Assembly (NCBI GenBank): GCA_039619475.1
Contig: CM077115.1
Coordinates: 140,194,172 to 140,258,171, forward strand
Origin: Icerya purchasi
Taxonomy: Eukaryota; Arthropoda; Insecta; Hemiptera; Monophlebidae
Reading direction: 5' to 3'
Length of the DNA stretch: 64,000 nucleotides
How positions within the stretch are numbered: position 1 is the stretch's first letter; the number at the start of each line of letters is the position of its first letter. Below the pieces are notes generated by a model. It did not search any database and was not told the origin of the DNA. It saw only the letters and a list, made by a program, of their open reading frames with translations. A program made the translations under genes and the position numbers. This document shows, piece by piece, positions 1 through 64,000 of this stretch.

Positions 1-1147
1 GAATTGTAACTGGTTGGTTTAGTCTTTTCTTTCTTTGTTTAAATGTTTTAATGATTAAAATTTTTTAATAAATAAATATTTATTATTTCTTCTTAATATT
101 TTAATTAAGTTACTAAAATAAATTCCGATATATTATTAGAAAACGGATTAAGAAGTTGAGGCTTTTCTGGCTTTTATTATTTGATCATTGGTTAAAAAAG
201 AATAACGGAAAATAGAAAAGATTAAAAAAGTAAAATTAACTGGCTGGTTTTGAAAAAATAAGAAATATACGAACTTACTGATCATGTAGAGTATCAGAAT
301 ATGCAAAAAGTATTTTGTTTTTAGTTGGCAATAGTAAAAGTAATTTAACGAGGTGAATACGTATTTAGCACACATTTTCATTGTCATTTTTCATTTCTTT
401 TTTCTTTTTTAATTATCTTGGCTTAGATATGCACTTATTAATCGCATTTGATTTATTTTTTAAAATGAATTTCGTTAATGTTTTTTATTTATTTATTATC
501 CTTTAGGTAAATTCAATGCTGTTATCATTTTTAGTAAAGTTAGATGTTATTTAAGAAAACCTAACTGTTCAATAGGTGACCGTAGTCATTTCAAACGAAT
601 TAAGATTACCAAGAAATTTTACCAGAAAATTTTATCTATTTTATTTATCTGTTCGGAACTAGTTCTTTGAGTCATTTTCGACACTGCTTTGTTATTTAAT
701 AAAGTTGTTAATTATTATTATGAAATCGAGTCTTAAAATTATAGAACCATCAAAAGTTGTGCTGCATAATTTTATAACATTTCACAAATATAAAGTAAAA
801 TGCATGTTACATATTCCAAAAGTTTAAAATTCTAGTAACGAGGTTTTCAGATTATATTTGTTACCATTAAACTGTAAATTTACGAATTATGTTTAATTCT
901 GTTAACTCAGGTAACCGGTTACTGCTTATGTAAGTATTCTGTTTTTTTCAGTTACATAAAAGTATTTATAGAAATTATTGCTTTAAATATTTATAATTAT
1001 GTAACATGTGAGGCTAAGGATGAAATTTTCATTTGGGCTAGAAGTGTTACTTTACGTGAGTTATTTGTATGGTTTAATGAAAACGAAGAGTCATGTAGCT
1101 GGTCTGTTTAATATTTAATTTTTCAACATTTGATCGTTGTCTTACAG
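1..1147. other. AT-rich flank upstream of gene 1
   Basis: No coding region, RNA gene or transposon protein is recognised. It must hold the gene 1 promoter and any 5' UTR exon, but no convincing core promoter stands out from the AT-rich background. Confidence 0.4.
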
Positions 1148-1164
1148 AATCGCAAGAATAAAAT

Positions 1165-1479
1165 ATGGAGTACACATGCTACGTCTGCAACGATGAAGTT
1201 TCTAATGGAGTTAATTTAGCCACTGCAGTTGCTCCAGCTTCTAAAACTGGGTTAGCTGAAAAGATTAGTCAAGTTATCGGCGAGCAATTTGTAGTTATAA
1301 TTACCGTAAACGATGTTGTTTGTAAACGATGTGTAGCTTTACTCTCGCATATGGATAGGCTTCAGAATGAATTGGCGTTGGTTAAAAAAGTGGTATTGCA
1401 CCATACCAAGAATAAATATCACACAGTTCGCAGTAATAACTTATTGTCGCAACCACAGCCCAGTTCAAGTATAGAGAAG
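1165..1479 (+). CDS. Gene 1 coding exon 1: ZAD domain
   Basis: The exon opens at the ATG at 1165 and codes 105 residues. It ends in phase 0 at a GAAG/GTTAG donor. CxxC pairs at residues 5-8 and 53-56, with a helical Leu-rich stretch after the second pair, fit the ZAD pattern. The open frame runs on to a stop at 1521, but that part is intron if the donor is used. The sequence TTGTCTTACAG before 1148 looks like an acceptor of a 5' UTR intron. Confidence 0.85.
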
Positions 1480-4400
1480 GTTAGTAGTTTATTGCTAATG
1501 TGTAAACATTTTAAAGATTAAGTATGATCGAGTTGGTTTTACAATTACTTCTAGATGCTTAGTGATACCATCAAATATTAGTTTTCTTTTACCGCGGGTT
1601 ATACAAATTTCTTTTTTCTTTTTTTTTTTTCAATTTTTGCGTTACGGTTGCCTATGAATGTTTCATGGATTTCTCAAATCAATAAATTCAAAATGGTGTT
1701 AAGCTTGATTTTTACCTTTAGGTATTGTTTGTAATAAAGTTTGGAATGGACTGATGTGATAGTAAAAATGGTTTTATTTTTGCTGTACATAGAATAAGCA
1801 ATAATATAGCTAAGTTAATCTTTTCTTCCTATTTTCTATTGTCGTTCATGTTGAAAACTATGTATGTTTAAGGCGATTAACGTTGCGTTTTTTTTTTTCA
1901 TAATTAAAGACTTAATTTGTGTTCCAAAATATAGCAAACATCAAAAAGTTCGTTAATTGTTCAAATTCGTGCATGCCCTTACATGAGGATAAACGATTAA
2001 ATTTACGACTAAATTGAAAAATAATGAAAATTACAAGATAATAATTATAGTGAATTTTTAAATCCACATATTTATTGTAAATTTTGCTACTTTTATCATT
2101 TATAACAGCGTATCTTGTATGTTTCAATATATATTTAAACACTGTTCTTTTTAGAACTTTTTTCAGTTATCAACTTTTATCGAGCATGTCTGATAAAATA
2201 ATTCTCTATTTTGAATAGAAAATATTCGTTTTTTAAAATTAAATTCATTCATAAAAGATGGTAATTTTGCATATGGCATTTTTTTTTTATCGGAGACATT
2301 TTGAAAGTTGTAATGAGATATCTGAATGAATAAAGAAGGGAATAGTATTAAATTAGTAGTAAAAGATCTAATTTACTTAAATAATCTTAAAATTATTTAA
2401 CGTTAATAAAAAACATACACAGTCATCTACAAAAAGCAACGGTTCTCCATTTGCGGCTGAAAAATGCTGCTAAATTCAAATGTAAGCAATAGATTTTAAA
2501 AGTAGGGCGTACTTATAGTTGTGTGGTGTTTAACGGTGTAATTGTGTTTTATCTTTCGGCGCATCTGGTAAACAAGAAAATCACCACTATAAAAAAAAAA
2601 AATGATTTTCTATATAAATTCGGTCTCTAGTAATAATAGTGTTCCTCAAATTATGTTCCCTGGGAGCCTTTGTAATGGCATCGTTCAAGTTTTTTGATAA
2701 CCTTAAGGACAAATTTAAAAAGAAATTTTATGTTATGAATGGTAGACTTACGAGTGTTAGCTAATCGAAAGGCAGCGAACAAATGAAAGCACCGCGTTCT
2801 TAATGTCTTACAATAAAGAAATAAGATCTTATTTCATTTTGTTCGGACTTAATTAACAGCAGTCAAACGAGAAGAAGATCGTTGACAAAAAAGTAACTAA
2901 ATTTTCGTTTCTCATAAGCTACAGAATTGTGTTTATATTTAATACCAACATAACTACCAATGTCAAATCGGGTTTGAAAGGAGTAATCGATCATCAAAAT
3001 AGTTTTAAACGATCCAAATAGAATTGTATTTTTTTGTGTTTATAAATACCCTAAATTTTATTGACGAATTAATTTGGGGATCGAAAAATTGTTTAATATC
3101 AATGAGTTTTTTTCTTTTTCGAGATAGGATTTTTCTCTCTAATATAAATCAATTTATTAGTTATTTTATATATTTAAAAATACAATGTCAGCTAGAATAA
3201 GTACAGTGATAGTGAACAAATTTTAAACTAAAGCGAGAAATATAAAACCAAATTATACTATTGGTTAATACATAATATTCTGATATCGAAAGAATACTTT
3301 GAATCAGTGTTAAAAATTAATCGCTTTAAAAAAAAGTACGGGATGACTTTCAAGGTATGAAGATCTCTTGGCAGATATTTCAAACTCCACAATGATGAAC
3401 TCTCCAGGTTTTTAAGTAATGAAAAATTTTCAAGTTCCATTAAAACATTTTATTTGACGAAAATTTACTCGCGGATATGTATTAAGGACTTTAATGTTTT
3501 CATTCTAACGAAAAGATAGGAAGCCTGCGTTTACAATGGGGATATTGTCTTTCACGATGTTTTTTGTGAATAAGTTCAAATTGAAGTTATTTTGCACAAA
3601 ATATGTGTTAATATTTAACGATCCCGGTGAAATTTCAGGGGATCGGGTGAGTATAAAAGTAGAAGACCGTATCTTGGTGTGTGCATCTTACTGTAGGTCT
3701 TGCTGCGAGTTCATTCTAATGGTAATAAGAAAAGTGATATTTAAAATGTGTTACAAATGACTTCCAGTGCTATTTGAATTCTGTTGGCTAAGCATTATTA
3801 TATGTCTATTGAAAAATTCGCATTCCTAAGTTACTTCTGCATTTTAATGTAAAGTATTTTTCCGACTTTATGAATAATCTTTGTAAAATTGCGGCTCTCT
3901 GTTGTAGATATATTTTACTTTTCAACATACACACAAACAGGCATCTTATCTTTTTCTTGTTTTTTTTAAAAAATTGTTTGTAAAATTTAATGCATCACAC
4001 AAAACCATTATAGTTGGTACGTTGGTACGTTTCAATTAGTTGTTTATTTAATCTTGTTTTTACTATAAAAAAAAAAAAAAAAAAAAAATGAAACAGCTGT
4101 ATGTTGTGTTTTTCTTTATCTTGTCGTTATCAGTTTTATTTGACAACTGCTATGCGTTCTAACCAAGTTGTATAATATACAGCTCCTCAGAACGTGTTCA
4201 ACAAATAAATGCACAACTGAATTTCGAACATTGTGGTTGTTTTCAATAAGCACGCATGTGTCAGTTGAGTTTGACCAATTCTTAATCTGCATAAAATTAC
4301 CTGACGTCTGTTGTTTCGGTAAAAAGTCCTCTTGTATTGTTGTAGTTGTAACGTATTTTGCCGGAAACCCAAATTTCTGATCATAATCGTTGGCATTCTT

Positions 4401-7400
4401 TGCTTATTATAAATTTAATACATTTTTTTTAAATTTTCAGAAGGTGATAATAAAAGTACTGGAAGCACAGTTGTTGCTTCTTTTGATGTCGCGCGGTGGC
4501 TATTTCGTTATCTAATATATCAGAGTGACCTGGTGTATCTATGCGAAGACTATTTCCTTCTTGGTTAGGCTGGTATGTTGTATAATTTGTTCAGCGATCG
4601 AACAACCGATCTTAAAACCCAGAACGGCATGCAGAGAGTCCGAGACGATAATTGTTCCAGAAGTATTCTTTGACGATGCGATAAATTGTACTGCTGATTG
4701 CAGAGCGAACAATTTGGTGAAGAAGATCTGGTAGTATGATAGTAGTGAGTTGCGGGTGATAAATTAGTTGATTGGTATTATCACAAATCCAGTAACTTGT
4801 GAAGATTAAAGGGGATATGTATAATATTAAGCGCAATTTAAGTACTATTACGTAATTCAGTTTGTAAATGCTCTTTTGACGTAACATGTATTAGTATAAA
4901 AATGTAGTTCAATTGATGAATTGATCCATGGTGATTTGGTAGAAAATGAATATATTTGTATTATTGGTATTTCATATATGGATAATATTTTTAATGTGTT
5001 TAGGATATTGTTGAAGTATATTGGAAAAATTTAATATGAGTTTTGTTTTGAAGAATTTATATTACTGAATGGACGTGTTGAAGGATTTGATCATGATTTC
5101 AACCAAATGAGATTATTTAATGCTAGATAATTTCTTTATAAGTATGGACCATTTATTAGTTATAGAAGACTAATATAGGCTTCTGTAGTAATTTTAATTA
5201 CCGTGCGTGTTAAATTTGAGCATTTTTCGCAGTTCTATACATTCTAGCTCCGAAACCTAATTTTGATCTAATTAATGTTCGATGCATTAATGAAAATGCA
5301 TGACAGTTAAAACCGTGGTTAGAATTTAAAAGTTTTTAAAATAAATTTAATTTTAGATTACTGTTTTTTTTTCTTCTGTTATTATAAATTCGATTTTCAT
5401 GATGGTGATTATGAAGTGTTCCTTTGATTTATCTGTTGTTGTTGAAATATTGTTAATTAATAAGTTTACTTGATGCTGATATTGTTGATTTCGACAAAAG
5501 TGAATAGCCGTCATTTTTAATGTTGAGAATCCGGGGTTTGTTATGTTTACTTTGCAATATTATGTTGAAAATGTACCACCAGAACAGTCGGAAAAGTATT
5601 GTCGATTCATGGGACAATTTTTTTTGATACATTTTCATTAAGTGTTTGATCATCAAACTAGTGAAGAAGTTTGAACAAATTAGTTCAGCAAAAGATGTTT
5701 TAAAATCATGTCGCGTGCGTATGATACATTTGAAAACAGAGAAAGAAGTGGTTGCGGATCATGTTCGTAAAATTGCATTCTAGAATCGACGCGTTCTTTC
5801 TTCGCATATTAGCATTATTTATTTTTATACTCTTCGCGTGGTCTGCTCGTGATAAACTTATGCACAGAGGAGTTTGTCTGCTTTCAACTCAAATCTTTCG
5901 TCTCATAATTCCTTTTCCAGTGTCGGAAACAGTCACTAGTCACACCATGCTAAGTTTGGACTGTAAACAGAATGCGGTGTAACCGGAATATTTAATCTTG
6001 AACAATTTCTGTCATGTAAGACCGCGCACTGTCCTGATGAAGTATTCAGGTATTCTTTAAATGGAGCCTTTTTGTCGTAATATGTTTCTGCGATGTTTGG
6101 AGAACATTGCAGTAGTAGGAAGCGTTTACAAAATGCTAATAAACTATTCCGCAATAATCAGAAATGGAATCAGCATCACTTTTACTACGGCAGTAGCTTG
6201 TCGAACCTTTTTGATCTCCGGAGAATCGCAAGCTTTCTTCATCGCACTTTCTTGACATGCGAAGCAGTCGAAATAGTGTATCTAACTTTCGGCAACAATG
6301 ACGCATTTTTTTTTTAGAAAATTTCGATTTTTCCGCATCATTTTAAGCGATCTTTCCGTTTAGGAAATGCAAGACCCAAATCAAACAACGCGATTCATTT
6401 ACAATTCGTTTTTCAAAGTTTGATGTACCAAACTTTTTGGAATATCAATGACCTCCAAAAGTTTTCAATGTGATAAATGTCCATCTTCACGAATAATCAC
6501 CGATATCGTGTTTACATTTTCCCCGGAACGTGCCTTTGGAGGATGTCCGGTTTTTGAAAAAAATGTTCTAGACTCGCGGCCTATGCTGAATGCATTGTAC
6601 CAAAATGTTAACTAACTTAAATATTTGATACTGTAGACTTCTTTTAACATCGCCACAGTCTTCGCGGCCATTTTTTCTAGTCGTACACAAAATTTGATCG
6701 TACAGCGTCGCTCTATTTTAATGTCCATTTTCACACCGAAAAAAACGAAAAAAAAAAGAACAAAAAAACTGAAAAACCTATATACTGACAGTAGCATTTA
6801 TTCAAACTGATGTTGCAAAGTGATACTGATCATGTTCGGCTTTGTTACTATTTCGTTAACTTGCTGATGCGTTGTCAGCCAATAATTCCAACGATTAAAA
6901 GCTACAAGGTTCACCTCTTCTAGTTTTTATTTAAACAATTATAGCGAAGTGACAAATTATCGTAGTACGTGCAGGGCTCTAACAATAACCAATAAATGGC
7001 TTTATCATCAGCGGATCGGTAAGTAACTTTTTTCACCGTATCATAGTGAACTCCCTGTATTTTTGAGACAACCATTGTATAACAAATGATTTTTTATCGA
7101 TGAAAATACTGCGCGGAAATAGCTGGGAACACCCTACATATATATATATAAATATTAATTACAACGTAATTCTTAGGCTACCCCCCATTAGAAAAAATGT
7201 CCCCGTTTTATGTACGTTTGTTACATTTTATAGGATTTTTGTTATTGTTATTTAAAAAATATCCCGATTTTATGTAACGAAAAAATGTATTAGTTTTATA
7301 TAATGAAAGTTGTTAGGATAGGATTTTTGTGATTATGTTATTTTTTTTGTGTTGATGCCAGTAAGAATTACGTTGTAAATTTTGATCATTTTATACAAAG

Positions 7401-10400
7401 TATAGAAGAGAAAAATACAGAAATGAAAGCAAGAGGGGTCAAGGGGCACAGCCCCTTGCGAGGCCAAAATGGCCGAGTTTATATATATATATATATATAT
7501 ACAGAGGGAGAGAGAGAGAGAAAGAGAAAGAGAGAATAGCTTTGTAATTCCAACCGGGAAACCAGGAATAAACCGGGGAAAAAAGTAAAAATAGTCAAAA
7601 AAATAATATTTTTAACAAGAAAAAATCATTTGAAGCGAAAAATGAATGCATTTTTTTAATGTACTTTACTCAAAATAAATTACGAAGTTCTGTTTTGTTC
7701 ATATAAAATATGCCGCGGCGGTCAAATATCGATAGTAACAAAAACATTCTATTCTTCTTTTTGTACAATTCTAGTAATTAGGAAATCGGGAAGATTTGGA
7801 CCGGGAAAGCTGGGAGGGATAAACCGGAAATTTAAAAATTACATTTTAGTGGGCACCGTGTTATTGTACTTATTCTTCTTTATGATACCATTACAAAAAA
7901 AAACTGCTAGCGCTGACATAAACGTTCCGGCGCGCAATCTTCAAACTTGCTAATCATATAGATTCAATTCTTGGACAAAATTGTCTACTTTTTGGTTTTA
8001 ACGTTGAACGAATTTCTTTTAAAAATCAGCGTATACGAGCGTAGACTTCTAGTTCTTTGAATTCGTTTGACATCGTAACACTGAGATTGAATCGTTCTTT
8101 AAATTTGTTAACGGTGAAGTACTGTGAAGTATTTTATTATTGTTGCTTGCCGTTAGATTGTTAAGCGTGGTTAATTTCACGAAATTTTATTTTAACTGTA
8201 ATGTTAATTTATTTTGATTTTCGTTAAAAAAAAAATTGTTATTTTTCCTCCATGTTTTACAGAATAACGAGGTCAATGAAGCTGTCGAAGAACCGCTGAT
8301 GGAAAGTAAAGAAAATAAGCGAGTGCCATCGCCTTTGCCGACACCATCTCTGTCGCTAGATGAGCTATCCCTGTTGAATAATATAGCTGATCTGGTTGTG
8401 CCTTCATCATCGACCGTCAAACCTAAAGATACCATGTCTAGCAACAGAACTAGGGAATTATCTTACAATAAAACGAAACCGCAACAGCAGCAGCAACTGT
8501 TGAACGCGAATAATTCAGTAGGTACTAATCGGGTGAAATTGTATAAATGCGGTTTTTGTTCGTATCAGTCGAGGGAGTTGCTTGAAGTACGCACGCATAT
8601 GAAACAACACGTTAAAGCAAACAACAACGAACTAATTTCCATGTCGAACGTAAGACCTCCCAGACCGAAGCGACACTTGTTCAAATGCCAATTATGCTCG
8701 CTTTCGTTCGAAGAAAAAATCAAATGTTTAGAACACATCAGTATTCATCACAGAGAAAATAAAAGATTACTGCAGGACGGAAACATCTCCAGTAATACTG
8801 TTAAACAAAAACAGTTTGCTGACGACGTGGAGATGGCTGATGGATTGTCTGCCACGCAGATTAATTTGAACTGTGCGAATGATTCATCCTCATTCGCGGA
8901 CAGTATGCTACAGTACGGTACCGGAACAGGTAAACTTATACGAATAATAAATTTCGCAATTAAAAATAACTTAAAATTTTCGCGGTTCCTTAAATTCATT
9001 GTATAATTATTTTCAGTAATAACCACGTCGCACGTATTATCAGCTAACGTTTCGAATAGTAATACTTTGTTCATCATCGGAGCCAAAAGACACTGAAGTA
9101 GCAAGGAAAAACCCAGACTATAAATACATCGAAACCCAACCACAGACTACTTCCAAACATATAATTAGTTGTTTACAAACACGATTAATTTAAATAAAAG
9201 CATTTACTTTAAAAAAATAATAATATTATTTATTTTATTACTGTTCTTTTACATTTCTTAGTTTATAAAGTAGTTATAAGAAAAATATCTTTCGGTCAAA
9301 GATTATATATTTGAGGGCTATTTAAAAAGTAATAAAAATATGTGCTGGAAGAAATACGCGCTGTGAAAAGTGGAAACAGCATTATCATCGTGTGTAGCCA
9401 ATTCTCTTATCTGTCTTCAGTTCAAATTGATCGGTGTAGTTTTAACGGTGTTCGTGTTAGTTTAACACGTGTATGATATTGCCTTCAGTGTTGAACATGG
9501 AACAAAATTTAGAACAACGTCGTTATGCTGTGAACTTTTCAGTTAAATACGTAAAAGATCGTAAAGAAACTTTTCAAACGTCAACTGCCGCCTATGGCGG
9601 TGACATAATGAATCGGATGACCTTCTCTACCGATATAGTATAAAGCGTTTAAAACCAGTTGAGGAAATGAAGAAGACAAACGGTACGCGGTGCGTTCTTC
9701 CACATCGTGTACCGAAGTTTCGAAGACTATAGCTGATGATGCTATTGTTCAGGAAGAACGACAGGTAACTCTGTGCGTGAGCTCGTTGCACGTCTAGACA
9801 GTTCAGAGTGCCAGCGTATTTTTAATTTTACATGGTAATTTAGTAGTACAGCTCGTGTCTTGCAAGCCACCTTATGCCAGAGTAAATGCAACATCGCGTT
9901 TCTGTCGGGCAGGAGTTGCAATCACGATTTAGTAAGGAAAGAAACGCCGAAATGAAAAGCGAGAAATTAGAACAAGACTGAATTCGGAATTTTTTCTCGT
10001 AGTAGATTTTTGCTGAGCGGTGGAACGTAGAGAACATATTAGTGATCCGTTCTTGAACGCTCTAAATTGTTATAACGTTAGTTTTTAATGACAACATTTT
10101 CGAGTGCTAATAAACTACTCGAATGTTGGATAAAATGTTGAGTAGAGAAGCTGCGGAGGTATTTTTTTGAAGTGAATATTTCGTGTTTATCTTTAGAAGG
10201 AAAGGTTGTATAATTGATTAATCTTTGAGCGTATTTTTGAGTAAATTAAATTATTTGTTTAAAATGAAATGTCGAATAGGGGTCAGAAATTCATTCCGGG
10301 GTTTGATCGTGTGAGTTTTTAACGTTATTGCGACGTTTTGTTTATATTTTTTGCATTTCTGATCAATGTTGCGCGCCGATATGCTGGTATTTTCTCGTAA

Positions 10401-11859
10401 ACAAAAAAGAAAAAAGAAAAAAAACATTGTTCATTGAGAAAACGAAGAAGTTGGGTAGTGCTTAAAGAAATATTTGATAACTGCAGACCTGTGTTTAAAT
10501 TTGCGTGATATCACATTTGTTTTTAGATGTGAAGTTAGTTTGTTAATTTGTGTAAATAAAATTATAGGTATGACGACGAACTTTGCAATGCCTATATCGG
10601 TGGGTGTATCAAATAATCGAAATCAGATTAAGTTTAACTTTTTAATCTTAACCGCCTTACAGGGAAGTGCGTACTGTGTATCTCGTGCTATAACTCATAT
10701 GCTTTAAAAGACTGTGCTTATATAAAAAAGTCAAAATAACTGAGCTTATCAGAATGTAGTACATTGTGACAATTTGAATAGGATTATCCTGTAGTAAATC
10801 TTATTCATCAACAATTATTATTATCCTTAAAGAATAAAGATTGTGTATTGTAAAAAAAACAGCCTCTCCTGCAAACCGATGAAGTGTATGTTCTACAATT
10901 CTACATTTTAGAGGGTAGCTACATTGCTGGGTTGTTAAACGTGAATTTATCCAAAATAGAGACGCCTTGATTATTTTTTAACAGCCCACATTCATCCGGG
11001 ATGTTTTTTGTCCTTTGAATTTCCAGTTGTTTTGTAAAAATGGTAATTCTGATGTTTGGTAACTTAAGCAGTAGCGCGTTACACAGGCGTTTTGTTCATT
11101 ATTATTGAAGCCGAAGCAGTGCCGTTGAATACTGAATAGAAAATCAGGGTGGCCACCCAACCAGGGATTTGGTCGTAAAACCGGGAAAAAAGTAAAAATA
11201 GCCAAAAACAATATTTTTAATAAAAAAATGCTTTATTCGCATAAAATATCTATCAATAGTAACAAAAAAATACCATTATTTTTTTTGTGCAATTCTGATA
11301 ATCAGGAAATCGGGAGGATTTGGACCAAGAAAGCCAGGAATAAACTGGGAATTTTAAAATTATATGAACATTCCAAGTCCTGAAGTATTTTTTTTATTGT
11401 ATGAAATGAGTTTTTAAAGGAGAGGAGAAGGACGACAGAATATGTTCCACTTTTAAGCTTAATTACAGTATATGTTTTTTCACCTTAGACTTAAACGCTC
11501 TTTTGTTAAAAGAACTATTAATGAAAATACAAAGTTTTCAAAAAATCAGTCCGTTTAAGCACAACGGTTAAAAATATTCTTATGAACTTTATAAAAAAAC
11601 TGATATTATAATATAGTAGGAATTGGATAAGTTGTCATTATCGTTACAGTTTACCAGTGATAATTCTTTTCTGTATTTCTTTATTGGGGAAAAAAAAAAT
11701 TAACAGGATGGTAAAAGCCTCTATAAAAAAAATATATGTAATCGTAGAATTCGGTCAGTAATGCATGTATTTTATGAAACATTTAAAGTAAAAATACTTT
11801 TGTCACCGGCGTCGAGATGAACTTACGTCAAGATTAATGTTTTGGATTCCTCGTACGCA

Positions 11860-11938
<79 letters not shown>

Positions 11939-13607
11939 ATATATCGTCATATATTAAAAATTCTATGGACAGGCCGCATTACAAACTGAGAAGTCTTAAA
12001 TAGAATGCCAAAAGAAAGAGATTTATTACTGACTATTCAAGAACGCAAGCTAAACTACTGCGGTCATATTCATCGTAATGAAAAGTATCACTCACTGCAG
12101 CTGGTGTTGTACGAAAAAATTTGTTGGTAAAAGAAGCGTCGGTAGAAGAAAGCTAAAGTGGAGAGCAGTCCTACTTCGATGGTGATAATGCTGCCATTGA
12201 CAATGTGAAATCGCCAAACTTCGGTCGGAGATGGCTTACATAAGAAAAAGAAGAAATACAGGGGACGACAGCATAACTTCCTTTTTTAAAATGCGCCACT
12301 TTTTTTCTACTAGATTTTTTAAAGAAATAATAACAGAAAATCGAAATACATACTCTAGGTCCCATTGGCAATATGTATGCTTCTTCCCTTGCGGTTTTAT
12401 TTCGATTTTCTTTAATTATATTTTTTTTAAATTTAGTAGAAAAAAAATGGCGCATTTTAAAAAAGGAAGTTATGCTGCCGCACCCTGTATATATATACGT
12501 TCTTACGCAGTCTGTGTACATGGGGGGGGAGAAGGGATGTATACTATGACGTTTTGTTAACATGACAGTGTGCACTGTGATTGGTTTCGAGTGAGTTGTG
12601 CGTGCGTACAAACGTGTTTTTTTAATGATGGAAGACCGTTCAGGACCAGCGATGGTATGTGAAAATCGGAACTTTTCGTGGTTGTACACCTACAGAAATT
12701 CATTCTGCATTTAAAGAAGCGTATGCCAGTGGCACTGTGGACTGTACCAATATTTTCCGCTAGGCAAAGAAATTTAAAGAAGACTGTTGGTTGAGAATGC
12801 GCCTCGTACTTGGTCGTCCAAGAACTTTGCGTGACAATACAAACATCGCTACAGCGGCAACACTAATCGATGAATGATGTGAGAAGAGATAGGTCATACA
12901 GCTGGTATCGAAAACCTGTCGGCCACCAGCACCAAAAATTGCCCTCATGAAAATGATGAAATTCGAGCAATTTTTGCGAAATACGGCTGTGAATTGTTAC
13001 TACATCCACCCTATTTGCTGGATATGGCTCCTTGTGATTGTGGCCTGTTCTGGAAACTCAAGAGCCGATGCGAGGAATCTGTTTTCCAGATTTAGAGGTC
13101 TTAAATAGTGCTGCGACCCGACGGATTTGTGAATTAACCTTCAAATGCCTTCTAGACGGCATCCAGAACCTCCTCCGACGCTGGGAACGTATCATTGTGG
13201 AGGAGGCTTTTTATATTGAAAGATTATAATATTTATATGACTTTGTCAAATAATTTTTTTTTTTTGTATGGACATGTGTACATTATTTTTGAAGTGCCCT
13301 ACGCATATATATGTATATGTTATATAGCTGGATTCTAAAAGTGAAAAATAATTCGGATTAATTTGGAAGTATTCATTTTTATTCAGCTGCGTTTTTCGAC
13401 TGATGGTTTAATTTTGTTTTATGTCTAGGTATTGGTATTCCAGTTCAGAATCACGTCGATAACAACAGCGCTTTTGTTATTCAAAAAAGGCCTTTGTCAA
13501 CTAGCAGCGATATAGGTAGAGAACCTGCTAAGAAGGATGTTCACGCAATAGATATTGAAGCCATGATCGCTTCACTAAGTTCGGACGGTTTAATTGATCC
13601 AAGTTAA
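1165..13607 (+). CDS. ZAD and C2H2 zinc-finger protein, spliced gene (main isoform)
   Basis: I join three exons: 1165-1479, 8263-8929 and 13429-13607. They total 1161 nt (386 residues plus stop), with phases 0 and 1 matching at both junctions. The protein begins with a ZAD-like domain (Cys5, Cys8, Cys53, Cys56), continues through a Ser/Pro-rich linker and a short Gln run, then has two C2H2 fingers (about residues 199-221 and 245-267, both C-x2-C-x12-H-x3-H) and an acidic low-complexity tail. ZAD domains are arthropod zinc-associated dimerisation domains found in C2H2 transcription regulators, so a nuclear DNA-binding role is inferred. Two fingers is few for this class. I do not recognise the specific gene. 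An acceptor-like CTTACAG just before the ATG (1147) suggests an upstream untranslated exon that I cannot place. Confidence 0.82.
1480..5739. other. First part of gene 1 intron 1, nothing recognised
   Basis: Both strands were read for domain-like translations and none was convincing. There are A/T homopolymers (for example a 21-base A run near 4067). The short open frames here match no family I know. Confidence 0.4.
5740..6727 (-). mobile_element. Decayed mariner transposase copy (mariner A)
   Basis: On the minus strand, the frame starting near 6727 has the mariner N-terminal helix-turn-helix pattern (RRCTIKFCVRLEK, then AAKTVAMLKEVY). Around 6400-6560 it is followed by a GRP-like linker and an IPKSLVH-type second helix-turn-helix in broken frames. 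Near 5940-6030 the catalytic block reads VLHDRN followed by YSPNLAWCD, the counterpart of the mariner HDN and SPDLAPCD motifs. Several stops and frameshifts break the frame, so the copy is dead. The terminal inverted repeats could not be placed. Confidence 0.75.
7137..7501. repeat. Hairpin-containing repeat bounded by (TA)n tracts
   Basis: Between TA tracts at about 7137-7151 and 7480-7501 lies a 19-bp inverted pair (AATTACAACGTAATTCTTA near 7157 and its near complement near 7362). Next come two GC-rich hairpins, CAAGGGGC/GCCCCTTG and GGCCA/TGGCC, around 7440-7475. A (GA)n tract follows. The layout suggests a non-autonomous mobile element, but no family is assigned. Confidence 0.5.
7545..7865. 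repeat. Dispersed hAT-like non-autonomous repeat, copy 1
   Basis: The CCGGGAAA-rich ends and an interior with GGAAATCGGGAAGATTTGGACC are shared with a second copy at 11146-11385. The right end GTGGGCACCGTG looks like a decayed form of the GGTGGCCACCCTG type of terminus seen inverted in the other copy. No open frame is present. Confidence 0.5.
8263..8929 (+). CDS. Gene 1 coding exon 2: linker and two C2H2 fingers
   Basis: The acceptor is TGTTTTACAG and the donor is GGAACAG/GTAAAC. The exon enters in phase 0 and leaves with one base of a split codon. It codes a Ser/Pro-rich acidic linker, a run of five glutamines and two C2H2 fingers whose metal ligands are all present. Reading through the donor reaches a stop at 9003-9005, so splicing is needed for either long isoform. 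Confidence 0.88.
9017..9096 (+). CDS. Gene 1 alternative last exon
   Basis: The acceptor TTATTTTCAG lies only 87 bases after the exon-2 donor. Joined in phase 1, it adds 26 residues rich in Ser, Val and Thr and ends at TGA 9094-9096, giving a 353-residue isoform. AATAAA follows at 9193-9198. The good acceptor, matching phase, open frame and poly(A) signal together support a short isoform that ends here. It could also be a chance acceptor in intron sequence. Confidence 0.5.
9193..9198 (+). terminator. Candidate poly(A) signal for the short isoform
   Basis: This canonical AATAAA lies about 100 bases after the stop codon of the alternative last exon. Confidence 0.45.
9312..9835 (+). mobile_element. 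5' fragment of a decayed mariner (mariner B)
   Basis: It begins with a mariner-like end (GGCTATTTAAAAAGTAATAA). From the ATG at 9497 it reads MEQNLEQRRYAVNFSVKY, then ETFQT and AAYGGDIMNR, the mariner N-terminal helix-turn-helix pattern. A later frame has DDAIVQEERQVTL, the linker region. The catalytic core is missing and there are stops, so this is a truncated remnant in gene 1 intron 2. Confidence 0.6.
11146..11385. repeat. Dispersed hAT-like non-autonomous repeat, copy 2
   Basis: The copy opens CAGGGTGGCCACCC, followed by a CCGGGAAA-type sequence, and shares its interior with the copy at 7545-7865. The CAGGG start suits hAT termini. The right end is worn and no target duplication could be read. 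Confidence 0.5.
11864..11943. repeat. Compound microsatellite (CT)n(AT)n
   Basis: About 25 bases of CT repeats run directly into more than 40 bases of AT repeats, followed by a GTATGTATAT tail. It sits in gene 1 intron 2. Confidence 0.9.
11950..12190 (+). mobile_element. Non-LTR retrotransposon C-terminal fragment
   Basis: The broken frame has ILWTGRITN, then QERKLNYCGHI and GRRKLKW, the post-polymerase tail typical of RTE-like reverse transcriptases (compare the units at 16930 and 33305). There are stops and a frameshift. Only about 80 codons remain. Confidence 0.65.
12259..12487. mobile_element. Palindromic MITE with arms of about 95 nt
   Basis: The left arm opens CAGGGGACGACAGCATAAC and the right end is its imperfect complement, closing TGCCGCACCCTG. 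The arms pair over roughly 95 nt with few mismatches and leave a short centre around 12360-12390. Flanking TA on both sides is compatible with a TA target duplication. No coding capacity; the long ORFs on both strands here are by-products of the palindrome. Confidence 0.75.
12500..13305 (+). mobile_element. Internally deleted mariner (mariner C)
   Basis: The start reads HSAFKEAYASGTVDC and GRPRTLRDN, an N-terminal mariner-like region. It then jumps to the third catalytic block, with YLLDMAPCDCGLFWKLKSR around 13010-13060, followed by the C-terminal RWERIIVEE and FYIERL near 13180-13226. The middle, with the first two catalytic aspartates, is missing or scrambled. The copy is dead and differs from mariner A, B and D. 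Confidence 0.7.
13429..13607 (+). CDS. Gene 1 main last exon
   Basis: The acceptor is TTTATGTCTAG. The two entering bases complete the codon split at 8929. The exon adds 58 residues with a basic KR-type patch and an acidic, Ile/Asp-rich end, then stops at TAA 13605-13607. The intron before it (8930-13428) is filled with mariner, MITE and LINE debris. Confidence 0.8.
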
Positions 13608-13837
13608 TTATGTACCCTGCTCTATTTAATAACTTCGTATTATTATTCCTAAAAACTATGTAGTATTTCTTAATTTTCTTGTAGTATACTATTAAACTAC
13701 GCTAATAATTTCCCTTCATCCTAATTACTGCAAACGAACAATTTATTTTTCTACGTTTCTCAACTTTTTTCTATAATAATTGCGACTTTTAATTCGTAAT
13801 TCTTTTTATTTTTACTACTATTGTAACTGTGCATCGA

Positions 13838-13843
13838 AATAAA
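13838..13843 (+). terminator. Candidate poly(A) signal for the main isoform
   Basis: A canonical AATAAA lies about 230 bases downstream of the main stop codon, in AT-rich sequence fitting a 3' UTR. Confidence 0.55.
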
Positions 13844-13997
13844 TGAAATTTTTTTCATGTACATTTTAATTTAATTAATCCACGGGCCTTTACTGTTACT
13901 GCATTGTGCAGTTTTATAAAAATCTTTCTTTTTGCATTAGTCTTCTGTATTTCCAGTTAAATTTTAAATTGAAAAAAATTTGAAATTGGTGGACGCT

Positions 13998-14040
13998 ATA
14001 TATATATATATATATTATATATATATATAGAGGGGGGGGG
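13998..14040. repeat. AT palindrome followed by a G run
   Basis: An alternating TA tract (TATATA...ATTATATATA) is followed by AGAGGGGGGGGGG. Simple sequence in the gene 1 downstream flank. Confidence 0.8.
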
Positions 14041-14594
14041 GGTGAAATTCATATAAGTGTGAGTCAGCAACTCAGTGTAGAGCTCGAGTCAAAAAATATA
14101 AAAAAAGACCGTCTTTATTTTAATTTTTTTTTTTTTTATGCAGAGTAATACATGAACGATTCAAAAGGTATTCAGAAAATTTTAAATGAACTTGGTAGAA
14201 TATTATTGATTAATACTAACCTGGATGATGAAATAGGTATATCAGTAAGAGAACAAAAGAAACAAAAGCAGTAAGAAAAGAATCGAAGGCTAGCTAATGC
14301 CTTCGATCATAAAGAATATTTCATAAACGTTTGCAGTTAAAATAACTGTAATGAACAATTTGATATTGGTGAAAGTATAAATGCTTCTCATTCTTAATGA
14401 CATTATCGTCGCCGTTATTAATGAAAGTAAACTAACCCTCAAAAATAATAACAACAGTAATATACTAAACATTTAGGTTTAAAGAAATTTTTTACATCAT
14501 CTCCCACTCTCGCGCAGTTGAAAAGCAGCCCTTGGGCTTGCACTAATGTAGATGTTTCAAGAAGTACATAGTTTTCTTATTGTTTACAAACATA

Positions 14595-15920
14595 CAAGGT
14601 CTGTTCAAAAAAGACTGAACATTCGTCATAAAATGTTTATTGTAATACTTAAAATTTTACACATGTTCGTCTCCTTCGAAGTACCCCGTTGCTTGCTATG
14701 CACCGGTCCCATCGTTTTTTCCACTATTCGTATGCTCCCTGGAACTCGTTTGGTGTGATGTTTCGTAGCTGTGTTTGCGATTTCTCTTGAATTTCTTCTA
14801 CACTTTGAAAACGACGTCCTTTCAAGGTGGAGTTAAGTTTCAGAAATAGGAAAAAGTCTGCTGGAGCCATATCTGAAGAGTAGGGTGGAAGAACGGCTGT
14901 TCAATTATTGGCCAAAAGTTGACCACTAAGCAGAGACGAATAACTTGGCGCGTTGTCATGCTACAGAATCCAGTTCTTGTTTTCCCACAGTTCAGGCTTC
15001 TTCCGTCGCACATCTTCCCATAAACGCTTTAAAACTTCCGCGTAGAATTCCTTGTTACCAACTGTCTGACCTTGTGGTACGAATTCTTGATCTGCAACTC
15101 CACCACAGTCAAAGAAAACAATCAACGTGGACTTGATGTTTGAGCGACTCATGCGTGGTTTCTTCTCGACGTGGCGAATGTTGACCAACCTATTGTGACG
15201 ATTGTACCTTCGTTTCCACGTCATATCCGTAAATCCAAGTTTCGTCATCTGTGATGCATAAAGTTTTTGTCGCTGTTAGCACGATGAAGCAGTTCTTGGC
15301 TAATGTTGACACAGTTTTTTTTTTTTTTTTGCTCGCTTGTGAGCAGTCGTGACACCATTTTTGCTGAGACACAATACATGCCAAGTTTTTCTGTCCAAAT
15401 TTCGTGGTATCGCCTAATGCGGATCCCGACTTTTGCAACCCCCTGCACAGTTAAACGACGATTTCCACAAATCACAGATTGAACGGCATCAGCGTTTTCA
15501 TCATTTGTTGACGTCGAGGGTCATCCTGATGTTGCATTTTCGTCGGTCGATGATCTGCCTGATTTGAAATGTGTAAACAACTCGTAATACTGTGTATGGC
15601 TCATACAGTTCTCCTTGTGAGCTTGCGGAAGCAATGGCCATGTTTCAGAAAAAGATTTGCCGATGTTGAAGCAAAATTTAATGTTACAACGGTGCTCCAC
15701 AAACTCCTTCATTTCTGCTTTCTCACTACTTCACAGAGTGCTGACTACACGTGTTCACTTGATCGCTCTATTCACTAACTTATTAAACTACCGTAATGCG
15801 GCAAGCGCTTTAATTCTCTTCGAAAGAATGTCACAACGTGTAGCATGACGCTCGAATTTAAATTTTACACCGTTCGGACGCAATTTCAAAAGTTCAGTTT
15901 TTTTTTTTGAGCAGACTCTA
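14595..15920 (-). mobile_element. Full-length but inactivated mariner (mariner D)
   Basis: TA target sites flank both ends (14593-14594 and 15921-15922). The terminal inverted repeats match well: CAAGGTCTGTTCAAAAAAG on the left and, read inward from the right, TAGAGTCTGCTCAAAAAAA. The 1326-bp length is normal for mariner. The minus-strand transposase begins at 15712 with the helix-turn-helix (HRCNIKFCFNIGKSF). It includes the DETWIY first catalytic block near 15240, HDNAPSYS at about 14945 and YSSDMAPADFFLF near 14860. Stops interrupt it, one of them directly before HDNA, and frames shift in the linker. It cannot make transposase but could be mobilised in trans. Confidence 0.92.
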
Positions 15921-16339
15921 TAGGCGCCTTATGTTCTTTAAAGTTCACCTACTTGAATGTACTTTACCACTCTACTGCTGTGCATTGGCCGACCGTTCAT
16001 CTGAAACTAACTATTGGCCTTACTAGCTAACAGAACGTTTCGTAGCAGTCGATAACACTGGCCTGCAACGAAATCCTCCTTTAAATAAAAATATGATGAA
16101 TACGAAGAGTTTAACGTGCTGAATCCAGATTTGTTTTCCATTTTTTGCCATCACGTATATATTTATTTGAAATGTTGTTTTTTTAATAGTTCAAAATTAC
16201 ATATATGTTTTGTCTGTCGTTCTGCATTAACGGTGCTTTACTCGGTTCAGCTTGTATTTATACACACAAAAACGACTCGCACTGATAGAAAGAGAGAGAA
16301 CGATATCAGCTGACGGGGTTTTAACACTTCAGTCAATCG

Positions 16340-16875
16340 AGTATTTCCTCTGCTTCTTCATCATTATATACAGACTTAACAAACTTCTTACGCAATCTGA
16401 TTTGAATGACCTTGTTCGTGATTTAGGACTCTCAAAATCTAAGGGGCTCAACTTCTCGGATCAAGATTACACCAGTAGAATTTGTTAGATAAAAATATGA
16501 AGGTTCCATATTTTCGTAACAGACAAGAAGATTTTATGAGTTATTTCACCAAAGAGGGTGACTTGGTATTTTGTAATGATGCTAAAGGACTTCTACAAGA
16601 AATGGGTTTTCCCGAAGGATCGGAGGAATGGCGACTTTTTATTGAGATTCGTCCAAAATCAGTTTAAAAGCTGTATTACTTCACAATGGCAATAAATATC
16701 CTTCAATTCTCCTAGCACATGCAACAAACATGAAAGTAAATTATGGAAATATGAAGTTGTTATTGGAAAAAATTCAATACTCACAGTACACGTGGAACAT
16801 CCGTGCTGATCTAACAGTTTTAGCAATGTTAACTGGACAGCGAGGAGGATACAGAAAATTCTGTTATTTTTTATG
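16340..16875 (+). pseudogene. Broken copy of an unidentified repeated protein family, N-terminal half
   Basis: In interrupted frames it reads LTQSDLNDLVRDLGLSKSK, AQLLGSRL, DLVFCNDAKGLLQEMGF, EEWRLFIEI, KAVLLHNGNKYPSI, MKLLLEKIQYSQYTWNI and GQRGGYRKFCYFLCE. I remember proteins with this motif order as high-copy predicted genes in arthropod assemblies, but I know of no assigned function. The two stops in this part and the intervening LINE show that it is dead. The rest resumes at 17625. Confidence 0.6.
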
Positions 16876-16929
16876 TGAGTGAGATAGTTGCATAAGAGAT
16901 AAGCACTTCTTGTGTCTTACGCATGACTG

Positions 16930-17430
16930 CGCGTAGACGATCCTTGGTATTTCAAATTTTCAAATTTTTCGCCCTTCTGCAGCCCTCATTAGATTTTCCA
17001 CTGATTTTATCCCAGTCCATTGATGTATGTTACTTAACCATGACATCTTCCTTCTCCCTGGACCTCTTCGACCTTCAATTTGTCCTTGTATGATCAGTTT
17101 TAATAATTTGTATTTCTTTCCTCGTATAACGTGTGCGAAGTATTTTATCTTGCGTTTCTGTATTGTTTCGACTACATTTCGTTCAGTCTTGGCTAATTGC
17201 AATACTTTTCTGTTGCTTAACTTCCACGTCCATGGGATGCGTAACATTCTTCTGTGGAACCACATCTCACAAGCTTTCAAATGATTAATCATTTTAGCTG
17301 TGTATGTTATCGTTTCCGCACCATATAACAAAACTAAATACACGTAGCATATGAGCATCCTTTGCCTGGTTTTCAAATTAATCGAACGATTCATCAATAA
17401 ATTTCCCAGCTTCTTCAGAGTTGTTTTAGC
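16930..17430 (-). mobile_element. RTE-like LINE 3' fragment inserted into the unidentified gene copy
   Basis: The minus frame 17397-16960 reads QRMLICYVYLVLLYGAET, EMWFHRRMLRIPWTWK, RKIKYFAHVIRGKKY and GRRGPGRRKMSWL, the thumb and tail of an RTE-like reverse transcriptase. It splits the surrounding + strand family copy, so it inserted later. Confidence 0.75.
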
Positions 17431-17624
17431 ACTACGTAGTGAAAAATTGGCTAAGAAGAACGAGTTTGATGGCTGGAGTCAAGAATGTAAAAGAAGAACC
17501 TCCATGATTATGGAGTACGTCACTCCGAAACATGTCGGCTATTTTTAATATTTTTAAAATATAATTTCTGTAATACACGTTTTTTATAATATTCTTAATA
17601 AAGAACCTTTATTTCAAAGTGAAT

Positions 17625-17906
17625 ACATTTTTTTACCGCCACTCCGTATAAAGTTAGGTCTTATGAAAAATTTCGTAAAAGCCATGAACAGAGATGGTGA
17701 TGGCTTTCAATACTTCAAAACCAAATTCCCTCGGATCAGCAATTTGAACTTGAAAGAAGGAATTGTGTAGGTCCCCAAATACGAGAGCTAATGAAGAGAG
17801 GCGCTACAACGGGAAATGGTTAAAAGCAATGCTTGCCGATTTTTTTTGGTCGGTTCGTCGCGAAACTCTGATAGAAAATATGGAAAGGAAGAAAACTCCA
17901 AAGTGA
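17625..17906 (+). pseudogene. Broken copy of the unidentified repeated protein family, C-terminal half
   Basis: The frame reads LPPLRIKLGLMKNFVKAM, then FQYFKTKFPRISNLNLKEGI and GPQIRELMKR. A shifted frame reads EERRYNGKWLKAMLADFFW followed by SVRRE, with a stop at 17904-17906. The order agrees with the C-terminal part of the family seen at 16340. The stretch that normally separates these blocks is deleted. Confidence 0.6.
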
Positions 17907-17909
17907 AAT

Positions 17910-18690
17910 AGTATTATTAACAGCAAGTAATTAGATTATATAATGGTTTTTGATGTTTTGTAACAAATTTTATCTAATATTGTATCAGTTATAAAATATA
18001 TAATTTAAATTTGAAGCAAAAAAAAAAAGAGTTTTATTGAAAAATTACATTAAAAAAAATGTATACGTGATTTATAATTTCTTATACTATATTTCTATTC
18101 AATAATATTAAATTTGTAATAATTATGCATAAAAATCAGAGGGAGAGAAAATTTTTTTTTTTTTGCAAATCAGTGTAATTAGTGTTTTACAAAGGTGGAG
18201 GAGGATGACTGAGTTGAATCATGTTCTGGAATCGGGATGGACTGAAAAACTGTATCATCAATTATGGTGCCTCGGTATATTGACCTTAAATTGGTATCAA
18301 TTACCAGTTGACCTAACAGCGTGAAGATTTTGATGGGTTCGAATATGAGGACTATGGTATTTAAGTGCTTCATTATCGCGAATAAGCTAGTTTACAAATT
18401 TGAATTCTTATATGTTAAACGTACAATTAACGTAGCTTATGCACATTCATCCGTATCTGGTAGATTGTAAACTGGTTGAAGCGGGAAAGGATGTTGTCGG
18501 TCAGTTTGTAAATGATAAATAATTCTGTAAATATTGACAATTACATCAAACTGCTGATAGTGTCTGTGCAATCAACACGATTGACGCTGAATCAAGGAAC
18601 TGCTCTTTCTTTGTTCTGCCGGACAAAACGTTTATTCAGGAAACACCGCGTGCATTCTGCTATATTGTTCAGTAAGAGGAACATATATTC
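17910..18690. other. AT-rich interval, nothing recognised
   Basis: Both strands contain only short open frames without recognisable motifs, and A/T homopolymers near 18020 and 18150. Confidence 0.4.
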
Positions 18691-18699
18691 AAACAAAAC

Positions 18700-19440
18700 A
18701 TGATATCAGGATCACAAGAAAAGTAATTAGAAGGGGGTGAAAAGGACAAAATGGAGCGGATGTAGATGAAAACCGTAAAAATCACGCAAAAAGGAGGCTA
18801 TGGTTAGAGCGAAGGCGACAAATAGCGGAGACTGTAGGGCGTTTAAGGTAAAGGAAATCAAGACGCCATGGACGAGGAGGAGTAAGAGATGACTGAATAG
18901 AGAGGTAAAAGGAGGCAGGATTAGAAAATGAAGAAGAATAGGAGTTGAGCCATAACTTGGAATGAGAAATTGAGGAAAGAAGAGCAACATTCTGGGCTGA
19001 AAATGGAAGAGCGGGCTAAGGAATTCACCATTTCGTTACCCAAATGGCCAGGAATCTTGGATCATAGATGAGGGAGCGTGTAAGAAGTATTACATAATCA
19101 GAAGAGGGAGTAGGAAGAAGAGATTGAATAGCTTGCGGAACACTTTTAGGATCCGAGATTATGAGTACTTTATGGAAAATCAGTGATGAAGAAACAAAAA
19201 GAACGGTGCGTAGAATAGCAGTAGATTCCGCATAGAAAATTGTGTAAATAGAGGGAAAGGTTTAAGGATTCAGAATAAATGAAGGCGAGACAAAAAAAGG
19301 CAGAACCAACTCCGCTTGGCCTATTGGAACCGTCAGTATAGATAGCGGTGTGTGTAGGTAATAGAAAAGCTAAGGCATTGGAGAATTCAACTTTGGCGAC
19401 ATGTTGAGGAATCGGAATCGTTTGTATATTATTCTGAAAA
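18700..19440 (-). mobile_element. I/jockey-like LINE fragment: RNase H and tail
   Basis: Minus-strand frames read IYTDGSNRPSGVGSAFF near 19335-19275 (the RNase H DG motif), then ILRTVLFVSSSLIFHKVL and an SDPKS block. Further on is ATW-like PRFLAIWVTKW near 19060. The tail resembles that of the elements at 45.8-48.0 and 54.1-56.5 kb. It is frame-broken throughout. Confidence 0.65.
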
Positions 19441-22400
19441 CAATGATATAAAACTTGGGGGGGGGGTCTTAGTTCTGGCTTTGTACAGAAACATTTGCGG
19501 GGACATATGTTTACAGGAACTTTTTATTCGGCATGAAATTTTTTGTTGAAACTTTTAGCTTAGGCTTTTCCTGTATATGTTAATACCATATGTATTTATA
19601 TTAAAACTCGGTGCTTCGTGCTTCTTAAGGGGCTCCTTCCGTCAATGTATAATAAAATTTTCTGAAAAACGAGTTGTGTTTTTATTACTAAAAGAAAAAA
19701 ACAGAAAAATTAATTTATGGTGGGCTTAGCAATTTATTTCAAAACATAAAAGAAACGCTTTTTCGTAACGTTTTTTTTTATATTGCTCCTAATGTAAATA
19801 TGACAACATTAATTGTGTAGGCCTTAAAAAAGATATACCCAATCAGTAATGAAAAAAAATAAAATTTTAATACCACTTACACAATTGGGTACAAGAATGA
19901 CAATGAAAAGGAAAAAGAAAGGTGAAAAATTAAAAATTATCTTTTATAAAGGGAGATAATGTAAACTAAAACAATTTAGAGCAAGGTAGGAGTATTACAA
20001 GCAAAGCCGACTACCGATCACCCTCGTGTGATGTTAATCCATGTCTCAAAAATTAGGCGTTAATTGAGGGTGTGTTTCTCATAGGGGTACATATTAAACT
20101 ACTGAAAATAGTTTTAAAATCATATATGAAATGACTAAAAATTGCGAAAAAGTTAAAATTACGCACCTATTTATTTATTTTTATAGTTCCGTTTCTACAC
20201 GAAGTTATTTACACATGAAATTATTAATATTAGTTTGTTGAAGAGGTATTCCATTGTCTAATAATCGTTCATAACAACTTACAGTATTTTTGATCGCCCT
20301 GGTTATGTGAGTGTTCCGTTCAATATCTATTTTGTATAACATCGTAAAATGTATTATCGAAAAGCTTTTTTTAAATCTTGCTCTTATTAAAAACTTACGT
20401 CAGAGCTAAAGTTCCAGATTCATTATCATACTTTTTATTTTCCATTTTCTTCTGATATTTTTATTTCATCTTCAATTAATACGAGATCTATATCATCGAA
20501 TAACTGGCTACAGAGCGTATCTAGACTAAAACTTCAAGTTTAGGGACGATATTTTTATGTATATACGTACATGTATTATTACAAAATTTGTTTATGATTA
20601 GTGTACCAAAACTTTACAGCTAAAAAAAAAAAAAAAACTACAGATATAAGTATGTAGAAAAATTGAACTAAATTTATAAAAATATTCTTTACATAACACT
20701 TGTAAAATACATTATCGCATTGCAACGTCACACCAAAACAAAATTTTGACAAACTTTTCTTAAGGTTTTTTTTTTTAAATTTTTGACAATTAAACTTCCG
20801 ATTCGTGATAGTTCGAACTTCACAACAAAACTTTCCTGAAAAAAATATACATATATATATTTCTGGTTGTCGGTTATAAAAAGAAAAATCAAGAATGAAA
20901 TGTCCTTGCCATCAACCTTACAGTAGGTACACAATTTTATTACAATAAAATATTTTTTATTGCAACAGCTGCCATCACTATTTCCCCATTTTTAAATTAA
21001 TAATAGGAATTGCACAAATATTTATCAAGTTTTATAGATAATTAAAAAATATACGTATAAAGAGTTTTAAAAATTTCGAGTAACATATGAAAGCTAAATA
21101 AATTACGCATTATAAAGAACAGAAATTAATTTTGATGCATTATTAAACAAACATGTATTGATTGTGATAAAACAATTTAGTTATCAAAAAATATGTAATC
21201 AGAAAAAATTGCAAAAAAAAAAACGAACAACTTAATGAATAAAAAATATTTCCGATATTTTTACTTCCTTTTTTTTTAGGCATTAATTAAAAGAGCCAAC
21301 TAGTCTTTAAGCCGAATCACTGTGTTTATAATTCCAATTATGCGGTGGTCCGCAAAAAGCCATAAGGCGTTGTCGAGTTTAGAAAAATAATAATTAATTT
21401 TTCATTTGTAAAATAAATGTCACTTTTTTCACGATTTTAAAGTCATAAGTGATTTTGAAGTAAACGACCTTTAACTCGGGTTGATCCATCTTTTCATGCG
21501 CGTGTCCATATTAAATCAAATTATAAGATTATTAAATAATTCTGATTAAATTTGAAATTAATTATCTGGTTGCACACTTAACTTTATCATTTAATTTAAA
21601 TTTAATTTCACTGAAATTGTGAATAGAAAATAAAGTAATAATTTATTCAAACATAATTGCACAACTTTAACTTTTTTCTTGAGAATATTCAAAGTGAACA
21701 GAATTTTTACTCCGATAAGTTTTTATTAACTTGCAAAATTCAAAAACGTGCCTCCGCAATAACGACGTCTAATAAATACAAGCAACAGAGTCACAGGTAA
21801 TAATGTAACTTACGCCGGCAAAGGTAAATTGTAATACTTTTACAGAGATAAGAAGTCGATATAATAATCGTAATAAAGAATCATCATAACCTGACGACAC
21901 TGAAAAAAAAAAAAAATAGAATACTAACAACATCGGTAATAATATTACAGATAGATCGCCGCTATCTTAAATGTATAATGATAATTTTAACTTCATTAAT
22001 TTTAAAGTAATAATGGAAAAGAGGAATAAAACAAGTACTAAAAATATATAGTAGGTTGTTATCGCAACAAAATTACAGAAATAAAACGAATGAGACGCAT
22101 TAACATAACATAGTTCTCTATACACATGTATGTGTATTATTATAAAACATTTATTTATTTATAAATAGTGTACTAAAGCCTTGCGCCTAATCATTATCTA
22201 TACAAAATTTGAACAGACTACGATGGAAACAAAAGAAAACAAAAAAATATAGCATTCATTTTAACCGGTAGCATATTATAGCTAACGACTATTTGTGGTA
22301 TGAACTCTATCCACTGTTTTTGGAAAGCGCTTCATTACCATGTGGTATGGTTTAAAGTTTATGGATAATCTTCATTGCAGCGGAGGCATCTCTCTGATTG

Positions 22401-22639
22401 AGCGATGTTAACTATTTTTAACCAGTCTGCTATTTTTATATAATCAGTTCTTGAACTTTTTGGGTAACATATTACTTAGGAACTATGGATTTCCGATTTT
22501 TTGTATATTATAGTAATATTCTTCTGCGTTTAGACTACCGAATTCGAATTCAGTTTTCATCCTGATACGAGCTTAATTACTCATATGTAATGCATCCGAA
22601 GGTATTTTTAATGTTTTCACAGTTTTTTTGTCTTTGGTG
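19441..22639. other. Interval with dispersed AT-rich repeats, no gene
   Basis: No coding region is recognised. A segment of about 60-100 bp containing TTTATAAATAGTGTACTAAAG (near 22150) recurs in weaker form near 20560-20620 and inside the element at 27205-27685, so it is part of an interspersed repeat. Poly(A) and poly(T) runs are common. Confidence 0.45.
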
Positions 22640-23095
22640 ACATTTCTCGCGCTAAGGTAAAGCAATTATCTGAGATGTTTTTACACGGACGACTTAACAA
22701 CTGGTGCTGATAACGTTCACGAAACCGTGAAACTTCAAAAACAAATACATTACTCGTCGCTTGCTAAACATGGATTCAGTTTGCATAAATGCACGAGTGA
22801 TCGGGAAAGTTACTCTGTCAAATTTGTAATAGCGATCACGTAGAAAACACACGTACGTTTATCTCGTTAATGAAGATTTTCGTTCTGGTTCTAAGTTTAT
22901 TTTGCAATCCTAATGCACGTAAACACGCAATGCGTTAAGTAAAACACTGACCAAACGTACGGTACTCGGCGGGATTCCAACACACTTTTGACCCTTGTGT
23001 CATGGTAACAGTGAGCGCCAGAATTTTAATGCAGAATATTTGGTGACAGGAAAAGGTCTCCAAACTGGAAAAAGTTAAATTCGTAAAATGTATAT
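22640..23095 (+). mobile_element. BEL/Pao LTR-retrotransposon polymerase fragment
   Basis: Broken + strand frames read TGADNVHETVKLQKQI and then AKHGFSLHKCTSDRE, the segment that follows the catalytic aspartates in BEL/Pao reverse transcriptases. Later they read TKRTVLGGIPTHFDP and ARILMQNIW, the connection before RNase H. The motif order is characteristic. No LTRs were found, so this is an internal relic. Confidence 0.7.
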
Positions 23096-23102
23096 CAAAA
23101 AA

Positions 23103-23215
23103 TCTCTCCCTCCCCTATTCTCATTAGTACCGTTGGGCTTAGTTCATTGTGAACCTTAATTTCACAATTCATGATACCTTATCAAGGATATGTGACTTAC
23201 TTTACTTTATATCAT
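23103..23215 (+). repeat. SINE family 1, 3' fragment
   Basis: It matches the 3' part of the SINE at 42012 (ATTCTCATTAGTACCGTTGG, TTAATTTCACAATTCATGAT, ACCTTATCAAGGATATG). The tRNA-derived head is missing. Confidence 0.75.
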
Positions 23216-23233
23216 TCAAACAATAGTTCAATA

Positions 23234-24153
23234 CAGGGATAAATCCAGTGTGAGGGGGAGATGCCTTCCCGGAACTCTAAAATTGGCCCCCCAGAACTTA
23301 ATACAAGCTGTTTAAGAATGCAGAAATTTAATAGGAAATAAAATTATTTTTATTGGCTTTGTTAACAGTTATGTCTAAAGTTGCTACCAAACCATTTTGA
23401 AATGGTTCAGTTGGTCGTTTATTTTTAAATTTCAAAATTGCCAGATTTATCTTTGACAGAAAAATGAAACTTCATAAAATACGGATAAAAAAAATGATCT
23501 TTTAAAATATGACTTTGACGTTTGCTTGTTATTCTATGAAAAAATTGATATGATTTTATTGCAAATGTGCGAAAGATGTAAAATATTAACGAGCTGAAAA
23601 AAATATTAACTGCAGTTGGTATTTTTTGTCAGCCTTGAAAGGGGAACTATCACGGTTCACGTCGATCCATTTATCATTAATATCAATAAATTGTTTTTAA
23701 AGGTTTCTCTTTTCGGTTTTAATTTATTCGTTTTTTTTTTTTTTTTTAAAGCAACATAATCTATAGACAACTTCATTTCTGTGTCTCTGTTGCTTTTTTT
23801 TTTGTTTTTTATTTCCAAGAAAAATCCATTTAAAACAGCTTAAACCACGGCGCATTCGTTTATTATAAAAAGATAATGAACCCGTTAGAATGTTTTTGCA
23901 ATATGTTCTTTAATGCTACAATTAGAATTAATCATTTTAAAACCAACAGAGAAAACGTTGTTGTTTATAATCGGTTATTTTACTTGAAATTTATTATTCA
24001 CACTTAGTTTTTCATTATTTTAAATTACATAATAAATCATTTTTTACATATTTGGTTTTATCTAGGAAAATCAAAAAACAATTTTCCTAGTAAAAATATA
24101 AAAAAAAGCTCTGCTCCCCCAAGCCCAGAAATAGATTCCTGAATTCATCCCTG
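23234..24153. mobile_element. Non-autonomous hAT element with perfect target duplication
   Basis: The 920-bp element begins CAGGGATAAATCCAG and ends with the complement of CAGGGATGAATTCAG, so the termini match at 13 of 15 positions. The 8-bp direct repeat GTTCAATA lies exactly outside both ends (23226-23233 and 24154-24161), as expected for hAT insertion. No transposase frame is present. Its undamaged target duplication suggests a fairly recent insertion. Confidence 0.92.
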
Positions 24154-24166
24154 GTTCAATACATGT

Positions 24167-25416
24167 TTAAAAAATAATAATCAGCTTAGACATAATATCG
24201 TTATTTACATTAATTTTAAGTTTATTACTGATGGTTTGAATAACTTTTAGAATTTCTGTCAGATTGAATTCTTTTAAAAATGAGAGTATAGAAAGAAGGG
24301 AAGAATTATCTGATCTGGTATTAATGCTGGAGGATGTATTATGACCAGCACCAGTCACCTGAGCATATGTAATATGATCCTGCTTCCGATTTTTAGGTAG
24401 ATCAGTATAGTAAGGTTATGCGTCCGCAAGGGTGATCCGTATTTAGTGTCAGTTAATCTTCTGCTCGGACACAGTTGCAGCAGTCGTTTGTAGACTGAAC
24501 AATCACTGAAATTAGCGGCATAAGATCCGTCGCAATTTGCGCATTTAGGCATATTTAACGTTCATTAGGGTGGTACAGGCCACAAGAAACACATCTTGGC
24601 GGAAGGTTAAAATTTTGAGACACATGTCCAAATTTTTGACAATTGTAACGTTGTCCTAAAACACTTTTACGAACATATTTATCACAGTGAACAACGCAGT
24701 TAATACATCCGCAATTTTGGTAGCAGGAGGGAAGGTAACTAAGAATATCGGTAGTAAGGTGGACTGATTAGAAAGGTTTTGTTTATCGGTAAATTGTCTA
24801 ATAGACACTTAAGGGGTTGCAAATCGCTTTTAATTCGCTCTCAATCTCAGTGGCAAGTGTGTAAAAAAGGGAACGTTGTTATTTTTGAAAAAAATTAATC
24901 GCATTATCGAAATTATTCGAGGATTTAAACAGAATCCGAGTTTTATTTCTAAAATTCCTAACACTTAACAGTGCTTTTAAGCGTATAAATTAGCAATTTT
25001 ACATCGATATCATTATTATCGTGAACATTTGTGATTGGAGGGTATTTACCGAGACTTTGTCATTAGAATCTTCGTCGAATAACATCCGTTTGATGATGCT
25101 TTCTTCAACTCGCAGCAGGGCGAAGCGATTACTCGTAGCTATTGTAGATGGCGAAGTTCTCAGTCGTTTGGTAGAGCTTCCGCCTTTGAAATGATTGATG
25201 AGCTTCCGTAGTGGAATGGTTAGTGTTGCTGTTAACGGCAGGAACGAAATCGGGATCTAATTCCTCCGCACCGCTAGAGCAGCTAGAGAGAGATAAATCC
25301 TCACTGATATTTGGTTGCTCATGTCGATGAGCAGCAGCCGACGAATCCTGAATATCGATAATTAGAGGTGGTGATGGTGTGCGGCAGAACATGCTGTTCC
25401 CCTTGTGCACACACAC
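24167..25416 (-). mobile_element. LINE ORF1 (gag-like) remnant with zinc knuckles
   Basis: Minus-strand frames give a Ser-rich N-terminal part (from 25416, ISEDLSLSSCSSGAEELDPD). Near 24700-24540 there are CCHC-like blocks (RYNCQKFGHVSQNFNL, RCVSCGLYHPNE, PKCANCDGSYAANFSDC). The C-terminal helical part has LLSILSFLKEFNLTEIL near 24290. This layout is typical of jockey-type ORF1 nucleic-acid-binding proteins. Frameshifts and stops break it and one knuckle has lost a cysteine. Confidence 0.7.
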
Positions 25417-25681
25417 CGTGCAGAAACCGTAGCCTTACGTCAGCCGTCCGATACAAATACCCGTTTTAGAAATCAGACAGAAACGAAGGCACAAATAAAG
25501 AAATTAAGTAATAATTACCTTCGAGACGAAATGTACAAGCACGATATTCATAAAGAAGAATCGAATTCCGTTTTAATTAAATTAATAAGTACTATCCCCG
25601 ATCATACATGAAACGAAAAAAGGATTTGGCGTGTGAAAAAGGGGAAAAAAAAGCATAATAGGTAAAAAGTAAAGAAAAGCA

Positions 25682-25940
25682 AGTCCCATACCTTTAGCAG
25701 GGCATCGGAGATTGTGAACTTAAGGTTGACACGGCGTACTTAAGGATCTAATGGATCTAAGGAGAATGCTGGGGCCAGTTCCTTTCTACTTTCGGATTAT
25801 CCGTCTTTACTGTCCCAGATTTTTCTGGTACTTAATTATTTCAGCTGGGTAAACCTAGAAGCAATTCGGATCTGGATCGAGACAAATCTCGAACCCTTGT
25901 CTCCTCTGATTTAGATAGCCAAGGAAGCACCTTAACCGGT
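25682..25940 (-). repeat. SINE family 1, copy on the minus strand
   Basis: Read on the minus strand it has the B-box region GGGTTCGAGATTTGTCTC, the body AATAATTAAGTACCAGA and the tail GGTATGGGACTT, matching the + strand copy at 42012. The first 20 or so bases of the tRNA head are missing. Confidence 0.8.
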
Positions 25941-26595
25941 ATTTACATAAAATCGATGTTATTTATTAATCTAACCGGCATACATTTCTTAGTGCTGTTG
26001 ACAATCTATTATCATTATCATCTTCTATTTTCTTCAACGATTACCTCTATTCATACTCCAATTCGATAATGTGTGCTATGTGCAAAAACCGCATTTTAGA
26101 CTGTATTGCGATACAAGTGCCGAAAACTATGTGTGCGTGAATGTTTACACCGATCCGCAGGAACATGTTGGCGCTGACCTTTTGGACGACTCTGTAGGAT
26201 TATAAATTTTTATCGATTATTATTCACCTGCGCCAGGACCGAACCAAGGACATTGGCCGCTGGTTTCGGAGATTTAGTCATTATTGTAACGGAGATTTCG
26301 GTGAGTGAAAATAGAAGTAACTTGTGTCTGATAATTTACGTTTAAATGTAAGTTTTAGTGAAACCGTTGCGAATAGAACAGTAGGAAGTTCAGGACACGA
26401 TTGTAGTAAAATTGGGAAATTGGGAAAAGACAAAATCGCGTACAACTAACAGAATGCCATCAATCACAGTCCATTTAGCCAAATGTAACAAATTCTAGCA
26501 ATTGAAAACGGATTATTTTCACATGATAACAGGACAAAAAAAATATCGATCATACGTAAATGTAACATGAATCATGCAAGGTTAGTACTTGTCGC
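25941..26595. other. Upstream flank of gene 2
   Basis: No coding region or transposon is recognised. It includes the distal promoter region of the legumain-like gene. Confidence 0.4.
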
Positions 26596-26599
26596 GGAT

Positions 26600-26629
26600 T
26601 ATAAAAAGTATTACCTTATCTAAGATAAG
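26600..26629 (+). promoter_or_regulatory. TATA-like motif and palindromic GATA site upstream of gene 2
   Basis: A TATAAAAA motif at 26600-26607 is followed by the perfect palindrome CTTATCTAAGATAAG (26615-26629), which holds two opposed GATA-factor sites. They lie about 150-180 bases before the start codon. GATA factors drive many insect gut genes, which would suit a digestive-type protease relative, but no transcription start is visible. AT-rich sequence also yields TATA boxes by chance. Confidence 0.35.
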
Positions 26630-26777
26630 TGCTTATACTTCGATTACGTAAATAATTATGGCCTCAAGCGTGCATTATTAAAGTATTCATGTAGAATTCG
26701 GTGTTTTTGATTTTTGTCACTGATTTTCTCTCAGAATTAGAAGTTTTAAAATTGATGTATTTTCTTATGAAAAAATA

Positions 26778-26906
26778 ATGAACCGTAATAATAGTTCTAA
26801 TATATTTGCATTATTCGCAATAGTTATTTGTCTTACAGCTGTGCGCGCCGAATTATGGGCATTTTTAGTAGCTGGCGGCGGAAACTGGATCTCCTACCAT
26901 AGAGAA
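26778..26906 (+). CDS. Gene 2 exon 1: signal peptide and first beta strand
   Basis: The ATG at 26778 opens a hydrophobic core (IFALFAIVICLTAV) with a likely cleavage after residue 24. LWAFLVAGGGNWISYHRE then matches the legumain start, which normally reads WYNYRHQ at this spot. Asn42 of human legumain aligns with Ser39. The donor is GAA/GTAAAT, phase 0. Confidence 0.88.
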
Positions 26907-29900
26907 GTAAATGCTCACATTTCGTCAAATTTTCGTTCATTAATTATTCTTATGTTCAACAAAATTTCACTGCCTTATTCATTTTTAGTCAACAACAACC
27001 GATCAGTCAAATGATAAATTATTATACACCAGTCATCTGCCAGGCTGCTTAATTAATTTTTTTCCCCGTGACCTGCATTACAGCAACGAGTAGATCGAGA
27101 GCAAACCAGTATCACATTTTTTTTTTTTTTTTTAGGCTTTGCTCTCGTAATAGAAACTCAGCAGTTTCGTGAATTAGTATTGAATTAAAGTTTTTTAAGA
27201 GGTCCAGGGCCGTATCTAGATCAAAATTTCGGGGGGGAGGGGGAAGTTACGAAAATATTTTTATAATTATACATATATGTATATGTATGTATGTGTGCGT
27301 ATGTTTTTTTTTAAATGGGCTCGATGTCAACACTGACCCAACTACATGAGCTAAGATCACTTACTCAGATTCTGAGGCGATCAGAGATAGAGACTATAAA
27401 GGAAAGAAGGAGGGGAATAACGGATGAAATATATTTATTTATAAATGGTACACTAAAGTTTTGTAGTCAATTATTGTGTATACAATATTTGAACACTACA
27501 ATAAAAACAAATAAAAAAAATATTAATTTCCATAGAATTAATAAAAATTTTAATTTTCTTTTCTTCTGTCGGAAAATTGAAAAGAAATGTATTCTGAATT
27601 TCGGTCCATTTAATTCAAGCAGTTATTATTTCGAAACATTTCGGGTGGGGTGAACCCGGAAAACCTCCCCTCAGATGCGGCCCTGAAAAAATCGATATAT
27701 TTTTTAACGTCGTGAAAGTATATTATTATAAGACGCGGCGCTGTTTTTTTCATGATGAATTTTCATAATAAAAAATCTTAAGTAATAATTCAATATTTAA
27801 CCAGTTCACTGCCCAACTTAGTTTTATTAAAATTTGTAATTGAAAAAAATAAAATTTTAACTTATTGTTTCTTTTTCATACGTACAAAGTGGGAAAAAAA
27901 TTTATTCTTAAAAACGGCTCAGAAAAATCTCCTACACTTCGGTATTTTAATTATTTCAATAAACACACGTCATTCGCACACTTCCACTGTCACATTTGTC
28001 GCAAATTATTTTTTAATAATTATCAAGCTTTCATGTAAAATACTGAAAAGAAATATAGGCTTTATTTGTTTATAAATGTATTTGCAACGTAAATTCTGCA
28101 AGCCCGTTAACGCGTAGGATGTAATAATGTGAACTTTTAATGTATAGAGCTAATAGAGAAAAAAAATTGAAATATTGCTGACATTTGTTTTAGTGTAAGA
28201 GAAAAATAGAACAATAAAAACATTGATTTTATAATATTTTAATAGAAAATAATTATCATTATTTTATTAAAAATAAACTTACCAAAAAAAGGAAGATAAC
28301 AAATACATCCTTCATTTCTATTTTGCTTTTACCAATTTATCAGAGCGCTCCTCATTAAAAAAAAAAAAAATTAAAGTTTAAAAAATAATGGTGCACATTA
28401 AAAACACAAATACTTTAACAAAGAAGTATTGATTCTTGCTGAATACTTTTGCGATCTGAAGCCTGAAAAAAAATTAGTGTCACTAGTGGATTCTCAATCC
28501 TCTTGCGTTGTCGCAATATAGTTATAATGATTTCTTTTATTTTGAGACCAAACTGTAATGAGTTTTTTATAGTTAAATTAAATGAAACAGATAGTTGGCG
28601 GATTAGGTATTTTAGCGTTAAATAAATACATATTAAACCGAAGACGAAAAATTTTCTGAAATATGAAGTGAATCGTAAAATTCACGCATTAATTCCTTAT
28701 TGACGATTATTTATCATTTATTCATCATCATTATTATTATTATAACTGTTAATGCGCATCATACCAGTGACATATATATGCATGAAACTTTTGCTGTTAT
28801 ACAAAATTCAATATTTTATTTGAGAAATTCAAGGTGAGGGGTGGGGGGATTACATATAGTCACAGCAGAACACTTTATGTTATTTTCGAATAGATCGGCA
28901 TTATCTTACAAAATACTAACTCGAGCTACTTTTATTTATTTTAGTTACAAAGAGATAATGAGCCTGTAGTAGAATAGGTTAAAGTTAGAGGTAAATTTAT
29001 GGGAACGTTATACCGTGATAAGGAATATTACTCGTATTTTACTCAATGACTTGAGGATTAAAATAATTGGCACGGCTATTTGACACACTAGAAGAATTAA
29101 CTGTTTCGAAGTGAACTTTAAAATTTCATTAGGTACGCCATAACGTCACTTTCAAATAGCGGCTCTTTCACAATTTTATATTTTGTAGATTTTACGTACA
29201 TTCTCAGATTACATTCATTGCGGTGAAATTTGATATCCGTTATACGGCATGTATTGTAAATTATAAACAAACTTAAAGACGCAGCACAAATAGCGGTTTG
29301 AAATTTATAGCATAATCCTAAAAAAATAAAAATCCGTGCAAAGGGCTTAACATTCAGACGAGAAAATAAAAGTTTATTAATTTTTTCTGATTACGATCTT
29401 AATTATGATCTCTGTTACGATATTTTCCATTTATTTAGGGTTTTTTTTTTTGTTATATCTATTTTTTATTGCACGCCTGCAACGGGGGAACACTCGAATT
29501 GTGCAGCAAACGCGAAATAGCCCGCCCGCTGAGAACTCGAATTCCGCATTGCCTTTAAATAAAAAGAAACTCCGGATTTTATAAAATCAAGGAAGGAATA
29601 AAATCAGTAAAAGTGTCGTTCTTTCAGTGACTTCCAAAATGTTTTATCATACCTCGATGGGGAATGTTCACTATTTGAAATAACATTTCGGTTGCTTAGA
29701 AAAAACCTTCTTAAAGGTTTGCGAAAAATAGGCTATCATCCCATTAGCAGTACGGTTCTTATTCTAAATATTTTTAACAATCTAGAAACGTACACATATT
29801 TAAAGAAATGTTGCATAAAATAGAATAATTTTTTGCACGAATATTATTTATATCATCATCAATGAGCTTCGTGAATCCGTCGTGGAGATATCGTGATTAT

Positions 29901-32900
29901 GATCTGTCCATGTGATGTTTGAGATGTCGCCACTGATGTCTGTTGTGGGCCAGTCGAACATATTCTACGAAATTTTTTCCTACAGCTGTCCACATCATGT
30001 CTGACCATCTGGTTGGAACGCGACCACATCTTCCTTTTCCTTCCAGAATTCTCGTCTCCAATAATCCATTTTCTCCTATCACCACGACTAAAGAGTATTT
30101 CACAGTATTCTTTTAATTAATTCCGACACGATAATCTTTTCGTTACGTCTATTTCTTGTAACACCCAGCTGTTTGTTCTTTTTTCCGTCCATGTTATTCA
30201 TAATATATATTTCCAACAGTATAATATTACTAAGGCATCTATCTTTTATCTATATCGGATTTACATAGAGTCCATGTTGCTGCACCGTATAGAAATACTG
30301 AGAACACCAGACTATTCACTAGTCTTATTTTTACTTTCTTTGATACCGCGGGATATATCCGTTTTAGTCGACACATAACACTTTTTGTTATGCTCGTTCT
30401 GTGTCTAATTTCCGCGTCAAATCTACTATCGAACCTCGGATATCTATACTGTTTCACACTTTCCACGCCGTTAATATCATGCAAAATTCTGAACGATTGT
30501 CGTTTTTCCTGTCTATAATCATAATTTTCGTCTTATCTTTATTAATTACTAACCCATGCATTTTTCAAGACGACTTAGAGTTTGTGTCACACTGCTTAAG
30601 CTACCGGGGTTATTAATTTTAGTGTCGTCTGCATTACTGAGATTTGAAATCTGAACTCTTCCGACTGAAAACCCGCTATCATTAGTCTGCAAAAATTTAC
30701 GCACGATGGATAAAAGTCTTTCGAGTATGTATTTTTATTTATTCGAACTTTTGACGTACTATGCTCATATAGATTTGCGATAAGGCGTACTAAATGTCTC
30801 GGTGCTCCCATTTCCTTCATTGAACACAATCAAAAGCCCTTTTATAGTCCACAATCTATCAATAGCCGCATGGTCAAAATATTTATATAAAATAATGTAA
30901 ATTACAATAATTTCTTTTCTTTTTTTTTTTTTTTTAAATAATAATTTGCGGGTTCCACAAGGCACTAGCCCGTCTGTGGGTTCCCAACATAATTATATCA
31001 TTTATTTGTACAATATTAACTTAACTTAAGTACTACTTTCTGTTACAGCATAAAAAGTGTTAACTTATATATTACTATACTATAAAATATCCACACTCTC
31101 CCATTATTTATCATTTCTATTTGAATATGTAGAATTTTCAGCATAATATAATATAGTATTTAAACTTTAAATGACAACACAAAAAATTTACAATTAGTAT
31201 AAACTGACACGTATATCAAAAAATGAATAGTTTTCAGCAAGGGATAATTCCGACAAAACATAAAAATATAAAATACAAACAATAATGTATAACCAAGAGG
31301 AATTAGCCCAATTGCAAACTGGAGAAATAGATGGGTTGTATTGCTCAAAATGTTGTTCCTATAAAGCAATTGTATAGATTCCCTACGTCGTAATAGTCTA
31401 TTTATAGTTTTATTTTTAATTTTACGATAATGTTCATATTTATTTATAAATTTTTATTGATTAGACTAAATTTAATTCACATTTTTATTTATTATATATA
31501 GTAATAACAAAATCTGATGGGTTCATTCTATTTTTCTGTTCACTTATTAACGTAAAGATTATATACTATTTACTCAGTTTTACTTTATCGTTAAGGAAAT
31601 CTTCCCTTTTTTTTTTTTTATAAGTTTAAAAACTCGTCGCAAATTCTGAAAGTTCTTTTTTGAGAAACTGAAATATGCTTTTAACTTCTATGTGGTGTTT
31701 TCCATCAATACACAATACGTCCGGGAAAAAAATATTTTTTTGAACTTTGAAGTTTTCAGCACCTTCTGGTAATTTAATTTTGAAGCTAAAATATCGCTAT
31801 ATGTTTTCTCCGAAGTATCCTTATTTATATATTTACGAAAATCACATTTTTTTTTTTTTTTTTATGGCCTGAACGAAAACTGTTCTTTTAGCCAACAAAC
31901 TCATTTGTTTGCTGTTTGTAGACCCAAATGGGGTTTAAATTAAATGGTTATTGGAAATGCTTATTTCATGCGTTGCAAAGTTTGTTGTTTGTTGCATATT
32001 TTAAATTTCAAGAATAATAATATCGGTTGGCGAGTTAGACACATTTTGAAGTGATTTTTGGGGGAATTTTAAATTCGTCATATTCTCCGCGGTTTTTAAC
32101 GCTCAGGGATTAGAAGAGCTGTTCGAACGTCCAAAAGAGCATTTTAATACTATTTTTGCACATAACTTTACATTTAAATGTGTAACCGTCATAATTTTTC
32201 CTCATAAAAAAAAACCATCAAAAATTATCCGGCTTGCAATGGTAGATCACAGTAATTTTGAACTGCTCTATTTCTAATCATAGGAAATAAATAGATGTGT
32301 TTGAGAATTGTTATTTTACAGCGGCTTTGCAGAATTCCAACTGTTGTTCGAGAAATATTCATCCCTGTAGTAATAAAACTGTCAACAATGCTAATTGCTT
32401 AACATTAATGGTAACAACACGCAGTTAACATTAAAATATATGAAAGCGAAATATTTTATTAAAAATAGTAACTTTTAAATAAATAAAAAATCAATTTCAC
32501 GTTTGATCACAAATATAATTCTTTTGAAACTAGAAAGATAAAAGATCATAAATGTAGACAATTAGGAGTATGTTAAATTACACTGAAAGTTCAGCTAACT
32601 GGCAAATTGCAAAAGCCAGTTATCAATTTTTAATGATTATAAATGAGAACATAAATATGTATCACAGTTATTTATCAAAAGTATATAATATTTGTTTTGT
32701 AAACTAAAAATGAAACTGGAAATTTGAACAATTTTATATTTTTAAAATTAACCTGGCCTATTCTCAAATATTTTTTGATAAAACGTTACACAGAAAATAT
32801 TTTTAATACATAAATAGGCGTAGTAGTATTTTTCATTGGCGGATTAAAAATTCATTTTCAAAATATGATACGTAAAAATTTTGAAAGCTATCGAACAAAA

Positions 32901-35900
32901 AAAATTTAGTACGATGAAGCAGCCGTTAGTTTTGGTGTCCAACCAATATCATGGTCCGAATGCCATTTTCGTTCGTTTTTTTATATTTTACACCTGCAAA
33001 CTTCCAGTGCGCAGTTCGAGTGTGAAGATTACTAGACCTCTTTTTAATCGCTGACCCAGGTAAACAACGGTATGGAATTCGAGCGCGGCCGTTTGAACCG
33101 CTATTACGTAGGCTGCTCGCTGATCGGCTGAGGCAGCCAGGAGAGATGCTTTATTTCTTTGTCGCCTACATCAGTGCTGTTTTTTACCTATTTGTTCGTC
33201 GTCGTTTCCAGACATGTGGAAATATTCGCTTCCTCTTTGTCGGACGTAGTCATGTTTTACTATTGCCTTGTTGCAATATTAAATCATTAACCGTTAATGG
33301 CCGTTTAACTTCTTCTTCTTCTTTTTAAGAGCCTTGCTCTTGTCTTGTAGCTTAACCTATTATCCTTTTCCATTTTTTTTCTGTCTTGTGCTGTGTTCTT
33401 AATATTATTATAATCCATTTTCAGTTTGATTTTTGTCTGTCCTATCCATTTAAGTCGGGGTCTGCCTCGTTTCCTCTTCCCTTCTAGTTTCCCTTCTATT
33501 ATTGTCGTTATGAAGGTGTTGTGGCGCAGTATGTGTCCCAAAAATCTGCCTCTTCTTTGTTCCAAAATTTTTATCAGCTTCCTTTCTTCTTCTATCATTT
33601 CCATTATTTCTTTATTTGTTTTCTTCTGCGTCCATAAAATATTTAAAATGCGGCGCCATCCCCACATTTCAAAGGCCTCCAATCGCTTTTTAAGATTCTT
33701 TGTTAATACCCATGTTTCCGAACCATATAACAACACACTCCATATGTAAGTCTTCATTAATCTTTTCCTTGTACCTAGTTTGACCTTTTTGTTGAATAAT
33801 TCTCTCTTTTTCATGAAAGTTTGTTTGGCAATTGCTATTCTTGTTCTTACTTCTATATCACTTCTTCCTTCTTGTGTTATAATACTTCCCAAGTATCTAA
33901 AATGATTTACTTGTTCTAATATTTCTTCGCCTAACTTTATCTGTGCCTTCTTTTCATTAATACTAGCTATTAATATTTTTGTTTTTCCTTCATTTATTTT
34001 TAAATTTAATTGTTCCAAGCCTTTTTGTAATGTTAGTAATGGCTCTTGTAGTTGCTCTTCACTTTCAGCTATTAACGCAATATCGTCCGCAAATCTTAAG
34101 CAGTGTATTTCTTCTCCGTTTATTTTCACTCTAACTTTAGTCTTTTCTTTCATCGTTGTAATTGGTTCTTCTATTATTAAATTAAAAAGCATAGGCGATA
34201 ACGGACATCCCCCTGTCTTACTCCTCTTTGTATTTTTGCCTTTTTACTGTACTCTCCGATTCTTATTTCCATCTTTTGATCCTTATATAATTCCCATATA
34301 ATTTTTCTATCATTGTAGTCTATTCCTATTTCTTCCAATTTTGAGAATAATGTTCTCCATGTTACATGATCAAAGGCTTTTTCTATGTCTACAAAAGCTA
34401 TATATAATTCTTCCCTTAGTTCGATTTTTTTTTCTATAATTAGCCTTAATGCCAATATAGCCTCTCGGGTTCCCTTTTCCCTTCTGAATCCATATTGGTC
34501 TCTACTTAACGTTTCTTCTATTTTATTCCTTATTCTTTTCATTATAATTTTTATTATTATTTTTGAGGTATGTGGTATTAAGTTTATTATCCTATATTCT
34601 GAGCAATCTCTTGTATGTAATTTTTTAGGTATTGTTATCACTGCATTGGTTTTGAAATCTTGTGGCAGTTTACCTTGCTCATAACATGTTTTTATTAACT
34701 CGTACAATTCTTCCTGAGTTCCTTTATCAGTCATTTTTAATAAATCGGCTGGTATGTTATCTATGCCTGGCGCCTTTTTGTTTGTCAGCTCTTTCAATGC
34801 CAGATCAAATTCTTCTCTCATTATTCCAGGTCCTTTTTCGTCTCTTCCCTCTCTGTAATCGTTTGTTTTTATTTCTTGTATATTTACCTTTCCTTTATAT
34901 AGATCTTCTATATGTTCTTTCCATCTTCTACATATGTCTTTTTCCGTTATTAGCATTTTTCCCTTTTTATCATTTATGACAACATTTTAATTTGTTAATC
35001 GTTTAAATGATAAAAACTAGCCCGTCCTTTTAATAATCTCTGCATAGCAAATATAATAAGTTAATAATAACAAATGAATAAGATAAATTTTCTACTTAAT
35101 AACGTTTTCGGGCATTATCAGCTAAACCAATATGTGAACAGATACAAATTCTAAGGAGTGTGATTTAGAATTTGTATCTGTTCACATATTGGTTTAGCTG
35201 ATAATGCCCGAAAACGTTACTAAGTAAGAAAATTTATCTTATTCGTTTATTATAATTGTTTATTATATTTGTTATTATTAACTTATTATATTTATATATT
35301 TAACAAACAGTATGAAAAAAGATTCTTCATTAAAAGATTCTTCTGCATAGCAAAATTAAAATGTGATTCCAATCATGAATTACTCAATAATGATCTTATG
35401 TTTTGTTTGATTTATTCAGTTTTAATTTTATAGTTATAACCTGTTGCCTCTTCTATAGAAAAGTAATATTTATTATCGATTGATTTATTAAAAATGATTA
35501 TTTAAAATTATTGTGGCAGGCTGATGTTTGTAACTTGTATCAGATACTACGTGCCAATAATGTACCGAAGGAAAACATTGTTGTGATGATGCCGGACGCT
35601 ATAGCTTATAATTCGAAGTAAGGAAATGTCCGCGCAGAAAGTATTTCGCTTCGTTTACATAACGTTGGATGTAGTTGATTTAAGTTAACGGTTTTTTTAT
35701 TCAATGTTTTCCTCGTTTATATAATTATGTAAATAAAAAAAACACCTAATTAAGCAAAAAAAAAAAAAACATATCGAAACTCTAAAGATGAGTCGTGAAA
35801 TGTGACATTTCGTGACATACGTTCAAGTAGAATTTAAAGAATAATTTTTTATCTTTCCTTTTTGACGGTTGCTTTCAATTTGTTTACAATAATTTTCATT

Positions 35901-38900
35901 TTTAACTTTTTAGTGATATTATTTTTTTCTTTTTTTTTTTGAAACTAATTTCAAAGCGTGGCATATGTGGCTCACTATGTTCGACTTGGAAACATTTTTT
36001 TTACTAGTGTAACACTTTCGCGACCGAGGCAAGTCCGGGGATAGTTCCAAAAATAGAAATCTAATAATCCGTTTAAAAGTTCAAGCAGTCAGAAAAGACT
36101 AACTGATTCGACTGGATTCACCCAGACAGCACAAATACTCTTTCAGACTTTTAAAGACGTCTTAGGATTCCTAAAAGACGTCTTTAAATGGCCGGATATT
36201 GCAAAGTGTAATGTCTTTATATGTCTTTATAAAACACATAGTCGATCTAAGTGAACAATTTGTGGTTGTTAAAGTTATCCGCGCGTCTATTTCTGGGGAA
36301 AAACCATATTGAAATAACCTATATTAGACTCTAAAGTTTCAGAGAGATTTACATTGTTCTTCATCAGAGAAATAACAAACAAAATAAACAGAAAGGAACC
36401 GTATAAATAGTGAACAGCTGGCTGCAGTGCTGCTACAAAACTGAACCAAACAAAAAATAATCCCATTAAGTGGATGTTATTACAACTTTGGGTTTTTTTT
36501 GTTTTTTTTGTTTGTTTGTTTGTTTTTTTTTTTGCATGGATTGAACCATTTAACCAGTCTATCAGTTATTTTGAAATATTTCATCACTAAATAAGTTTTC
36601 GAAATTCGGACTTACCATTTCGGAGCCTTAATCCTCTCATTTTTATATATTTATATATAACATCTTCGCTTGCTAGGTCAGTGATTATTTGTAAAATACC
36701 AACGAATAATACAGTGTATATTCGACTTAGTTTCTTGTACAACGCACTCCTATTATTATCGTATAATCTGCAACTCCAAATCATGTGTTCAACAGAGCCC
36801 CGCTCTTCACAGGTACATAAATCCGATTCCATCGCATTAAATCTTTTTAACATTTTCGATGTGTCAAACAATGTCCCGTTCTCAATCTAAACAGAGCGCG
36901 AATATAGTATCTTGTCATATTATTTGTAATCCAACTATTTCTGACAATATTATTCTGAATCTTATAATAATATTTATTGCAGCTAAAACTACTTTCTCTA
37001 AACTTATTCTCCCGTTGTATTTGAGCATTAATTCGCACCATAGTCCTAAATTCCATCCAAGGATACATAACACTGACAGTAGTGGCACTTCTTAACCTGT
37101 ACTTAATATTAGAATTTTTTTCTCTTTCACTATCGAGAATCGGCTCCAGCAGCTCGTTCATGAATCATTAGCAATATATTTAATAATGAAAAAGAACCAC
37201 TCTTTATTCTTTGCTGTTTTTCCTTTTTCCTCTTCCCCCGATATTGATGCAGCTAATGAAGCTCTCAATTCGTCCCTCAATTTGCTTGAAAGTGCTGTTG
37301 CCTCAATTAACCTCTCGATGTCTCCTTCTAAGTCCTCCTACGTTGTATTTACCCTTCGCCATTATATGTAACTCTGCTTCTGTTAATTCATCCTTAATTA
37401 GTACAGTTCTTGCTCGTGTTAATTGCTTTCCTTCTACTAAATCTCTCAGATTGACATGAATATCTTCAGCAGTGATTTGCATTTCCCTCATATCCTGCTC
37501 TGTTTCTTTGAACTAATTCCATTTTGTTTTTTGATTTTGTACGTAAGAAAATATTCTGTTACTTAGTCTTGTGTTGTTCATTCTCATGATATGTCCATAA
37601 AAACTAATTCTCCTTTTTCTAATTTTTTGTGTTATGTTTTCATTAGTGTATAGTTTTGTTGTGTTTTCTCCTGTAGATGTTATTTTCTTTAAGTGGGCCA
37701 TAAATTTTCCTTAGTATCTCCCTTTCCTTGATTTCTAGTTTTTCTATGAGCCCTTTTTTATTTAATACAAATTTCATGTTATATTTTCTTGACATTTTGA
37801 TTTCGTTTTCTTTTTTTTTGGCAATTTTTGGCATCCAAAGTACGAGTAATCGGATATCACATTTATATGTTTTCTGAAAAGCCGTTTTAATTTATAACTT
37901 AGTCTTATCTTTAAATTTTTTTAATCGTTTTAGAATTATCAACTTTTTTCAATTTCTGCGATAACTATCCCATTAAAGTTGCATATATTGCATGTGCATG
38001 GAATCCTGATATAGTTCAGAAACGATATATATATTAAATAAAAATCAGTAGTTCACGAACGGTTTGACTTGTAAACTTCAAAATGGGATCATAAATTAAA
38101 ATTAAAATTCTCTTTAAAGCAGTCTACAACTATAAGATAATGGATCACATTAGGTGGGAAAAACGCAAGAAAGCCGTCAAGAATATATAATATTGAATTT
38201 AGAACGACCTCAAAAATCACCCTTAAAAAATTCATAACTTATCACCAGATAATTCTTTGAAAGTGAAATTCAAAATATAAAATAAAGCGCAGAAGCTCTT
38301 TCACGAAATTAAAAAATTATTTAACTCCCTTTTTAGGTCAAAAACAGCAAAAAAAAGTAAGTTCGCGTAAATAATGGCCGGAGTAAATAGTTGGGAAACC
38401 AAAACATATCTCGAACATAAAGGGGCGCTTTATAAAAAAATATAGCCGATCTTATAACTTTATATTTAGGCCCTTGGGGCGAAAAAAGCTTGAAAGGTTT
38501 AAAAAATTTTATTTTTTTTCCGGGCCTGTGTGTTCGAAAGATCGCTATTTGTCGGGAATGACCGTATTTAATTTCCTTAACGAAACTTTCGAAGTTGACG
38601 AAAAGTTCAAAAAAGCGCGAAAAATTACCGTTAGCCCCTCTTTGCGGTGCGAGTATTAAAAATTTTGGACAAAATTAAAAATATACGCATCTTTGTATAT
38701 TTCTCTAGTTTGGAACACCCGGGTTTTCAACTTTAAAAAATTTGGAAAAAATATATTTTTTCTTTAGGGCATGTGATATATCGTTTGGAAGATTGTTATT
38801 TGTCGGGATCGAAGCAGTATTACATTTCTTTAACGATACTTTCGAAATTTCCGAGAAGTTCAAAAAAACACAAAAAACAAAGTGTTCTTCTCCCCCCCCC

Positions 38901-39799
38901 CCCCTTTTGCACACAAAAAATTAGATTTGCTTGTTTTGAATTTTGTATTATGTAAATGTAAATTACAATTATTTTTAACTTAACACGCGAAATCCTTACC
39001 GCATGAAACATCATGATTGACTGAACTTGTTTTAATATATTCCAATTTTTGCTAGGAATCTCTATCCCGGATTCATGCAGTACTATCCATACGGCCCGAA
39101 CGTTTATGAGGATGTGATTATCGATTACGCTAGAGAAGTAAGTCATCGTATTGTATTTTAATATAATGTATTCATTATAAAGTTTTATAAAATTAAAAAG
39201 AGAATTTTTTTTTTTTTTTTTAATTTCTGATGAAAAAATTACACTGAGACGTCACTCCAAAGTGATGATAAATAATGATTTTAATTTTATCGTTTTTTTA
39301 TTTTTTTTTTATTTATGTCTAATATTATTATTAATTTTAAAAATGTTGTAAACTTTCAGATTGCATTACTAAAATTGTATGCGAGTCAAATTTAAGCAAA
39401 TTTATATTTTCTCTGTTTTTGTAAAATTTTATTTTCCACACTGCAAGTAAACTTGAACGGATTAGAACTTGTTTCACATTAAACGTGATAATATGCGATT
39501 TTTTTAAATGCTTCCATGCGTACGCGCGGGAAATTCTAATTTCAATTGCTTTGTAATATGAAGAGTTGTTTTACAAAAGCAAAGGATTAATGATATTAGA
39601 TTCCACTTTTTCAAAATTTTGCGTTTTAGTAAAAAAATATTGTCAGTGGGGTCCGCTGCTCCATTTTTTGAATTTGGAAAGGAATAAATAATATATGTAA
39701 CACTTTAAATAACATATTGAAAATTATAGTACCGTATAAACTATATAATGGTTTTCTGATCTATCTTTCACTAAAGTTCTCTTTGTATTAACGTGTATA

Positions 39800-39842
<43 letters not shown>

Positions 39843-42800
39843 TAGCTGACCCAGCCACGCGTTGCTGTGGCTTAGTAGTTATAATAGATTAAATTAATTT
39901 TTTACTTATTATTTTGATGCAACCAAATTAATTTTTACTAATAAACCTGAAATTATTTAGCCGATTTTGAATCATATGTAGAGAATGAAATTATCCAACT
40001 AATATACACTTGTTGAATTTACATTTTATTTATCTAATCTTTAACTTTAATTTGTAATCAATGACTTATTTACACAATATATTAAATAAATTAGTTACAT
40101 AAAAATTAAATGTTATAAATGAAGCAGATAACATTGGTTTCGAACTATTAGTTATATTGTTTTATAAAATTGAAAATTATCTAAGCACTAATTTGTGCAC
40201 AATGTTCTTGGTCAACCTGTCTTTTGCTAACACGAATAGACTTGATGGTGTTCCCACACGTGAGCAGCAGGCAACATGCGTTTATTCTTGCAATTTCTTC
40301 TTCTGATTCAGTAGCTCTCATAACACGTATACGCCATGCATTGCATTTCTGCCACGCGCATTGTTCAGGTTCGATTGTCTCCGCGGCGTTATCTTATACT
40401 GAAATATAAAGCAACTTAGATGCCCAACAATGTCAGAGAATTGTATCACTGCCACAATATTGTTGTCGGAATATTAAAATAAATTATTTTTTTTTAAGTT
40501 TATAATGGAGTGTAAACTTTTATTAAGGCAGGACGTTTATTAAATGCACTGAAATATAAATAAATTAAATGCCGCACAATATCGCACAATATTTTTTTTT
40601 TTTTCTAAACAACAACTCCGTAATAACACGAACTTTTTTGTAAACGACAGCGAAAAAACGTTTATTTCATCATTCATCGATAAAAGCGCCATGCGCCAGC
40701 GATAAACCTGGTTGCATTCCGATTAACATCGCACGATACACAAAAGTCACTACGAAAAGTAGTTGGTGCTCAAAAAATAATAAAATTGTCAAATTTGTTT
40801 TATTTAATATAACAAATATTTATGTAAATAATTAAAGCAAAAAGTAATAGCCAACAATTAAATTTGTTTTTTTTTTGAATTGATTGATTAAATTATTTAA
40901 TATAACAAATATTTATGTAAATAATTAAAACAAAAAATATCCTATCTCTTAAGAGTTGGATTAAATTGCATGTACTTTCAAACTTTTATAAAAATCGGTT
41001 AAGTAAATTCCGAGTTTATCCTGCACAAACATAAAGACACGGGATTTATATATATATAGATATATAACTCGACATAAAATTACACGCATTACTATGCAGA
41101 CAAAAAATAAATTAAAAAGCTACTCTTTTTTAAAATCTCCAAAAAATTAAAAATTAACTTTATGTAAAAGAAAATAAATATTTCAATTTCAATAAAGGAA
41201 ATAATTTATGCGAATAACAAAAAAGAATAAAGCAAAACAAATTCAAAAAATAAATAAATAAAAAAGAGTTGTTAAGTAACAGCCTTAAAACTCTAAAGTG
41301 AAATATATATAGTGCCTTCTTCTTATAATAAAAAATATTTAAATATATTTATAGGGAAGTTACAACCACATTGAGAAATATTTTTAAATGTACATTAACA
41401 AACTTTTCTAATTTGACAATTTAATCACCAACGGTTTTTACTGCACTATCGCTTCTGTACCGCTTTTCGTTTGTAGCAGTTGACAGATATTCGCTATGTT
41501 CGTCTGATCTATTTATAATTTAGACGTGTAAATATCATTTCACTATGATAATATAACAGTAGCATAGTCACTGTTTCACAGCGAAAAATGTGCAGCGCAC
41601 AATGCGTTGGTCTCTTGGTCAAAGTATAGAAGTATCTGGTTCGTTAAACCTTTCATCTATTGTTTTATATGCTTTGTTGTTGGTGTATGTATGCTTCCAA
41701 GTACGGACGTAATGACTTACTAACATCGGAAAAGCAGCCATAGCCCATGGTGATCCATAATATGAAAGCAAGCAAATTATCAAATCGGAATTCAACCATT
41801 ACTTGACACTCGGGCGATTGCAATCTTACATATTAAGCATTTTGCTTCGAATAGACTTCTCAGATTTTTACTGACAAAGTAAAATCTGTCTTTTTAGTCA
41901 AATTAATCTCTGCTACTAGAGAAGTTTTAGAACATTTTTTTTTTTTTTTCAATTTATTTTTGTACTTTGCCGTATGACTAGAGTACTAGAGGATTCATCA
42001 CTGACATATATTGGCAGCGTGGTAGTCTAGTGATAAAGGTGCTTGGCCACCAAATCAGGGGTCACGGGTTCGAGATTTGTCTCATCCCGGATCGAAGTCA
42101 CTCCCAAGTTTACCTATCCTGAAATAATTGAGTACCAGAGAAATCTGGGAAAATAAAGGCGGATCCCAAGTAGAAAGGATCTGACCCTAATATTCTCATT
42201 AGTGCCGTTGGGCTTAGTACACTATGAAAAGCTTAATTTCACAATCCATGATACCTTATCAAGGGTATGGAACTTACTTTAAGGCTGGATATATTTAACT
42301 CTGGATTGTACAGCCACGTATGGAACGCTCAAATTTTTATGCAAGACATCATTGGTTATATATCAGGTGCGCCTGTTAACGTTCTCAAGATTTTATTCCG
42401 GTCTGTTTGGATTATTTTTTTCGTTTGGTTTAGCACAGTCTCAAAGCTGCACCCACGTCGGTATCTTATAACAGTATTATGTAGCGAGCGCTTATTATCC
42501 AATGACAACACGCTATTTCTGCCTATAAGCGAGTTCATTTTCTTAATTCGAATATTAAGTTCTTTTTTTTATCAATATGCTGCCTCCATGTCAGTCGCCT
42601 ATCCACGTGCATGTCTAGATATTTAACACTTGTTTAGATTGGTATTACTGTATTACAGATTTTAACGGATGGTACCGTGACTCTTCTATTAGTAACTTGG
42701 ACCACTAACAAATTTATTTTAAATTATTTTTATGTTCCACTTTTTGAACCAGTCCTCTACATTGTTGAACGCATTTTGCAGATTAGCATGGGCGATGTTA

Positions 42801-45800
42801 GGATCCATGCTACACCAAAGTAAGACTGTCTCATCAGCGAATGTAACCACGTGTACACCTTTCGTTACTGGGAAATCAGCGGTATATAGTAAATACAGTG
42901 TAGGTCCCAACACTGAACCATAGGAGGATACCCTGGCTAAGACAGGATCGATCTTAGAAAGTTCATATTCAAAGCGTACCTGAACATACCTATCATTAAT
43001 GTAAGAATTTAGCAATTGAGATAAATTGATCGTGGGGAACAATTTTAATTTACACTATAAACTCTTGTGGCACATCTCATCAAAGGCTTGAGCAACATCA
43101 ATAAACACAGCTGTGTACATACCTGCCTTGTTTTCAGACTGTTTTCAATAATATTTACTGTTCTGTGTAACTCTGGTCAACTGTGGAATGTTGTTTGACA
43201 AAATCAAATTAACGTATTGAAATTATGTTATCTCGTCGTAGACGTAATCGGTTTAATATTAATTTTTCCGTTATTTTTGATAAAACATCGGTAATAGAGA
43301 TATAGGTCGATAAGAAAATACATCATGTCTATCTTTTCCGGGCTTACGGATTATAATAATTTGTGCAAACTTCCATTGCTTCGGAAAATAATGTGAGCAA
43401 AAAATAGAGCTTTATGTGGTAGCTCTTTAAGTAACTTCGCGGTCATCAGGTCGTAGCATGGATTTTTTTTGTTCTTCAGCGACTTTATTACACACATTTC
43501 ACCTCTAGATTTACTAGCGACGATGATCACAATTGCGTCGCTGAATGTAATGTATCGGTGTCCGATGTAAAAATTGTTCGATCTGTCATTAAGTCAGATT
43601 TGAATATAATCTGCCAAGTAAGCATAAAATAGCTAAACCACCTCGCATCCTAATAATATGTTAAAATAATTATTAATTTTAAATATATAATATGGAATTT
43701 AAAACGACCTCAAAAATCACCCTTAAAAAATTCATATCTCATCACCAGATAACCCTTTAAAAGTGAAATTCAAAATATAAAATAAAATTCAAAAGATCTT
43801 TCATAAAATCAAAAAAAAAAAAAGAGGTTAAAAAATTATCCCCCCCCCTTGAGCAAAAAAAAACGGAAGTTTACGTAAGTAATAGCCCGAATAAAAACGT
43901 TGGAGAAACCAAAACGTATCTCAAGCATATGCATAAAGGACCGCTTCATAGGAAAACTATAGCCGAACTTTTACGATTTTATATTTAGACCATCGGGTGA
44001 CGAAAACTCGGAAGTTTTGAAAAAAATAAATATTTTCTTCCGGTCATGTGATATATCGATGGCGGGAACGAAACCGTACTTCATTTTGTTAATGAAACTT
44101 TCAAAGTTGACGAAAAGTTTAAAAAAGCGCGAAAAATTACACGTCCCTCCTCTTTGCGGCGTTTTCTTTGTTTTGGATTTAGTATTATGTAAATGTTATC
44201 GCAATAGATTAGTTGCTAGAGCGCTTGGCTTCCGTTACGGAAGTCTCGATCCTGGGCGACGACAGAAATTACTATTACGCAAAAATTAAATTAAATAATC
44301 GCTAATAATCACGCGGAAGGCAATGGTAAACCACCATTTATACACCATCATATGCGCACTGTTAGTACACAGCAGCAGACACATACGGAGCTGCACTTGT
44401 AGGGCGATAAATAAAAAATTTACAATCGGTTTCGAATGTAGTCTTGCCGTGACTCGCGTTGTATGTATGTAACAATATTAACAATTGCCTAGAACATTAT
44501 GCCCTTGTCCGTACAGCTAAAATGTAGGAATGGATGGTCGCTGACGCACAGGAATTAAGTACGGCACACTACGATGATGATTATATAAATGTTACATACA
44601 GTTATCTTTAAGTTAACCTACGGAATCCTCAGTGTATGAAACATTATGCTTGACTGAACTTGTTTTAGTTATGTTACGATATTTTTAAATTAAAATGACG
44701 CCGCTTTTTTTGCGCTCCACAGATTTGTTTCAATCTTTAAACTTCATCCGATATTGTTATGAAAACGGATTTTCTGTATTTTGTAACCCAATTTACCGAC
44801 TAAATTTATAGACCGCGTTGTTTATGAGTACGGTAGAAGATTCTCGATAATATATCAGGCAGCCCCCTGTGCCGGATTACTGAAATTTACCATAATTCAG
44901 TGGAATAATCAACAAAAAATATTCCTCCTATTCGTATTTGTGACAGTTACTTTGATTAACCGATCCTGCAATATGCAAACACATACGTAATAATCAAGGT
45001 TTTAATTACATAAAATTACAAACGCATTCGTTAAATTTACTTTCGAATAAAGTATCTTTTGGGAGCGGAAAAAATGGAACAAAAACGAGATAGGAAAAGG
45101 AAGAAAAAATTTAGGATGTCTGAATATTTTTATTTTTTCCGAATATATAACAAATGTTTTTTCTCCACACATGCAATAAGAGAGCCTCCATTAATTACAA
45201 GTGCTGTTTTTCTTTTCATTTGGACCCCCCCTTTCAGGTGAGATTTAGTGAGATTTTCTGGGACCCCCTGCTCATCACGTGAGATTTACGGTATAGTTGT
45301 TAAAGGACTAAATTTATTTTCGTAAAGGAGAAAAATAATACAACGTTAATAACGAATTCATTTAAATTTAGTAAAATTAAAAGTAATAAAAACAGACAAC
45401 GACATAACCATCCTTAATTTTTCACTCACTGCATGGGCATTTGTGTACTTTTTCTATTGCAATGATAGGACAGATGATGTCTATGCTTTTTGGTAGTATA
45501 GAAAGAGAGTCATCAGAAGTATTTACATCAGGAGTGGCTAACCCAAATGATCTTGCGGAACACTTTGGAAATGTATCATAACTTCGCGGGCCGCATATAA
45601 AATCATATATCCCCATATTAGATTTAGACCCACTATACGGACATTTTTTTATAGTGAAAAATTGAAACATAATGAGTTATTATTATCGCGTTTACTATTA
45701 TTCTTATATGTAAACATAGATAATATAATAATAATGATACTAAACACACGTTGCAAAGAAATATATAACACTAAAAATAAAATATAAAAAATATATAATT

Positions 45801-48800
45801 TTTTTTTTCTTTTTTTTTTTTTGGGCCCGCCAACCAAGGACGTTTACCCAGAAACAAAAGGTAAGGAAAGAAGTCGGTTATATTTTGATCCGATCAGAAA
45901 TTTTATCTAAAAAGGAACAAATTTCAGGAATAATTAATTTGGGAAGGAAAGGACGGGATATATAGGTAGCACAATAAGGAGTAGGAAGTCCAAGCTTCAG
46001 CAAATAAAAATACAAGGTAGAACGCTCCACGGAGAGAGATGAACAATGGAAGAACAGATGATCGGCGTCGCAAATAACCGCATCATCCGGATGATGGAGA
46101 GGACAGTGTGGAGAAGAAATCAAGGAGAGACGAAATTTAGATAATGACAGCAAAGAATGGCCAAAGCGCATGCGAACAATGGAAACAACATCAGAATATC
46201 GAAGACGAGAGGGATGCAAAAGAAACCATGAATATGCAGGAAGAGTAGGCTGAATAGACGGATGAAATGAATAATTATTAGAAAAGGAGGAAGCGTAAAT
46301 ATCCGATAGCCCATGATCTGATATGGAACCGTTAACAAATTGATAGAAGGTTATCGGATGGAACTTTTTTTTTAAAAAAGACGAGAGAAAGCAGCAGCAG
46401 CCCGAGTACCAAAGAATATCAGCCGCTTCATTACCAAATATGCCCGAGTGGCTAGGTACCCACAGCAAATCAATATTGATTGAATAGAGATAGGAAAGAT
46501 TGTGAATGAGTGAACGTATATGGAGAACAACGAAGTGTCATACGAATGATCAGGAAGGGAAGAGGATATGACCTGAAGGGCGCTCAAAGAGTCAGAGATA
46601 ATTAAAAATTTAGAGGAAAATTGATTCGAGGAAATGAAAATAATGGAGCGAAGGATAGCCAACAACTATGGAACAGAAATAAGGAAGGCGAAAAGATTCT
46701 GAGAGGTTAAAATCAGGAAGCATGAAGGAAGCACCAACACCACCAGGCCCCTCAAACCATCCGTGTAAATGGTAACATGAAAAGGAAATAGGGAATTGAT
46801 GGTGCTGTAGAATACCGGTTTAATTACAGCTTGGGGGAGATTTTTTACAAATGAGGGAAGGATAAATACCTTAGGAGGATGACAGATATCAGCGAAGTTG
46901 AAGGAAAAATAAGGGAGATTATTGAAAGAGATAATATACGGCCAAAATGAACTGAGACGATGTGAAATAAATACCAGAATAGGGGTTTTACTGGGAGTGA
47001 AGCGCCAGCTGTTATAAATCGAACAAGAGTAGAGGATGCGAGAGGAAGACGTTTAACAAGGAAACGATAGCCTAAATAAGATCTACGAATGGATAGGGGT
47101 GACGAATTGGACTCAGCAAGAATAGCAGGGGTTGGAGAGGATTTAAGAGCGCCAAGACAGAGACGAAGGTAAGAATTTTGAATTACATCTAGTTTGGAAA
47201 GACGTGTCTTGTACGCACTACCATAAATAAAAGAACAATAATCAAATTTGGAACGGATAATAGTGTTGTAAAGAGAAATAAGAATATGGGGATCGCCACT
47301 CCGTTTAGTTGGCGACAGGGCTTTCAGCAAGTTTAACCTTTTATTAGTGAAAGCAGAAAGATATTTGATGTGTTCAGAGAAGGACAAACGACTATCAAGA
47401 AAGACACCGAGATAACAAAAGCAATTAACACGAGAAAGAGATACATTGTTTAAGGATAGGTTGACCAAAGCAGGGTTATAGGGACGGAGGGTAAAAATAG
47501 TATAAGAAGACTTAGAGGGGGAAATTGAAAGATTAATTAAGGAGAGAGAATGTTCCAGCACAATGAGCGACGAACTAAGTGCTTCATAGGCTGCTAAAAC
47601 ATCCAAACATCCTCAGACGGGGAAAAAAGGAGAATGTCGTCCGCAAAGAATGAAGAATAAGAATTTAATCGAAGAGAAGCTATACTGATAGTATAGATGT
47701 TAAAAAGAGTAGGACTGAGGGAGGAAGACCTCGGAAAACCTTTTTTTGGAGCGTCAAGAGATGGAGAGGTGAAGTGGATAAAACGATTTGACATGAGATT
47801 GATAATAAGGGAAGTGAATTTGATTGGAATGTTAATTGCCGTCATTTTATCTCTTAAAGTGGGAAGATGAACATTATCAAAAGCAGAGGAGACATCAATA
47901 AAAGAAGCTAGGGTGAAATGTGTTTGGGTAAAAGACTTGTATAAGAGAGAAACGAAAAGACTAACACAATCAGAAGGGCCAATACCAGGTCGAAAATATA
48001 AATATAAATGAAATTAAAAAAAAAAAATTAAATCATTAAAAAATATTTATTTTACTAGTACTACTTTGGCCATCTTTCGGGCCGCAAAAATGTTCAAGGC
48101 GGGTTGCAGGTTGACCACTCCTGATCTACATCTTTCTCGTACATCCGCTGCAGCCTATCATCCACGACGCATTGTATAATAATGTATAGTCTTTAAAAGT
48201 TGACGAGAGATTTTCAGTTATTCCTCCCTTAGTTTAAATAAGAAATTAAAGGAGATTTGTTGGCCCCCTTCTCCCATCTTCAGCTCACGTCGAACAGTGC
48301 TAGCACTCAAGTATTATTTTAAACTCGGCATGAACAAAGCGCATCCTAATTACTACAAAACGTTTTACTCGAACCTGGAAAAGTTGTACACCAAAAACAA
48401 CGAAGCAACTGGTCTGCGGTGCGAGAACTTTATTCGCCAGTTCAATCTAGCACCCATAACACTGAACTTGCCTAATCTACCGAGTCCGTCATGGTAAAAA
48501 GTTAAATCTGGCGAGGATAAATATCTAAAAGTAATCGCCAATCAGATAAGATGTTCGTTAGAACCTACCAAACAAGAGCACTGGACGAGTTTAAGCAGCA
48601 ATAAGTATGACAGATCAAACTGTACATGAGATCCCGGACAACATCGTACCGCACAAATAAACGAGAGGAAGTTTCTCTAGCGAAGATACGAATCGGTCAC
48701 ACTAGGCTAACGTATGATCAACTGATCAATGGAGAAACGCAGGCGTTGTGCTCTTTCTGCCAGCTCTCCGCTCCAACGTAGGACATATAATCAATGAATG

Positions 48801-49064
48801 CCAAAAATTCGATAACTAAAGGAAGGAGACGTCAGTGACTGGACTCGACGTAGACGAAGTATTATAAAACAAAGAGGACTTGAATCAGAAACTACTAAAT
48901 GTTTAAAGATACTCAAATTAATATAATTAATATAATTAAGACACGTTAATATGTAGTAATATTTACCCTTTCATTGTATTCATATCCATGGAACTTCAAT
49001 TCCATACTGTATCATAGAGGAAAATAACCGCAGTAGTCGAGCGTCATTAAATAAAATAAATAAT

Positions 49065-49097
<33 letters not shown>

Positions 49098-52000
49098 TTT
49101 GTTTCAGAATGTTACGGCAAATAATTTTTATAATATTCTATGGGGTAATAAACAAAAGGTAAAAGGAGGCAGTGGAAAAGTCATCGAAAGGTAAAACATT
49201 AGTGATTTTTTATATAAAGTATCGGCTGGAATAATTTGTGTTTAAGACTATTTGAACTGTTAAAATAACCCCGAAAACTACGTCGGAACCCAACAAAATT
49301 TAATTGTAATGCTATTGTTGATTAATTATAAACACTTACTTTTAATATAACAGATTAATGGATGACACCTATACTCAAAATTAGAGTGTACCAGCGAGCG
49401 TAAGGCACTACAAATTAAACATTTTTTATGCCGATTTAAACTAATATATATATATATATATATAAATACACATACCTTATCTATAACAGTCAGCTCAATG
49501 GTATATATGGTTGTTTCTGGGCGAGCATAAATTTCTGTATAGTTACATTAGGTAGGGCAAACGCTGCTCCGACATATTTATGAGTTCTATTTATTTCAGA
49601 TTTATCAGTATATATCAATATAAAATCAGAGTACAGTGTTTTGGTACTATTAATAAAATGAGACTTAATTATTGAGTGGTGTGCGTTGTTTAAATTACTG
49701 AACATATTTACATTTATATTCAGATGGTTAGGTTTCAGATATGTGAAGGGGTGAAGTACACAGGGGTGAGGACCTGACTAAATTAATAATATATTTCCAT
49801 TCTTTTGGATAGTAATAGTAATTTTGGATCTTTCAACCGTCAGTTGTTATATAGTAGTAATAGACTATGATTACAGTGCTTAAGAATGAATTTGTCGGTT
49901 AATCCTTTCGTTCACGTATTTTTTCCTATGTTTGAAAAATTTTTTTTTCAAAATAATTTTAATGGCTGGACATGTAAGAGATGTTTTATGCATATTTCAT
50001 CCCTCTCCAACCCTTAGTTTTTGAGATATAGGTTGTTACCAATTGGCAACAGAATGACGAAAAGGAACTTATTCCAGTACAAAATGCATTGAAAGGTTTA
50101 GTAAAAATAACATATAAATGCATTACAATTACATATATTACAATATAATGCTAAATGAAAAATAATATAATCTGAACAATCAAATAAATTTGCATTAAAT
50201 ATCAAATAAATGCATCCAATCACCTTCATTTACATAATTACTGTACAAAAACAAGGTATAACTGAATAAGTGTTTATTTTTACAAATTTATTTAATACTA
50301 ATTTACACACGCATACATTTACACCCACACGCGCATTTTCATTACACAAAAATTATTTGTGAATGTCCCGAAAACAGTTTTTTTTATTATCTAAACAAAG
50401 GTGGATATTACATTTTTCACACATCCACCTGCCGATTCCACTGCAGTTTTGATTTTTACATCTCCCACATGAATTGGTATGTACTACCCAGTGCCCCATT
50501 TGATCCTGAATAATACTTGAACAAGGGCTTGTTTCCTTTAATATTTTGACATTTTTATGTCTTTGCTTTGGCACATAAACTTGAAAAGCGTTACCAAATA
50601 AGCGTCACGAAATGGACCGTCACGGAAAATCGTTACGAACACTTCATGTCTTTACTTGGATGCGACTGATTACTAATATTTTCATGTCTCTTTACTTTGT
50701 CACATAAACTCGAAAAGTTGACATTTTTATGTCTTTGCTTTGGCACATAAACTTGAAAAGCGTTATCAAATAAGCGTCACGAAATGGACCGTCACGGAAA
50801 ATCGTTACGAACACTTCATGTCATTACTTGGATGCGACTGATTACTAATATTTTCATGTCTCTTTACTTTGTCACATAAACTCGAAAAGCGTCACAAAAT
50901 GGAGAAGTGTTTTCTATAACGAAATTCTTATGAAAACCGTAGGGCTGTGTATTTCACACGTCATTTCCTTGTTTACATTTTCTGAGCGCACAAAACAATT
51001 ACCATAGTAATTATAAATTAAATGTAACTTTAGTCTCGTGTACACCGTTTCTTTCCCATGAAAAGTGTTATTACGAGACGCACATCGCGGACGACGTGTA
51101 CGCCGGTGCGCGAACGAGAGACCAACTCGCGTCGGCTCGCACTAAGGTGCACAAGATGAAGCTCGACGAGACGGGTGGTCTACCATACAAGATCGAGCTC
51201 CTTATTGACAAGCCGTACATGGTGCAAGTAAACATCGACGTCACCGACGGTCTCGTGAACGGCGCGATAGGTCTGCTGCAGTACATCGAACGCTCTCGCG
51301 AAACCGGCAGGATAATTCGACTTTGGCTAAAATTCGACAACGTTAAAATCGGTAAATTACTACGAGCGAAAGCGGCGGGACACTATGTAGCGTACCCGTG
51401 TATCTACGAGCATTGAACGCCAATCGGCTTACGTTCGTCAACGGTGACACTTCCTAGTAAGATGGTTACCTGTAAACGATCGACATTTCCACTCACAGCT
51501 GCTTGCGCGATATCGATTCACAAATCGCAAGGCAGTACATACCCGGCGGTGGTATACGAATACTCGAAATCGCACGACCAGCAACTCGTGTACGTCGCTC
51601 TGTCTCGATGTTCTTTGTACGAAAGGTTGTTCCTAACGAATAGGAATGGCGACCACCGATTTTACCACGGACGCGAAAAACAGTTGAAAGACATTAGAAC
51701 TGAGTTTGAACGTCTTACACGTCATCGTTTGAGCACGCACGCTTCCCGCTGTCGAGATTTTGTGGATCTTTCGCGTACTCGGACTGTCGATGCTCTCACG
51801 CTATGTTCATTCAACGTTCAGTCGTTGCGCTCACACTCGCTCGATATAACGTGTGACTTCGTTATACCTTCGTGCAGTTTACTCGCTCTCTCTGAAACGT
51901 GGTTATCAAACGCCGATTGCGATAAATTTGAACTTGAAAGTTACTCGCTCGTAAATCGACACAAACGCGACAACGGCAACATGGCTGGTGGTATAGCGAT

Positions 52001-55000
52001 TTACGAAAGGAAATTGGATTCGGACGTTCTGAAGAGCCGCAGTCGGCCGCTGATTTGTATTAATCAGGAAAAAAATGGTCTCGAAGAATGTAACGTGATA
52101 TCGATGGACGTCGGTGATATATGCAAAGCCGAAACGGCGATCGATGGAGAGCGTGTGTTACTCGTAGCGACGTACCTCTCAAACGGGACAACGTTGAACG
52201 ATAAGATCAATTTCTTCGAGCGTTATCTACTACCGTACTCGATCAAGCTGAAAGGTCTGTTTCTCTTTATCGATGAAATAAAGCTGTACGATTTACCGAC
52301 CATAGTCTGTGGTGATTTCAACATCGATTTCCGCTCGGACGATGGATTGCGATTCCGTCAATTCATGAGTGAAACGTTCGGTTGTGAGATGAATAATTCG
52401 GTGGACCTTTCGACAACGCGAAATATGACGTGCATCGACGGAATCTTTACTCGAAACGTTATCGAACGTACAACCGTTAGCTTACTTGTGTCGACGCTTT
52501 TCTCACCATCGGCCATTGCTCACTATTACTACCCCTAACGATAATGATGTAAATAAGGAACCTTGTACCAGCGGTAGTAGTTGTTAAATGGATATATTTT
52601 TGCAAATACATTGAAATATAATATGTACAAAGCATTTAGAGGTACAGTAGGTAGGTTCAATCTCGAAATAATACGTTTCGATATAATATGTACAAGGCAT
52701 ATTTAGAGGTTACACGGCGACATTCTCATATCGACAGAGGCCGCGAAGCGAACGACGTTTTAATGTCGGCGGATGCCTGAATGGCTGTACAAAACCTACT
52801 TTTACGGGAAAACATGAACATGTCTCACTGTGTTGCGGACTTGTACGCAAGCTGTTTCCTTTGGTTTCACCGCTGCACTGGTGCTAAAGTCTTTGAGTAT
52901 GGATTCGCTCTCCTTTATTACTACAATTTTCACCAAACAAGTTTTTTTTTGTTAGTGGTGAATTATCTTGTAAATCCTCGTGAGATGGCCTTCTCTTTGA
53001 ACACTGACATTCTGGGGAAAATTTACCATAGAGTCATAATGTAACCAATTGGCAACAATGAATTTCAAAAAAATCATACTCACAACATACAGTACATTAA
53101 GTAAATATAAATATATAACAAAAATCTACATGCCTTTTTAAGTTAAAAATCGTATAAGCTTCGTTTTTTAAAAATAAATTAACATATAAAAAGAACGTAA
53201 AACTGGGACCTAAAAAATATAAATCACGTGCCGACAAAAATCGGTAACTTCAACTGCAAATAAACAATATATTTTTTGGCTTTCAACACTGTTTTTGTTA
53301 ATAATCGATAAAGTGGCTTGTTACCAAATGGCAACATAATGTCACAACGTATAATATTATAAAAGTCTCATAATATATGAAATTAAAATAAATGTTACCA
53401 ATTGGCAACATTGTGAACGAAAGGGTTAATATATTTCTCCTGAAGTATATTAGTGGTAAGTTTGTCTCCGTATGTAAACAAAGGTCGGCAGAAGATCTAA
53501 TACCCCCAGTTACCAGTCTCAAGGCACTAATTCTGTACCACGTACAATATTTTAAAACTTGTAATAGCGGCAAAACCTTAAAACATATAAACATAATCCA
53601 TCTTCGATCTAATTAATGCCTTATATAATCTTTCTATTACTACTAGGTCAGCTCGCCAGGACGTATTACATAATGCTTTAACAGGGTCTAGTAATTTATG
53701 GATTTTGGCTTGAAGGTCTGTTATATGCTGTATCCAAGAGAGTTTCTATTATTGAACCTAAATATTTTATATGAGGCAATAAATTAATGGCCATGAATAT
53801 CAATACAAGGATCGTGTATGTTACGTGATCTAATATTGGAGATAGTTTGGAAAGATTTTGATGTAGATATGTTAAATTTTATTTTCCGAAAGTAACTGTT
53901 GCATAAATTTATTGTTATTTGGTTACTATTTTTATTATAGCAAGCCATATGTCAACTCTTACAATCACCTTCCCCTATTCTAGTTCACTATTTTTCCGAT
54001 TCGCCTTCTTCTGCCATCCTTTTTAGGATATGCAACTTTTAGGCCTTTTTTTATATTTTGAAATTACCTCTAAATTTCGTTATTTGCACACTTTTTTTTT
54101 TTATGGTACACTTTGTCGGTGTTGCTTGCTGCCTTTGATTAAGTCATTTGATAACATACGATGACCCATTCTCAGTGATTTATTTGAGTGGTGGGAGCCT
54201 TTATTCTATATTTTCATTTTACAGTTACTTGCCTCCTTCAACTAAGTTGGTTGATAGCATACGATGATGCTAATGTTATAATTATTTTGAGTAATGAGAG
54301 CTTTTGTTTTCCTTTTATTGCTATTTTATTTCTTATTTTTGTCTCTTCCTTCCCAAAGCGTTTTATCGGCGATGCTTGCAACCTTCAGCTAGTTAATAGC
54401 ACATGACGACCTTTACGCAATGATTTATTTCAGTGGTAGGAGCTTGTATCTCACATCAGTTTCCTTATCCAAAATTCTTTTATTTGCTCTTATCTATTTA
54501 TCAACTTGTCTTTTAATGTGTGATAATACTGCATTCGTCTGTTTGCTTACCCTTTTCCTGTTTTATTTTCCGTTGGCTTTTCTTGATCTTTCACCACATT
54601 TTCAGTTTCTTTACACTTTCTTGTATTTCTTCTCTTATCGAAGAACCCCCTATGGTTTGTTAACTTATAATATTGCAATGTAAATGCCGTAGCATCGAGG
54701 TCAAAAACTCAGAGCGGCTAAACATAACGTGAACATGGTTCTACTTTCTGAAACCCGGAAAATATTCTTCGGACATAAACTTCCGAAGTTTCTTCATAAT
54801 TTTCTCTAACGGTAGTGGCACCTACGGTGCCTCATTTTAATAAGAAACGACATCCAATTCATCACGAATGACGAACAACCCTTATTTCTCCCTAATCCTC
54901 CTTATTCCAATTAAGTTAATATCTCTATTCTTAACTATTCTCCCAAACCTTTAAATTCGTATCTGCTTATATTCCTCCTAATTATGATTTGCGCAATTTT

Positions 55001-58000
55001 CCTTTCCAGATACTTACTAGCTCACTCTCTTTCCCATTTTTCATGGGCGGTGATTGGACTGCTCATTCGCCTTTGTGGGGTTGTAATACTTACTACAGAG
55101 ATGGCACGGTTTTAAAGAATTTTATTCTTCAAAATGATCTGCTTCTCCTCCTCAGTGATGGTTCTCCTATTTGTATCTGCAGCCACTCCCTTTTCAGCTC
55201 CATTTCCTTCTCTTTTACCTTTCACATATAGTAAATTGAACACGGTACCTTCGGAAGTGTGATCACATTTCTATAATTATTTCTTTTAATGAAATTCCCT
55301 CTTTACTTCCCTCTAATCTCCTTCATATTCCTAAATGGGTTCCTTCCAAAGTAGGTCAGTTTAACCTCCGTTGTTGTTTTGATTCCTTACTTTCTTTAAT
55401 CTCGACAAACCTGAATCGTTCTTTTCGATATGATTTGTATATCGACTCTGTTTCTTCTACCATAAATCGCTCTTCCCTCTGGTTCACGCTTTAGCTCCCA
55501 AAATAGTTAAAATATTAGAACTGTAAAACTACTTTTGGCCTGAGTCTATCTACATTCAGAACATTTCATTTTTCCCCTACTTTCATCATCTTTCTCGTCC
55601 ATAAAAAAACCAATGACAAATCCAGATTTACCATGAAATGGCTAAAAAACTCATAGAAAAACTTCTGTATCTCCTTCTCACGCTCCAATTGTATTTCTTA
55701 TATTTTGAGGACGGCTAGGGTCTTTAAATTCCCTCCAGCCTCGTGTCTTTTTAACTAAAATTTTCCTATTAATAAATTAACTCACTTCATGGATTTTATA
55801 GTCTGCAGGTATGTTCCTAACTTCAAAGAATCATGTAAAATTTCGTTCTTTCCAATTCTTTGAAATTTTTAATTTCTCCTTTTACCTTTGCAGAACTGGA
55901 AGTATCCTTTAATTCCTCTCCGGCAATAGATGGGGAATTTCCTCTCCCATCCTTAAAAACCTTCCTGATTATCCTCTTCGGTTTCTTTTGAACCTATTTT
56001 TTCTCAGTGTTTTTCCTTTCACAATATTATTCTTCTCTCCGCTGCTGCTCGATTCAAATTATGGTCAACTTCTTATTCCTCCTCATTCCCAAATCCTAAT
56101 TCCTTTGATCTTTCTATCAAACCTAATGTTTTTATCCCTGGTTCTTAAATTTTCCCTCCTTCAGTTTTTTCTGTTGCCTGTTGTCTGCGCTTCGGGCATA
56201 GCTTATTTCCTCGATCTCGTTTACACTTGTCGTCCCTTGCTTTCTCTGTACACTGTTCTATCCACCCAACTACTCCCTCAATTTTATAGGTACTGTGGGT
56301 CACATTCTATTCGAGTGCTCCTTTTCTACTCTTCGCTCTTATTAATTGATCTTCCAACCTCGTATTATAAGTCCTTTATTTTCTCATTACCTTCTCCTTC
56401 AGTTATTCTAGCCTTTAAGTCCTTCCATCCTCCATATCTGATCGTGTAAGTATCTGATACCGCCTTTTCTCCGTTTTCCGGTTCTTGAACCATGTTCCAT
56501 GTAGACCAGTCCAAAAGAAAAGCAAAAAAAAAAACAAATACAACATATAATTGACAAATAGTGATTGATGTCGAATGTAACAAATAAATTAGCACGTTAA
56601 ATATGCATGTCGAAATTGTTCCATCGTGTCGACTACAATCCATAACAAGAAAATGAAAAATAAATAAGCTCGACTAAATTCGTATTTGATATTTTATACT
56701 TTTACATATTTCGATTATTTCAATTATTTAGATTATTTAGATTATTTAGATTATAAAATTAAATTGTTTTTTTCTAATTTTTTAGTCAACCAGATGATAC
56801 AGTACTAGTGTACATTTCTTCCCCTGGATGGTATACAGCAGCGTGGCTCAACAACGATGAAACAATTTATGCATCGAGTTTCACAAACGAGCTTAAAGCT
56901 CTGGATGAAGATGAACGTTTTGAAAAGGTAAAGGATGTACGATTATTAGAAAAAAAATTACAGTAATTCTTGAGGCAATAGGCATAGTTAAGTGATCTTG
57001 TAATTACTATTGTAATTTAGTATAAATTTATTACGAATAGCTTTTTGGTTTTTATGAGGAACGAATTCAGTTCAGTCCTTTACAGCTTTATTAGCGATGT
57101 ATTTGATGGAAATTTTTTCGTTTTACCTTCTCTTCAACCTCAAAGATCCTCTCCTAATCTTCCGCACTTAATTCCCGAAATTCTTTCTGAAGATTTTACT
57201 CACCTTGACAGCCTCTTTCTCTTTTTGGAAAACCTTAAACTCCTACACCTAATCTAATACCTCTCGTAATCTCCGGTTGCATATGGCCTGATGAGTAGCC
57301 GAAAACGCCGTTTTTTGTTGTTGTTTTTTTTGTAATAATAAATAAAATAAATAAATAAAAATGAAAAAAATGTTAAATTTTTAATAAATACGAATGTGAT
57401 TTTTAAATTCTAATTTTGTGTAAAGGAAAACAAATATTTTTTGTTCCTCATTATTTCGCAACATACTGATTGCCTCGGCGGAACAAATTCCTTTCCTCGT
57501 AGTAACACATACTTTAAAACCACTGTTTTGATTTTTTTTTTTATGTAGAAGGAATACTGCATTTAACCATATTTCTCTCTTTGCCATCGTCACTACATTT
57601 TCAGTCCCGCGAAATTCATTCTTTACTTCATCGCAATCCTTTTTTAATTAATTTCCCCAGTACTCTCTACCGATTATTTATATTTAACTTCACGCATGCG
57701 CCTACTACTTTTTTGCTTCACTGTTTGATTTTTTATGATAGCATTTTTAAACGAAGCTATTTATTAACTTATTATCGCATCGTAATATAATCTTAATTAG
57801 TTAAAAAAATATTTCGTAAGATACGGTGCATTATTTATACGGATTTCACGCGAGAAAAAATTATAAAAGTTAAAATAGTAAACGTGGAATTGGGTTTTAA
57901 AAAAAAATCAATTCTACAATTAATATATATTCTTATTCTTTCGCTTAATAAGTTATTGTTATAAAGTAGTAGCCTAGTTGTTAGAACGATCAAACTACCA

Positions 58001-61000
58001 AGGGCCGAAATTATGAGTTTGGGAATTGGCGATAATAAGTAAATATCAATAAAAATTAATAATGTTTTCGTTTTATTTATTTTAATTACAATTATTTGTG
58101 ATTCAAGTTCCGGAGAAACTACTAAGATTATTATAGCGTATAGATCAGAATGAACCAAAGGAAAATCTGGCCAAATAGCCGTTCCTACGGATCGTGAGAT
58201 ATCCTTTACTTGTTTCTGCTCGTTTGGCAACGTAAGAGGAGGTGAGATGGAAAAGATTACAGTAGATGAACGTGGATAGCGTTTCGAAAGATAAGTTTCT
58301 CGGTTGACAGGACTGTTAAATTACATAAAGAACAGAAAGAGGCAGGAAATGTGCCGTCCAAAGATAATTAACTCGTTGATATGCGTCCATTTGTGGCATA
58401 ATTCACGGCCATCATTAGTTTACACGTTTGTTAAGTGAAGCTTAGATTAGTCAGTGAAATTTGCACTAGGCGAATTTGAACTATTTTCTATTTATGAGGC
58501 GCACCCATATTATGCTTGTTTATATTTCAAAGATGGTTTAACGGCGGGAAAACCCCGCCTACATGCTCAATGAAATTTTCATCGGAAAAGATATTTTTCT
58601 TAGTCTTTCAAAGTCCATCATAAAAGATGATTAGCTATCATCAAATAATGGTTTAGCTTGCACTAGTATGTCTTCCGTATGTTAAAGATTAATTGTTTGC
58701 GTTTGTACGGTATTTTAAAGAGAAAATAGCTCTGGTGGTAGTTTGTACTTTCAGTTTTTCCATTCTGTAATATTAAATTAATTGTTCGTAGATTATAAGG
58801 CGAGGTTTAGTTCCAGCTTATCTAATGTGTTCTCGGCTGCTGATGGATGGAATTGTTTAATAAATATACGCTCTGATGAAATGCTACATTATTATTTATC
58901 TCATTAGTTGATACTGATGCCTCCATTGGTTGTTCAAGTTATGGGCTAATATGTTGCACTTGTTGCAAGAATGCCGTTCAAGACCTAAAAATGCTCGGCG
59001 TTCTCTGTTATTGCAGTTGAATATAACAATGAGTTGGATACTTGTATACAGTTGCTGTGTTCAATAGCTCTCACTGTGCGACCAAATTCATCAGTAGTAA
59101 AATTTACCCATAGTATATGGTAATTGGAGTTAACGGTTTTAACTTGAGCATCGTCAAGTGCATTGATGCAATTTGCCGTTTGCTATTGTCGTGACATTTT
59201 TCTAATGGGATTTTTGCTTCTTCGCGCCCTTAGTGTGTAGTCTTATCTAAGCCCATCAGCAAAAAATACCAATCCGTAATTTGAACTGTTTTTAGTTATT
59301 TGTCATTACTAATTTTTGATCTAGCAAAATTATATTAGCCGAACCGTCAACTTGATAAGTGATTTTTTCCATTTCTTGCAATATTCTTTGATACTTTTTG
59401 TTGGTCTCCTTTTTCATGCACGTCAGCACGCGCTTAGTAAACATTTTGCATGTCGATGTCATTTTCCAATCAGTTATGTTAAGAACATTTCTACGCAAAA
59501 ATCTTAATACAATATTGCTATCCGAAGGTATGACTTCATATTGTTAGCCGTTATAGATGACACTACTACGACGAGAAAACGTAATAAAAGCAGCATTCAA
59601 TTTTTAGATAGATTAAATCATGTACTATAACATTATGGATACTGCTGAGTGAGATGAACTGGACGACGATCGATCACATTCCGAACGAATGACCTCGTAT
59701 CAAAGCCATTAAAACAGGATGGACAGAAGCCAAGATGGTGTCTACCAGCTGAAGAAACCCCACATTTGGTCGAATTCTAGTTTACGATTAGGTTATTTCA
59801 GTTTTTTTCCTCCGCATTCCGTGGATAACAAAAAATCTCATTTAAACGAATATCCCACAAGACGAACATATACGCCTTAGTAGTTTGATGTTAATACCGG
59901 TGCGGGGTTTAAACAGTTCTATAACAGTTTTACTCGGCTATTTTTAATATTTGACCAATGTTTCACGTGTTTATATTGTTTTTCTCGTAGGAAGAAGTCC
60001 AATATGTAATTTTTCTGTCTTTCATAATGGACTCTAGAGTAATGCTCTATTACAGTTTACTCGGTTAAGAATTTCTATAATTTCTTTGTTTAACGGCGAA
60101 AATCTTCAGGAGATTGTAAAATAAAAAAAAAAAAAAAAATGACTAATCACTGGCAAAAGCGAAGTAGTGATGAAATAAAAACTCGAATAAAGAGTTCAAC
60201 AAAAATAAATATTTTTTACACACGTGATGCCGCACAAAAAAAAAAAACCAAAAAAAAAACAACAGTAGAGTGAATGGGAAGCAAAAAGAAGATAGAAATG
60301 ATATGAGAATGTAGAAGAAACAATCTTCCCGATGACCTATTGGATGAGATGACATAGTCTCAGCTGGTTAATTCCTAATTTATACGCTGACAAAATTGTT
60401 ATTGGAAGCTACAAATATATTTTTATTATTAATTAACTCTCGTTAGAGAGAGAGACACCTACACACATATTCATTTGATCCATTATGGACTGGACCCTAC
60501 CGTATATCTTATTTTAAAATTTGACACATGTCTGACGCTTAACGTTAATTTTCAGATGTTCGTTATGCTGGAAAAGTCAGACGGGCAAATGTTTTTTGAT
60601 GGTTTATTACCGGAAGATATAAGCGGTAAGAAAAACGAGTAATTTTTCAAACATTAAACTGATTTCAAAAAAAAACTATGAAGAAATAATTTTTTAGTTA
60701 ATAATATCGGATAAGGTCTTTATCTGAATTTTTTTTTGGTTCCATTGATTAATTATCCAAAAAAAAGAAAGAAAGAGTCCAACAATATAATAATAAACTC
60801 GCACGAATTTTTTGTCACTGATGTAAAATTTAATCTTATCCGTTTGCACACTTTATATCGTAATCGATTCGTAGTCCCTTGTGGGTTGGCATTTTTCGTT
60901 CACTTATACCCCGATAGGAACTGATACTACACGATAAGTAAATGACTGCTATTTGAAGATTTTTAATTCTGGCAAGCTACGTGCTCTTTTTCGTAGTTGT

Positions 61001-63602
61001 ATTACCGTCGATTCATTCAGATTAATGACTCTTATTAAATTAAAAATTGCCTCTGATTAAGTAAACATTATGAAAATTTTTGTTTTCGGTTCATTTAATA
61101 TCATTAATTTTCGACCGATCTCACATTTTAAAAGTAACTACGTTTTCGTTCTTCTTCCTTCTTAGCAATAATAATGAATGCGTTGATTTCTCGGTACTTC
61201 AACAAAAACGCAATAGCAATCGGTGAAAAATGTCATTTAATTCTCTAACCGAGTCGCTATTAAAATATTTACAGTGTTTGCGTTGGCAACAACAGCCGAT
61301 GGAGAAATTACAAAATTGTGCCACGAAAGTGACGAACTCAACGTGCTCGGACTCGCAAGTTGCTACAGTTTAGTGTGGACACGTTTATTACAACTGGTAT
61401 TTCACAAATTATTACGTCACAATTTAATCTGTACTTTCATAAGCTAATAAAAGAAGTTTTAAATTGTTCCAAATGAATCAACTAAACCTGAAATCGTTTT
61501 GCAGATTGGAATCCGAAAAGACATCAACGCGGTTAATTTATTCGATTACTACCAGTTGGCCAGAAGCATATACCAAGAAACAAACGTCAACTTTTACGGT
61601 GAACTCGAAATCGGTCAAAGTAACGTTAAGCACTTTTTCGGCAACCCGAATCATCATAAGTCGACGAAGCCTTTAACGCAACAGATCAAAGTACACACAC
61701 ACACACAATCGTCTAATAAGTACCCGATGAAAAGCCATTTCGTTCGGAATTGCGGGGTTCTTCTAGTGAAAGCGGTGTTGAATTTTTGCAAGTTATAAAA
61801 ATAATAATACGTATCATAATTAAAAAAGAAAAAAACGGGTCATTTTTACAAATTTAGGCTTTTAGGTAAAATAATTATTAGTGTAAAGAGAAATATCGGA
61901 AGATGAAATTATTATTTTTTTTATAAACCGTATTTGAAGGAATAGAGATACAGGCCATAATTAAAAATAATCGCTTTGTTTTGTTATTAAGGTTTTCATG
62001 CGGATACTTTAGAAACGAACAGAACGTGCTGCTGCCTGATGATCGCATCTGATAAAAACCCCACGCATATTTAATGATACTTGCCGAATTAAACTGCTCC
62101 TCATCGGGTACATTTTCTTCTATCGTGGTACACACAACGATTTTCACGCAATTGTTTAACATAAAATTCTATTAAACCTCACCGACATCAACTTACGCTA
62201 ATTTCTATAGATGTTTATTGATTACTCGCCAAATAAATTTCAATGCTATATACAAACGGTAAAATTACTATGGCAGTTCAGAATCAATTTGAAAGTTGAT
62301 TGTAATTCGCTGATGATTACTCGGTTTTGCTGATGTCTCTTTTAAAAACTGCTATGCAACGTTCTTTTTTATTTTTTTTTTTTAAATTTTTAAAAGAGTC
62401 CGCCTGCGGGTTCGCAACATAATTATATCGTAGAGCGTTTGTGCGCCGTTTGCTGTCTATTACTGAAAGGAAATTATCATTAACGCGAGGAAAAAATATA
62501 CGTGTTTCTTTAAGAGCTGCTTATGTTGTGTTAACAGAATTCTTTATTGAATTGGTATATTCTATTCCATTAGAAAAGTGTGTTAGAAACACTCGGGGTC
62601 ACAGGTCCGTGGTGACATTCCCCGACCGAAATCACGTGTCCGCCTACGTGCGATAATTTGTTCGGTTCTTTTTCTGTTAATTATACCTCTCGTGCATCTT
62701 ACTTGCGTGTACTGTCTTTTTGGAATAAATAACAAAGTCAAAAGTCTAATGCTCACAGTATTTTATCTGATCTAGTCAAATATTGTAAAGACAAACGTTT
62801 CCGGGCACTGAAAAGTTTCAGAGTACTGAATTAGGGGCTGAAATCAACAGAAGTTAGATTCAGAGAATGAAATAAATGTTTCATTAGACGGTTTTTTTTT
62901 GGTTTTTTTGTTTTTTTCTTAAAACATCGTAGCAAGAACAAAAAATCGGGAGAAAAAATCCATTTCACTGAAATTCGTATCACTGACGACCGAAAGAGAA
63001 ATTAGAAGCTAAAATCTGTTTCACTGACTCCGTGAACTGGAAAAGAAATCGAAATTTGTTTCATCGGCGCGGGAACCGGTACGGAGAAATCTGAATAAAA
63101 GTAAATTCTGAAATTCGTTTTAGTGGCACCGGGAACAGCAGAGATTCGAAAATAAGATACGGTCTCAAATTCGTTTCATTCGCTTCCCCCCGGAACAGGA
63201 ATTGGCCAAATTCGTTTCAATATTCAACTTTTCTCCGTCGTCAATCTTTTTTAAAATTTCCTCAAACTGAATTTCATCTAAACGAAGCTGTCGACTCTCT
63301 TGCTAGATCTATAACCCTTAAGATACTTTCTATTAATTAGCAAGTTAAATTATGACATCCCCCATTTATGTTTTGTTTTTCTAAGTTATTACGAACTAAA
63401 ACAATATCTTATTTTTTGTAGAATTCTGTGAAATTTACAGATTAAAAATCCTGATGTATACAGGAGATGCATTAATTTTCAGGTGAACACGAACATGTTG
63501 GAAGATGAATTTCCCGCAGAAATGCTCAGACTACAAATAGCGGGAACAGCAGTTGAAACGGTGAAACAAGATTTGGAACATCAGTTAGCATTACTGTATG
63601 AG
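26778..63602 (+). CDS. Legumain-like (peptidase C13) predicted pseudoprotease, spliced, 3' end outside window
   Basis: Nine exons join in frame: 26778-26906, 35520-35617, 39056-39137, 49108-49190, 56786-56927, 60556-60625, 61275-61396, 61505-61690, 63483-63602 (1032 nt, 344 codons). Residues 1-24 form a signal peptide. The rest follows legumain block by block: ADVCNLYQIL (44-53), VVMM...IAY (64-73), a GSGKV block (124-128), VLVYIS (137-142), ATTADG, a YG..IG..V..F.G end, and a propeptide-like helical exon. Legumain is an asparaginyl endopeptidase with an Asn-His-Cys active site. Here the equivalents are Ser39, Pro144 and Ser186 (or Lys185, depending on a one-residue gap). The S1-pocket Arg-His is His41-Arg42. 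It is probably secreted or endolysosomal but catalytically inactive. All junctions are GT-AG, the frame has no stops, and the exons lie among transposons. Confidence 0.88.
27205..27685. mobile_element. Non-autonomous hAT-like element
   Basis: The ends are inverted: CAGGGCCGTATCTAGA on the left and the complement of CAGGGCCGCATCTGAG on the right. Internal G-rich tracts flank both ends. The flanking octamers (AAGAGGTC and AAAAAATC) agree at only five positions, so the target duplication is worn or absent. A central segment is shared with the repeat near 22150. Confidence 0.65.
27686..29889. other. Gene 2 intron 1, no feature recognised
   Basis: AT-rich sequence with no recognisable coding or transposon signature on either strand. 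A GC-richer stretch near 29470-29560 has no readable motif. Confidence 0.4.
29890..30890 (-). mobile_element. RTE-like LINE fragment, polymerase and tail
   Basis: Read on the minus strand: AIDRLWTIKGL near 30850, then EMGAPRHLVRLIANLYEHST, a KTK-type block after the lost catalytic centre, FSVFLYGAATWTL near 30280, and a tail with GRCGRVPTRWSDMMW near 30020. The order is that of an RTE-like reverse transcriptase palm, thumb and tail. Frames are broken and the YADD region is damaged. Confidence 0.75.
30908..31010 (-). repeat. Retroposon 3' end with A-tail (minus strand)
   Basis: A T run (A-tail on the minus strand) precedes a conserved segment containing GTGGGTTCCCAACATAATTA. A second copy lies at 62360-62430 in the same orientation. 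The host element is not identified. Confidence 0.55.
31011..33300. other. Gene 2 intron 1 continued, no gene recognised
   Basis: No confident coding or transposon protein match. The stretch at 33030-33260 is less AT-rich and has several CpGs, but its open frame carries no known motif. Confidence 0.4.
33305..34960 (-). mobile_element. RTE-like LINE, 5'-truncated, with one frameshift in the polymerase
   Basis: Two minus frames (34956-34177 and 34192-33305) together give most of a reverse transcriptase: KAPGIDNIPADLLK, YGFRREKGTREA, AFVDIEKAFDHV (motif A), GVRQG (motif B), LRFADDIALIAESEEQL (motif C), FRYLGSIIT, LLYGSETW and GKRKRGRPRLKW. A single reading-frame change falls just after GVRQG at about 34195-34215. 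No apurinic endonuclease domain is present, so the copy is 5'-truncated. A (GAA)n-like tail lies at 33309-33327, overlapping the end of the last frame. It is the best-preserved LINE in the window. Confidence 0.88.
35039..35354. mobile_element. Long near-perfect hairpin flanked by a 13-bp direct repeat
   Basis: Bases 35101-35154 are exactly complementary to 35164-35217 (54 bp), separated by a 9-base loop. Pairing extends outward to about 35050 and 35290, with one 20-nt insertion in the right arm. TCTGCATAGCAAA occurs at 35039-35051 and again at 35342-35354, as a target duplication would. There is no coding capacity. It lies 166 bases upstream of gene 2 exon 2. Confidence 0.85.
35520..35617 (+). 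CDS. Gene 2 exon 2
   Basis: The acceptor is TTGTGGCAG and the donor CGAA/GTAAGG. It enters in phase 0 and leaves with two bases of a codon. It codes ADVCNLYQILRANNVPKEN followed by IVVMM and IAYNS, a very close match to the legumain ADVCHAYQ and IVVMMYDDIAY region. Confidence 0.92.
36148..36190. repeat. Short palindrome around AAGACGTCTT motifs
   Basis: TTTAAAGACGTCTT and AAAAGACGTCTTTAAA face each other across a few bases, giving a stem of about 17 bp. Function unknown. Confidence 0.6.
36587..37161 (-). mobile_element. LINE RNase H-tail fragment
   Basis: Minus frames read MTRYYIRALFRLRTGHCLTH and, after a frame change, CTCEERGSVEHMIWSCRLYD, the C-x-C...H...C tail that follows RNase H in jockey/Loa-like elements. 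It is a C-terminal relic. Confidence 0.65.
37190..37432 (+). mobile_element. I/jockey-like LINE polymerase fragment
   Basis: The + frames read DIDAANEALNSSLNLLE, INLSMSPSKSSYVVFTLR and (shifted) VLARVNCF. They correspond closely to the polymerase segment of the LINE at 45.8-48.0 kb (INLSISPSKSSYTIFTLR, SLSRVNCF), so they belong to one family. Confidence 0.75.
37433..37834 (-). mobile_element. RTE-like LINE C-terminal fragment
   Basis: Minus frames read LEIKEREILRKIYGPLKEN, then IRKRRISFYGHIMRMNNTRL and a tail ending near EDIHVNLRDLVEGK. This is the post-polymerase tail of an RTE-like family different from the one at 33305. It meets an opposite-strand I-like fragment at about 37432. Confidence 0.7.
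38183..39050 (+). repeat. Duplicated intronic segment, copy 1
   Basis: The segment from GAATTTAGAACGACCTCAAA through TATTATGTAAATGTA to CTGAACTTGTTTTA is repeated at 43686-44690 in the same orientation. Copy 1 contains two tandem subunits of about 250 bp (near 38460 and 38715), where copy 2 has one. It ends a few bases before the acceptor of gene 2 exon 3. Confidence 0.8.
39056..39137 (+). CDS. Gene 2 exon 3
   Basis: The acceptor is TTTTTGCTAG and the donor GAA/GTAAGT. The first base completes the codon split at exon 2. It codes NLYPGFMQYYPYGPNVYEDV and then DYARE, following the legumain N-x-x-P-G...P-x-G-x-x-V-Y...D-Y pattern. Confidence 0.9.
39788..41072. mobile_element. Microsatellite-bounded interspersed element
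   Basis: It is bounded by (TA)n at 39788-39842 and by TATATATATAGATATATA near 41046. The start ACTAGCTGACCCAGCCACG and the end, with AAAATCGGTTAAGTAAATTCC and ACACGGGATTTATATA, are features I associate with widespread insect interspersed repeats. A 45-bp segment (ATTTAATATAACAAATATTT and beyond) is duplicated near 40800 and 40895. No transposase was found. Confidence 0.55.
42012..42281 (+). repeat. SINE family 1, full-length tRNA-derived copy
   Basis: The head has an A-box-like GTGGTAGTCTAGTG and a B-box-like GGGTTCGAGATT with the spacing of a pol III tRNA promoter. An unrelated body follows, ending in CTTATCAAGGGTATGG. Two other copies lie at 23103 and 25682. It is not a functional tRNA gene because no complete cloverleaf follows. 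Confidence 0.85.
42282..43640 (-). mobile_element. Jockey-like LINE reverse transcriptase remnant
   Basis: Read on the minus strand: SLKNKKNPCYDLMTAKLLKE near 43480, RKPGKDRHDVFSYRPISLLP near 43330, QHSTVDQ, TAVFIDVAQAFDEMCHKSL near 43080 (motif A), SYGSVLGPTLYLLYTADFP near 42900 (motif B), VVTFADETVLLW near 42830 (motif C with D changed to E) and YLDMHVDRRLTWRQHID near 42600. The order is complete for jockey-like polymerases. Several stops and the DD to DE change mean that it is dead. Confidence 0.85.
43686..44690 (+). repeat. Duplicated intronic segment, copy 2, with a SINE inserted
   Basis: This copy of the 38183-39050 segment carries a SINE at 44199-44585. Copy 1 has the uninterrupted site (TATGTAAATGTAAATTAC), so the SINE arrived after the duplication or after the repeat dispersed. 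Confidence 0.78.
44199..44585 (+). repeat. SINE family 2, tRNA-derived, with target duplication
   Basis: The head has TAGTTGCTAGAGCG (A-box-like, 44209-44222) and GTCTCGATCCTG (B-box-like, 44242-44253). The body has GGAAGGCAATGGTAAACCAC and the end is a GATGATGAT-type tail. TAAATGTTA at 44190-44198 and 44586-44594 is the target duplication. The family differs from SINE family 1. Confidence 0.82.
45529..48123. mobile_element. hAT element split by a LINE insertion
   Basis: The ends are inverted: CAGGAGTGGCTAACC at the left and the complement of CAGGAGTGGTCAACC at the right. The flanking octamers ATTTACAT (45521-45528) and ATCTACAT (48124-48131) match at 7 of 8 positions. GCGGGCCGC-type sequence near each end is typical of this hAT group. 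No hAT transposase remains; the interior is mostly the LINE at 45798-48000. Confidence 0.8.
45798..48005 (-). mobile_element. I/jockey-like LINE: reverse transcriptase, RNase H and tail
   Basis: Starting inside the polymerase near 48000 (minus), it reads ASFIDVSSAFDNVHLPTL (motif A), RSSSLSPTLFNIYTISIA (motif B), SSFFADDILLFSPS (motif C at about 47625), SPSKSSYTIFTLRP, CYLGVFLDSRLSFSEHIKY, an RNase H region with TIYTDG near 46770, LIISDSLSALQVIS and WVPSHSGIFGNEAADI near 46450, and a tail with CPLHHPDDAVICDADHLFFH. An A-tail lies at 45798-45822. Two or three frame changes make it inactive. It is 5'-truncated and inserted in the hAT element. Confidence 0.88.
48270..49100 (+). mobile_element. 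LINE 3' part with (AAT)n tail next to gene 2 exon 4
   Basis: The + frame 48297-48497 reads ALKYYFKLGMNKAHPNYYKT, the region between polymerase and RNase H in I/R1-like elements. After a deletion that removes most of RNase H, it continues NKREEVSLAKIRIGHTRLTY, CSFCQLSAPT and a HIINECQKF-type end. The 3' end is a (TAA)n tract at about 49064-49099, only 8 bases before the splice acceptor AG. Confidence 0.82.
49108..49190 (+). CDS. Gene 2 exon 4, short exon abutting a LINE tail
   Basis: This exon is too short to stand out as an open frame. It was found by looking for the missing phase and the missing legumain segment. It codes NVTANNFYNILWGNK and then VKGGSGKVIE, matching the legumain VTPxNFLxVLxG...GSGKVLxS segment. 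It leaves with two bases that combine with the T of exon 5 to give Ser131. The acceptor TTTTGTTTCAG follows an (AAT)n LINE tail immediately. Confidence 0.9.
49420..49898 (-). mobile_element. LINE RNase H fragment, downstream half of a split element
   Basis: The minus frame 49705-49490 reads SDFILIYTDKSEINRTHKYV followed by GAAFALP, the RNase H start with DG changed to DK. Its polymerase half lies beyond the piggyBac element at 53430-53960 in the same orientation. Confidence 0.7.
50353..50574 (-). pseudogene. piggyBac transposase C-terminal zinc-finger remnant
   Basis: It keeps about seven cysteines and a histidine in C-x2-C...C-x2-C...C...C...H spacing, which in piggyBac transposases contacts the inner terminal sequences. 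The DDD catalytic core is not present upstream; instead the frame enters a 172-bp tandem duplication at about 50546. Confidence 0.8.
50546..50889. repeat. Tandem duplication, two units of 172 bp
   Basis: TTGACATTTTTATGTCTTTG begins at 50546 and again at 50718, and the units are almost identical through CACATAAACTCGAAAAG. High identity implies a recent duplication inside the piggyBac element. Within each unit, CACATAAACT(T/C)GAAAAG occurs twice. Confidence 0.85.
51066..52540 (+). mobile_element. Helentron (Helitron-like) helicase C-terminus and endonuclease
   Basis: One frame is open from about 51066 to 52538 except for a TGA at 51414-51416. First comes the C-terminal part of a Pif1-type helicase (PYMVQVNIDVTDGLVNGAI; CAISIHKSQGSTYPAVVYEY; QLVYVALSRC), then an apurinic-like endonuclease domain (TLCSFNVQSLRSHSLDIT; LLALSETWL; GGIAIYE; TIVCGDFNIDF). 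Helicase joined to endonuclease at the C-terminus marks Helentron-type rolling-circle transposons. The Rep domain and the helicase start are absent. The segment is more GC-rich and has many more CpGs than its surroundings, which suggests recent arrival. Confidence 0.9.
52541..53040. other. Right interior of the piggyBac element
   Basis: It includes a 25-bp direct repeat (ATATAATATGTACAA...TTTAGAGGT near 52616 and 52682) and an open frame 52781-53044 without recognised motifs. It may be Helentron 3' sequence or worn transposase DNA. Confidence 0.4.
53430..53960 (-). mobile_element. LINE polymerase-thumb fragment, upstream half of a split element
   Basis: Minus frames read LDPVKALCNTSWRADLVVIE, RLYKALIRSKMDYV and, shifted, ISALRLVTGGIRSSADLCLH followed by TETNLPLIYFRR. 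This is the segment between polymerase and RNase H. The RNase H half is at 49420-49898, so the piggyBac element split one LINE. Confidence 0.78.
54113..56470 (+). mobile_element. I/jockey-like LINE with 5' tandem units and endonuclease domain
   Basis: Three degenerate units of about 95 bp (from 54113, 54222 and 54363), sharing TTGATA(A)CATACGATGA and GTGGGAGC-like blocks, precede an endonuclease domain. Near 55010-55200 that domain reads FFMGGDWTAHSPLWGC and then GTVLKNFILQNDLLLLLSDG. A worn region follows, with a tail (CLRFGHSLFPRSRLHLSSL; a cysteine-histidine end near 56310) like that of the element at 45.8-48.0 kb. The catalytic polymerase is deleted and the frame has many stops. Confidence 0.7.
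56786..56927 (+). CDS. Gene 2 exon 5: region of the lost catalytic histidine
   Basis: The acceptor is AATTTTTTAG and the donor AAAAG/GTAAAG. It codes QPDDTVLVYISSPGWYT followed by WLNNDETIY and a helix ending DEDERFEK. Legumains read VFVYFTDHGSTG here, so the catalytic His is Pro144 while the following Gly stays. Confidence 0.92.
57040..57375 (+). mobile_element. LINE 3' end fragment with A-rich tail
   Basis: The C-terminal frame NLPHLIPEILSEDFTHLDSL ends at 57257 and resembles the LP.LIIPEI end of the element at 45.9 kb. An untranslated stretch (GGCCTGATGAGTAGCCGAAA) and a (AAATA)n tail follow. It lies downstream of gene 2 exon 5, so it is a separate insertion from the element at 54.1-56.5 kb. 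Confidence 0.6.
57376..60555. other. Gene 2 intron 5, largely unassigned
   Basis: Minus-strand open segments at 58.2-59.5 kb show some codon-like character (for example 59498-59292, Lys-rich) but no domain I can name. A/T homopolymers cluster at 60120-60260. Confidence 0.35.
60556..60625 (+). CDS. Gene 2 exon 6: region of the lost catalytic cysteine
   Basis: The acceptor is TTAATTTTCAG and the donor AGCG/GTAAGA, phase 1 out. It codes MFVMLEKSDGQMFFDGLLPE followed by DIS. Legumains read FYIEACESGSM...LP.DI at this point. Glu184 keeps the S1 glutamate, but the Ala-Cys that follows is Lys-Ser with one residue deleted nearby. Confidence 0.9.
61275..61396 (+). CDS. Gene 2 exon 7
   Basis: The acceptor is TATTTACAG and the donor CTG/GTATTT. 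It enters after one carried base and leaves in phase 0. It codes FALATTADGEITKLCHESDE and then LNVLGLASCYSLVW. It matches the legumain YATTAANP...YLGDWYSVNW segment, but the Asp of GDW (an S1 residue) is lost. Confidence 0.9.
61505..61690 (+). CDS. Gene 2 exon 8: end of the catalytic-like domain
   Basis: The acceptor is CGTTTTGCAG and the donor ATCAAA/GTACAC. It codes a helix (LFDYYQLARSIYQE), then VNFYGELEIGQSNVKHFFGN, matching the conserved YG..I....V..FQG end of the legumain core, and a short basic linker. If the weak donor is skipped, the frame continues to a stop at 61798 and would give a protein truncated before the propeptide. Confidence 0.88.
61691..62359. other. Start of gene 2 intron 8, nothing recognised
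   Basis: It starts with a (CA)n-like tract at 61693-61708. The remaining sequence is AT-rich with no recognised coding or repeat signature. Confidence 0.4.
62360..62430 (-). repeat. Retroposon 3' end, second copy
   Basis: A T run followed by TGCGGGTTCGCAACATAATT matches the segment at 30908-31010 in the same orientation, so it is an A-tailed minus-strand retroposon end. The parent family is not identified. Confidence 0.5.
62940..63215. repeat. Degenerate minisatellite in gene 2 intron 8
   Basis: Four or five units of about 55-60 bases share AAATTCGTTTCACTGAC, a CCGGGAACAG-like block and a GAAATC...GAAG block. Divergence between units is high. Confidence 0.65.
63483..63602 (+). CDS. Gene 2 exon 9: propeptide-like helical region
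   Basis: The acceptor is TTAATTTTCAG and the donor TATGAG/GTAATA. It codes 40 residues with FPAEMLRLQIAG and VKQDLEHQLALLYE, similar in spacing and character to the helical start of the legumain C-terminal prodomain. Legumains need further residues, so at least one more exon lies to the right of the window. Confidence 0.82.
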
Positions 63603-63649
63603 GTAATAATTTGTTTACACAACTTTCACTCTATTGGTACCAGATTAAA

Positions 63650-63985
63650 CACACAATCATGGGGAATCCTACGTCGATGATGCAGCTGTATTAACTTCAA
63701 ACAATGATCTAATACAAAAGCGAGTGCAGTTGCCCACATTAAGAATCAATGAAATGGAAATTTGGATCCAAAATTGAAAGACTAAATTTTGGCGAGCAAA
63801 AGTGATACGACTTTTGCAGAGACAGACTTATCACACGCGCTAAACTAAATATAAATAATGAACAAATTAAACGAATACACAACAGTTTACGTGTGGTACT
63901 TCCGTGTTGCACAAATAGAAAAATCAGTGGGCATGCGGAAATAGTCAGCCAGAGCAAGATTGAGTAAGGGGGGTGAAGAAGCTCA
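63650..63985 (+). mobile_element. RTE-like LINE polymerase fragment
   Basis: The + frame from about 63668 reads SYVDDAAVLTSNNDLIQKRV and then a KTK block; a shifted frame reads LNINNEQIKRIHNSLR. This is the YxDD catalytic motif and the following strand of an RTE-like reverse transcriptase. It lies in the gene 2 intron after exon 9. Confidence 0.6.
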
Positions 63986-64000
63986 GTGACCCGATGTTTC

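Follow-up and report, generated by a model that had tools for sequence, protein, structure and literature searches.

A nine-exon legumain homologue of Icerya purchasi with its catalytic triad replaced, probably a maintained pseudoprotease

Introduction

Can a legumain homologue that has lost all three of its catalytic residues still be a gene kept by selection, and what might its product do? The question is raised by a locus of the sap-feeding insect Icerya purchasi, in a window of 64,000 nucleotides (C1:140194172-140258171; C1 is the larger chromosome, with 601,656,059 bases, and C2 has 497,304,701). A first-pass annotation of this window, made from the letters alone, had described nine in-frame exons following legumain "from signal peptide to propeptide", with the catalytic triad replaced, and had read them as a selected pseudoprotease, perhaps a secreted inhibitor, decoy or binding protein, with a set of changes not known from any described family. 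According to one study, legumain is missing from most insect orders, sap- or blood-feeding hemipterans being the exception (PMC4398375); contrary to that statement, the protein matches listed in our searches include some named legumain from cockroach, termite and thrips. The paper on the I. purchasi assembly reports two chromosomes, and the word "legumain" is absent from its main text (PMC11183206).

Homology to legumain

The window protein (344 aa) matched the catalytic-domain profile PF01650 with 165.2 bits (E 2.8e-48), far above the cut-off of 22.8, and its first 103 residues alone gave an E-value of 1.4e-18. The family C13 assignment of the first-pass annotation was borne out by the profile alignment. 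A phmmer comparison with solved structures returned legumains first (6xt5, E 2e-40). The GPI-anchor transamidase PIGK/GPI8 belongs to the same C13 family; its best match was far weaker (4.9e-15), which ruled out membership in GPI8. Judged by these matches, the window gene is a C13 member by descent and stands nearer to the legumains than to the GPI transamidases. Another C13 gene, located at C2:183.96 Mb and resembling GPI8 on our reading, keeps the catalytic His and Cys.

With legumain (C13; PDB 6xt5 and 4d3y; Myzus persicae P0001) the window protein shares the PF01650 profile, the order of the motifs and the final YG..V..F.G, and both have an N-terminal hydrophobic stretch. It differs from legumain in the catalytic Asn, His and Cys, in the Arg-His pair and the Asp of the S1 pocket, and, over its 344 residues, in leaving the prodomain model PF20985 unmatched. 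Its identity to P0001 is 29%. On the strength of the profile match, the legumain fold is likely.

Gene model and splicing

The nine exons lie on the plus strand between positions 26778 and 63602 of the window and join in frame to 1032 nt, or 344 codons, without a stop. Their splice sites (eight AG acceptors and nine GT donors) are all canonical, and the exit phases from exon 1 to exon 9 are 0-2-0-2-0-1-0-0-0. Exon 1 (26778-26906) carries the start codon, a hydrophobic N-terminus (roughly residues 1-24, a putative signal peptide) and the first strand, together with the position of the catalytic Asn, here Ser39, and that of the Arg-His pair, here His41-Arg42. The hydrophobic core, IFALFAIVICL, has a mean hydropathy of 3.36 and is followed by VRA, which suggests that the protein is secreted. 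Exons 2 (35520-35617; 98 nt; residues 44-76) and 3 (39056-39137; 82 nt; residues 76-103) have the same lengths as in four paralogue models described below, and exon 2 also the same phase. Exon 4 (49108-49190; residues 104-131) contains the GGSGKV block and has 83 nt, compared with 86 in the four paralogue models. Exon 5 (56786-56927; residues 131-178) has 142 nt, compared with 139 in the four, and holds Pro144 at the position of the catalytic His (SSPG for DHG). Exon 6 (60556-60625; residues 179-202), with 70 nt as in the four paralogue models, holds Ser186 at the position of the catalytic Cys (EKSDGQ for EACESG). Exon 7 (61275-61396; residues 202-242) has 122 nt, where the paralogue models have 119 nt in three cases and 123 in one, and Ser230 stands in it for the Asp of GDW. 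Exon 8 (61505-61690; residues 243-304) brings the end of the C13 domain (YGELEIG..FFG), and exon 9 (63483-63602; residues 305-344) encodes a linker like the start of the aphid propeptide and ends at a GT donor.

We ran a purpose-written spliced-profile aligner, blind to the exon positions, over positions 26001-64000 of the plus strand with a profile built from ten legumains (six from plants, three from aphids and one unnamed). The alignment recovered eight of the nine exons with no stop and no frameshift. In it exon 1 begins at Trp27, the ends of exons 2-7 are identical, and exon 8 starts at the same position and stops 6 nt short of the donor. Exon 9 was absent from this blind model, and its basis is its splice sites and its likeness to the Myzus linker (ETVKQDLEHQLALLYE compared with SSVKYELEHDMLSLPE). 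Since exon 9 terminates at a donor, the gene continues past it. A search of 30 kb downstream for a later prodomain exon gave nothing clearly above the reverse-strand control (scores of 35-40 compared with 34 and 38); the best place was an open frame resembling, by eye, transposon sequence and was rejected. A prodomain search of the same kind in 8.4 kb beside an intact-triad paralogue also returned no prodomain exon. The nine in-frame exons with matching phases and the frame free of stops and frameshifts were confirmed, the former by splice sites and 344 open codons, the latter by exon joining and, for exons 1-8, by the blind alignment. The phrase "signal peptide to propeptide" held only in part: exon 9 reaches the linker at most, the 344 residues, from a model in which later exons are absent, gave no match to PF20985, and no clear later prodomain exon was seen. 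A gene-model error as the explanation was rejected on the exon lengths, which match those of the paralogues.

Replacement of catalytic and substrate-pocket residues

Alignment with retrieved relatives placed Ser39, Pro144 and Ser186 at the positions of the catalytic Asn, His and Cys, with Lys185 at the preceding Ala, and so confirmed the equivalents proposed by the first-pass annotation. The swap of Arg-His to His41-Arg42 and the loss of the GDW Asp (Ser230) were confirmed in the same way. Thr214 replaces a further Ser, and Glu184 is kept; we take the Arg, His, Glu, Ser and Asp at these positions of legumain to line the S1 pocket. Compared with 12 sequences judged active from their residues (two of the I. 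purchasi genome and ten from the protein searches), the window gene is changed at 26 of 64 invariant positions.

For a wider comparison, 240 proteins were retrieved, as the best 120 of 2018 matches and the best 120 of 2256, with about 8000 candidates scored per search. The 237 shorter than 610 aa were used, and P0004, P0005 and P0008 (over 609 aa) were left out. Catalytic Asn, His and Cys were all kept in 236 of the 237; lists of this kind are biased towards typical enzymes and may leave out rare dead homologues. The one exception, P0122, an unnamed ENA protein, has Tyr for the catalytic His and keeps Asn and Cys.

We defined a near-invariant set of 65 columns that are at least 97% identical among the 237 proteins. 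In the window gene 31 of these positions are lost and 34 kept, while the losses among the 237 had a median of 0, a maximum of 18 (P0126) and a next-highest value of 13 (P0240). P0126, a model named partial, keeps Asn, His and Cys despite its 18 losses, and heavy loss alone is therefore no proof of enzyme death. In the window gene the lost positions lean towards the active site in sequence: 17 of the 31 lost positions lie within five residues of it, compared with 8 of the 34 kept ones (p 0.012). The same lean gave p 0.0026 within eight residues and p 0.11 within three; when the site residues themselves were removed, the values were p 0.53, 0.087 and 0.016 for three, five and eight residues, respectively. 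Of the 34 kept residues, 20 fall between residues 50 and 135, at a distance along the sequence from the positions of the triad, so that the fold is likely kept and the catalytic face changed. Judged by the catalytic chemistry of clan CD, no hydrolysis by the legumain mechanism is expected, since the nucleophile, the base and the Asn are missing and the pocket that binds Asn is altered.

Legumain paralogues in the genome

A PF01650 search of the genome, which has 41 contigs and 1,103,370,081 bases, yielded 38 exon matches: 27 at C2:166.94-167.90 Mb, four at C2:383.9 Mb, three at C2:452.0 Mb, two at C1:188.8 Mb and two at C2:183.96 Mb. None of the 38 lay in the window. Several matches contain a stop, which probably belongs to an intron; at C2:183.96 Mb the gene model splices around such places. 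Ten of the matches at C2:166.94-167.90 Mb cover the DHG exon, which points to a legumain array with ten copies or more. The DHG motif was kept in all five DHG exons examined in the array (L002, L003, L004, L006 and L008), and the catalytic Cys in both exon-6 places found (L007 and L052); the array pieces L048, L049, L050 and L051 showed no exon 6.

Of the copies in the array, the one at 167.61-167.63 Mb carries the triad and has lost 7 of the near-invariant positions, and the paralogue at C2:383.9 Mb has an intact triad and three losses. Two dispersed copies resemble the window gene in having the catalytic Cys replaced within an open frame. At C2:452.0 Mb (L035-L039, C2:452.02-452.06 Mb) Cys is replaced by Ser, Asn and His are kept, and 12 of 65 near-invariant positions are lost. 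At C1:188.8 Mb (L040-L043, C1:188.80-188.84 Mb) Cys is replaced by Arg, His is kept, and 15 of 61 positions are lost, with exon 1 not reliably found. Both differ from the window gene in keeping His where it has Pro and in having fewer losses than its 31 of 65. No stop or frameshift was needed in the models of any of these paralogues, the array copy and the C13 gene at C2:183.96 Mb included.

The exon comparison covered exons 2-7; ahead of exon 8 the paralogue models show mini-exons of 8-18 nt, which are probable artefacts. In three paralogue models these exons measure 98-82-86-139-70-119 nt with common phases; in the window gene they measure 98-82-83-142-70-122 nt with the same phases, so that exons 4, 5 and 7 each differ by three bases from three of the four models. 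The C1:188.8 model agrees with the other paralogues through exon 6, and its exon 7 has 123 nt and a different phase after it. Its residues before profile position 52 come from spurious mini-exons; they were left out of the codon and tree work and kept in the residue counts. Given the exon lengths and phases common with the paralogues, the window gene looks like an intron-retaining duplicate, and an origin as a retrocopy is not favoured. The genome search revealed no second close copy of the window protein; its best outside match by E-value, at C2:383.9 Mb, had 53% identity over 34 residues. In the protein tree the window gene was placed with a support of 57, and we therefore claim neither its nearest relative nor the independence of the three Cys losses.

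Tests of constraint on the reading frame

The first-pass annotation had argued that a gene under no constraint would show stops, and a simulation of drift from an intact paralogue agreed. Wherever the probability of at least 24 of 65 changes reached 4% or more, the probability of no stop in 344 codons was 0.001 or less, and the product of both chances was about 4e-5 at best. The threshold of 24 is the 31 positions lost minus the 7 lost by the array copy. The test is conservative because frameshifts were not counted; it calls for a discount of about tenfold because an intact copy was chosen out of the fourteen or more in the genome, and a starting enzyme as divergent as P0126 would weaken it.

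A codon model was fitted to five genes and 258 columns on an assumed tree. The log-likelihood was -4205.0 with the omega of the window branch set to 1, -4194.6 at 0.2, -4188.0 at 0.05 and -4184.5 at 0.01. An omega of 1 was thus rejected, lying 20 log units below the best value tried, with dS saturated. The optimum is not bracketed, the log-likelihood still rising at 0.01, the lowest value tried, and the omega of this branch averages the time before and after the catalytic loss, including the time as an enzyme. The omega of the other branches jumped between 0.008 and 0.072 from one profile row to the next, a sign of a flat, saturated surface. The branch of the window gene measured 1.67 substitutions per site, compared with 0.31-0.80 for the four paralogues, a length that relaxed constraint fits as well as a new function does. 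No orthologue of the window gene was recognised among the protein matches listed.

Discussion

Taking together the gene model, the homology, the residue losses, the paralogues and the intact frame, all directly observed, we consider the window gene to be probably a maintained legumain-fold pseudoprotease with a binding role, its product probably secreted or lumenal. An intron-retaining duplication within the legumain family would have produced its ancestor. Catalysis would then have been lost through replacement of the nucleophile, the general base and the Asn and alteration of the S1 pocket, and selection would have retained the gene after this loss. The product, secreted or lumenal, may bind through the remodelled catalytic face. 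The likeliest partners would be gut or saliva proteins, for example active legumain paralogues or plant-sap proteins; any choice of partner from these paralogues or sap proteins is conjecture, in which we place little confidence. The earlier reading of a selected pseudoprotease is partly and indirectly supported, by the lost triad and S1 residues, the other near-invariant residues kept, the intact frame and the rejection of omega = 1.

An unlikely alternative is that the gene is a decaying paralogue whose function is gone and whose constraint is relaxed, and which by chance has no stop or frameshift yet. Its branch of 1.67 substitutions per site, the 31 of 65 near-invariant positions lost, protein-search matches that reach no more than 29% identity and the terminal exons not found in the 30 kb searched downstream would all fit such decay. 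Neutral drift far-reaching enough to cause such losses would very probably have introduced stops, even with frameshifts uncounted, whereas the splice sites are intact, the exons that differ in length are off by three bases from three paralogue models, and omega = 1 is rejected on the window branch.

Improbable, and more so than decay, is a decoy function, in which the dead protease would bind plant or own cystatins and shield active legumains. The genome does hold an expanded legumain set, whose examined exons retain the catalytic residues. The Asn motif of cystatins enters the legumain S1 pocket, and a classical cystatin decoy is less likely because this pocket is also altered here, with Arg-His swapped, Asp lost and a Ser replaced. 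In one study, cystatin inhibition of legumains is described as working via an Asn motif (PMC3407033). For a fluke inactive cathepsin B paralogue, a complex with chicken cystatin is reported, whereas human cystatins B and C gave no complex with the forms tested (PMC7054455). An enzyme with a new mechanism, for example with Ser186 as nucleophile and another base, would have in its favour the Ser at the Cys position and the paralogue in which Cys is likewise Ser with Asn and His kept; with Pro for the general base, Ser for the stabilising Asn and an altered substrate pocket, we regard it as scarcely credible.

The preferred reading, a maintained pseudoprotease, has a parallel in another protease family. 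The inactive cathepsin B paralogues of Trichobilharzia regenti, as described in PMC7054455, are likewise paralogues of a digestive-type cysteine protease that have lost the nucleophile and have active paralogues alongside. They belong to family C1, with another fold, and have lost the catalytic Cys with changes elsewhere, whereas the window gene has changes at S1 residues and at each of the three catalytic ones; for the cathepsin B paralogues, expression and binding have been demonstrated. The statement that no family with this exact set of changes is known stands in part: none of the 237 retrieved proteins has it, and inactive protease paralogues as such are known (PMC7054455). Among the literature matches listed, no title concerned inactive legumains in insects (most papers of subscription journals lie outside that search), and the pairing of "legumain" with "scale insect" gave only pine wilt disease. 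Pseudoproteases are known in several families, and a schistosome legumain is reported to have Asn for the catalytic Cys.

A legumain homologue without all three catalytic residues and with altered S1 residues, yet with an open nine-exon frame, is unusual by the standard of the 237 retrieved proteins, and the same genome offers for comparison an intact-triad paralogue and two copies in which only the Cys is seen to be lost. We put forward, tentatively and with more doubt than belief, that in I. purchasi, alongside a large expansion of legumains, copies turned non-catalytic on as many as three occasions (by Ser-Pro-Ser in the window gene, elsewhere by Cys to Ser and by Cys to Arg), and that the window gene, the most remodelled of them, would encode a secreted legumain-fold binding protein for feeding or for regulating its active sisters, of a family undescribed before. 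If the gene is maintained, the legumain scaffold would be reusable for binding in a sap-feeding insect. Recognition of the replaced residues could also stop annotation pipelines from calling the window gene an active protease.

Other elements in the window

Upstream of the legumain gene, positions 1162-1521 and 8218-9006 (plus strand) gave a weak zf-AD match (20.5 bits, below the cut-off of 28) and C2H2 zinc-finger matches below their cut-off, which perhaps belong to one zinc-finger gene. Reverse-transcriptase pieces (PF00078) lie on the minus strand in introns 1 and 3, at 33305-34986 and 42719-43054, the last piece below its cut-off. Intron 4 contains, at 51417-52538 (plus strand), an open frame with a UvrD_C_2 match and an endonuclease match below the cut-off, Helitron-like by reading, and near it lies a tandem pair of 172 bases (50546-50889) with 98% matches.
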